A stretch of 64,000 nucleotides of DNA from Quercus robur (Eukaryota > Streptophyta > Magnoliopsida > Fagales > Fagaceae): contig NC_065535.1 of NCBI RefSeq assembly GCF_932294415.1, positions 29,032,782 through 29,096,781 of the forward strand, written 5' to 3'. This document shows positions 1 through 64,000 of the stretch, piece after piece. A model generated the notes under the pieces. That model saw nothing but the letters and a program-made list of their open reading frames with translations, searched no databases and was not told the DNA's origin. Position numbers and translations under genes: made by a program. Every line of letters starts with the position of its first letter. The first letter of the stretch is position 1.

Positions 1-543
1 AATAAAGGTATACAGTCCCAAAGAAAAGAGCTTGCTGTGCAATTGTCCCATTAATATGTCTCGATTCAAAGCACAAGCTAATTGTGTCCCATTAAAGTGT
101 CCCCTATGTGCATTTACTCAGGTGACCAATTAATACTATAATTTAATTAATCCTTCATAGTCTTCAATGCCAAAATTATGGTCAAAGACATTCTCAAAAA
201 AAAAAAAAAAAAATTATGGTCAAAGAAATCCGCAATCTAGTCATCCCCCAAAAAAGGGGGAAAAACAAAACTAAAAACTACTCTCTAACAGCCGTAAACG
301 ATTTGCCCACATCTCTTATCTATTTTTATATATGTTACGTTATATATGCTTATTGTCAAATGGTATTGAAATTCCAATGCCGTATTTTCATAAGAGTTTG
401 ATCACTTGTTGGCACATTCCAGTATTTTTTGGCGTTTAAATTCTCATTTTCTATTTCAACTATCGAATTAAGAGTCTAATTCTGATCACTTTTACACAAG
501 TCTATAATAGCAAGACACATTATCAAGTTAGTAAAAATTGTTT
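1..543. other. AT-rich intergenic DNA
   Basis: No gene, RNA or terminal repeat is recognisable here. The stretch is AT-rich with a run of A near 196-213. A short open frame around 216-401 has no coding character. Confidence 0.6.
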
Positions 544-551
544 GTAAATAT

Positions 552-1609
552 TAGGGCTATCCACGAGTCGGGTCGGGTCGGGTTTGGATCTGACCTGCAC
601 CCGACCCGATTGAACCGGGTGAACAGAAAATAGACCCGCGGCCGACCGGACTTTCGGGTCGAGCCTGACGGAGCGGGTCATCGGTTGAGCGGGTCGAAGC
701 CTCGAGTGATGTCGGGTCTCAAGCACAACAACATTTCAAAACCCAGAAAAATATTCTAAAAAAAAAACCATAACAATATTCAAAAAAAAAATAAAATCCC
801 AGAACAATCTTCTCAAAATCCAAATCAAAAACTCTATATCTATGAGACTAAAACAAAATCAAAACCTAGAACAATCTTTAAAAAAAAAAAACCCAGAACA
901 AAGAAATTAAAATCCAAACAAAAAACCCAAGATCTATGACTAAAACGAAAAATAGAGATTAAACCAACAGCAGCACCACCACTCCCTCCCTCACCACCAA
1001 CCAACACATCCATCACAAGATCAGTACAAATTTTTTTAAAGAAAAATATAACCTTTTTTACTGACCCACCATCAAAATGCACAGATCAGAGTATCAAGAG
1101 GGAGATTTCAAGTTGATCAGAGGAGGCTTATGGATTTTGAGACTCAACCAAGGACGAAGTGCAATGATGAAGGGGCAACGTCGGCAATAGGCTTGTGGAA
1201 CTTGAATCAGCGCCGACGGACTAGGCAACGTCGGCAAGGAGGTTAGGGTTAGGGGCAGCGACAAGGCCCACCTTGGTGATGGCGGCAGCAAGGAGGCCAG
1301 GTTAGGAATTTGAGTGAGAGATTAGAGAAAGTGAGAGTGAGAGATGAGAGAAAGTGAAAGAAATTCTTCTGAAACTCAACAGACCCATTAGGCCATCACC
1401 GTGTTTTTTCTTTTTAAAATTTTTGGGTCGGGCGGGTCGGTTTACACTGGTTAGAAGTCAAGGGACCCGAAACCGACCCGAAAAACCGAATTTTCAATAT
1501 TAATTGACCCGCACCCGACCCGTATGGACATTTGGATCCGTCCGTGGGCCTTCGGGTCGGATCGGGTTGGACGGGTGGACCAGGTCAGCCGGGTTGCTAG
1601 ACAGCCCTA
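552..1609. mobile_element. non-autonomous hAT-type element, 1,058 bp
   Basis: The element begins TAGGGCT and ends AGCCCTA. It is flanked by a perfect 8-bp direct repeat, GTAAATAT, at 544-551 and 1610-1617, the duplication size typical of hAT transposons. Both ends carry long subterminal stretches rich in GGGTCGG/CCGACCC, in opposite orientation, so each end can fold on the other over roughly 100-200 bp. The interior (about 720-1400) is AC-rich on one side and GA-rich on the other. No transposase is encoded, so it would depend on an enzyme supplied elsewhere. The clean duplication suggests a fairly recent insertion. Confidence 0.85.
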
Positions 1610-1714
1610 GTAAATATGCTTTATGTAAACTTACAATGTCAACTTATGTAATATGTATCCCATTAGGAATGACCAAAACTTGTGGGTGCTACCCAATCTA
1701 ACCTGACTCAAAGT

Positions 1715-2090
1715 TGGTACGTTTGGTACGTATGTTGTAATAGCTCCTATAATGAAATAGTTATTCATGTATAATAACAACTTGGCCATTTGATTGCATA
1801 TTTATTATATGGATTAATTATTATATTGAAATAACTATTCTTTAAATTGAAGAATAGCTATTTCTCTTTAAAATTGATGTAATAGTTATTCCTTAGTATA
1901 TATAATAGGTTTTAAAATTAATATATTTCCAAAAATATAAAGTTTTCTTATACATCATCTTTTACAAGTTTTTCATATGTAACAATCAAACTTATGGATA
2001 GTAATAATTATTCAATTACAATGTCTTTCATTCCCAGTAATAAAGATTACTATTCCTAATGTAGTCTACATTCAGTGTACCAAACGTACT
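1715..2090. mobile_element. MITE with GTACGTTTGGTAC ends
   Basis: The left end carries GTACGTTTGGTAC at 1717-1729 and the right end carries its exact complement at 2077-2089. The interior is AT-rich, non-coding and about 350 bp long. I could not identify an unambiguous target-site duplication, so the superfamily is left open and the ends are good to a few bases. Confidence 0.65.
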
Positions 2091-3573
2091 CTTAGTTTTG
2101 CTCAACTTGCTAGAGAATTTTGACTACTTGGATTGAAAGTATTGATATCATTAGTATAATTGTTTCCCATAAAATGCAAGATTGACATAATTTGTTGGCA
2201 AAATTTCCTTTAAAATCTATGAGGAAATATGTTAAACGAGAGGAAAGTTACGTTTACAACACTTTCATAACAAATTTTAATCTAAATCCACTATTCACAT
2301 CACTTTTTCAACCACTAGTAATAATCTACTATCTAAAATTTGTAATGAAAATGAAAAGCACATATCAATTATATCAATCTTTCTATTAATCACTAATTTT
2401 CTATGTGCATGCCATTAGTATCATTTCAAAATAAACTTTTAATGAGGGGTTAAACTTTAAAAATAAATTCTTACTTTTATTGCTTTGACTAATCAAAAGA
2501 TTCAGAACTACAGTAAGAAAGAAGCCTAACATATAGTGATGTTATTAACATTCCCACATAAAAAAAACGTTTGACATGAAAAATGTTTAATAAGGAAATA
2601 TATCAATTGATAGTTTAAAAATGTCACCAATCTGTGAAAAAAATTTCTAATCAATTATCATTAATGGATTTCGCTAAATCATGAGAATGTATGTACGTGA
2701 TGCATCTTTGAGACATTACGCATGTTTAAAATTTTGAATCCATACATCTATTATAATGTTAGTTAAAAAAAAGGTTTGGGTGCAAAATCATGTTTTTAAC
2801 TTAAAATTATTATCAAGAGTTTTGTAACTTAATTGACACCTCTTTATGCACAAAGTTCTTGGAGGTCTAAGGAGAAATGGTTCGCATTATTTAAACATAT
2901 TGTAACTATCTAAAATAATAATAATAAATAAATAAATAAATTTATTTATTTATAAAAAAAAATTTAAAATAAAAAATAAAAAAAGGTTCAGGTCAAGTCT
3001 AGGTATCTGCATGTCATAGTTCGGGTAGGGATCATGGACAACAAGTAGTAATCGGATTTCCAAGGTTGAGTATCCACGGGTAAAATGTTTGGGTTGGGTT
3101 CAGTTATACCCGACCCAAACCATCCGTAGTAGATTATGAAACTCCCTGAATTTTCGCCATGTGATAATACATCCTGGAAACCAAAAAAATGTTCCGCAAT
3201 TTGCAGGGAATGTGTAAGGTAGCATTTTCCTTCTTAGGATAGATATAATTTTTTGGTAACTTATTTCCTTATTTACTTCGTCATTTTAGAGGCCTGCAGG
3301 CAATGTCACTTCACAAGGTAAAAGTTCTTGTGTTTCTTTTTAGAAGTTAGCTCACTAGCCACACTATCTGAAACAACCACATTTGCTCATGGTTTGAGTA
3401 CAGCAGTGTTTGAGAGCTTAGATTTCATCAGAGCAAAAGAAAGCTTTCAAATTGCAAGCTGAAAAATAAATTGGGTTCAAATTATATTTTATATAACTTT
3501 TAAAAATCTTACATCATCATTCAATAATTTTTTTTGTTAGATATATATTTTGACAAATTTACTACATTAGAAT
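2091..3573. other. AT-rich intergenic DNA
   Basis: No coding signal is seen. A TAA/TAAA simple repeat with an inverted partner lies at about 2919-2960. The stretch at 2990-3130 contains GGGTTGGGTTC/ACCCGACCC-like motifs that may be a remnant of the same kind of hAT element as at 552-1609, but no ends are visible. Confidence 0.5.
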
Positions 3574-3578
3574 ATATT

Positions 3579-4208
3579 TGTAGGGACACGATTTTTAACG
3601 ACCCATAGATGACGTTGGGCTCGTATGTAAAGAGTCCGAACAATATGATTTGTAGATAATGGGTTTGAAAGGCTAGCCCTTAGTCGCCGGGCAGCAGTCT
3701 GGTCCTGATTGTATGGGAACTCATACAAAAGTGGGTTTGGCTGGAATAGCTAGGCTTTACATCGATATAACTTTAAGGGTCTGGTTCCTTGGATCTGGTC
3801 TCAGGAGCCTCCTCTTTTGTCTCAGCTTTCTTTCCCTTTTATACTAGTATTCCCCTCCCGTTCTTCACCTACGTGTCCATTTTTCCTTGTTTGGGGCAGT
3901 TATTCGTCTTATCAATCCATACGTCAGAGTGGTTGGGAAAAGCTGGATAGCATGGTATGAGTATGGGCTTGTCAGGCGCTGGGCTCCGCATTAGGGTGTT
4001 GGCAGCTTTCTCCCTTGTACTGCTCTTGTACCGAATTTTTCCTTTTTTTCAGGCGTTTTTGTGAGATGTTGGACGTGAGGTCGTCCTCGGCCACATCCTT
4101 GGGCCTTCAAGGAGCTTTCATTGAGCGTCCTCAGCAGCAAGGCTTATCGGACTGGGCTTTGGGCCCTTAACACCAAGTGGGCTGGGACCTCAGATTTCGG
4201 GCCCCACA
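3579..4208. mobile_element. solo LTR, 630 bp
   Basis: The sequence begins TGTAGGGACACG and ends GGGCCCCACA, the TG...CA ends of a plant LTR. A perfect 5-bp target-site duplication, ATATT, flanks it at 3574-3578 and 4209-4213. No internal retrotransposon sequence and no second LTR is adjacent, so this is a solo LTR left by recombination between the two LTRs of one element. It is much richer in G+C than the surrounding DNA. Ty3/Gypsy is the likelier superfamily from its general look, but one LTR cannot settle that. Confidence 0.85.
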
Positions 4209-4213
4209 ATATT

Positions 4214-5139
4214 TATTCTTATATCTTTTATGCTTGCAAAATTTGAAGATGATGAGAAATTCATAACTATTTTATTAATAAATTAAATGTTTAAAATTCA
4301 TTTTTTTATATTTTAAAAATATACATAAAACATTTTTTTTTTTTATGAATTGAATAATAAATAACATCATATTAATATAAAATTTGGCATGCATGTTTAG
4401 AAAAATGAAAACGTATAATTTAATAGGACAATTTTTTAAAATATTAATCTAATAAAAATTTGTTGAGTGGTGTGACATTGAGAAAGACTTAGACCATGTA
4501 TTTTTAATTTTGGCCTCATTTATTTATATAAAGAGTGTCTTGGTGGCTTGGTACTAATATGATAGGTTTTTTACCTTTTATTTTTTAATTGAGAAATTAA
4601 TTTCTAAAACTACTCCTATTATTACTTATATTACAAATGTTGAATAAATGTAATTGGTGCTACCTCCACTAAAGAATCTAGCTTCATCACCTACGATAGC
4701 TTCCTATGGTGGTTGCTTTGGTACGGATGCGGTCAAATCCGTTAGTCATGGGTGGTTGATGAACAACCCTACATATAGGGAGATAATCTTTTTCCATTTC
4801 TTAAAACCTTCATTCCCTATGTATTGATTAGGAACTTAACCTGTCATATTCTAGATTATGTGGATTGGATTAGAAAAGTCTAGATTATGTGGATTGGATT
4901 AGAAAAGTGTACGTATATTGTTATTTGAGCACATCGTGTTGACATATTGATTGTTTACTAAGTGAAATTGAGCTATATAAATAATTATGATAAACTTCAA
5001 TTATGATTTGAGTAGTTCTTTTGTGATTTAATACAAATGTTACTGGTGATTCTTCGTACGTACTTGAGTTATTAATTACAAATGTTGAGATAGAGAGAGA
5101 GAAAGAGTCAATTTTGTTACTATCACTATCAATTTTATT
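4214..5139. other. AT-rich intergenic DNA
   Basis: No gene or transposon ends are seen. The only structure is a short tandem duplication listed separately (4850-4907). Confidence 0.5.
4850..4907. repeat. 29-bp tandem duplication
   Basis: A 29-bp unit beginning TCTAGATTATGTGG occurs twice head to tail (4850-4878 and 4879-4907) without visible differences, so it is a recent local duplication. Confidence 0.85.
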
Positions 5140-5147
5140 ACTGGTGG

Positions 5148-7652
5148 TAGGGGCGAAGCCAAAGGGGGCGGGGGGCGAGAGGGGGCAACTGCCCCCAACT
5201 CCACTAGATATTTCACATAAATACTACTATTAAGCAAACTGCCCTCGACAATAAAAACAAAATACTCCACACTTGATACTTGAGAACAATGAAACTTGAC
5301 AAGCTGACACCAAAAGGAAGGGGAAAAAAAAGTTACTACGTAGTCTTTAACACTCTAAAGGCTATGGGCCTGTTTAGTAAGGTAACTCAAACAACAGTTT
5401 TTAATATTTAAATACTGAAAACTATGGGCCCCAAAAAAACAACGCGTTTGGTAAGAAATAATTTTTAGGAGTGTTTGAGTTACGTTTTTCATTTTAAGGT
5501 TTTTAAACACTGAATTTAGAAAACTTCTCTTACTTTTTTGTTTTCAAATAACATTGGTCAATGACACTTTTGTAAATAAATAAATAAATAGTAGGTCACA
5601 CTGATTAAATTACATGTCATCACTTAAAAAAAAAAAAAAAAACATACACATACCAAATACACAATTATGTTTTTTCACTTTTGAAAAGACGTTATTAGAA
5701 ATATAGTTCCAAACATATTTTTTGCATTATGAGTACTTTAAATACGTGTTTTCACAACACTTTCTAAGCTACAATTTTCGCATCATTTTGAACAAGAATA
5801 CTCAAACACCTCTACTATCATACCAATCTTGTCCCATGCTTTTTTTCCTTATTCCAAATTTACCCTTTATAATCACTCACAGTCTCACTACACTTTTTCT
5901 TGCTAATCACCTTTTTAGAAAAACTTTCTCAATGCACCTTAACCAAAAGTCCACAAGGCTTTAATTACTGGATCCTATAATTTACACATAATAATAATAA
6001 TAATAATTACAAAATTACTTATGTCCATATACTAAAAAAACCTCTATGTTTAAAAAAAAACTCACTACCATTTTTTTTTTGTGACTTTTTTACAATTACA
6101 AATGATGTTGTTTTGCTATAGATCCAAAAATTTAAATACTTTGAAGAATTAAGGAAAAAAAAAAAACTTTATTTTTTCATATATATATTTTTTAAGCAAT
6201 CAAGGTGGTGAGATGCACATACAAAATTTATTTCTATACTCTTATTACTTTTACATTGATTTATCTAAATTAGATATTTAAAATTTATGTATTTAGATTA
6301 GTCTCTTATATTAATTGTTACTAGTTTGTAACCCCATGCATATGCATAGATATACTTAAAGATATACAATAAAATGCATAATATAATTCCTATATATATA
6401 ATTTAAATACTATTGATAGTCATTTTTATATTTTGTTAACTCTTTAAAAAAAAATTGTATGGATATTATTAGATAAAAAATGTAAATTGTCCATTTTTTT
6501 TTTAAATTATTGTGAAGAACTTTTTGTTTTTTTATGATTCATTTATTTTAAACTCTTTGATTTTTGTACTTAATAACTCAATTGGATAAATATTTATGAT
6601 GTAGTCCTACATTTGATTTAAAATTAAGAAATAAAACTCTTTAAGAATAAATAATTTAGAACACATGGCGCAAAATTGGAACTCTAATTTGGAATTCTAA
6701 TTTGAGTTTCTCTCAGCTTCACCTATTATTATTATAAAGGTGGGTTTTGGTTCTTTGGTCCAAAAGATGAATGGATTAAGGCCTAAACAGCCCAACACAA
6801 TAAATTTGTGGAGAGTGGACTGAAAAACTAGGCTTCAATGAAGTGACGACACCCGTAGTAGGCCAAAGATGGTAAGAGAGCAAGGAAAAATAATGAATAG
6901 ACAAATATGATGCACAAAAATTCTTCCTCGGCAACGTCCGAGGAGAGTAGCTCTTGAATATATTTCTCTGGGATTTGATTACAGTTCCTTTTCTTAATAC
7001 TAGGATGTTTTCTCTACATATTCCCCCCCCCCCTTCCTTTGGAGGGTTTCTTGCATTATATAGCTCTCTTCAGGCGATCTTAGCCCTCCATTTGTTGATT
7101 GCCCAGTCCATTGCTTGAGTGCTTGTCCCATCAGACACCTTTTCAAATCTCTGGTGAGTTGCAGCGGCTAAGGTAGCACTGTTCAAGAGTCTTCTCCAAA
7201 TAAATGCAGCCTTGAGATTTGGTGGGATGCATTGAATGTGGAAGCAGTCACCATCCCTCTAGTCATGTCAGGGCTAACCCCCTCTCCGAAGCTTTTTCTC
7301 AACAGCAGGACTTCCTCTAACAATGTGCCACTGATGTAGCCTTACTGTCCGAGCATATAACCTCCTCGGCACGATAATGGGCTCTTCGGCCATGGACATG
7401 ACACACGGCACAAGTACCTTACCTAAATTCTTGTGCCCCACATTTATATATATAGATTAATAATGAATTGATTATTTTCCTTCATTTATTTTGATGATAT
7501 GAAATTAAAAAAATTACTTTCATTTTTATTTATTTTGATTAACAATTCTTTGTTGTTTTTAATATTGATTAATATTTTTTAAGTTAATTTCATCTTTCAA
7601 TCTTGTTCTTTTCATCTTGCCCGCCTAAATTAAAATTCTGGATCTGTCACTG
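5148..7652. mobile_element. hAT-type remnant, about 2.5 kb, with nested LTR
   Basis: The left end reads TAGGGGCGAAGCC and the right end, read on the other strand, CAGTGACAGATCC. Both are variants of the CAGTGGCGGAGCC type of hAT terminus common in plants. A perfect 8-bp direct repeat, ACTGGTGG, flanks the unit at 5140-5147 and 7653-7660. No transposase remains; most of the interior is AT-rich. An LTR-like segment at 6741-7442 sits inside and must have arrived later. The diverged termini suggest an older insertion than the hAT unit at 552-1609. Confidence 0.7.
6741..7442. mobile_element. LTR-like relic nested in hAT element
   Basis: A segment of higher G+C than its surroundings starts TGGGTTTTGG and ends GTGCCCCACA, with a TATA-like stretch (CATTATATAGC) near 7053-7063. 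It resembles a solo LTR of a plant Gypsy element and contains TCCGAGGAG motifs also present in the LTR at 32335. No target-site duplication is visible, so the left boundary is approximate. Confidence 0.6.
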
Positions 7653-7660
7653 ACTGGTGG

Positions 7661-8843
7661 AGTTAAGGCATTAACAACGCATATTTTTGGCTGCCATGAT
7701 AATTGACAAACTTCCCTTCCTCTTGCTACTGCTCTAATTAACATAGTTTCAAAGCAAAGATTTGAAATGAATTATTTGGATAGGAGGTATGGGAGGCTAA
7801 TTAGCGTCTGATGATGCCCTATGTGTTATTGTCGAACGAGAGAGAGGTACTAGTCTCTTTGATATTAATGGTTTATTTGCATGCATGCATGCATGCACAC
7901 ATGCGTGCGTATGGATGAGTCAGGTCGCATATATGGATTTTATTATCTTTGCTTTGTCATTGTCGTCGTCATCTTTGCGCATATAATCCTAATGTTCTTA
8001 TCCAAAAAGAAAGAATATTTAATGTCTATGAATATGAAAGGACAATTAATTATTAGGTGCAAGAAACAATTTCATAAAACACTTGCATTAAGATAGTGTG
8101 ATATGCATGTACTCATGTAAATAATAATAATAATAATAATAATAATAAACATATACATATAATATCATTAATTATTTAACAATCATTTGCAAAAAATAAT
8201 TAAAATTTGAAATAACCGTGTTTTGATCAACTTATTAAAGTTTTTGTAAAAGATTGTAACAATATATATATATATATATATATTATGTAACTAAGTCTTT
8301 AGATTAGACATATAAATTTCTTCCTCTTTTTCTTTTTGTTTAGTATTTTTTGTTTTTTATTTTTGTAAAAAATTAATGCAATTGATTAGCACGTCTAGAA
8401 CTTAGCTCAATTGATTAAGTATTAGATGCAAATATTTTTAGTAAATATGATACTAATTCCTAATTAAAGTTTAGTTGCCAAGAGTCATATAACTTAATTG
8501 GTAGACACCTTTTCGTATTTCCAATGGAGGTTAAATTCTCTGCTCTTAAATATCAAATTAAAAAAAAAAAAAATTAGTTGCGTAAGTTCAATTTACTTTT
8601 TCAATAAATGTTTTGGCCTGAAAAAGTGGAAAATCCTTTTTTTTTTAAAGAAAATTAGCCTTTTCAAAATTTGAAAACAAAACTTAAAAAGGAAAAAAAA
8701 AAAAAAAAAAACTTTAAAAATGGGGAAAAAAGTGATAGTAACCGGCATAGTGTCACGTCTTTCTTTTTAACTTTAACCAAGCATGCCGACATGAAGTACT
8801 TTTCCAACATAGAATATACAAAATGAGCATTTCCTCAACAAAA

Positions 8844-8886
<43 letters not shown>

Positions 8887-9037
8887 AAATGAGCACGCCT
8901 TGGACTTGCAAGGTTATCTTCTTTTTTGCTAGATTTACATTATTATTATTATTTTTTTTTTTTGGGCGGCTCGCAACTATTCAAAATCCTTATTGTCAAA
9001 CTCACCACTAAATAATACTGTAGTCATTTTTATATAT
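7661..9037. other. AT-rich intergenic DNA with simple repeats
   Basis: No gene is recognised. Simple repeats include GCAT units at about 7879-7895, ATA units at 8120-8146, AT units at 8264-8282, and an A-run followed by TA and CA units at 8839-8885. Open frames here translate only these repeats. Confidence 0.55.
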
Positions 9038-9040
9038 TAA

Positions 9041-10351
9041 CGCTATGTTTGTTTAGTTGGAAAACCTTCTGTAAAGATAGTTTTTCACATTTTCTAGTGT
9101 TTGGTAGTACAAAAAAAACATGGTCAATGGAAAACTATCTTTGGTCAACGGAAAACTCTAATAAAAATAAGGCTTATTTTCTATAAGTTGTTTTCCAAAT
9201 TTTTTTTTTGGAAAACAATCTCTCTCATGCGTTGCATCTCCTATAAATATTATCTTCGTCTATAGCCATGGGAAATATAATTTTTTGGCTCCTCTCTCTC
9301 ATGGTAAGTTTTCTCACTTTTTCTCTTTTCCCTTTGCTTTTTCTCTCCTCACACCCTCACCGTCACTAACTCTGGTCTCTCTTCTTCCCATAGATCTCTC
9401 TCTTTAACTGTCTCTCCTCTCTCTTTTCTCCATGTTTCTCTTCCCCTCTGTAACACAATTCTCTAATTAAATTTTTCTTTACTTCACTGATCGATCAATA
9501 GCTCCGACTTGCAAAGGAGAACAAATTTATAGAGGTAATTATTTCATTCCTCTACCAAAATCCCAATTCTTTACTTTGAATTTCAAGCTCGATTTTCTTT
9601 TTTCTCTAAGAAATTTTCGGTTTGATAGATTCCAGGTAGAAGTTACTTCTTTTTCGTACATAAAGTGCAAAAAAAAATAAAAAATAAAAAATAATAATAA
9701 AAGAAGAAGAAGAAAGAATGAAAGAAGTAAAAGATGAAAATTTTAAACATAGTACCTATATTGCTCTAAATTGCTTTTACATGGGACAATCTTTACCGTG
9801 GACTAATAATATTGTTATATAATGAATGATAATTGTTTAGGAGAATTGCATTTGTTGACAAATACATTTTTTTTTTGGCAAATACTATGTAGTGATGATA
9901 TATTATGCAGTACATTATGTAAATACATAATTTAGAGTAATATTGAAGACTTGTGGTTGACCATAGTAGACAAATGGTTGATATGTGTGTGTGTACGTAC
10001 GTTACTGTTTATATATATGAGCAAGATGAGTGATAGTGATCATAAAAATTTGAAAACTAATTAATTTTGATTGTATCTATTGTCAAAATTTTAGATTATT
10101 TAGTATGAAAACCAAATTCATTCTTGGTTTTTTTTATTTATAATGATTACATTAGTTAGTTTACATAATATACATGTTTTAAATTACACAAGAAATATTT
10201 TAAAAAATTGCATACCAAACACCAGAAAACATTCTCAAGCGCATTTTCAATGTCGTTATCAAACACTGAAAAATAAGACAGTTTTCTAGAAAATGCTCTT
10301 TGGAAAATGAACCATTTTCCAGAAAACGTTAATGCTGAAACAAACAGAGCG
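9041..10351. mobile_element. PIF/Harbinger-like non-autonomous element, 1.3 kb
   Basis: The left end CGCTATGTTTGTTTAG and the right end, complemented, CGCTCTGTTTGTTTCAG are imperfect inverted repeats. The resemblance extends inward through a shared TTTTCTGG/AGTGTTTGGT block for about 100 bp. The unit is flanked by TAA on both sides (9038-9040 and 10352-10354), the three-base duplication used by PIF/Harbinger elements. The interior has a CT-rich stretch (9280-9470) but no transposase. A three-base duplication is weak evidence, so the superfamily is tentative. Confidence 0.55.
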
Positions 10352-10354
10352 TAA

Positions 10355-11696
10355 ACTTTCACATAGCAAATTGCAGAGTGACTTGTGGCATATTCCATAT
10401 TGACTATGACGTCCAAATGAATGGGAACTCAAATATGCGGGCACGATGATAAGGATAATTATAAAAGTTTGGACCTGCAAGAACCTGGCTTATAATCCGG
10501 ATATATACTTTTTTCTTTTTTTGCTGGGTTATCCGGATATATACTTACAGCTTCTCTTATCATTTAATTTAATTGACTTCTCAAAGAAAAAAGCCATTGC
10601 TAGATATTTGCATAATTTCCTCACTGTCTCTAACCATGACAGAGAAATATTGCCTCAGCCCTTACGCACAATTAGCCCCATATCTATCTATCGTTATCTT
10701 TAACACATGGGTCCCATTGGATAAGGCAGAACCCACCACATAAATCCCACTCTTTCCTTTCTTCCCCTTTTTCTTTTTATCTTTTCTTGTTTTCTGGTTA
10801 TATCCTTAGTTCATTCTATCCAACCAAATATTGTAGCTGCACTTATGTTTGATGATACTATTGGGAAAATTACTTAATATTTCAAGAGTAATATTTCATT
10901 CTTTAACATGACTGGTAGATTACGCTATGAATTTAATTAGGAAGATTCAGTATTATTGATTTTTTTTTTTATGGTTCAAGGATAACTTGCTCTTTGTAGT
11001 TATCCAAATCAAAATACGTTAATAGCACTAGCAAGTAGCAACCAAATTCCCTCCTGGAAAATACTATAACTAAGGGAAAGTTTTAGAAGTTAGTGTGGAG
11101 TGTGGACAACTAATTTGCTGGAGTATGGTATGAAATGGTCTTAAGCACGTGCTCTTGCTTTGAATTGCATTTAGAAAACGTGTAATTAGTCACATGTTTG
11201 CTATCTAGCAAATTTTATCCCTAATTGTTGGCATTTTTTGAGAGAAAGAGAGAGAGAATTATATTGAAATCTTATGCTGACATTAGGCACATATTATTTC
11301 TCTCCAATTACCATTATGTCTATCTAGCTAATTTAAAATATCAATACTTTGGTAGGAGTGGATTTTAATTTTAATATATTGGTAGAAGTGGATTTTAATT
11401 TTAATATATTGGTAGAAGTAGATTTTAATTAGCTTAACTGGTAAAATCTCTTAATTTCAAATAATGAATTTGTAATCATTTCAAATAAGGAATTTGAGAT
11501 CAATTCAAATCTACTTAAGAAAAAAAGAAATCTATTAGCGTCCTAGTCTAATAAGAAAGAGCAATAATCACAAAAAGGACATCATAGTTTCAAATCCTAT
11601 CATATTTATATTTAAAAAAAATGCATATAAAAATATGTTTCTTTTTTAGTTAATTATTTACTATAATCTCTCGTTATCATACCAAGAGATTAGGTT
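10355..11696. other. intergenic DNA
   Basis: No gene is recognised. A small duplication of an ATCCGGATATATACTT segment is seen at about 10495-10510 and 10530-10545, and a 30-bp minisatellite is listed separately. Confidence 0.5.
11351..11430. repeat. 30-bp minisatellite, 2.7 copies
   Basis: Units at 11351-11380, 11381-11410 and 11411-11430 (partial) begin GGTAG[GA]AGT and differ by one or two bases. Confidence 0.9.
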
Positions 11697-11848
11697 GTAT
11701 TTTTCAAGCCCAAATCTTCTATCCAATTTTTCCTATCCCACTCTATCTCTATGCTTCACAAATAAAAAATTATCAAGTTTCCACCTACTTAATTAAATGC
11801 TAATTTTCTACCTTCTCTTATTTCAGTTTCCTAAAATAAATAAATTAA

Positions 11849-12182
11849 GGGATAATTACACATAACCCACCTGTGGTTTGGGCGAAAATCACTTTGCCTA
11901 CCCGTGGTTTGAAAAGTATCACTTAACCCACCTGAGGTATGTTTCCGTCACTCTCCGTAACCCACCTCGGTCTCTGCCGTTACAAAAACACCTTGTAACC
12001 CCAAAACAGAACATAACGCGAATCAAAACCCCCAAAACTCAAACACGTTTCGAGAGAGACACCCAAGGTGCAATCAGGCTTGTTCTTCGCGGTTTGGAGC
12101 GTGTGGAGAGGGAGAAAGCACTTCTTTTGCATCATCGAACCTGGGCAAGGTATGTGTGATGTTTTTTCATCTGCATTTGGGT
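11849..12182 (+). repeat. left TIR with promoter and first exon of the GRF gene
   Basis: This is the left 334-bp terminal inverted repeat. It pairs with 17231-17564 with only scattered mismatches. A splice donor, CAAG|GTATGT, lies at 12149/12150. The matching acceptor at 12249, just before the GRF start codon, implies a 100-bp 5'-UTR intron (12150-12249). As in MuDR, the TIR probably supplies the promoter for the inward-facing gene; no clear TATA box was identified. Confidence 0.85.
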
Positions 12183-12267
12183 CTGTTCCTGATTTAGGGT
12201 TTCAGATTTTGTTCAAGTGTGAACTTACTGTGTGAAAGTCTAAATCCAGGAATCGTGGTATGTTGAG

Positions 12268-12795
12268 ATGTCTTCATCAAGTGGTAATTTCTCGGGTTCA
12301 TGTGGACATATGTGCAATGAGCAGACTTGTGTTTTGAGAACAAGTTTGAGTTTGCACAATTTTGGGAGGAGGTTCTTGGGTTGTAGCCGTTATAAGGTTG
12401 GTCCTAAGTGTCCTTTCTTTGTTTGGATTGATAACCCAACCTGTCCTCGTGGGAATGAAGCTGCACCTTTGGCTCTAGAGAAGATGTCTAGGCTTCAGAC
12501 TGCTCTCCAACTTGCAAATGAGAGGGAAAGGACAGCTCTGGAAACGGCAGAAGAAGCTAGGCAAATGGCAGAAAAGGCTCTTGAAGAGGAAGCCAAAGCC
12601 AAGGAGAGGGAGAGAAAGGCTCGAGCTGTCTGTGCAAAAGCTAAGGAAAAAGCCATTCTTGCTGAAGAGAAGCAAAGAATGTGGAAGTCTGCATGCATTT
12701 TGTCATGGATCTTTTTTGTTATTGTTATGTTGTTGTGTTTTGGCTCAATTGAGTTCTCTGGAGTGAAGAGACCTAGATTGTTGCCCCTGAAGTAG
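12268..12795 (+). CDS. GRF-type zinc finger, coiled-coil, membrane-anchored protein of the MULE
   Basis: This single-exon frame encodes 175 residues. Residues 13-46 form a GRF-type zinc finger: CGHMC, a Thr/Ser-containing spacer, NFGRRFLGC, then CPFFVWID. In other proteins this domain binds single-stranded DNA or RNA. Residues about 68-135 are a Glu/Ala/Lys/Arg-rich coiled coil. Residues about 140-160 form one hydrophobic segment (ILSWIFFVIVMLLCFG) followed by a short basic tail. The start follows an acceptor AG at 12249 that pairs with the donor in the left TIR, so the transcript begins in the TIR. It is convergent with the transposase gene and takes the place of mudrB. The function in transposition is unknown; DNA end binding or complex assembly is a guess. 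Confidence 0.85.
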   Translation: MSSSSGNFSGSCGHMCNEQTCVLRTSLSLHNFGRRFLGCSRYKVGPKCPFFVWIDNPTCPRGNEAAPLALEKMSRLQTALQLANERERTALETAEEARQMAEKALEEEAKAKERERKARAVCAKAKEKAILAEEKQRMWKSACILSWIFFVIVMLLCFGSIEFSGVKRPRLLPLK

Positions 12796-12981
12796 TTAAT
12801 TGGTTAGTAGAGATAGTTATGGCAATGGTGTTAATGAATTTGTATTGTAATAGCACTAGCCTACTGATGTAATGTTTTGATGTGTCAATGAATGAAGAAT
12901 TGGTCAATTCTTGAGTATTGTGTGCATATCCTAACAACCATTCAATGGAAGAAGTAATGGTCAATTATCAACAATAGCAAT

Positions 12982-13279
12982 GCATACCATAACAACCATT
13001 CCACAATAAAAACTTTCATACACTGTATTAGAAAAGTATACTTGGACATAATTTGTAGTAGCAATAAATAAACTTCCATATAATTTGGCTGTGCATACCA
13101 TAACAACCATTCCACAATAAAAACTTCCCATACACTCTATTAGAAAAATATACTTGGACACAATTTGTAGTAGCAATAAATAAACTTTCATATAATTTGG
13201 TTGTGCATACCATTCCACAATAAAAGTAATATACTTGGACACAATTTGTAGTAGCAATAAATAAACTTCCATATAATCT
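12982..13279. repeat. 111-bp tandem repeat between convergent genes
   Basis: Units start GCATACCATAACAACC at 12982 and 13093, and a shortened third copy starts at 13204. They lie 3' of both MULE genes, probably within or beyond the two 3' UTRs. Open frames across them are by-products of the repeat. Confidence 0.9.
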
Positions 13280-13338
13280 AGTTTGGACAAATATTGTTCC
13301 ATACAAACTGTAATATCACAACTTCCATATTGTACCTT

Positions 13339-13473
13339 AATTACAAAAAAGCACATTCCAAGGCCAGCAGTGATTATTTTTTACACTAATTAGTAATTAC
13401 AAAAAAGCACATTCCAAGGCCAGCAGTGACTGTTTTTTACACTAATTGATAATTACAAAAGGCCAACAGTGGT
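13339..13473. repeat. 56-bp tandem repeat, about 2.4 copies
   Basis: A unit beginning AATTACAAAAAAGCAC and containing CCAAGGCCAGCAGTG recurs at 13339, 13395 and, degraded, about 13451. It lies just downstream of the transposase stop codon and is therefore probably transcribed. Confidence 0.8.
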
Positions 13474-13572
13474 CTTCACAAAAAAAAAAAAACCAAAAAG
13501 GCCCACATGTTCCCACTAGGTTTACTTCCAATGCTGGCATGCGTACCCACTAGCTTCATTCATTTCTTGCCT

Positions 13573-16215
13573 TTACTCTTTCCTCTTTCCACCCACTGGA
13601 TTCATTTTTGGTGGCCTTTGTGCAGCAAGCTGTCCTCTAGTCCTCACACCACCAGTGCTTCCACTTGCATGTGAAGGCTACAAAATAAAAAATAGATCCA
13701 CTTGTTAAAAAATATCCCAAGCTACACAACTATCCAGGACTAAGTTACCTGTGAAGAACTTGGTAAGGTATCCCAGGTCTCCCTAGGTGTGTGAAACTCT
13801 GGTTGCGAGGAAGAGAACCATCCTGCTCTCTTATGAGATGGCCTAGGTTGATTTCCTTGCTGTGAGGATGAAGGCTGAGTGGCAGACATCATGTTGTAGG
13901 TCTGTGTAGGCTGCTGGGATGGTGGCTGAGGTGCAGGCTGAGGTGCAGGCTGAGGTGCAGATCTAGGTGCAGGCACCCCTTCCCTTGCCTGCAACAAAAC
14001 CCAGTTTCAATACAGTGTCTATTGTAAGTTTAAAAACAAGTTTTTTTTTTTTGTTTTTTGCCATTTAAATCCTAATTACTTACAGCTTTTTCTCTTTGAA
14101 GTCTCTGTCTCCTCTGCCATGGTGTCTCCCCAGTGATGCCAGCCTTGCACCCTCTTGAGTTATGCCCTTCCTTTTTGCATTTCCCACATCTTACAGGTCT
14201 ATTCTGTCTACTTGCTTTGTAAGGGTTCCTAGGCTCATCAGAAGCCCTCTTTCTTTGCTTGGGTGGTCTGCCTGGTGGTTTGTATATGTGAGGTGCCAGG
14301 GGAGCAGGCTGTCCAGTCTCAGCCCATTCTGACTGGCCAGGCATGGGAGGAAGTACCTCCTTGTATATCTCCATGTAAGTTTCTTTGAAGTAGCATGGGT
14401 GGGTATAGTCTTCTGGTGTCTCAATGTTTGTATAAATGGCTGTTATGGCATGTTTGCAGGGAATGCCATTTAAATCCCAAGACCTACAGCTACATGTCTT
14501 CTTCACCAAATCAACTACATGCCTCTCATACTGACTGCCTACCTCATAAAGGAAACTACCAGCTGGGGTAGCACTAAATGCCTTACTTTCAACCTTCAAT
14601 TTCTCCAACCTATCTTGTATGCTTGGACACAACTTTCCAGCATACTTCTGTATCCCTTCCCTTTTTGTGTAAAGCCTAGTCATAAGTCTAACCCTAATCC
14701 ACTCCAACATTGCCAAGATAGGCTTGTCCCTAGACTTCAATATCATTGCATTAAAAGACTCACTCAAATTATTTACCAAACAATCTGTTAAGGCCCTATG
14801 AGTGAAGTGTGACCTTGTCCACTGTGCAGGTGCAATGTTTGCAAGATACTCATATGCCTTTTCATCCAAATCCCTTATGTACTGCATGCATCTCTCAAAC
14901 TCCCTTGCTGTTGTGGCAGCAGCACACCTCCACAATGCATCCTTCAGCTCCAATCCCTTGTGATCAACTTTGAAATTGTTGTAGATGTGTTTCACACAGT
15001 ATCTATGTTCCACGGTAGGGAATAGTGTCTCTATTGCAGGTATAAGCCCCTGTAAATAAGCAAGCAAACAAACAAACAAAACAAGTTAGTTCAGCAAACA
15101 AAGTCAACTATTCAAGTGTAACTGAACAAAACAAAACTTGCATACCTTTTGCCTATCAGAAATGAAGACCAACTGAAGCTCCTCTGGCCTCCCTATATCA
15201 TCAGCAAAAATTTCCAAAAACCATATCCAAGACTCCCTGGTTTCTTGTTCCACAACAGCCATGGCTACTGGAAAAATGTTGTCATTTGCATCCTTGGCAG
15301 TGGCAGATAAGATTTGCCCACCAAATCTGTGCTTTATGTGACAACCATCTAAACCTATAAATGGCCTGCATCCACCTAAAAATCCTACCTTCTGAGCATT
15401 GAACCTAACATACATCCTCTTAAATTTTGGCTGGGAAGTCTCCTCAGCCATTTCTGTCTGCAATATAACCCTACTCCCCTTGTCTACAGTGGTTATCATT
15501 TGTGCATAGTCCCTAAGGACACCATATTGCAGTTGCTCATCTCCATTTATCAAATCCTTTGCCTTTCTCTTTGACCTATACACTTGGTTTACACTTAGGT
15601 CAACAGATAAATTTTGCATCACATGGTTGTGTACACCACTCACCTCCCAATTTGGATTTTTGCTAAAATCCTCAACGAACCTCTTAGCAACATAAGCTGA
15701 TGTTGCTTGGCTGTTTTTGAAAGACTTGGGACAAGTACACTCATCAGTCAAGGTCTTAATTTGAAATGTTAGCTCTCCACTTATTTGAGATGCATAACAT
15801 CTCCACCCACACCCATTCTTGCAGTGAACTGATATCTTGGTCTTCTCATTCAGCTTGAATTTGATGTCAACAGGTTTTTTGATTGCATACTCCCTCAAAG
15901 CAGCTCTGAACACCTTTGCATTAGGGAACTTCATCTCCTTCTTCAGTACAACATTTCTCATGTCACTCTTAGCATTAAACTCCACTTGCTCAGGTTCCTG
16001 CTCATCATCAGACCCATCCATGCTTACCAGGTCATCCTCAAGGGCTGGCTCAGCCCACTCAGGGTCTGTGTGGGGTGCATTGCTTGATTCTGGGGCTGTG
16101 TGGGGTGCATTGCTTGATTCTGGGTTTGTATTGGGAGCAGAACCTTGTGGAGCTGATTTTTGAGCAGCAAATACATCATCACCAAAGCCATCCCCCTCTA
16201 GGCCTTCATTTAGCC

Positions 16216-16249
<34 letters not shown>

Positions 16250-16873
16250 TCCTTCAACATTCTGTTCTTCATCTCTTGCATCAATGTCAACATCCTCAAC
16301 ATCTTCTTCATCATCACTCTCATCATCTTCATCATCATTCTCATCATCTTCATCATCATCACTATCCAATTCTATTTCAACCCTTGCTGCATCACCACTT
16401 ACATCACCACCTGCATGACCACCTACACCATCTGCCACTCCCCCTGCATCACCACCTACACCACCTGCCACTCCCCCTGCCACTCCCCCTGCATCACCAC
16501 CTACGCCACCATCTGCCACTCCCCCTGCATCAGGATACTCAACTGCCAATGGCTCCACATCTATGTCAGTATAGATTATGATTTTTTCAGCATACCATGC
16601 CTTATGAAGGTTAGTCATGTTTACGACATCTGTATCTGTTTCTATGTCTCTTAAATCATGCTGTAGATCACCATCAGGAATTAAATACTTATATCTACTG
16701 TGTTCCTTAGGAGCACCAACTAGATGGCATAAATCCCTAATTTCAAAGTAACTCAACTTGTCAGGGTCAATCTCTGTCAGTAAACGTACAGACCCACCCA
16801 CATATTGTATGGTTGGCTCCTCCACAAAACATCCCCCAACATGAATTTCAAGGTCAAATGTGACATCATCCAT
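13573..16873 (-). CDS. mudrA: mudrA-type MULE transposase, four coding exons
   Basis: Coding exons, 5' to 3': 16873-15146, 15049-14084, 13988-13749 and 13677-13573. All junctions are GT/AG and phase 0, giving 1,012 residues. The ATG at 16873 directly follows an acceptor AG; a donor in the right TIR (17264/17263) implies a 390-bp 5'-UTR intron. The N-terminal region begins MDDVTFDLEIHVGG and carries Gly-Val repeats and an Asp run encoded by CAT units. The DDE core is visible: Asp509 (LDGCH), Asp573 (SDRQKG) and a candidate Glu673 (NLSESFN). A SWIM zinc finger (CSC...CKH, about 762-776) and a CCHC knuckle (CGKCKKEGHNSRGC) follow, then a Pro/Gln-rich tail. It should cut and join the element's own TIRs. 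It looks intact. Confidence 0.93.
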
Positions 16874-17230
16874 CTGCAATTAAAATAAGTCTCAATGTTT
16901 ACACACACTGACATGCAGAAAGTGAGAAGAAGCCAAAAGAGACAACAAGGCAACAAATTGACAACAACACACGGACAAAGGACCACATAAAGCACATGCA
17001 AAACCAGACTCCCAACAAATTCATAGGGACCACACTACCCACACTTCACAAACAAGTGCAATCATTGACAAAATGCATTATAGAAACAACAATAGCAAAA
17101 TGCATATCCTAAGCGATTCTACACATAAATAGCAAAATGCTAATTTAACATACAAAAAAAAATTTACTGTGCAGATGAACAGCAAAACCTAACTACGTGG
17201 GTGGGTCACCATAAAAAAATGACATCAAGA

Positions 17231-17564
17231 ACCCAAATGCAGATGAAAAAACATCACACATACCTTGCCCAGGTTCGATGATGCAAAAGAAGTGCTTTCT
17301 CCCTCTCCACACGCTCCAAACTGCGAAGAACAAGCCTGATTACACCTTGGGTGTCTCTCTCGAAAAGTGTTTGAGTTTTGGGGGTTTTGATTCGCGTTAT
17401 GTTCTGTTTTGGGGTTACAAGGTGTTTTTGTAACGGCAGAGACCGAGGTGGGTTACGGAGAGTGACGGAAACATACCTCAGGTGGGTTAAGTGATACTTT
17501 TGAAACCACGGGTAGGCAAAGTGATTTTCGCCCAAACCACAGGTGGGTTATGTGTAATTATCCC
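17231..17564 (-). repeat. right TIR with promoter and first exon of mudrA
   Basis: This is the right 334-bp terminal inverted repeat, complementary to 11849-12182. The same CAAG|GTATGT donor lies at 17264/17263 on the minus strand. It pairs with an acceptor at 16874, immediately before the mudrA ATG, so both genes of the element start with near-identical untranslated exons. Confidence 0.85.
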
Positions 17565-18451
17565 ATAAATTAAAAACCAAGACATCCCCACCGGTCACTG
17601 CCACTGGTCCAACACCACCAACCAGAGCCGATGCCACTACAATGGCAACCTACCAACACCTCGTTATTTTCAAATCCATGACTAGGTACATGTATAGAGA
17701 ATTTGTGTTGTCCTTTCATCAACTAGTATCTATTCATTGAATCCACCAACCAATGATCTATTTTGGTAGATTGATAAAGTTTATTAGAAAACAAAAAACT
17801 AATATCAAGTGACTCGTGATTTTCTTTTTGTATTTAACTAAAATTGTGTTGGATATATACTTTGATATTATTGTCTTAGGAATTTAGGATCCTACCTTTG
17901 CTTTTGAAATAGAAGGGGATTGTTTCATGATATGGGAGTATGCATGGGTCCATTTGGTTCGATTTTAAGAAGAATTTCAAAATAAAACAAACATTGGCCG
18001 CTTAAGAAAACTTTGGTTGAACGGACATCCAACATAATTGAAAAATTGTACGGGGTTCGAAACACAAACATAATTGGAGGTAGATAGTCGTCAATGAAGA
18101 GGCACCGGCATTAGTTGGTGGTGGTGGTTGGTGGAGACGTGTTGGTTTTTATTTTATTTATTTTAGAAAACTGAAATAAAAGAAGCAGAAAATTAGTATT
18201 TAATTAAGTAAGTGGATATTTGGCAATTTTTTTAATTATGGAGCATAGAATGGGATAAGAAAAGTGGGATAGAAGATTTGGACTCGTATTTTTCATTAAA
18301 CAAAGATTATGATTAATTCTTATTGTTAAAAAAGTATTCTAATTTATAAGTAATCGGATCTATTATTTGAATTCTTTAATTTTAGCTAATGCATTAGGCT
18401 CCACAATTAAAACAAGCATGCACACTAAGCAGTATAGGAAACAATACCCAT

Positions 18452-19273
18452 TAGCATTCACAATGGAAATGCTAAATGCCATATGTTGTCTCTATTTAGC
18501 ATTTGTCTCTCAAAAACCCCCACCATCTCTTTCTTCATCTCAATTCTCACTCCCTCTTTGATTCTCTCTCGTTCAAAGCATGCCATTAGAGCTGGGTCGC
18601 TCGGTCGGTGATCGATGTCGAGATGGGTCTGGGTCAGTGATCGATGGCAGCGATGTGGGGTGGTCTCAATGGTGGCGGCATGGGTCTGGGTCGGTGGGTT
18701 TGGGGTGGTTTGTGATGGTGGGTTAATTTGATAGGTTTGTATCTAATGGGTTTGTATCAGTGAGTTTGTATCTGATGGGTTTGTATTGGTGGGTTTGTAT
18801 CAGTGGGTTTTTTTTTTTTTTTTTTTTTTTTGGTAAGTCCAACAGTAATATATAATTTGCTTAGAAACAAGAGTATATATCAGTGGGTTTGTATCTAATG
18901 GGTTTGTATCGGTGGGAATTTGTATCTAATGGGATGGTCTGGGTCGGTGGGTTTGTATATGATGGTCGGTCTATATCTGATGGATTATTTCATGGTGGTG
19001 GTGGGGGGATTCTTGTGGCAGAGGTGGTGGTAATGGGTGGCTGAAAGAGAGAAACAGCGAGAAAGAGATAAACACTGATGGAGGAGAAGGGTGGGAGAGA
19101 GATTGGATTAGTATTATTTTATTGGATAGTTATATTATTTTTTAATGAGTTGAATAGAAAAAAAAAAAGTTGGAATATTGAAAATGTTGTAAAATAGTAT
19201 AGTATAAATAATAAAATACGTTTTAAGATAGTAAAATAGAATAGTTTGAAGATTCCGTATGCAAATGCTCTTA
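18452..19273. mobile_element. probable MITE, about 0.8 kb
   Basis: The left end (TTAGCATTCACAATGG) and the complemented right end (TAAGAGCATTTGCATACGG) resemble the AGAGCATT-type ends of plant non-autonomous elements. The interior holds GGGTTTGTATC repeats and a GA-rich stretch, with no coding sequence. No target-site duplication is evident, so boundaries and class are uncertain. Confidence 0.4.
18726..18970. repeat. GGGTTTGTATC minisatellite
   Basis: About ten copies of a 17-21-bp unit built on GGGTTTGTATC[TA]... occur in two blocks separated by a T-run (18806-18831). Confidence 0.75.
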
Positions 19274-20880
19274 CAAAATACAAAAATGAAGCATGCACTA
19301 AGAGAACCATCAATGCAGATGAGGACTTGGGGAAAGTTCCAAAATGTTAATCTCCTTGATATTTTATGGCCTCTCCATGTTCATCCTCGTCCTTACTAAT
19401 CTTTATTCTCTAATCATGTTTGTCTTAAATAGTATTTTGATAAATGGGCTTCCTCCTCTTATCATCATTATCATCATCTCCAAAAGCCTAAAGGTGTTGG
19501 ATTCTCTTCTGATTTTGAATGACATTGAAGGAAAATGACGTGTACACTGCAAACTCCACAATCCACAATTCCACATGTTAAGTAGGCCCCAATGTCACAT
19601 AGGGCCCACAAATGATCCCTCTGGGGCATGCTTTGGATTTTGCTTTTGGGTCCGGCGAGAGCGTGTTTATATTGAGCTGTTGAGGGTGCCCATCCCCATG
19701 GGTCCCTCCACGTTTAAATCTAGAATTATGATAGTATCATATAAATTAGGCACAATTTTGTACTACAATTCACCACATGATGAGTTGTAATTGGCAAAAA
19801 TGTATCCTCATATAGCCTATTATCACATTTTTATCAACCATAACTCGTCATGTGTCAAATTGTAACACAAAATTTTACCCAATTATATAGCATTGAATAA
19901 TTCTTAAATCCATCTGAGTTATCCTTAAAATTGACCAAAAACTTGGTTTTCATGTATTAAAAATATATGGGTTCCACAACTAGACCCATGATGACCTTTG
20001 CCACTATCTGTACGGTCTTGGCCCTCAGAGATGTAGCATGTAGGGATATTTTATTACAGCTTCATTATTTCTCCAACAAAATTGATGTGAAATTTGATCA
20101 TTTTTTATTCAACTTGGAATGTTTTCAAAATTTATATGATTTTTTTTTTTTTTTTAAATTTAGATGAAATTAGGTCTTCACGTGATAATTGAGACAAACA
20201 CCCACATAAAAGAAAAGTGATTTATAATCAATTTCATTAAATCAAATTAAAATAGTGAGTTAATATAAAGTTATAAGACTCAATTCCAGCTTTTTAAATT
20301 TCTAGAAACAAATTGATTTAGTTCAAATACCCCCTTCCCCTCTCTTTTTCTTTTTTTGGTTTAAGTATTTTGTTTAAAGGCTTTTGGTGTAAATATTAAG
20401 CTCTATGAGAACAGAAAAATCAAAGCAACCGATATTAATTTCCAACATAGTTTTCTGTGAGATTTCCCACCTTTTGGGTTACTTCCTAAGAACATTCAAA
20501 ACTCAAGTCCAGAAATTTCTTCGGTATGATTGGGCAGGCATCCAGTCAGATTCAAGTAAGTCTTATACTATTCAAGAACATTATCTTTTTTAAGATCATA
20601 ATGTCATCGATTGAGTGATCTTGACCAAAACATGTAATGATAGAGGCGGCTAGAGCATGCCAAGTCACTCATGGTCTACCATTCAAATGCAAATACAATC
20701 AGTTTGTTGGCCAATAAAAAATACTTACAATATCTAAATAGGAGCCAGGATTGTATTTGAACTCAATTATAGAATGCCACATGCAATGAGGATAAGCAGG
20801 GATGTGAGATTAACTTTTGGATAACTATATAATATACCACTCCAAAAAGCAGACCAGAAAACTAGGACAAATAGTAAGGG

Positions 20881-20988
20881 AAAGGCTCAATAAAATAAAA
20901 TAAAAATAAATTAATTAATTAATAAAATAAAATAAAATAAAATAAAAATTAATTAATTAATTAATTAAATTAAATAAAATAAAAAAAG
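20881..20988. repeat. AATAAA/TTAATTAA low-complexity block
   Basis: This block consists almost only of AATAAAAT and TTAATTAA units and has no other content. Confidence 0.85.
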
Positions 20989-21699
20989 AGGCTAGAGAAT
21001 CCCTATCCAATTCCAGCTCAATAATAGAACAAAAAACTCATGTCCTAAAGGGTATCAGGGAAAGCAACGGTTTATTCCTTGATATAAAAGGACAAGCCAG
21101 AAACGTCCCTATAGCAACATTGACTGTGAAGATTTTATATCTAATTACTCTCATAGTAAATAAAGGATGTGCAGACACAATTTCCATCCAATGGTTAGAG
21201 AAAAAACTGTTTGGTTGGAAATGCCATCTAGTGCTCATTGTTCACAACAGTGCAGAACAAATGCAATACACCAACTGGGTGCGGTGTACAACATGTCAAC
21301 GAACACTACCTTAAAGACAAAGATGAAATTGACATTTTCATGTTGATGAGATCTATTGCAACAAGATGTCACACACCTAATATACTAAGTATCGCATTGT
21401 GGCATGTCTAGCTATGCTCTCAAGGTGAATGACAACTTGCAAACTGATAAGATAGAAGATAATCTAGACTATACTACATCTTTAGTTCATTCATTTCTGT
21501 AAATTCATTCTTTTCATCAACATTTCAAAAATATGGTTCAATGAAGGTGTGCCTGCCGGGTTCCAGTGACAATACATAACACTAAAGTTTGATGACATTT
21601 AACTTATTCAGTAAATTTTGTTGTACACAATTTTGATAGCAAGACTATATATGAATAGATTATATTTATGTGTGTGTAAGAATGCTAAGCATCTGCTAG

Positions 21700-29103
<7,404 letters not shown>

Positions 29104-29192
29104 TTTTACCGCGCTTTTTTTTTTTTTATGGGAGTTTTTTTATTTTATTTATTTTGGGAAAATTTAATGAAATATGATTTTTTTTTTTTTTA

Positions 29193-29692
29193 GGAAAATT
29201 CCGGTAACACGGAAATTGTTACCAAAATTTTCAACGAAATTGTATATTTTTGGGCCTGTTTGATTGAGAAGTTTGAGTGTTTTTAATAAATGTGTTAGTG
29301 AAAAAATGTTTTGAAATGTGTGTAAGGTTGTTTAAAATGTGAAAATGTGTGATAGAACTTGCTCACCAAACAAGATAATAAGATAAGTTTGTGAGAGAAT
29401 ATATAAATTTTTCAGAAAATTTAGTGACACCAAAATTGTTACCAACCTTTTTATTGAAATTGTGTAATTTTTTGTGTGGCGATAGCTCTAATAAGATAAG
29501 TTTGGGAGAGAATATGTGAATTTTTCAGAAATTCTGGTAACACCCAAATTGTCACCAAATTATTTTTTTTATTATCAAAATTATGTTTTTTTTTTTTTCT
29601 TTTTTTTTTGTGTTCTGATTTGTATAAATTTATGTTGTGATGGGTTCTGGCAAGATAATTTTGTGAGAAAATATGTAAATTTTTCAGAACTT
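29193..29692. repeat. imperfect tandem array, about 110-150-bp units
   Basis: A module combining TTTTTCAGAAAATT, GT[GA]ACACC[AC]AAATTGT and ATTGTGTAATTTTT recurs at about 29193, 29409, 29520 and 29679 (partial). AAGATAAGTTTG[TG]GAGAGAATAT lies between copies. The first spacer contains a small MITE-like insert. Confidence 0.65.
29252..29371. mobile_element. small MITE, about 120 bp
   Basis: The left end GGCCTGTTTGATTGAGAAG is an imperfect inverted match to the right end AACTTGCTCACCAAACAAG. It interrupts the tandem array around it. No clear duplication is visible. Confidence 0.45.
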
Positions 29693-30458
29693 ACTGTATG
29701 AGAGTGATCGATAGATCGACGGCTATAAGTGGCAAATTCCCCTTTGCTGCAACAGCATTCAGATTTTAGAGTTGGCAGTGTTTGGTGCTAGAAAGAGAGC
29801 GATTGCAAAGTTAAACAGATCCACAGTCTGATAAAATTGGGTCTGGGTCTTGAATATATATATATATATATATATATAAAACAAGTTTCAGACTTTCAAA
29901 GCTCAATGTGACGGTGGTCTTATATTTGGTTCTATGAGTGCAAAGTGCAATTGGCACTAGTTTTGGGATGTGGTTGGTGAATGGCTCCTAATTTGGCAAA
30001 GATGCGTGAATGAATTGGGCAATGTGCTGTCTGTCTGTGCTGCAAAGCTCTGATTTGCCAACTTTGTCCTACAAATGATGGCATATCGTGTGAACAACTT
30101 TTTTTTTTTTTTTTTTTCTTGCCTAATATAAGTCCACCTGCCCCCAAGATATTGACTACTGACTTCACCGACCATCCATATTCCATATCTAAAATGTTAA
30201 AAATGTTAGTTATTACGACTAGACAAGGAAAATCATTGACGTAATGAATTTCTCAATAGAAAAAGTGCTTGCGTTTTAAATTTTTAATCTTCCAGATATG
30301 AAAGAAAAGTTTAGATGTTAGTAGGATGATAAAGATTGATCATCATAGAACAAACACCACAAATTTCAAATCTTATCATATATATATATATATATATATA
30401 TAGAAAAAGCCTAAATGCCTATGTCTTTGAGATAAACAAACTCAAGTGACCTTATAAT

Positions 30459-30790
30459 GGGTCCATTTGGATTGAGCTTATTTTTGCTGAAACTGAAAAC
30501 TGAAACTGAAAACACTGTAGCAAAATATTTTTTAAATGTGTGAATAGTACCGTGGGACCCATTTTTAATAAAAAAATTGTGAAAAGTGGAATTTGTGAGT
30601 CCGTGAACAGTGCACAAATGCACTGTTCACAGTTGAAAAGTCAACCTATACGGCTGAACAGTAGTGAAACGCGAAAAAAAAAAAAAAAAAAAAAAAAAAA
30701 GGGACGCGTTTACTGTGTTACTGTAGCATGGGTCCCATGCCCAAAACGCAGACGCACTTCAGCAACAAAACGTCCAAAGCAAACGGGCAC
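30459..30790. mobile_element. MITE of an abundant Fagaceae-like family
   Basis: The left end GGGTCCATTTGGATTG and complemented right end GTGCCCGTTTGCTTTGG are imperfect inverted repeats. AAT flanks both sides. The interior has the features I recall from a very common oak/chestnut MITE: CTGAAACTGAAAACACTGT, GAACAGTGCACAAATGCAC, and ACTGTAGCATGGGTCCCATG, plus a long A-run (30674-30700). It is non-coding and probably Harbinger-related. The family assignment is from memory. Confidence 0.75.
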
Positions 30791-31458
30791 AATATATTGT
30801 AAGATAAACTTTTAAGACATTACAATTTTACATGTAAATATTCTAAATTTTTTTTTTTAAATTGAGTTTAAATTCTACTGTCATATATTTAAACTCTCAA
30901 TTAAAATTTTGCCAAATCATATTTTTTTTGAATGATAGAATTGTTTTTGTTGAGAAACAATATCTATTTAAATAAAAATTATAATAAATAGTTCCACATA
31001 CAAACACAATCCTAGATTCATAAAAATATCTATTAATAATTACATAATTATATTTTTAATAATTTCATTTAAAAACACAATCATAATTGTGGGGGTCAAG
31101 ATCTCAAACACAAACAAATATTTACTATATATGGTCTAAGTTAAATGACTTGCACAACTAATTTATCATTAAAACAAGGTAAAAAATCCACAATAAGAAA
31201 TTCAAACAACTGATTAAGCCAGAAGGAATAAAGATAAGATGTTTTATTTTATACAAATTGTTTTCTTGAGGAGTAGGGAATGAGCAAGAAAAGGAAAATA
31301 CAACATGACTCTCTTCCCTCTATTCTAGAGTTTCTTATTTGTATTTTTTGATCCTCTTTTTCTGTTGCAACCTCCTCTTCTTTTATAAGCCTTTTTGGAG
31401 ATACTTGTCTTATTTTCCATTGGTTCTCCCCCATTTTCATCACAAAACAAGACTTTTT

Positions 31459-31491
31459 TTTTGGGGGGGGGTGGGGGCGGGGGGGGGGGGT
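31459..31491 (+). repeat. G-run, potential quadruplex
   Basis: A run of mostly G, broken only by single T and C bases, follows a T-run. It contains more than four G-tracts of three or more. Confidence 0.8.
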
Positions 31492-31559
31492 GTTTTTACT
31501 GTTGTTGTCATATATGTATTTAATGTGGAAAAGATTATGTAGAGAACCTCTCATTAATG

Positions 31560-31862
31560 CGGACATGACGATCTCTATGATTCATATCCCTTTAGGGGGT
31601 TTCCCGAGGTATATCTGGTAAAAGCAGTATTTCAACTAAAGAGGGGGATTGGTTCCCCGAGAATCTTCCTTTATCCATTATAGGGTCACTTGCGTTTATG
31701 ATCTCAGACAAGAGTTTCAGTATCGGTGGCATACCTAGACTTTCGCAAGAGCCATATGAGTATGTTTCCTTTTATTACTCATAGAGATGGGTCTAGCCAA
31801 TCTTTTCAAGTATGATCCTCCAAGCCCTTTGGGCATCGGTTCGGAATTGAGTTCATCCCCCC
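31560..31862. other. unexplained block of higher GC
   Basis: About 300 bp of roughly balanced base composition, bounded by AT-rich DNA on both sides. It includes GGGGGTTTCCCGAGGTATATC and TTTGGGCATCGGTTCGG. It has no long open frame and no terminal repeats. It might be a fragment of organellar DNA or of a transposon, but I do not recognise it. Confidence 0.4.
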
Positions 31863-31934
31863 TACAATAATAAATACCTTTTTTTTAGAAAATAAATATC
31901 TATTAATAACTACCATAATTATCAATTTCATATA

Positions 31935-32140
31935 AATGTCTATTTGGGAATAGTTTATTTAGTTGAAACTAAAATTTTTTTTACTAAAAGTACTGTAGAT
32001 AAAGCTAAAATATAGCTAAAACAATATAGTGAGACTCATGAATAGTATCAAAAAGTACAATGAGATTCATGAATAGTAGTAAAAATAAGTTAAATAGTAA
32101 AAAAAACAGGTTTTTTAAACCAATGTCAAACGCACACTTA
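31935..32140. mobile_element. degenerate MITE relic
   Basis: The order of motifs (TTTGGGAATAG, ACTAAAAGTACTGTAG, ATGAATAGTA, CAAACGCACAC) recalls the MITE at 30459-30790, in decayed form. The ends are uncertain. Confidence 0.4.
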
Positions 32141-32334
32141 ATATTTTATACACAAACACAATCAAAATATATGTGTATTAATAATTATTATAATTTTCAA
32201 ATTTTATATTTATATACAAATTAAAGATAACATCATTCTTAGTCTAATGATAAAGAGCTATCATTTGGAGCGGATACAATAGGTTGAAACTCTCTAAAAA
32301 AAATAACATCATTTTTTAGATAAAAATATAAAAT

Positions 32335-33082
32335 TGTGGGGACCGGCCCAAAATAATAGGCTGGCTGGGCCCTGGGCCCGTCCGAGGATCCATCTATCCG
32401 AGGAGACGTCGTGGCCCAAAATCCCTATCCAGACCCGCAGGGGTAAAGATAACACGTCCGAGGAGTCATTCCTCCTCGGACGTTCCAAAAATCCAGATCA
32501 AAAGTGCATCCCAGCTACTGTAGTCTCCCTTCCAAGCACGTAAAAAGAAAGGAAACCCCAAATATCTCAGCAAAGGCTGCCACCACCACATTAAATGCAC
32601 CATAGCTACTCTCCTGGCCGCATTAATGAGGAGAATACCCCTAAACAGTGCCACCTTAGTCACAGCAACTCATAAAGAACTGATAAGGGTGTCTGATGTG
32701 ACAAGTGCTTAAGTGGGGGTTTGGATGATCAACAAGTGTAAAGCCCAGATGATAGAAGAGGGTCTATATATGTAAAAGTCCCCCAAGAGAAGGGGACGAG
32801 AAAAAACAGAAGGAGAGAGAGGAGAGAACATTGTAGAGGTTTTATTTGCATGAATCTGTGCCCGTTAATCAAGTTGGAGACCATATAATCTGAGAAGGAT
32901 CTCTTTTCATTGTTACCTCCTTTTGTTCTTGTTTCTGTGTCTCCTGAGTCCATGCAACAAACCGAATAAGCTAATTGGAACCAAGTTCTTTAGCCCATTC
33001 TCTACAGAAATTCATTGTGTGGGACTTTTTGGGCCAAGACTTGACCAACAAGGATCGGGTCAACTAAAATCGTGTCCCTACA
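32335..33082 (+). mobile_element. 5' LTR of the Gypsy element, 748 bp
   Basis: Starts TGTGGGGACCGG and ends GTGTCCCTACA, directly before the primer-binding site. A TATA-like TCTATATATG near 32762-32771 is a plausible promoter. Several TCCGAGGA/TCCTCGGA motifs lie in the first 200 bp. The 5 bases before it (AAAAT, 32330-32334) are one half of the expected duplication; the other half is outside the window. Confidence 0.88.
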
Positions 33083-33100
33083 ATTGGCGTCGTCTGTGGG
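33083..33100 (+). promoter_or_regulatory. primer-binding site
   Basis: ATTGGCGTCGTCTGTGGG follows the LTR end by no more than two bases. It is a variant of the TGGCGCCGT... site common in plant Gypsy elements, which fits the 3' end of tRNA-Asp in its first nine bases apart from one difference. Confidence 0.75.
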
Positions 33101-33136
33101 AAGAACTAGAGTATCAGTAAGCACAACGGTTGAGCA

Positions 33137-34510
33137 TGGCAGAACCAGGTCCACACCAGGAGAATCCTCACCAAGTTAACCCTCAACAGACAGAACCCGT
33201 TGAGTCCCAGTGACAAAATAACCCTGCCAACCCAGACAGCAAAAGGAATCGTGAGGGAAGCGTACATACTACCTAGATGAGCCAAAGTCATACCCAAATA
33301 GGTAGTCACGTATCCCAAAGGCGAAACAGTCATCAGGCCATGCAGCGAGAGATAGATGACCTGAAAAGGAAGTTGCGACATGCGCAGCGCAAGCGATCTC
33401 CCTCCAGTTCAGATGCGTCCTCTAACGAGGAGGACGTGAGTTATCGACAGAGATCGAGAACACCCCCAAGTGAAACATTTTCTTGCGAGAAGGAGTCTCG
33501 CCCTGTACGAAAGTACGAGAACCCATCCAGCAAGGGTTTGGGAAACGATGCTATGAATAGGGCACTAGACCAGATTTCAAGATCACCCTTCATGTACAGA
33601 ATTGAAGGGACTAAGTTGTCTCACGCTTTAATCAACCAACGTTCGCCATCTACAACGGTCGAGCAGACCCGGTGGAGCACGTGAGTCAGTTTAACCAAAA
33701 AATGGCTATCTACTCGCAAAATGAAGCCCTAATGTGCAAAGTCTTCCCTTCCAGCTTGGGACCAATGGCGATGAGATGATTCAACAGCCTGAAGACAAAT
33801 TCCATAGGTTCATATAAGCAGCTCACTCAGGCTTTCTGCTCTCGCTTTATTACGAATAGCAGGGTCCCTTGACCCTTAAGTTCGTTGTTGTCCTTATCCA
33901 TGCACGAGGGAGAGACCTTGAAGGCGTATTCGGATAGATATTAGGAGATGTATAACGAGTTGGATGAGAACCATGATGATGTCGCTATCAGCACATTCAA
34001 AAGCGGTCTTCCCACCGAGCATGGCTTAAGGAAATCTCTCACTGGTAAACTAGTTGCCAACGTTCATCAGTTGATGGATAGGATCAACAAGTACAAAAGG
34101 GTGGAAGAAGATCAGCTACAAGGAAAGGGAAAGGAGAAGATCATTCCCCCTAAGGCGAATGATTTCAGGTCAGAACGATATAACCACAACCAGCCGAGGA
34201 GAGATTTTTCGAGACAGGCCAGACAAAGTAACATGCAAACGGTGAATGCCGTGTCCAGAGAGCCAGTACAACAAGTGCTGGAGAAAGTGAGGAACGAATC
34301 CTTCTTCAGATGGCCGGGAAAAATGGCCGGAGACCCTTCAAAACGTAACCAGAACCTGTATTGCCACTATCATCAGGACCATGGACATACCACTAAGGAT
34401 TGCAGGAATCTATGGAATCACCTAGATCAGTTGGTCCGAGAAGGAAAGTTACGTCACCTTTTACACCCCTCGAGCGGTCATCCGGGCCAGGCGATGCAAG
34501 AGCCTTGAAA
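33137..34510 (+). pseudogene. Gypsy gag region (fossil)
   Basis: The region starts at an ATG about 35 bp after the primer site. It shows an Arg/Ser-rich N-terminal part, a retrotransposon gag core and a CHYHQDHGHTTKDC zinc-knuckle-like motif near the end, as in other plant Gypsy gags. The region is broken. Confidence 0.8.
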
Positions 34511-34599
34511 AGATGTATCCTTAAGACCCCCCACAGGAACGATCCATGTTATCCTCACCGCTCCAGGAAGAACCGGGTCGTTTCCTTCCAGGGTGTTGT

Positions 34600-35180
34600 C
34601 TGTGGCTCGGCTCTCCGCCGAGGACAGGGGAAGAGAATTTAAAAGGTCTAAAAAGAGAAGCTCGCTAATATTAGGATTCTTGGACGAGGATAAGAGAGGA
34701 ACTATCCAACCTCACCACGATGCCTTAGTGGTTACGCTGAGAATCGGAGGCTTCGATGTGAGAAGGGTGCTGGTAGACCCGGGTAGCGCAGTAGAAGTAA
34801 TGTATCCTGATTTATACAAGGGGCTGAACCTGAGGCCAGAGGATTTGACGGCTTACGACTCTCCCCTTATCAACTTCGAAGGGAAGACTATCACGCCAAA
34901 AGGGCAAATCAGACTACCCATACAAACTAGATCAGAGGTGGTGGAAGTGGACTTTATCGTGGTCGATGCCTACTCGCCCTACATAGCGATAGTAGCCAGG
35001 CCATGGATCCATGCCCTAGAAGCTGTATCCTCCACACTTCACCAAAAGGTGAAATACCCGTCCAGAGGCCAAGTAGAAGAGATTCGTGGAGATCAGGCCA
35101 TGGCCAGGCAGTGTATGGTGGCCGCCATCTCGCATCGGTCCACTGCCGAGTCCTCGGCCTCTGAGAACTTATAGCAACCA
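34600..35180 (+). pseudogene. Gypsy aspartic protease region (fossil)
   Basis: The retropepsin-like fold is recognisable from the LVDPGSAVEVMY block and the downstream IAIVARPWI segment. In this family it lies between gag and RT in one polyprotein. Confidence 0.75.
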
Positions 35181-35186
35181 GCCACC

Positions 35187-36700
35187 TTGGCAGAGCAGGT
35201 CGATGAGCCAGCCGAGGAGAAAAGGTGTGAGAGTTTAGAAAAGTTTGCCGTTGACAATGACCCCGAGAGATTTTTCCAGGTCGGCTCCGAGTTGCCTCCT
35301 CAAGAAAAAGAGGAACTGGTTGGGTTTCTGAGAAGAAATATCGATGTGTTTGCATGGGACGCATACGATGCCCCAGGGGTTGACCCTAGCCTTATTTGTC
35401 ACCACTTGAATGTTAACCCATCTTCCATTCCAAAGAAGCAACCACCCCAACGTCCCTCAAAGGAACATGCCAGTGCTATTAGAGACGAAGTGATGAAGCT
35501 GAAAAAGGCAGGAGCCATTAAAGAAGTTTTTTACCCTGAATGGCTGGCAAATACGGTGGTGGTGAGAAAGAAAACGGGGAAATGGCGAGTCTGTGTGGAC
35601 TTCACGGACTTGAATAAGGCATGCCCGAAAGACCCATTCCCTTTGCCTCGAATTGACCGACTGGTGGATGCAACTGTAGGCCACCCTCGAATGAGCTTCC
35701 TGGACGCCTTCCAGGGCTATCATCAGATACCCCTTGCATTAAAGGATCAGGAGAAGACGGCGTTCATGACACCCATCAGGAACTATCACTACAAGGTAAT
35801 GCCTTTCGGACTGAAGAACGCAGGGTCAACTTACCAAAGAATGATGACCAGAATGTTCGAACCACAGCTGGGCAAAGTTATTGAAGTCTACATAGACGAT
35901 ATGGTCGTAAAAAGTAAAATAGTGTCCGAGCAAGTAAAGGACCTGGAGATCATCTTTGACATCTTAAGAGAGCATAAGTTGCGGCTTAACGCTTCCAAAT
36001 GTTCATTCGGGGTCGGGTCTGGGAAATTCCTAGGCTATATGGTAACTCACAGAGGGATAGAGGTAAGCCCAGACCAAATCAAAGCGATTAATAGCCTACA
36101 GGCTCCTCGAAATCCGAAAGAAGTACAAAAATTTACTGGCATGATCGCAGCATTAAACCGGTTCATATCACGATCTGCAGACCGATGTCGACCTTTTTAC
36201 CTCTTGATAAATAAATGGAAAAGGTTTGAGTGGTCGGAGGATTGTGTCCGGGCCTTCCAGCAACTCAAGGAATACTTATCACGACCACCCATCATGTCTA
36301 GCCCTGAGGTAGACGAGGTACTGTTTGCATACATAGCCGTAGCCCCTCATGCTGTAAGCCTGGTACTGATACGGGATGACAATGGGGTACAGCGACCAGT
36401 GTACTACGTGAGTAAATCATTACATGAGGCCGAAGTGCGATACTTACCATTGGAGAAAGCAATTCTGGCAGTAGTGCACGCCACACGGAAGCTCCCTCAT
36501 TACTTTCAGGCACATACGATTATTGTTTTAACACAGCTTTCCCTTCGGTCGGTGCTCCGAAGCGCCGATTACACAGGAAGGATCGCCATGTGGAGTGCGT
36601 TGTTGGGTGCTTTTGACATTAAATACATGCCTAGGTCTTCTATCAAGGGTCAAGTCCTCGCTGATTTAGTCGCAGAATTCGCTGAACCCTCTATAGAAAC
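35187..36700 (+). pseudogene. Gypsy reverse transcriptase and first RNase H (fossil)
   Basis: The RT is recognisable by the FPLPRID, LDAFQGYHQIPL, MPFGLKNAGSTYQRMM and YIDDMVVKS blocks. The Gypsy-type RNase H follows (YYVSKSL, LPLEK, LADLVAEF). Confidence 0.93.
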
Positions 36701-36749
36701 AACAACCGAGAAAGAAGACATGGATGGAAAATCCGTTGGCACAATCTCA

Positions 36750-37160
36750 ACATGGGAGACCTTGTGCTGGAAAGTCTACGTGGATGGCGCGGCCAACCAA
36801 AGAGGATCTGGAATTGGGATAGTTTTAATATCGCCTGAAGGCATTGCCATTGAGAAATCACTAAGATTTGGGTTCTCGGCTACAAACAACGAGGCCGAGT
36901 ACGAAGCCTTGCTTCAAGGGATGATGATGGTTCAGAAATTGGTTGGAAGGGCAATGGAAGCGTTCTCGGACTCCAAATTGGTCGTGGGCCAAGTGATGGG
37001 CGAGTTGGAAGCTAGAGATGCCCGAATGCAGGAATATCTTGGCCGGGTCAAACGTCTGCAGTCAGACTTTGAATCCTTTAACCTGACGCATGTTCCGAGA
37101 AGCAAGAACACACATGCAGACTCCCTAGCCACTCTAGCCACATCCTCTGCACATGACCTG
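36750..37160 (+). pseudogene. second, archaeal-type RNase H of the Gypsy element (fossil)
   Basis: A second RNase H begins VYVDGAANQRGSGIGIVL and continues through NNEAEYEALLQG, FSDSKLVVGQ and NTHADSLATLA. Dual RNase H is characteristic of the Tat lineage of plant Gypsy elements. Confidence 0.9.
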
Positions 37161-37399
37161 CCCAGGACAATCCTTGTTGAGGATTTATGCCAGACAAGCT
37201 CCACTAGAGGAAAGAAAGCTCAGGTCCATCAGGTTAGAAAGAGTCCTAGTTGGATGGATCCTATATTGAACTTCTTGAAGGGCGATACACTACCAGAAGG
37301 GAAACTAGAAGCCGAGAAGATACGGAGGAACACTCCTCGGTTCTGGTTATCGGAAGACCACAAACTATACCGGCGCCCCTATTCTGGGCCATACCTATT

Positions 37400-38114
37400 A
37401 TGTATACACCCAGAAGAATCCGAGTCCTTGGTTGAAGAGTTACATGAGGGGATTTGTGGAAGTCACACCGGAGGAAGATCGCTGGCGCACAGGGCACTTA
37501 CCTAAGGATACTGGTGGCCGAACATGCAAAGGGAGGCCCAAGAATATGCAAAGAAGTGTGATCAGTGCCAGAGATTCGCCCCAAATATCCACCAACCCGG
37601 AGGAGTCCTTAACCCTCTCTCCAGCCCCTGGCCGTTTGCTCAGTGGGGTCTTGATATTGTCGGTCCTTTCCCCAAAGCGGCAGGAAATAAGCGATACATA
37701 ATAGTCGGGACTGATTATTTCACCAAGTGGGTGGAGGCTAAACCTTTGGCCAACATCAGGGATGTGGATGCCAAGAAATTCATTTGGAAAAACATTATTA
37801 CACGCTTCGGAACTCCACACACACTCATCTCGGACAACGGTCTCCAATTTGATAGTAAGAACTTCAGGGAGTACTGCTGCGAATTTAGGATCATTAACCG
37901 GTATTCCACTCCTGCCTACCCTCAAGGAAATGGGCAAGCCGAGGCCGTAAACAAAGTCATAGTAAGTGGTCTGAAAAAGAGATTGGATGATGCAAAGGGG
38001 AGATGGGTGGAAGAGCTCCCGCATGTTTTATGGACTTATCGGACGACGCCGAGGCGGTCAACGGGTGAAACTTCCTTTTCAATGACTTATGGGGCCGAGG
38101 CCGTACTCCCAATC
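37400..38114 (+). pseudogene. Gypsy integrase, upstream part (fossil)
   Basis: The zinc-binding region (CDQCQRFAP) and the catalytic core (GLDIVGPFP, FTKWVEAKPL, ISDNGLQFDS, NGQAEAVNK) are visible. The reading region is interrupted where the MULE at 38124 enters and resumes beyond 61189. Confidence 0.9.
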
Positions 38115-38123
38115 GAGAATAGC

Positions 38124-38210
38124 GGCGAAAATGGCCAACTGGCCTTAAAAATGAAACTATCTAGTTAGTAGGCTCTCCTTAGAAACATATTTCGTTTATA
38201 GCATCTCGAG
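38124..38210 (+). repeat. left TIR core of giant MULE
   Basis: The 87-bp core pairs with 61094-61180 with three mismatches. Weaker similarity continues inward through the TCGAG palindromes. Confidence 0.93.
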
Positions 38211-38396
38211 CCTTAGAGGCTCGATTTTGGTCTTAAAATCGAGCCTTTGGGCCTCGATTTTCTACTGTGATCTGGCCTGTATGGGGTGGAATGGTCCAGC
38301 TGGAAATCGAGTCTTTTAGACTCGATTTCCACGTGGATCTTGAGTCTTAGAGACTCGATTTCCAGCTGGAAAACGAGTCTCATAAACTCGATTTTT
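38205..38396. repeat. four subterminal palindromes, left end
   Basis: Palindromes built on AATCGAGTCT...AGACTCGATT lie at about 38205-38230, 38236-38262, 38301-38330 and 38339-38396 (the last partly overlapping pairs). The best copy is 30 bp long and starts and ends GGAAATCGAG/CTCGATTTCC. Similar modules sit at the right end and in the internal palindrome. Confidence 0.85.
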
Positions 38397-38695
38397 GAGT
38401 ACAGTTACTCTCTTGTTTTAATCGTGTCTGATGTCTGGTCATGTCAAGTCCCACAGCTCAGCTGGTTTTGTCTGGTCTGGGGTTTCTCAGGAGTCAGCCT
38501 TTGCAGTTTGCACATGCTCACTCATTGTAGGTATACATTCAGTTGTCTGGCTTATAGGTATACATGCTAGCACCCACATCCTTCCTCTCACTCATTTTCA
38601 TTTCAGCATAAAATTTATTATCTGGCTGTGCTCTTTTACTCTCATACAAATCTCACCCCATTACAAACTTCAAATCAAACTCACCCCACATCCTC

Positions 38696-41600
38696 ATGTC
38701 AGGTAAGGTTTCTCAATCTCTCTAATTAGTTACATATATAAATATAATATATATATATATATATATATATTTATATGTGTATTGTTAGGTTTTTTTATGG
38801 GTATGTGTATCATGACTAATTTTTTTGTTTGGTTTGATATTGTTTTTTATATTTTTGATAGAATGATTTGAAGGTTTGTAATGGGGTGAGTTGTGTGTTT
38901 AGTTTTTTTTTTTTTTAGTATAATTAATGATTTTTTATTTTTTATTTTATTTTGGAAACAAATGATAATGATTGGGTGTGTTTGTATGTGAATATGCAAA
39001 TGTGGGGTTTGTAAGAAGTTATATTTGGTAGTGTATATATTTGCTAGGATTTTATACAAAGTAAAAAATATATTTAGGTATATATTTGTATTGTTAGGCT
39101 TTTATCATGACTATTTTTGCAAGTTAGTGTATATAATTTGCTAGGATTTTATACAAAGTAAAAAATATTGTAGATATATATTTGTATTGTTAGGCTTTTA
39201 TCATGACTATTTTTGCAAGTTAATGTATATATTTGCTAGGATTTTATAACAAGTAAAAAATATTGTAGATATATATTTGTATTGCTAGGCTTTTATCATG
39301 GCTATTTTTCTTGTTGTTTGGTTTGATATTTTTATTTATATTAGTTAGAGCTGAGTTGAAATTTTGTAATGGGGGTGAGTTTTGTTTTTAGTTTTTTTAT
39401 TTGTTTGAGTACGAAATGATAATGATTGAGTGTGTTTGTATGTGATGTGGGGTGAGTATATGCAATTGTGGGGTGAGAATTTGTGATTTTTGTACTTTGA
39501 GTAGATAGAAAAGGTTTTGTAATTGATGTTAAATGAAAGAAAAAAATATGTCGCTAACATATTATACTTGACTCTTTAATAGGTTCACAACATCTGAAGA
39601 ATATTGATATAAATGTATACTACGGTGGACCCCTTAACAATCCTGGGGGGATTGAGGGATTTCCATTTACAGGGCCAGGTATCCAATGCTACCCCATGAT
39701 GATACGTCGTAAGTTGAAGACGTTGAATGATTTGAAGTTGAAAATAATGGACGAATTGAATTTGAACTCTGCTTGGTATGACATCAAGATTATTTATTGT
39801 TACCCACAAGAAGTCCTACATGAACGGATAAATTACGAGTATATGGCGATTAAAGAAGACAAACATGTGAAGATGATGTTTAATAGGATCCAGAAAATGC
39901 CCTAAGTAAATGCTGCTGAGTTGTACATAAGTTCAGAGCCGCTTGTGGAAGTTGATACTGAGATGGTGCAACAAACAACTACGTCTTTACAATTTACAGC
40001 CCTTGATGATGGATGCACTGCAATGGGAGGGTATACAATGGGAGATTATATGCTCCCATCTCAAGATCATGTTGTAAATACTGGTGAAACCCTCCATTGT
40101 CAAAAGACACATTTAGAGGAGGATGACGAAGACGAAGACGAAGATCATGCTACGAATGATGGTGAAAGTATTGATGGTGTGGATGAGTACAAAGAGAGGA
40201 TTGAACAAGGCGACCTTGAGAACGATGTGGATGACCATGAAATCGTTCCCCATTTTGAAGAGGAAAATATGGAGTTCCATGATGAAGGTGATGCAGACGA
40301 TGATATTGGCATCTAGCGTGATACAAATACGACCACTGGCTACAGACCTCCTGCTAACTCATTCTACGCAAATACTTGGGAAAATATGTTTGATCCTTCA
40401 CGTCTATTAGAACCATTTGTTTGTACTTGGCAAGATGGGATGCATTTTTGTAAAGGGTTGACTTTTGCAAATAAATCGGCGGTGAAACGTGCATTGACAA
40501 TATACGCAGCAAATGATAATAGAAATTTTATAACCCGGAGGTCGAGCACCACAAAATTGTGCGTCGCATGTGTTGATGACAATTGCAAGTGGTACGTTGG
40601 GGCATTCATGAAGAATAAACTTAATGGTCTGTGGGTGGTCACGTCTTATGTGGGTCCACACACTTGTATACCCTTTGGCCTGCAAAGAGACGGTAGAATG
40701 ATGGATTCTAATTTTGTTGCATCAGAAATTGTGGAAAAATTGCGACAAAATCACACTGCTCGTATTGATGAGCTCTGGGAGATCATACGTACTAAGTATA
40801 ATCATGAGCTTTCTTACTATAAAGTATGGGACGCAAAACAAAAGGCAATTGCTAAGATATTTGGGGATTGGGAGGAGTCTTACCAAAGGTTGCGGAAATT
40901 GTTGTTGGCATACTTGGATCAAGACTCAGGTACCAAGTACAGCTATCACACCATACCTAGGCCATACGAAGGTATTGCGGTACTTCGCTATGTATATTGG
41001 GCATTCGCTCCATGCATTGCTGCATTCAAATATTGCAGGCCAGTGATCAGTATTGATGGGACTCATTTGTATGGTAAATACAAAGGGGTGTTGATGATTG
41101 CAATGGCAACTGATGCTAACCAAAAGGTTTTGCCTCTCGCCTTTGCTGTTGTAGACAGGGAGTCAGGGCTTAGTTGGGGTTGGTTTTTAGAGTGTCTTAG
41201 GACTTCCATAGAGCATGTCATACCTAAGGATGGCATTTGCATTATTTCTGACCGACATAAAGGTATCAGATGCGCCATTCAAGAGTGGCCTAGAGGTGAG
41301 GACGGAAGAGAACAGGTATATCATCGATATTGCCTTCGACATGTTGCTAGCAACTTCAACACAAAATTTAAGGACCCGACTTTAAAGGCATTGGCCTTGA
41401 AAGCTGGATATGCGACTCATGAAGCAAAATTCACGTCCATAATGCAAACCATTAAGGAGGCCGAGATTAATTTACTGAGGGGTGTAGACCCTATTGATCG
41501 CCACATCCTATGCTATATGCCTTACACATATCTAATGAGTGAGGATGTTGACAAATGGACCCAGTCACAAGATGGTGGAAGACGTTACGGGGCAATGACA

Positions 41601-42341
41601 ACCAATATCTCTGAGTGTTTTAATGGGGTACTTAAAGGTGCCCGCGATTTGTCCATTGCTACAATGGTTGAGTTCACATGATCCAAACTTGTTGCATATT
41701 TCTACGATCGACATGAAAAAATTCTTTCTGATCTCTCTCAAGGTAAGGTGTGGAGTGATTATGCAATGAAGATCTATAACAAAAATGAGCAGAAAACTGC
41801 AGGACACACTCTGAGGAATTTTAATCATGAAATTGGTGTATATCAAGTGGTTACCTCGTATAACGACCATAGAGGTGGAGGGGGAAACCACAGTCATGAA
41901 GTGCACGTAATTGAGCAAACATGTGGTTGTGGAAAGTGGCAAAACTTGAAGATCCCTTGTTCACATGCAATTAAAGTTCTTAAAGGTCTGCACCTTGATG
42001 CGACCAGCTATATTGACCCATGTTACAGTTTGAACAACGCCATTCAGACATATTCACATCATTTTGTGGTGCCAAAATCAGAGTCATTGTGGAGGGATGT
42101 TTGCGAACCACGGTGGGTGCCTGACCCACAGCTATTGCGGGGCAAAGGTCGTCCTGTGAAGTCAAGATTAAGGAATGAAATGGATGGGATACGACGAGAA
42201 CGGGGAAGCCGGAGGGAAGATCCGGACTTGAGGGAGATTCAACCAAGGCAACGATGTGGAGTGTGTCATCAAGAGGGGCATAACCGCAGATGTTGTCCCA
42301 GTTCCCATGGGGCTTCGACAAGTGGTGGTGCTGCAAACTAG
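38696..42341 (+). pseudogene. mudrA: decayed mudrA-type transposase of the giant MULE
   Basis: A mini-exon ATGTCAG (38696-38702) is followed by donor GTAAGG; the acceptor at 39582 opens a single long exon (39583-42341) in one frame. Three in-frame stops (39903 TAA, 40315 TAG, 41680 TGA) lie in otherwise undamaged sequence. About 920 codons are present. An N-terminal region begins after INVYYGG, then a Glu/Asp-rich stretch, the MULE DDE core (SIDGTHLYGKYKG, IISDRHKG, NISECFNGVL), a SWIM finger (CGC...CSH) and a CCHC knuckle (CGVCHQEGHNRRCC). It is a different lineage from the transposase at 13573-16873. The stops fit single transitions (for example Gln or Arg to stop), as expected after cytosine methylation. 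Confidence 0.9.
39029..39315 (+). repeat. 96-bp tandem repeat in mudrA intron
   Basis: Three copies of a unit containing TTTGCTAGGATTTTATA and TTGTTAGGCTTTTATCATG start near 39029, 39126 and 39222. They lie inside the 880-bp intron of the transposase gene. A looser duplication of GATAATGATTG[AG]GTGTG sequence flanks them. Confidence 0.85.
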
Positions 42342-43000
42342 GCAAGTGTTGTCACTGTTTTTATATAATATGCTCAGAATGTCATTTGGTTGTTGTTCTT
42401 CACATTTGGAAACTAACAACTGTACCTTCGTGGTTGTCAGGCGAGCGGAGATTGGATTTTTGAATGGCATTGTACGTGGGACTTGTGGTTATATTCGGTA
42501 TGGACAAGTGCAGCAAATTCTATGTAGACTATGTTGTATCAGTATGGAAAAGTTATAGGTGACTATGTAGAGTATGTTGTATCAGTATGGACAAGTGTTA
42601 GACGACTATGTAGACTATGTTGTATTGACTTAGTTTTTATTTTGTTTATTGCTAAATATTGTGCTAATTGAACATTTGTTATCCATTGTACTCGTTACAT
42701 TAATTGCGTTGTGCAGCTTTTGCCTGTAATGCAATGATATGGCATTGGCAATGTAGCTACTACTTTGCCAACTTCAACCACAGCGGCCTTGTTTGAACCG
42801 ATGATAATGTATTGACTCTTTTTGTGTGCTAAGGGCAACTAAAATGCCCATGAATAGTAACTGTTTGAATCCGATTGTTTGCATCTGATGTACTCTCTCC
42901 TTGACTGGTGATTATGCTTGTATCTACTTCTTTACCGCTGACCATGTGATGTGTTCTGGATCTCTTTTACTATTGTAGGGGAAGGGACAAAAGTAATTCT
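42342..43000. other. 3' flank of the transposase gene
   Basis: This should hold the transposase 3' UTR. A short unit with GACTATGTAGA[CG]TATGTTGTAT recurs at about 42521-42630. No other gene is seen. Confidence 0.5.
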
Positions 43001-43649
43001 GGTTTACACCTATAGGACTGCAAAACAAACGGAAAAAAAAAAAAAAATACTTCCCAGTGGAAATCGAGTTTCTAAAACTCGATTTCCATTTGGGTGGCAT
43101 TATCGCAAATAAATTACATGAACCAATTTACAAAAATGCCACGTTCAATGGAAATCGAGTTTCTAAAACTCGATTTCCACTGGGAAGTTTGCTCTCACAC
43201 TTCCCCCTAAAAAATTTTGCTCTCGGGTTGGCAGGAAAATTCCCCAGTGGAAATCGAGTTTCTAAAACTCGATTTCCACTGAACGTGGCATTCTTGTAAA
43301 TATATCACTGGAAATCGAGTTTTAGAAACTCGATTTCCAGTGAACGTGGCACTTTTGTAAATATTTCACTGGAAATCGAGTTTCTAAAACTCGATTTCCA
43401 CTGGGTAATTTTCCTCCCAACCCGAGAGCAAAATTTTTTAGGGGGAAGTGTGAGAGTACATTTCCCAGTGGAAATCGAGTTTCTAAAACTCGATTTCCAT
43501 TGAAGTGGCATTTTTGTAAATTGCTTTATGTAATTTATTTGCGATAATGCCACCCAAATGGAAATCGAGTTTTAGAAACTCGATTTCCACTGGGAAGTTT
43601 TTTTTTTTTTTTTTCATTTGTTTTGCATTCCTGTAGGTGTAAACCAGAA
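43001..43649. repeat. 650-bp mirror-symmetric palindrome with seven 30-bp palindromic modules
   Basis: The whole stretch is an inverted repeat centred near 43325. Seven copies of a 30-bp palindrome (GGAAATCGAG...CTCGATTTCC) lie at 43059, 43150, 43249, 43310, 43371, 43470 and 43560. Their centres are placed symmetrically at 61, 160 and 250 bp on each side of the central copy. The spacers also pair, for example CTCTCGGGTTGG with CCAACCCGAGAG, and the outer arms pair at CTGGTTTACACCTA. It could extrude as a large branched cruciform. It lies between the transposase gene and the host-gene cargo. Confidence 0.93.
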
Positions 43650-43914
43650 ACTCGATTCAAAGGGTTGTATTTGGTAATCACCTATCTAGACTAGTTCTAA
43701 GAGCATCAAAAATGTGAATGTAGTACATTAAAAACAAAATGTACTGCATTTTGAAATTATTAATATAACATTATTATGAAATACACCAAGAGCATTACTG
43801 TCCAACTTTGTAAATGCAGATCCTACAATCTCATAATATAAATCTTGTAATACAAATTTCTACAGAGCAAACCTTTCCAGTAATACAAATCTCATAATAT
43901 AAACCTTGTCATAC

Positions 43915-44255
43915 AATCTCGCTCCTTGCCAATAAATTTCCTTGCAATTGGAATAATTACCCTATCATACATGGGGACCCAAAAAATAAAACTGATGACA
44001 TCAAAGGATGAGAGAGAGGCTGCGGGAATGGTGAAAGAACCAATGCTTGTGTCCATCATCATTCCTTGCTCCACAAACATTGTACACATCTGGGCATAAA
44101 CAGCAGAAAAGACAATTCCAGTAGCCCAGATTGGAAACATGCGGATCAAAATCTTCAATTCTTCCACCTGTGTTACAGTGCAAAGCCTCCATGGATTGGA
44201 GAATTCCTCACTTTTGCTCTCAACATCTGACACTACAGCGGCTTTATCAAGGCAC
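43915..44255 (-). pseudogene. captured fragment of an NPF8-type peptide transporter gene
   Basis: Minus-strand translation from 44255 begins CLDKAAVV and runs through WRLCTVTQVEELKILIR, PIWATGIVFSAVYAQM and FWVPMYDRVIIPIARKF. This is a conserved part of the NRT1/PTR family, subfamily 8 (di/tripeptide transporters), in the second half of the protein. An acceptor AG precedes it at 44256, so it is the start of an exon in genomic form. The similarity stops near 43915, where the capture breakpoint must lie. Upstream exons are absent. It cannot make a transporter. Confidence 0.9.
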
Positions 44256-45085
44256 CTGTGCAGCAAAAATAAATTAACAGTGAATTTTTTTCCTGGGGCA
44301 GAATTTGTTATGCAGTTGACAAAGTTGGGAAAAATGTCAAACTTTCATGTAGGTACATACAGTGAAATGATCTCATGTCATCAGTACAATTCTACACAAA
44401 GCTAAGTAATTTGTGTTGAACAAAGCATTAATTATAAAGAACAAGTTCTTTATAGTGAACAAAGCATGAATATGACTAGATCTATCATTATAGTGACAAT
44501 ACTTCAATAACAGCTACTATGTAGTGTCATTGCACATTAAATAATAAACAAAATTACAAAGACTTGTCTACATGAGTTCCATCCAGATCAGCACCACTAA
44601 CACAACTTTCATTTTAGCTAAAAAATTAAGCAAATAGATTTCATTTAAGAAGGATACATATGCCTCTCCATCTAAATATTAGTAAAATCTTAAAGCAGGG
44701 GTTACTCGATTACTCCAGATTGGCCCCAAATGGGGTCTAGTTTTAATTTAATAAATCAAGAGTATTATATAACAGTACCACTTGTGAAGAAAGGGAAAAG
44801 CATGTTACGGCTGGAGTGGCCAAAAAACTTTTAGTTCAATGGCATTTCCCAGATCTCTCCATGGAGAGAACTTGAGTTCAAATTAATAAGTTCCCCACAA
44901 AGAGCAATAATGAGGAACATTTTGCAAAATATAAATGGTGTGAAGATTAAAAAACTAGCAAGCACTATAAAATTAGAGCACATAGCCCAATCAGAAAGTT
45001 AAGCATAATTTAAACTTTTGGCAAAGCTTTAGAGACATTCATTCGGATGTTGGCCCAATAGAAGGAAAAGGATAAAATTTTATAC
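44256..45085. other. cargo DNA without recognised exons
   Basis: AT-rich DNA between the NPF8 and SirB fragments, probably intron or flank from one of the donor genes. The breakpoint between the two donors lies here but is not visible. Confidence 0.5.
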
Positions 45086-45404
45086 CACAAGTAGATCATG
45101 CAGACCAAGAGGTGCAGTAACGATATATGACACATTAGGGTGTTCTTTTGCAGCTTCAGCAGCTAACGAAGGAATATCCTGTAAAGTGACACAAAGCATT
45201 TTTATTAAAAAAAAAAAAAAAAAATCAATCTAGTCACCAATTTTGTACAGTATATCTATAATCAAGGCACCAAAGGAAAGTAAGCCGAGCTACCTGATGC
45301 CAGTGTCGTCCAGGGAAGAGAAAAAATGGGCTTACAATCACACGATCTGCACCTTGTTGAATGCAAGAAACAAATGCATCTCTTATTGATGGTTCTGCCA
45401 GCTC
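45086..45404 (-). pseudogene. SIRB: captured two-exon fragment of sirohydrochlorin ferrochelatase
   Basis: Two internal exons are present: 45404-45294 (37 codons, ELAEPSIRDAFVSCIQQGAD...) and 45178-45086 (31 codons, DIPSLAAEAAKEHPNV...). A GT/AG intron separates them in phase 0. They match the CbiX/SirB domain of the chloroplast enzyme that inserts iron into sirohydrochlorin to make siroheme. The metal-binding start of the protein and its C-terminus are missing. The retained intron shows capture of genomic DNA, not of mRNA. Confidence 0.9.
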
Positions 45405-45740
45405 CTACCCATATCAAAGATATTTCAATAAATGAGAAGCCGTTTGCGCAGAAATAAAACCATCACAAAAGCAACATAGTATGATGTCCACCCAAAAAGG
45501 CAAGAAAACCAAGCAGCAGCGCTACACGCACTAAAAACTAACCTAAATCATCAAGGCAGTACTGATCAACACAAGGTTTGATCCCACCAGTCCCCAAAGC
45601 AACCAGATAGAGCCCGAAGAAGAAGACCATGTACTGAGCTGGAGTAGCTGACGGGCATACAGTCCCCATTTGGTCCACTTATCGATTGAATACACCTACC
45701 CGACTTCTTATGATACACCTCCATTTTCGTGGACCTCAGA

Positions 45741-45955
45741 GGTAGGGTCCAAGGAAACTGATGAAAAGGTTGACGAGGTTCTAAAGTTGGATATCTTGGA
45801 CGGTTGGACTCCAGAAAATCATTATAGATGGTCTAAATCTAGAAATGTTTAACACTTAGATTCAGTCCATCCATAGTGATTTTCTGGCGTCCAACAGTCC
45901 AAGATATCCAACTTTAGAACCTCGTAGCCTTTTCATCAGTTTCCTTGGACCCTAC
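45741..45955. mobile_element. foldback MITE, 215 bp, inside the cargo
   Basis: The left arm (GTAGGGTCCAAGGAAACTGA...) and right arm (...TCAGTTTCCTTGGACCCTAC) are inverted and nearly identical over about 95 bp. A short loop (about 45835-45860) separates them. No duplication was identified with certainty. Confidence 0.85.
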
Positions 45956-46097
45956 GTACAGAGCAAAGTTCAAAAATAGATACGGTCCTGATAAACAACA
46001 TAATCATACAACACATTTTCAAACTCCCCAACTTCATGAGGCTTAGCCCCTCTAAATGTTGTTAAGAAGCAATATGTTTATAAAATAAGTGTAATTG

Positions 46098-46495
46098 AAA
46101 TGAGAATGTTAAGATGAATAAATGAAAAAAATAAGATAGAATATGAAATGAGGAAATTCGCTTAAAAATTGGATGGCCTTTATTAATAAAAAGATGGGAG
46201 GGAGTCATGTGAAATGGTTTGGTCATATGCCAAGTAGAGCAATTAATGCACTAATAAAAAAGAGAGTTTGATTCTAGTCAATGGAACGAAAAAGGTAGAG
46301 GAAGTCCTAAAATAATACTAATAAAATTAGCAAAACAGCACTTGTCAATTAAAGATGTAACAAAAACTATGATTTCGGATATAATAGAATGAAAGAATAC
46401 GTTTTGAACTTGATTAATATGTCGAGTTTCCATAACCAACCCCAAATATTTGGAGCTAAGTGTTGGTTCTTATTGCTGTCATCGCCCAATAATAT
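46098..46495 (+). pseudogene. LINE (RTE-type) 3' fragment
   Basis: Decayed plus-strand sequence corresponds to the C-terminal end of a plant non-LTR reverse transcriptase. Pieces resembling MRML, the WFGHM...RAINA block, GRGRPK, LSIKDVT and SDIIE appear in shifting frames. It ends with the GGAGCTAAGTGTTGGTTCTTA-like tail seen at the 3' ends of such elements. It is 5'-truncated to about 0.4 kb and carries several frameshifts and stops, so it is old. Confidence 0.7.
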
Positions 46496-46515
46496 TTGAA
46501 TAACCCGCATGTGCA

Positions 46516-46592
46516 CTAGCCAGAAAACATAACATGCAAGACTATTACACTCTTATCAGAAAACATAACATGCAAGACTATTACACTCTTAT
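46516..46592. repeat. 36-bp tandem duplication at the end of the SNM1-like fragment
   Basis: AGAAAACATAACATGCAAGA and the following ACTATTACACTCTTATC occur twice head to tail without a difference. The duplication lies at the apparent capture edge. Confidence 0.85.
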
Positions 46593-48730
46593 CTGCTATA
46601 CCTGTCTTGCTTTCTGACTTATGGCATTTCACTTCAGTTTCCTCCTGGAATGAGAATTCTTCTACTTTGCTGGCAGATATTTGTGGAGGGTTATTGTTGA
46701 TAGATGCAACTATTGGACCTTCATGTGAAAAACTAAAATCTTGGAGACCAAGTCTCGCTCTTCCAAATAATGTCACTTTTTTGCTTGGAGGGGACAATTT
46801 TATAAGTCCTTTTAGGCCAGTAGATACTTTTACTGGTTCAAATTGAGGTTGAGCATAAGTTTGGGTGTGCTCTTCAACCATAGGAGAACCACTAACACCT
46901 TTGACGGATACATCCAAATCTGGAGAACCTTCTGTGGAAATATCAAGAAGCTTCCAGATAGGGTCATTTGGAGCTACTTGATTGCCAAAGCAGTGTTTCT
47001 TAACAAAATCTAGCTCCATGGCCCTGCAACTGCGGGTTGTTGAAACAACCCCTTTCGGCACAAGAAGTTGCAGGGCCCATTCTAATTCTTCCTTGGATGA
47101 GTGAATGGAGTAACAAACATGCCAAACACCAAATTGGTCCCTTACTGCCTCATTCATTCTCAGTTTTCTTTGACTTTCATTCTCCAAGAACTCTTCCTCA
47201 CATGCATACCACTGTGCTGATGGGCGGATTATGAGAGGGGTAGGCTGGCAGTGAGCTTGGGCCTCCAAAAGCTTTGCTTTTGCTCTTTCATATAGTTTAG
47301 GAAATCCATCTAATACCTGGAAGTGGGACGAGGAATCTTCAGAGATAATGTCAGGAAATGTTAGGGTTAGAGCTTGGAAACACTCTGGATTAGAGGCTTT
47401 ATCAACATAGATCTTGGACCCAAATGTTTGGGACACATTTGCCAGAATTTCTTCCTGGCTAAGAAGGTCACAGGTCAGATAAACCACAAGGGCATCAGGA
47501 TCCTGCCATATACAATTAATAACCTATTTCATGGAAACGTAGTTTGAAATGTAAGAAGCAAATTGAGGTTATATTGATACAGTGACATAAGAAATGTGCT
47601 TAACATTTAAGATAGAACTGTAGAGAAAAACAATCACATGCCCACACACGCACTCACTCCAATGAGAGAGAGAGAGAGAGAGAGTCATAAACTGCTAAGA
47701 AATATAATAATAAAACATAAACATGAAACTTTTTTATTACGCAAACAATTGTCAAGATTATGACAAGGAGAATAAAAGGTCATCTATTTTAAAATAATTT
47801 GAATGGAATTTCTTTCACAATTGGATGCCCTTATTGATTACTATTACTGATATATAATAATGCTAGTAAGAATTCCCAAAGCCTGCTTAAGTGCCTTACT
47901 TATGGACACTAAGATAATGATACGTATAACAAGAATGAACTGTGAATTAACAGCATCCATTTATGATATATACCTAAACCAGAACTCATATTAACCTTGA
48001 GGTTAGATGTAGCAATAAAAAAAATGTGTAGAGGAAAATAAAGTATCCTAGGAAAAAATTAGGCCTACATAAGGGCTCATTTATAATTACACATCAAATA
48101 TGAATGCCTGCTAAATGAATTAACCATTGATGAGGTTTGAAATGAGGTTTCTAAGGATATGCTATCTACAGAAAAATTTTCATGATCCATAAATTAAAGA
48201 TGCAGAATATTGTTTCCACAAATTTTCAAAAGATTACCTTAATGTAAAACAAACTAAAACTACAAAGGAGCAAGCAAGATAGATACTATCAATGGTAATA
48301 GCCATGAAAATAGATTTTGATTAAACCAAATACAAGTATATAAAGACAGCTGTATTATATTTGCAAGTTCTGCACATTTCAATCTAACATGAGGAAAAAA
48401 AAAAAAAGTATGTAGGGCTTACAGTAAGGTCATAATATACACATCGCAGCATGTTTGAGACCACCGATCACTTCATAAATTATAAAAGAAACATGAATAG
48501 AATGAAGACCGTGGGTACCTGTTGGATTGCTGAGTGCTTGCTGGGAAGGTTCTGACGAAATCTCCCAAATGTGCAGTCTAGGAAAACATAATCAAGTTGA
48601 CACCTTGGTACTTTTCCTTTCTTGGCAACAAACTTCTTTGGTAAACTTTGTACACACTCAGCCGTGAGTCTGCAATCTCCTATGTGCAAGATATTACCAA
48701 AATTGCCTTCAAACAAGAACATTACAGCTC
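46516..48730 (-). pseudogene. captured fragment of an SNM1/Apollo-like nuclease gene
   Basis: Two exons are recognised: 48730-48519 (AVMFLFEG...GNILHIGDCRLT...FLDCTFG) and 47523-46516 (VINCIWQDPDALVVYLTCD...). They join in phase (AIQQ|VINC). The protein resembles the plant metallo-beta-lactamase/beta-CASP protein of the Arabidopsis At1g19025 type, related to DNA cross-link repair nucleases. The first exons with the HxHxDH metal-binding motif are missing. The long exon stays open for 335 codons and ends in a 36-bp tandem duplication (46516-46590) that encodes DKSVIVLHVMFS twice. The last part of this exon therefore looks non-native, and the true 3' end may be lost. Confidence 0.88.
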
Positions 48731-49562
48731 CTGAGGTTTACAAAACCCATACCAGAAAAGGGACAATCTGTCAATAGAGCTTCTCAAAATCCAATTCCAA
48801 GCCTCACCCACAAGTTTCTTACCACTTGCACCCTCTCTGTTAATCATCTATCATAAGTTACCCTTCCCATGTCAAAAAATAGCAACAAAGTACAAGAAAT
48901 TATCAAACTCTACAATCCATCCCTAAAAATAAAATAAAAGAAATAAGCTGACCAAGGACAACAGTCATGACTATTTCATCATCCTATAATAATACCCAGC
49001 AACAATGATCAGGACAGAGTAACTACATTAGACAGATACTATAACCCAACAATATGGACATGATTAACTTTAAATACAAAAGGAGGAAATTCCTATATAA
49101 TCCTAGCAACAGTGCAGGATCATGCCAAATAGTTCAATTCATAAAGAATACAAAATCAAACCCACTCTCTAAAATTCATCCAGATGAACAAGTTAGTCAA
49201 CAATATAAACTCAAAGGAAATCAAAAGTATGTAGAATTGAAGACTTACATGGCAAGCAAGGATGTAACAGAATTGCTTCTTTCTCAGCTAATCATTACAG
49301 GAAGTAAAAACTTGCTTCACATACTGCCAACAAATACTTTGGACTATGAGGACCAAACCAAAATAACATTTTAAGGATTGCATCATAAATTTTATCAAGT
49401 ATTTAATAAGATTTTCTAGTAATGTGTAGCTGTGAAATTCTTCAATCAATGAAGAAATATAATTCCCCTTGTAGCTCTTTACCAAATACAGGTAAACACA
49501 ATGCACAATTGAATAGTAAGGGAAGGATGAGTTATAAAAAGTATTTTTCTTAAAGTACAAAC
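48731..49562. other. cargo DNA between SNM1-like and RPN1 fragments
   Basis: No exon is recognised. The donor breakpoint between the two genes must be here. A plus-strand open frame (about 49054-49374) has no coding character. Confidence 0.5.
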
Positions 49563-52363
49563 CATGTTATCCAGAAATAGGGCAATCTGAAGTGCATTTG
49601 GATACTCCTCAAATTTTAAATAAATCATGTAGGCTGTATCTAGAACCAACATGTCATCAGGTCCAGGGAGGTATCTACATTACGTTGCAATGTGAAATGT
49701 CATCAAGGGGGGGGGGAGAGAGAAAGAGAGGTGAAATAAACAACCCGAGTCAAAAGACTGTAGTTTACTGAGCAATTATAAACTTAGTTTTGGTGCAGTA
49801 TTTCATGCATGACAAAAAACTAATGTTGCAAGTTGCAATACTCTTTAGAAATAAGAACCCTAAGGCAAAAGGTTGTCATTTATTGAACATATTGGTATAG
49901 CATTTCATATAAGGCAGAAAATTTATGTTGCAATGTTCTTTAGTAAATAATAACCCGTTCATCTCAACCCTTAAGAAGCAGCAAAAGTGTTCCAATTATT
50001 ATAAAGTATAGTGTTCCAAGTCCTTGAACAAGAGCAAGCTCATGTCAGATGTCAATCTTTTACGTAGTTACATAGTATTCTCAAGGGATTTAATTTTTGA
50101 GCCCAAATGTAGATATCTTTTTATTTTAAGAAATAAATAAACTTTCATGTGACTTAACCAGAAAAAGAGCAATAAATGACCAAAACAAAACTCAAAATTA
50201 AACATACTTAAAAATAAAATAAAATAAACAAAAAATTTAAAAAAAAAAACAAATAAATAACATAATAATAAGTAACACATGCACCAATTTGGTCTAACCA
50301 TGAACCCCTACCCCCTATAAAAATCCCATGCTAGCTGGAGAACTGTAACTTTTAATTCCTCTGCTGTTTTTTTAATTCAGGCTACTATAGATGATTAATC
50401 TTTTTTTTTTTTTTTGTGACAAGTAAAATGATTAATCCATTGGATAAAAATCTCCACAAATTTATGGTATAATCCCACTTACCTAGCCGAACTACTTAGA
50501 TAGAGACATGTCCTTCGGAAATTCGTGCTGTCAACATGCTCTATTAAAAGATCAAGGTCTTCAACCTAGCATTAGTCAGATTACACACATCTCATTATTG
50601 GCCAAACACCAAGAGGAGAAAAAAATTGAGGGCAGGAAAGCACAATAAACAAATCAAATCAAAAGAGAAATACTGCTCAATACCTCCATTAGAAGATCAA
50701 CAGCTTCAGGCTCGGCATTGTGCTACATTGCAATTCACAATGATTAGAACAAAACTAAAAACTAAAAATAAAATAAAATAATCCTTTCAAATGTCACCTA
50801 TAGTCGTCATACTGTAACATGTTACTGAATCATACCTTCATGTGAAAAGCAACTATTTGTTGAACAAGCTCCATAAGATCCTTGATTGGAACTTCTTCGC
50901 TCTGTTGTGGTAAATTCAAAGAAATTAAATATATTAAAATTAAGAAGGAGTTCTTAACAATAAAGTATTGAAGGCCAAAGAAGATAAAATTCTAGAGAAA
51001 ATCCTCTATCGAAAGAGAATGCACCACTCTATTCACAGAGCAATGAGCATTATTAAGATGTAATACTACTCCAATACCATACCACATAATACATATTTTC
51101 AAATTCAGGGAAGCAAGGATATCATAATACATAATAGTATAAAGTTTAAAGCACTTTAATCTGTTTATCAAGATGCATATGGAACCAAATTTTAAATTTT
51201 TTGAGCTGTAAATGCATATGAATAAAAAGTTGTTTTTTACTGGTTTCTAAAAATAAGATTTATAGAATGGTCCTACTACCCATAACAAGCTTTCTTCTTC
51301 ATAAAGAAAACTAATATAGCATTGATTTCTAACCTGTCACTTAGCATATTCCTGTGAAATTTCTCCAGCTAAGTTCCTGATTACACATAAAAAATAATAA
51401 TAATCAATAGTGAGTGAGGTTAATATTAATTTATATGGATTGAACTTCAAACACTACCATAACCTAAAAACCATACAATGAAATTTGATTTGACCAGATC
51501 AAACTACCTACCACCACCTAAAAACCCAATAGAGACCACAATGTATTTTAATCAGACGACACTCACCTCACATATTCATGGCCCCATGAGCCAATATCAC
51601 CTCCTGAACCCTCCAATCTATATTTTAAGCTCTCCTAAAAGAATTTTCAGCAATAGAAAAGCAATGAAATATATGTTAGTCCCAAATAACATAAAACGAA
51701 TTTACTTTAGCAATTGTAAAGAGAATCAACTAAACAAATCAGCAAAAACAATACAATAAACTTCAGTCGTACCCTTTCTCCCTCAACAGACATGGTGAGA
51801 GCCAGAACGAAGAGTATATCAACGAGGTACTTCTGCATTGACAAAGAAAGTTAATTAGATAGGCTAGAATGCTACTTCTATAATAGACAATGTCCAAGCA
51901 AACAAAATTATACCTTCAATTCCGAGTTCCCCATGGTTTCATAAAATGCCTTTAATGTTCCATAGTGTGGACGCGGAAATTTCAATGGCTTTGGGACCGA
52001 AGTCATGGAGCTTGTAGAGGTTCGGATTTCCTGCCTACAATTATCAAAATTTTACATGCTATTATGACATATGTTTCCATTCTATACAAGGAGCTAATGT
52101 TTTCAAAGTTAATCTAAAACCCCAGAAATGTTTTTATCAATCAAGGAACCAAATTGATGAATTATAACTTATACCCAAAAATGTTAACAAAGTCCCAAAC
52201 ATTAAACCATAACATAAAGATCAGAATTATATTAAGTGAAAGCAAATATTAAATACTATTACCTCATGCTCTCAAGTGCAACAATCTGTAAGTTAGGGTC
52301 AGCATCCTGAACTCTCTCCACATATAGCTCCAATTGTTGCTTCAGAGCAAGATCCTCTTCAGA
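49563..52363 (-). pseudogene. RPN1: captured nine-exon fragment of proteasome subunit RPN1
   Basis: Exons, 5' to 3': 52363-52263, 52034-51914, 51832-51773, 51634-51567, 51376-51334, 50901-50836, 50722-50684, 50565-50483 and 49674-49563. They read [50 protein letters not shown] and so on through YLPGPDDMLVLD to ALQIALFLDNM. This is a continuous N-terminal stretch of the 26S proteasome non-ATPase regulatory subunit 2 (RPN1/PSMD2), roughly a quarter of the protein. All introns are kept with GT/AG ends and phases agree. One in-frame TGA at 51337-51339 replaces a conserved Arg codon. First exons and the repeat-rich C-terminal portion are absent. Confidence 0.92.
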
Positions 52364-52470
52364 CTGACACAATACACGACACAAAAATTTGTTATGCGAA
52401 TGACCCAACAACAACCAGAAATTTGAAATAGAATTCCTAAATGCTTATTTGTGTAATATCTAAACTTTTA

Positions 52471-52474
<4 letters not shown>

Positions 52475-52521
<47 letters not shown>

Positions 52522-52540
52522 AAATTATGTGCACAAAAAG

Positions 52541-52596
<56 letters not shown>
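52475..52596. repeat. CT...GT/GA compound microsatellite at the GC6-RPN1 junction
   Basis: About 22 CT units (52475-52518), a 23-bp spacer, about 10 GT units and about 17 GA units. The CT and GA arms are complementary and can fold into a hairpin. It lies between the last GC6 exon (52637) and the first RPN1 exon (52363). Confidence 0.95.
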
Positions 52597-52636
52597 GCAA
52601 AAAGACAGTGAACAATGTTCAGAAAAGTCATCTTAC

Positions 52637-54348
52637 CGCGCAACGGACAGCTACTGGTGCCCACTGGCTTTCAACACCCAACAAAAGAAGATGATCCAAT
52701 ACTTTTTTCTGCAACCAATATACACATTACAGGATAAGATACCACCAAGTTAATGATTCTAAAGGAAGTAATTATAGAAGATATGAAGTTAGCAAGAAAC
52801 CTGAACCAGTGTTGCTTTATTTGTTAGCTTATTTGCATCTTTTCCAGGATCAGCCTCTGTACCTCCCATCATTAACAAATTAATGGTTTCTAATGCACTG
52901 AGTAGATTAATTGTCTACTGGCATGGCGTTTGTTTCAAGGAAAAGAAGAAATACCAGTAAGGCTTCTGTGACAGAAAATTCAAAGATCTATGGTAAAATC
53001 TTATATACATTTCAGTATCTAACCTTTTGTTGGGTGAAACTGTAAGTACTTCCCCGTAGCTTCAGAATTGATATTACGGGGTCAAATCCCATAGTCTCTC
53101 TCAGTAGTATCTGAACCACACTTGGAAGCATTAGGAGCATGAGAGAATCTCAAGCATAAAATATAACACAACAGAGGCTGCAGACCTGATTAGATGCATT
53201 AGTTCGGAGAAGGTTGTTCAACAATTGAAGACAGTCTTGCACCATTACATGCATAATAGTTTTATAACCAAGATATTCGCAGAATTCTCAAATGCTTGTA
53301 AAGAAAAATAGAAATGAATAAATTGAGGAATAGCTAAACAGTCAACAACCATAAGTTGTTCTGTGATTCTGAGAAAAACAAAAAGTTTTGAAAATGGGAC
53401 TCAGAATCAAGGCCAATGCACATAACTTTGTTTATTGTAACAAATTTTCTACAAAGAATATCTCCCCCCCCCCCCCCCTTCTCTCTCTCTCTCTTCTATG
53501 TTAGGTGTTTGTCTGGGCGAGTAGAACCATAAAGAGAAAATCATAATGATGGATCAACAAAGCCTTTGTACATGCTTTCTTGTCACCTAAAATGTTCAAC
53601 TAGAATGTGTCAAATGAGCAACATAACCCATACAGGAGAGGACAGCCAAAGGATAATATAAAGCATGTGGGTTTCAAACTCAAAAAAATGGTCAAAACTA
53701 CAAGAGTCCTTAATTTAGGCTACAAGTAGAATCATAACCATAAATAAACAATGACAAAATAGAACATTCAGACCAAAACCCACAAATGGTGCTGAATCTC
53801 AATGTAATTATAGCATATAAACAGCTCATTTAGCTAGCGAACTAGTGATATGCAATAGAGTCACTTAAACACTATCATAACTTCATTGTTGAAGCTGTCT
53901 TAGTAATCCATGACAAACTACTCGATTGATTGATATAATTGAGAAAGTGTCACATTCAAAAGACCATAAAGGAAACAAGTTTTAAATTGTAGACACCCAA
54001 ACAATAAGAAGCCATTTGCAAGACAAGTAATTTATCAGTAAACAAGCTAGAAAAGTTGATTAAACTACCATGATAAATTGAGTAACAGTAAATCACCTGC
54101 ACAACAACACCACCTTCTGAACCTCCTTCCTCTTTAATGATGCTGAAAATCTTCTCAAATGCACCTTCAAAGACCACAATTTTTTGAATCTCCTAAAATT
54201 CACAAAACTGTATTAATTAGTAGGGAAATCAAACACATTTTCAAGCACAGGTTCAGCAGAACCATTAGATGACAAAGTGGCAGGAATATCTTACCTCAGC
54301 TTCACGGGTCAAATAAGTAAGCAACAGTAAGGCCTCGTTTCGAATAAC
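52637..54348 (-). pseudogene. GC6: captured six-exon fragment of the p115 golgin GC6/MAG4
   Basis: Exons, 5' to 3': 54348-54295 (VIRNEALLLLTYLTREAE), 54192-54097 (EIQKIVVFEGAFEKIFSIIK...), 53236-53186 (DCLQLLNNLLRTNASNQ), 53110-53024 (ILLRETMGFDPVISILKLRG...), 52914-52801 (TINLLSALETINLLMMGG...) and 52708-52637 (KKVLDHLLLLGVESQWAP...). They are consecutive exons of the armadillo head of the vesicle-tethering factor p115 (Arabidopsis golgin candidate 6/MAG4). All are phase 0. The acceptor of the third exon reads AA instead of AG, which would block its normal splicing. The start, the rest of the head and the coiled-coil tail are missing. Confidence 0.92.
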
Positions 54349-54687
54349 CTAAGAACCACAATTGTTTTTAATACAAGTACAAGAAGAAAACCAAACTGAT
54401 AAATTACCAAGTCCCAAGAAGCTTAAGCTTTTAGGAAATTACCAGCCACTTCAAAATCGACCTAAAAGCTGCCTCCTCCAAGCTTATTGGCATTGGAAAA
54501 GTTATTTGTTGCTACTTTTATTGTGCTGAACTTGAATTTTAGTGCTTCCGGCCTTTTCATAGCATCATCATCTTCATGAACATAATTAATGAACAAACCA
54601 TAATGATTAAGTAATTATTATATGACAAATAATGCTTTTTAGCTGGTCATATATTGTAAAATAAACTTTAAAAATGTATCATTTCAG

Positions 54688-57545
54688 TTACCTTTTTTGG
54701 ACCTTATGTCGTCTCGTATAATAAGGAGGAGGTCTTGCATGTCCTTCGTCAGATGCCTCGGGCCCAGCGTTGTGTCCATGTTTGTGCCCTCCTGTCTCAC
54801 AAGGAGGTGCCTTTGATATGCGTTTCGGCCGACCTTCTTGTTGAACAGGTAACCCACCAGCTTCCTCAACATGAACATAGGGTGGGGTGATGGCTAATGA
54901 AGGGCCAATAGACATACTGTCGGAGGGTGGCTCCTGCTGTATGTTAGGTGGGGTTAGATGAATACCCAAGTCAAAGGATGGAATGAGTGACACATCGGGA
55001 AATGACCGTGGGGTGGGTGGACGAATGTCAGGCCCAACACAAGGATGTGGAGTCAATGGGGGGATGGTGGGACTACGGGATGGATGTAGGGTGGGTGAAG
55101 GGATTGTGGGGCTAAGGGATGGATGTGGGGTGGGTGGAGGGGGATTAGAGGTAGGGACAACTCGAGGGGTACGAACACGCAGACGTCTAGTAGGAGCTAT
55201 GCTCGTGCTTGGGCTCTCAGTAGTGCTTGGCCTCTAAGTAGCTGCTGCGGTAGGAGTAGCTGCTGCGGCAGGAGTAGCTGCCTCCTCATTCGGGACCTCA
55301 GGGTCCCGAGGTCGTACACGGCCAATCGCCTGCACTGCAGTCAGCACATCAATAATGTCCTGGTGGTCCTCCGTGCCCACCGGGTGACGGCTCAACAAAC
55401 GAAGGTATCCTTCAATCTGCACATGGAAAAACCAAGTATATTAGTAATGCAATACAGTTTATGTATGTATGAATGAACAATCAATGTTTTATGGGCCCTC
55501 TGCTTGTAGGGCAATTCAAGTTATTCCATAAAAAATTGGGAAGAAGAATGTATACCATAACTCTAAAGGCTGAAATAAGAAATGTGACTTTCAATTTTGA
55601 AATCAACAAAGTTCTCTATAAGGTAAACGAATAAAGTTCTCTATAAGGAATCTTAAGTAGAAAACAACTTTAACCTACTTCTTTGATGCTAAGCATACAT
55701 TGGACCACATATATCATGTTTTATAAATAGTGGTTTCATGCTAAGAAGTACGGTAATATGTACAAGATGTGGAGAAGTTACCAGTATAGTCAGTGTAGCA
55801 CCAGGAACATCAATGAACCTCCGAGTCACCCTTTTGAACCAGTCGAAGTACTCATGCTGTGGAGGCATATCACCAAGCACTGCTTGACAACACCGTTGAA
55901 GGCGGTTACCCCAATTTAGTAAATGCAGAGCATGTTTCCGCATCCAATCAACGCCCACCTTCCCCCTCAAATCAATGGCATGAAGCACGGTGTCAGTGTC
56001 AACATCTTTGGGAATTTCTTGGATCATCCCAAATTGACGAACGACACAATCCGGTGTATGTATCTCTACTAGGTGGAAACATACAAGCAACACCGTTGCC
56101 GTCCACACAGCCCTCCCTGCAACGTACCATGGCGGAAGGTCCTCAAAATCGGCTTCATACGGCTGCCACACCACCTACAGTAGCCCAAAAACAAGTACGC
56201 AACACATTAGGCAACTATATTTATATTTCAAAATTCACCAAACATATATCTTGTTCCTAAACATGTTAACATGTTAAACAAGGCATTTTCATACCTGGCT
56301 TGGCAACATTGAAGCTATTTGCTGGCGATACCTATCCCTGAAGATGTGGGCAGGCCTGTTTTTCTTGTTTGGGACCCACGCCCACCTACAAGTGTTGTCA
56401 AGAACAAAAGATCAATATTTATAACTTTCCTACTAAGATAATGTCATGACTAAAACTATAATGTTATCACATATAACTACTAAGATAATGTTATAGATAA
56501 AAACTAGGCAATTAATAATATCACTACAATAAGAACTAATCTTTATAAGGTAGAGACTTACTTCAGGTACAGAGGACCACGCGCTGGAGGACCATAAGCG
56601 CCCACTGGTGGGCCACGCTCAATTGCCAGGCACAAATAGGGGAACCTGGCCTATACCCAATACTGCACCAACAGTAAGCATCCACCGATTTGACTGGTTT
56701 CCTTATGGCTTGCCCTGCATAGCTCTCGGTACAACCATACAAGGTAAGCACTCCCCCAACTGTACCTTCGTGGGTTGCGAAGGTCTTCCAACTGCTGCAC
56801 CCACATTAGATGCACCCTATCGCCAGATTTGTCCATGAATATTGTGTTCCCCAGTAGCGCTAGGATATAGCATCATGCGTACTTATGTAGCTCATCCTCT
56901 TCGGCATTAGGCGGCAATGGATTAGCAACTTGCTCCAAAAGCCATTTGATGAGAATCCTTTGGCCATGAAGTTCCTTATGCTGGTCTTGAGTTATAGGTC
57001 GAAAGCCAAGGAACTCCTCGCACACAATCGTCCAAGTTTTCTGTGTGCTCCCTATTACAGCGTCACCATCGACAGGAAACCCGAGAATCACCTCCACATC
57101 CTGCAATGTAATGGTCATCTCACCATGTGGCATGTGGAAGGTGTGAGTCTCGGGCCGCCATCGCTCCACTAAGGCTGTAATTAGGCCGTGGTCAAGCTCT
57201 CTACCCGGCTGCCTTAGCAGTCCCTCCAAGCCCAATGCCTTAATGATGTCAACAACTCGATCATCTACCATTGGCTCTCGGTTGGAGAACTCTTCAGTAC
57301 GGCCATGGCAAGTAAGGGCCCCTGGATCCTGCACAAAACAAATCCTTGGATTAACATATGACAAACGTCTGCATGTATATTGTATGAATTAAATGCGTGT
57401 ACATTTTACATAAATATTTACTGCTGTATTGTACCTGCCCATTCCGAATAGCTTCTGACCGATGGGTGGGCTGCAACTTTAACACCGAATCGTCAATAGG
57501 GCCAGGCCGTGTATGGTCAATCCGTCTAGCATTTGCAGCATCCAT
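54688..57545 (-). pseudogene. plant mobile domain (MAIN-like) gene, decayed
   Basis: Exons, 5' to 3': 57545-57435, 57328-56562, 56385-56295, 56174-55782 and 55416-54688, all GT/AG. It begins MDAANARRIDHTRPGP and shows the plant mobile domain blocks HGLITALVERWRPETHTFH, MTITLQDVEVILG, DRVHLMWVQQLEDL and WPYEADFEDLPP-like sequence. A long Pro/Ser/Thr-rich tail ends KVQKR. Databases often call such proteins serine/threonine phosphatase 7 long form homologs, although no phosphatase domain is present. Three in-frame stops (56873 TGA, 56648 TAG, 55234 TAG) interrupt it; each fits one transition. This domain is found both in host genes (MAIN/MAIL, silencing-related) and in plant transposons. Its near full length contrasts with the short host fragments. 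Confidence 0.88.
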
Positions 57546-58021
57546 ATTGCACAAGAATGATAAGCAATTAGCACGAAATATTGACATTGCAAGCAAACAT
57601 AGATATGATGGTGCAAAAGTTTTTTTTGAGCTAAATAAAACAAAAATATGATAATTTAATATTTTACTAGCTATATAAACTTGCTGATTAGAATCTCAAT
57701 GAGATCACTTAGGTCTAACTAGAATTACTATACTCCAATGAGAACACTTAGGTGTTCATAACCTTCCCATTTTTTTTCCTATATTGAATAATGGTCCAAA
57801 GCCACACGTAAGTGGATTGGATCCATATGATATTGCAGCAGATTGAACTAATCCTTTTACAAGTACACTACAATTATGTGACCTTAAATGTTTAAAAGTT
57901 CTATTAGTCGTGATTTATGAGGATCATTGTATAATCTCTACTTATTTGTGCTTTTCTTTAGTAAATTCTCTTGGTGAACGATTAAAAGTTATTTTTACCT
58001 TGTGAAATTTTTTTTGAATAG

Positions 58022-58341
58022 CCATTGTTGGGGACATTACACCTTCAGATGGGATTTCAAAGGAAGAGAAGAGTCGACAAGAACGAGAAGCATTAGACCA
58101 CATGTGCAAATTACTTGGTGGAGGGTCAAGAGGTACTTTATTCACTAACTCTATGTGTGCGCACGTATTGTTGTCAATGTGAGGAAAATGAATTTGTTAT
58201 TCCTCTACCTGAAAGTAATTAGTTGTTTGACAATTTTTGACTTCCTATTTATAAATTGCAGCCCAGGAAATAGGTGAGTTGTGGTTGGAATATGAGGAGA
58301 ATTCTTCACCAAAGGCTAAAATTGTTAAGGACCTTGACAAG
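58022..58341 (+). pseudogene. HDDC2: captured two-exon fragment of an HDDC2-like phosphohydrolase
   Basis: Two exons, 58022-58132 and 58262-58341, are separated by a 129-bp GT/AG intron and join in phase. They read IVGDITPSDGISKEEKSR...LDHMCKLLGGGSR and AQEIGELWLEYEENSSPKAK...KDLDK. This is the middle of the HD-domain 5'-deoxynucleotidase HDDC2/YfbR family; DITP carries part of the HD-domain metal/substrate region. It is the only captured host piece on the plus strand. The first HD-motif exons and the C-terminus are absent. Confidence 0.9.
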
Positions 58342-60000
58342 GTATATTGCAGCTATAGTAATGCATTTTATTTAATAATAATTTAACTTTGATTCACTAC
58401 TTTTGCCTAGAAGCCTTATTGTTCAATGGCATTGCTTGGTGTTTCCAACAGAGACATCTAGGGTTTAAATCCCCACTCCCAACTTAAAATGTATCAAAAA
58501 AACATTGACACAGTACCTTTGTAGCAACTTTTAGTTTGAAGTTCAATTATTCCTTTTTTAAAGATCTTATGGTTTCAGTAACTGATGTTCTTTATTTAAC
58601 TGCTTGTCTGAGAGGGAGCCAACCTGGCAGTTACCATCAAATAGAAAACCAATTCCTCAAACAAGCAGTTATTATCTGCTCAACAAAGACTAGTTGCTTT
58701 CTTCATACAGCATTATGGCATAATAAATTGCCCACTGTTCTTTGTACTTTTTCTCAAAATCTCTTGGAAACCCATCAATTGGGTTATTTTTAATGATAAT
58801 TTAAGTTTTAATAGTGGTAAAGTAGTAAGACATAATCTTAAATGGAGGATATTTTGACTTTTCTCTATTTTATTTTATTTTATCCCTTTGGAATGAGAAA
58901 TCTTATGCAAAAGTTTGGTAAAAGAGGAATGCCGATGTAGACAAATTGTAAAGTAGCTAATGACTGATCAAAAACAAAAAAAAAAATAAGAAAGGGAGAA
59001 AAAAATAAAAAAAGAAACAAAAAAGAAGTGGCTAATAAGCCAGATTCTAATGACAAGTTGACAACGCTAGTAAAGATAGCATTTAAAGTGGTGTTGATAC
59101 AACTTTGGTGATAATTGACAAATCATGCTTATACTTTAAAAATAATATGATGTGACACATTATTTGTGTTTTATACTAATATTAATGACCAAGAAAAAAA
59201 TTTGTTGACTTTTCCATAGCCAACTTAGAACCCAGTTTTAAATCAGACTAAATTGGATGAGATATGCTTGTTTGAACATCTAAACTTTCTAGAGATATTG
59301 TTGTCCAATTCTGCTTTAGAATTAGTTTAAATGGGCCAAGAATCTTGTAATTTAGTGACATTTCCTGATCTCTTTTATAAGGAAAACCAGCGTTTAAATC
59401 CCCCTCAATAATTGAATAGGGTTTAGGTTTTGTTTTCAAAGAGGCATTTGGTTCCTAGAGTTCAAAAGCACCCGTAGCTTAAAGCCGTAAGTTCTATGTG
59501 CTTTGTTCACCGAATCAAAGCCACCCAAATATGCAAAATCGATTCTAGATACCTAAAACCAATTTATGCCAAGCCAGCTAACGTAAACAAAACTTCTAAC
59601 CAAAATCCCTTAATCAAAACTAAATCTAATCCATCTATTTAAACTAATTAAACAAAACCATTCCTAACCGAAAAACCTAAATCATAACCAATCAACCAAA
59701 ATACATAACTGAAAAAAGACTATGTAATTTGTTTCTTCAATAGCAAACTACTAAGTGCTTTTTTATATGCATATAATTTAGTAATTTGTAATGGTACTAT
59801 AACATTTAAATATATGAGATAACTATTTCATATAAACTTGTAAGTTCTAAGCTCCTAATAGACAAGCAAATGGGCCTAATGAGATATACAATTCTCTCCT
59901 AAAAGCTATAATCCTAATCAGCAATAACAATCTAACCTGAAGCCAGAAATTTGGAAAGTCTTAAGGATGGCAGCAACAATATGCACTATCCAAGCAAGAA
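58342..60000. other. cargo DNA without recognised exons
   Basis: AT-rich DNA following the HDDC2 fragment, probably its next intron in the first part. No gene is recognised. Confidence 0.5.
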
Positions 60001-60486
60001 TGTCATCTGCACTCACCAAATCCAAACCCAAATTTCATAAAAATCATAAAATAAAAATTAAATAAAGTATCTACCACAAAATCCAAACCCAAATTTCACA
60101 AAAATCAAAACTGAAAATTAAATAAATAACCTAAATGTTAAGTATCCAAATCCAAACCCAAAATTTCACAATAATCAAAACAAAAAATCAAATAAATAAC
60201 TTACCAAGCAAAATCGGAATGGGTAACCAAGCAAGTTTGACTTTAGCCAAAGAGAGTTGAATGTCATTTGCACTCACCAAATCCAAACCCAAATTTCATA
60301 AAAATCATAAAATAAAAATTAAATAAAGTATCTACCACAAAATCCAAACCCAAATTTCACAAAAATCAAAACTGAAAATTAAATAAATAACCTAGATGTT
60401 AAGTATCCAAATCCAAACCCAAAATTTCACAATAATCAAAACAAAAAATCATATAAATAACTTACCAACCAAAATCGGAATGGGTA
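60001..60486. repeat. 226-bp direct repeat, two copies
   Basis: Copy one (60001-60226) and copy two (60261-60486) are almost identical, beginning ATGTCAT[CT]TGCACTCACC and ending CAAAATCGGAATGGGTA. A 34-bp spacer separates them. Each copy also contains internal CAAATCCAAACCCAAA repeats. Confidence 0.9.
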
Positions 60487-60892
60487 TGGGTATGGGTATG
60501 GTGAGGAAAAATGAATGGGTATGGGGGTGGTAATGAGAGAGAGGGAGAAAAGGAGAAAGGATCTCCTAGTGAGGGAGAGAGAGATCGACGAGGAGAGGAG
60601 CCGATGGCTGGGCTCAGCCTCGTCGGCGTCGTCGCTGGGCTGGGCTGGGCTCTGCTCGTCGACGCCGGCGAGGTTCTGTGTGTGTGTAAGCGTGTGTGAA
60701 TGTGAGAGGCCGTGTGAGAGATAGAGAGAAAATGAGAGAGTTTTGTGAGTGTGGGAAATGAAAATGTAAGAGTGAGGGTGAGAGAGTGAGAGCGCTCTGG
60801 TTTGTGTGAGAGTGAGAAGGTGTGAGTGTGAGTGTGAGTGAAAGTGAGACAAATGCAATAGAGACGAAGACGTTAATTTTGAAAAACCCCAA
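60487..60892. other. GA-rich and TGAG-repeat region inside the right end
   Basis: Plus strand is rich in GAGAG and GTGTGAG units with a short GC-rich core (about 60596-60672). It has the look of a promoter or 5'-UTR region, but no linked coding sequence is recognised. Long open frames here are low-complexity Ser/His/Leu translations. Confidence 0.45.
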
Positions 60893-60894
60893 TT

Positions 60895-61099
60895 GGAAAC
60901 CGAGTCTCTAAGACTCGATTTCCAGGGGCTTCCACATCGCTCAGCTAGGTTGGCATACACGTGGAAATCGAGTCTAAGAGACTCGATTTCCATGTCAATG
61001 CCAGATGGCAACTCTGCCACATCAAACGTGGTCGAAGCATACAAACCGAGCCTTAAAGACTTGATTTTGAAGCCCAAAATCGAGTCTTTAAGACTCGAG
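60895..61099. repeat. four subterminal palindromes, right end
   Basis: Palindromes of the GGAAATCGAGTCT...AGACTCGATTTCC type lie at about 60895-60924, 60962-60992, 61043-61069 and 61076-61099. They mirror the four at the left end. Confidence 0.85.
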
Positions 61100-61180
61100 A
61101 TACTATAAACGAAATATGTTTCTAAAGAGAGCCTACTAACTAGATAGTTTCGTTTTTAAGGCCAGTTGGCCATTTTCGCC
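61094..61180 (-). repeat. right TIR core of giant MULE
   Basis: This is the inverted partner of 38124-38210. It is followed directly by the second copy of the 9-bp duplication, GAGAATAGC. Confidence 0.93.
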
Positions 61181-61189
61181 GAGAATAGC

Positions 61190-61555
61190 TTCCCTACCTT
61201 GAAGTCTAACGCCTTCACCCCAGACAATAATGACGAGCTATTGGGGAGAAGTCTAGATTTAGCCGAGGAAAAAAGGGAGAAAGCGATGATCCATATGGCT
61301 TGCTATCACCAGAAGCTAAAGCAGGGATACGACGTTAACGTAAGGCTACGACCTTTGAGTCCAGGTGACCTCGTGATAAGAAAGATTCTCGGCAGTGCTA
61401 AAAACCCTTCCTGGGGTAAGCTAGGACCAACCTGGGAAGGACCGTACCGCATCACCTCCGTGGCCGGAATAGGTGCTTATTACCTAGAAGACCTAGATGG
61501 AAAAACTGTACCTCGCCCATGGAATGTAAATAATCTAAGAAGATATTATTATTAA
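61190..61555 (+). pseudogene. Gypsy integrase, C-terminal part (fossil)
   Basis: Gypsy sequence resumes after the MULE. The integrase C-terminal region is recognisable from LRPLSPGDLVIRK, GKLGPTWEGPYRI and GAYYLEDLDGK. No chromodomain follows, as expected for the Tat lineage. Confidence 0.9.
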
Positions 61556-61613
61556 TAAAAGTAGCTCTGCCTATGCTTTGTTCGACGATCATCGCACACC
61601 CATTAGTTCAGTT

Positions 61614-61774
61614 GCATCTATCCAAGTTTTAAACAGAACCTAAGTCCTGCATGGCTCCTCGGACCACAAACTTAGGGGAAATTAACAACTTATGGCATCT
61701 ATACAAGTTTTAAACAGAACCTAAGTCCTGCATGGCTCCTCGGACCACAAACTTAGGGGAAATTAACAACTTAA
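61614..61774. repeat. 81-bp tandem duplication in the Gypsy internal region
   Basis: A unit starting GCATCTATCCAAGTTTT at 61614 is repeated from 61695 with one or two differences. It lies in the spacer between integrase and the antisense coding region. Confidence 0.9.
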
Positions 61775-62058
61775 AGCTCTTGTGCACTTTCAAGGTACAT
61801 GCGTAGTTTGGTATAATTATGACTATCGTTCAAATTCGCCGCACGAAATCCCCTTTTTCTTATTGTTTATATTTGTTTATATCGTTGCGAACGTTAAAAA
61901 GAGGAATAGTGTTACTAATCACCCGAAGAGAATAAAGAGAACATTCTATATTAGTATTCCGAGGTCAATACAAAGAGAGGTCTTTACAAAAGAACAAAAA
62001 TAAGACAACTCTCATTCAAAAAAAAAAAAAAAGAGTACAATAATTAAAAACCTAAAAT

Positions 62059-63850
62059 CTAAGCCTCAGCAGAAGGATTCTCTTTCTGCTCTGGCTGAGG
62101 TGGAACCTCGGAGATGGACTCCTTGGCAGGATCCTTGGCTTTATCAAGCACAGGGATGGCATCAGAAATAGCCGCGGCCTGCTCAGAAGCTTCAGGAGCG
62201 CCATCAGGATTCTCTCGGATCTCCAACGGAAAAAAGACCTTCTCGGGCAACCTCAGCGCCGAGTCTGCAGGAATCCCTGCAACATCAAGGGCATAAGCCC
62301 ATGAGATGCTGCAATACTCCATGCATACCTCTGGAATCTCCTCAGAGAGCCTGGCTTCAGTCTCCTCTGCCCCAAGCTTATAAGAGGCCTTCTTCTCAGC
62401 CTCGGCTGCTTCCCGAGCTAGCTGAACCTCTTCTTTGGCCCGCCGGACCTCCTCCTCAGCTTTTTGTAACGTGGCCCTTAGATCCAGCACTGTTTGTTTT
62501 TCAGTGGCCAGGCTGGTCTCGGTCACGTACAATTGTTGGCGCTGGTCCTTCGCTTGGGTTTCAGCGTTCTTCAAGCCGGCCTCAGCACTCCGGCGCTTTT
62601 TCTCCTCCTCTTTGAACTTCTCCGCAAGTTCAAAGTTCTCTTGCTTGAGGGACCCCACGATTTTCTCCACCTCTGTCCGAGATTGAGCCTCAGCTTCAGC
62701 TAAGCTGCGGTTGCTGCGACAGAACACCTCAGCCATAAACACCTGCTGAGTGATCTGCCAACAAAACAAAAATTATCTAGAATGCAACAATGTTTAATGA
62801 TTTAACAATTGGGTAGAAGAGTGACTCACCATTGCAAGGTCCCTCTTAAGGGATAGAAAGAGCTCGGGCTAAGAGAACCTCCTGTAGGCCTCCATATCTC
62901 GAAGGAGGAGTACTGGCTGCTCCAAAACCTCAGCTATGTACCCTGCTCGGCCCCTATTGTATTCTCGGACCGATGCAGTATAAGGGATAGCAACCCCATC
63001 CAGCTCCAGCTTTGGGCCCCAAATGCGCGGTTGAGCACACACTTCGGCTCGGTTCTCCTCCTCTCGGCTCTCCACGGAGGAAGCCCTTTTATTCTTTTGC
63101 CCCCGGGTGGTTTTTTGCTGCTTGCCCTGGCGGGGCACCACCTCGCCTTTCTCAGGGATTTTAGCCGGCCTTTTCTTTTTTAGGTCCGGGTTGACCTTAA
63201 GGCCCAGGTCAGAAGGAACCTGAGGAGCAACGGGAGGGAGGTCCTGGGTTTGCGACTGAGCAGGCACCTTTGAAGATTGACCTTTCCCTCGGGAGGACAT
63301 CAACTCTCGTAAGGTTTTTCCTTTGCCAGCCATATTGTCTACCTCCTCGTCTGAAGAGTCGTCCGAGCAGGCTATAATAATCGGAGCGCCGACCGCGGAG
63401 TTTCGATCCTGCTCTCCTTCAGGGTCCGAGAGCTCAATCAAGGGGGCTTTATGAACCTCCTCTTCAAAGTAGAACTCGTCTATCTCCTCCTCAAGAGAAA
63501 GACGAGATGATTCAGTCTCTCCTTCAACTGGCATAGCAACTTCAAGGTTGTCTGGCGGGGGCAATTGCTCAGCTGGTGGAGGATCCCGAACACCAGATAA
63601 CACGACTGGTTTGAGATCTTCTCGACCAAGAAACTTGGGCTTGGATACGTCAATCCTAGCCAACCTTGGACTACCAGCTCTTATAGCATGACCAATGGCT
63701 TGGAAGGAACGGGTTAGTGGTTGGTAGCCCAAAACCAAATGACACGCGCGTAGCTACCCGTCCTCGGCAACGTAGATTTCTGACCTTAGAAGATAGTTCA
63801 AGGCCTGAACATTCACGTGGCTCAGCCTGGGAGCAACCAGAGCTCTATCT
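62059..63850 (-). pseudogene. antisense coding region of the Tat-lineage Gypsy element (fossil)
   Basis: Two long minus-strand coding blocks lie downstream of the integrase, opposite to gag-pol. The upstream block (about 62869-63850) is acidic then Lys-rich, with no domain I recognise. The downstream block (about 62059-62769) is a Glu/Ala/Lys coiled coil followed by a Pro/Glu-rich tail. An antisense frame between integrase and 3' LTR is known in Retand and related Tat elements; its function is unknown. The gap between the blocks has splice-like edges, so an intron is plausible. Confidence 0.75.
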
Positions 63851-64000
63851 GCAATACAGCCAAGAAGGAGATTAGAGTTAAACTACAAAATTTATGACTA
63901 AAGCAAAAAAGGGAGTGAATCCGAAGAGCTAAACCCCCTCCCTAAAGGATTGGCCCTAAAGGCGCCGCACGTGGAATTCCTGTCCGAGTTGGACAATGAA

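Follow-up and report, generated by a model that had tools for sequence, protein, structure and literature searches.

A 23-kb Mutator-like element of Quercus robur with pieces of several host genes and sister copies that preserve earlier states of its cargo

Pack-MULEs, Mutator-like elements (MULEs) with host gene fragments, are defined as non-autonomous in passages of PMC8903248 and PMC3310237, and according to a part of PMC6431247 none of those of Jiang 2004 exceeds a 7-kb full-length element. Among transposase-coding MULEs, a section of PMC6446971 lists MURA together with an antisense plant mobile domain (PMD) gene for several groups, and Table 4 of PMC2528002 contains grapevine families of 16-18 kb. 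The acquisition of genes by MULEs is still called perplexing or open in passages of PMC8277862 and PMC13317346. For animal Pack-TIRs, the former gives a median junction microhomology of 2 bp, and its authors regard the application of their FoSTeST model to plant Pack-MULEs as 'worth exploring'.

Here, we describe a MULE in a window of 64,000 nucleotides from Quercus robur, the window being the whole stretch of DNA analysed (contig NC_065535.1, positions 29,032,782 to 29,096,781). Positions 38124-61180 of this window are one MULE, inserted as a unit (Table 1). The perfect 9-bp target-site duplication (TSD) GAGAATAGC occurs exactly twice within the 64-kb window, at 38115 and 61181, and 120 bp from each flank, joined over one TSD copy, form a Gypsy integrase frame without interruption. 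The terminal inverted repeats (TIRs) align with 89.9% over 139 columns (38123-38260 versus 61043-61181), and the left one has 46 genome matches among those listed (40 of 620 candidates scored). Long TIRs, the 9-bp TSD and a MULE-type transposase are thus all present in this copy. The boundaries given by the initial annotation are exact to the base, and its reading of a perfect duplication, Gypsy integrase on both flanks and the arrival of 23 kb as one unit holds; the repeats are at both ends as it claimed, but are longer than its 87-bp core.

Table 1. Coordinates of the element, its cargo and its target site (window positions unless a contig is given)
Feature	Position	Strand	Donor or remark
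Gypsy integrase, upstream part of target	37506..38123	+	
Left TSD GAGAATAGC	38115..38123	.	
Left TIR	38124..38260	+	
MURA-type transposase gene	39558..42341	+	three in-frame stops; open in relatives E11, E14, E24
Large imperfect palindrome/inverted-repeat cluster after MURA	42997..43649	.	self-complementary, 89.5%
NPF/PTR2 piece with intron sequence	43918..44451	-	C3:32664136-32664615 + 32663290-32663345
SirB (CbiX) piece, two exons	45083..45404	-	Pfam CbiX
Second NPF/PTR2 piece	45541..45678	-	
214-bp near-perfect palindrome	45742..45955	.	common to many copies
Piece of unnamed gene	46053..46563	+	C1:18180761-18181273; short duplication at right end
SNM1-like (DRMBL) piece	46590..48791	-	C39:16384638-16386844, single contiguous stretch
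RPN1 piece, introns included	48789..52414	-	C37:43021302-43024938, single contiguous stretch
GC6-like piece	52414..54439	-	closest locus C2:69614216-69616197
CRK-kinase-like fragment	54465..54614	-	
PMD gene region, antisense to MURA, presumed 3' tail	54691..57388	-	Pfam PMD
HDDC2 piece	57572..59517	+	C2:89281022-89282543 + 89279398-89279780
Subterminal direct repeat, two 228-bp units	59998..60486	.	98%
Right TIR	61043..61180	-	
Right TSD GAGAATAGC	61181..61189	.	
Gypsy integrase, downstream part of target	61181..61555	+	
AtuA host locus	C37:52212203		

The transposase gene reported by the initial annotation is present but broken in the window copy. Pfam recognised PF10551 (MULE, E 2.4e-16) and PF04434 (SWIM), both above cut-off, with PF03108 (DBD_Tnp_Mut) under its cut-off; the protein of the open E24 gene gave the same three matches, and the closest named homologues are from Fagaceae. 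Of the eight MURA genes examined, three keep an open frame of 937-949 codons (those of E24, with a length of 24.3 kb, E14 and E11). By its inverted ends, MURA gene and antisense PMD gene, the family is probably of an autonomous type, and the open frames together with the TSDs point to probable transposition by its own MURA. Since Pack-MULEs are by definition non-autonomous, this name is not suited to the element: host gene fragments are there, but so is a MURA gene, even if broken. The mobile-domain gene had been presented as unusual, a view that found no support, because MURA plus antisense PMD is on record for several MULE groups (part of PMC6446971); as a known MULE component, it was also rejected as captured cargo.

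The search for other copies with these TIRs, proposed by the initial annotation, revealed a family of related elements in the Q. robur genome with terminal inverted repeats that are alike across copies. Matching 9-bp TSDs flank every one of the 11 larger copies for which both ends are known, the window copy included; these copies range from 4.5 to 32.6 kb, ten of them being at least 11.7 kb long. Copies at independent sites have modules in common, mostly with 95-98% identity. Transposase-bearing MULEs of 12-33 kb therefore insert cleanly, far above the sizes quoted for Pack-MULEs. An additional 5.8 kb in E30 was rejected as cargo, being an L1-like insertion. The E24 group carries a Sec1/VPS45 piece, VPS45 presumably being the plant gene name.

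Six captured stretches, about 10.8 kb in total, could be traced to donor loci (NPF, the unnamed locus, SNM1-like, RPN1, GC6-like and HDDC2). These separate loci, together with Pfam matches for PTR2 (NPF), DRMBL (SNM1-like), CbiX (SirB), RPN1_RPN2_N and HD_3 (HDDC2) and PDB matches naming HDDC2 and RPN1 (8amz_Z, 26S proteasome non-ATPase subunit 2 homolog), bear out the claim of at least six unrelated host gene pieces plus a transposase in one MULE; collinearity of the cargo with one host locus was not found. The unnamed piece and the CRK-kinase-like fragment add to the cargo first named. Exon assignments were for the most part made by eye from six-frame translations. The names GC6, assigned from the peptides of the piece, and CRK are our assumptions, and SirB and SNM1 are what we take to be the plant gene names. 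Pfam gave no convincing match for the GC6-like pieces or the donor flanks tried, nothing for the CRK-kinase-like fragment and nothing for the SNM1-like donor flanks tried; a PDB match was absent for the one GC6-like donor flank tried. The genome search for a SirB donor gave matches of only 75-85%, none of them close.

The cargo consists of contiguous genomic chunks of up to 3.6 kb with introns retained; in the NPF piece, 790 bp of the donor are omitted, with a 2-bp overlap. Because intron sequence is retained, capture was from DNA, and cDNA-mediated capture was rejected, the donor alignments continuing through introns. For NPF, HDDC2, RPN1, SNM1-like, GC6-like and AtuA, the last being the source of a block present in E30 and E24, the donors are still in place, and their sequence outside the captured part could be read by eye as additional exons of that gene (for the RPN1 flank, Pfam also confirmed the gene identity); these genes were copied, not moved. 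The idea that the HDDC2 donor locus is another copy of the element was dropped once its upstream exons were read. Identity between donor and copy varies from 92.9 to 98.2% among the pieces, which means that the captures differ in age or that some of the loci mapped are not the true source.

The junctions show overlaps of 0-6 bp, scored by eye, the RPN1/GC6 junction scoring 0. Under a simple chance model, microhomology over seven junctions totals 20 bp versus 5.4 expected (P about 1e-4), and 12 versus 3.9 (P 0.005) for the five junctions of the window block. One capture junction lies about 100 bp right of the 214-bp palindrome, where positions 45735-45962 fold as a DNA hairpin of -94 kcal/mol (z -21.6); the AtuA block is located away from it. 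Palindromes probably help capture.

Sister copies preserve the states before at least three separate captures. Eight of the 10 relatives compared have a short, empty site of 39-42 bp at 46058/54438, and in the other two the site is about 360 bp long. In the C41 copy, SNM1 (to C39:16388616) and GC6 (from C2:69612483) are both longer than in the window copy and join directly with a 3-bp overlap, without RPN1. RPN1 is therefore the later arrival and stands in place of about 3.5 kb: the SNM1+GC6 block entered first, beside the 214-bp palindrome, and RPN1 then took the place of its middle. The AtuA block, carried by E30 and E24, opens with the outer 61 bp of a family terminus, followed by host DNA, and its site is uninterrupted in the window copy, the C41 copy, the copy at C38:52.3 Mb and five relatives (L045, L046, L049, L050, L053). 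The CRK-kinase-like fragment is an older acquisition, because it is located in sequence common to relatives.

The likely explanation, in our view, is template-switching repair inside an autonomous-type MULE, followed by transposition of the whole. We infer that breaks or stalled forks would arise within the element, probably aided by the large palindromes, and that repair copying would switch at matches of 0-6 bp to unrelated genomic DNA and later return, inserting multi-kilobase host-gene chunks with introns and displacing some element sequence. Captures built up stepwise, and MURA would then mobilise the enlarged element with a 9-bp duplication. A gain of the whole cargo in a single catastrophic template-switching event would agree with pieces from four contigs arranged head to tail in one block, yet it is quite unlikely: the C41 copy contradicts one-step capture, which was rejected, and the AtuA block is restricted to some copies. 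Alternatively, host DNA caught between the ends of neighbouring MULE insertions may have been mobilised as a composite, as in the neighbouring-insertion model of Pack-TYPE elements. The family terminus at the start of the AtuA block is consistent with an earlier insertion at the AtuA locus, but that block has just one terminus, an end search of the window copy gave short subterminal motifs and no internal terminus, and the donors of the window block are spread over four contigs, which leaves the composite unlikely.

Retention of the host pieces for a function in element or host, e.g. in chimeric proteins or in counteracting silencing, could be read from the shared orientation of 5 of the 6 recognised captured genes (HDDC2 being the exception) and from the SNM1-like frame of 335 codons open in the window. 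Against this, the cargo exons of the window copy and E30 differ with a pN/pS of 1.01 and two stop-codon positions over 583 codons, and E15, E14, E11 and E4 are at their own sites with TSDs without much of the cargo, although they may have lost it after insertion; we regard such a function as distinctly improbable. A comparison of constraint between MURA and cargo was not significant (Fisher P 0.23). That the locus is an assembly artefact or a chance stacking of unrelated insertions is exceedingly improbable given the matching TSDs and recurring modules; misassembly was rejected, since ten further larger copies, each with its own TSD, share the modules of the window copy.

Iterative template switching, our preferred reading, is testable because elements before and after capture share one genome with the donors, the junctions being exact and the order of events partly resolved; gene collection by giant elements can be read directly from the 'before' states. 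More tentatively, and with some doubt, these copies may represent an oak lineage of giant self-mobile MULEs that are iterative gene collectors, capturing in two distinguishable ways, by template switching at an intrinsic palindrome and by copying outward via a family terminus into DNA flanking another insertion, and spreading multi-gene cargoes of 12-33 kb as the plant equivalent of giant cargo transposons found elsewhere. Such elements could mislead gene annotation in oaks.

Pack-MULEs share with the oak family the TIRs, the 9-bp TSD and gene pieces from several host loci, but they are small and by definition without transposase, whereas the oak family has MURA and PMD and copies of up to 32.6 kb. 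The junction microhomology above chance (simple model) and the donors copied rather than moved agree with FoSTeST or gap-filling Pack-TIRs, for which a section of PMC8277862 describes template switching, short microhomology and multicopy spread by transposition; those are animal elements, in contrast to the iterative captures within an autonomous-type plant element in oak. Maize multi-gene Helitrons are comparable in size and content, reaching 39 kb and as many as nine gene fragments (part of PMC6431247). They differ as rolling-circle elements. To our knowledge, TIRs and TSDs are not expected in Helitrons. Large transposase-coding families are also described for grapevine, and size alone is therefore less unprecedented than the initial annotation had suggested, while its combination of a transposase gene with pieces of at least six host genes stands; Mutavine-1 (17.7 kb) and Mutavine-18 (16.2 kb) are smaller, and the part of PMC2528002 concerned contains no multi-donor block with before and after states. 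In gene content and ends, the oak element resembles the MUDR/MUDRAVI2-type MULEs of PMC6446971, which in the section concerned have MURA with SWIM, antisense PMD, TIRs and a 9-bp TSD, and from which it differs in its size and its accumulated multi-gene cargo.

The initial annotation had described a 23-kb MULE that entered a Gypsy integrase as one unit, and this description is borne out. The inverted ends are 89.9% identical over 139 aligned columns, the perfect target-site duplication (TSD) GAGAATAGC occurs at 38115 and 61181 and nowhere else in the window, and the integrase frame is uninterrupted once 120 bp per flank are joined over one TSD copy. The finding thus holds up, and a single insertion is its best reading.

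Other copies with these ends, whose search the initial annotation had proposed, were found in the genome (785.7 Mb, 42 contigs): at least ten more larger copies with 9-bp TSDs are present, and copy counts are lower bounds, with 40 of 620 left-end and 40 of 755 right-end candidates scored. Each of the 11 larger copies retrieved with two known ends, the window copy among them, is flanked by a matching 9-bp duplication; one end each of E30, sA and the C1 copy was placed one to a few bases off the search-match edge. The C41 copy, located by its right end (C41:5325537), stands outside this count. Among the 40 scored of 488 candidates, matches to the transposase gene MURA are 88-100% identical, and 23 of the 40 have a properly oriented right end within 60 kb (31 right ends used), 10.1-36.4 kb from the MURA start (median 19.6 kb). 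The longest span, that of the C41 copy, holds a 13.9-kb gap between adjacent SNM1 pieces (C41:5338999-5352901), probably a nested insertion.

Coordinates of the window element, its genes, family copies and donors of captured pieces (C plus number, contig; for donors, alignment columns and donor-copy identity)
Feature	Location	Size or strand	Remarks
Window copy	38124-61180	23,057 bp	
MURA	39558-42341	+	Pfam: MULE, SWIM above cut-off; DBD_Tnp_Mut below its cut-off
PMD gene	within 54691-57388	antisense to MURA	
E30	C5:33638155-33668300		matching 9-bp TSD
E24	C4:70173475-70197785		matching 9-bp TSD
E15	C38:7338563-7353837		matching 9-bp TSD
E14	C5:19496724-19511134		matching 9-bp TSD
E11	C38:9996686-10008422		matching 9-bp TSD
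E4	C5:87881595-87886129	4.5 kb	matching 9-bp TSD
sA	C4:45612884-45632616	19.7 kb	matching 9-bp TSD
sB	C38:17782736-17795533	12.8 kb	matching 9-bp TSD
C1 copy	C1:52916119-52948703	32.6 kb	matching 9-bp TSD
C38:52.3-Mb copy	C38:52337963-52355567	17.6 kb	matching 9-bp TSD
NPF donor	C3		97.9% and 98.2%
C1-piece donor	C1		94.2%
SNM1-like donor	C39	2,209 columns	97.7%
RPN1 donor	C37	3,642 columns	97.6%
GC6-like donor	C2	2,031 columns	95.3%
HDDC2 donor	C2	1,575 columns	92.9%; further 96% piece
Second MULE, transposase-like gene	14072-16879	-	

Movement of the family copies appears to have been recent. E24, E15, E14, E11 and E4, each with its own site and TSD, are 92-100% identical over common blocks (E15, E14 and E11 mutually 99-100%) and look like a nested internal-deletion series, in which deletion may precede or follow insertion; the MURA genes of E11, E14 and E15 show 2-3 differences in 2,832 bases. 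Likely non-autonomous derivatives are four elements measuring about 1.1-1.2 kb (C5:78171535, C2:19886723, C6:27286914, C5:84094384), which share the family's ends and have duplications of 9-10 bp. E30 also holds an L1-like LINE (C5:33642066-33646193; 4111-8238 of sequence L009), whose 1,376-codon frame is open and contains endonuclease, reverse transcriptase, zf-RVT and RVT_3; this LINE seems to have nested there at a young age.

The nearest named homologues of MURA come from Quercus, Lithocarpus and Castanea. In three of eight genes examined (E11, E14, E24) MURA is open over 937-949 codons; a single internal stop is present in each of E15, sA and sB, two in E30 and three in-frame stops in the window copy. 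Its dN/dS between window copy and E30 is 0.48, five stop-codon positions excluded. The plant mobile domain (PMD) gene, which the initial annotation had listed among the contents, is nothing unusual: a published table gives an antisense PMD for most MUDR-group members and often in MUDRAVI2 (PMC6446971), so PMD is core machinery here rather than cargo. Capture of PMD by MULEs from host genes has been proposed earlier (PMC5418596).

A different second MULE lies at 11849-17564 of the window (5,716 bp), with long inverted ends 98% identical and a perfect 9-bp TSD, ATAAATTAA. Its frame at 12244-12795 presumably encodes a GRF-like zinc-finger.

Donor loci, also proposed for mapping, were located for the NPF, SNM1-like, RPN1, GC6-like and HDDC2 fragments and for the C1 piece, which in total cover roughly 10.8 of the 23 kb; a further locus, on C3, also matches the GC6-like piece, though less closely (91-92%). 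E24 carries AtuA and Sec1/VPS45 pieces, both Pfam-confirmed, in blocks common to E15, E14 and E11; the AtuA block is most complete in E30 and E24 and partial in E15, E14, E11, sA and sB. In the donors of RPN1, SNM1-like, GC6-like, HDDC2, NPF and AtuA, exons of the same gene, read by eye, continue past the captured part. Pfam confirmed the RPN1 gene in the donor flank beyond the captured part and gave no match on those SNM1-like and GC6-like flanks that were searched. Since the donor alignments span introns, capture copied genomic DNA, and mRNA is ruled out as template. E24 alone carries a stretch, 1.1 kb or longer, that resembles C5:56157819, C5:56203696 and C5:56256371 at 97-99% and may be a further capture or a nested repeat. 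SNM1-like relatives (~74-83% identity) form a cluster, C39:15919676-16595237, around the SNM1 donor.

The captures can be ordered. Positions homologous to 46058 and 54438, which bound the C1/SNM1-like/RPN1/GC6-like block, are only 39-42 bp apart in eight of ten relatives compared (L043-L046, L049-L051, L053) and ~360 bp apart in L052 and L054; the comparison did not take in L056-L058, which are shorter matches to the palindrome. The short linker is conserved among the eight and missing in the window copy, which shows that the block was inserted. The C41 copy lacks RPN1: its SNM1 piece reaches C39:16388616 and there joins GC6, which starts from C2:69612483, the two overlapping by 3 bp. RPN1 therefore arrived later, replacing ~3.5 kb in the window and E30 lineage. 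The AtuA block of E30 and E24 sits at window position 55723/55733. This site is uninterrupted in five relatives as well as in the window copy, and matches to the C41 and C38:52.3-Mb copies continue a few bases beyond it, so the state without the block is the older one. At its start the block has the outermost 61 bp of the family terminus (98%), directly joined to host sequence at C37:52212203-52215869. A stretch of 1.2 kb around C37:52212203 contained no recognised family end; the simplest reading is that a family member served as template which had formerly been inserted at this point or which another haplotype carries.

The captured cargo is best read as hitchhiking. By-eye exon segments of five genes were compared, four of them for window against E30 (HDDC2 and one SNM1 segment are not in E30), where 583 codons hold 6 synonymous and 22 nonsynonymous changes and two stop-codon positions (pN/pS 1.01). 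When each copy is compared with the donors, the ratio is 0.45 for the window copy and 0.40 for E30, figures that include donor-gene change. The contrast in constraint with MURA has the expected direction and is not significant (P 0.23).

Of the five window-block junctions, read by eye, four show overlaps (in order TAA, TATC, ATC and, as the fifth, AT), the TATC following a short duplication by slippage, and the fourth junction has no clear overlap; they sum to 12 bp where a simple chance model predicts 3.9 (P 0.005). With the right AtuA junction (GTTTCA, 6 bp) and the internal NPF junction (2 bp), seven junctions sum to 20 bp against 5.4 (P ~1e-4); the left AtuA junction (~5 bp, one-T ambiguity) and the C41 junction (3 bp) are outside the test. 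Some 100 bp separate the start of the block from a 214-bp palindrome; folded as a DNA hairpin, the palindrome reaches -94 kcal/mol, compared with -20.8 for shuffled sequences (z -21.6). To its left the relatives are partly unlike one another and none matches the window copy; among these left flanks (window 45677 side; L043-L053), some diverge starting within ~180 bp of one place, which suggests a recurrent rearrangement point. Overlaps, palindrome and differing flanks fit repair of a break or fork by template switching, through which host DNA would be captured.

In the open-licence literature we found no MULE family this large with mapped multi-step captures. In grapevine, MULE families that code for a transposase measure 16-18 kb, and one Mutator family contains exon and intron sequence that it has captured (PMC2528002); Helitrons can be as long as 39 kb and hold as many as nine fragments (PMC6431247). 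Template-switching repair of this kind is already modelled for animal Pack-TIRs (PMC8277862), whose authors term its use for plant Pack-MULEs "worth exploring"; the oak captures fit the same scheme.
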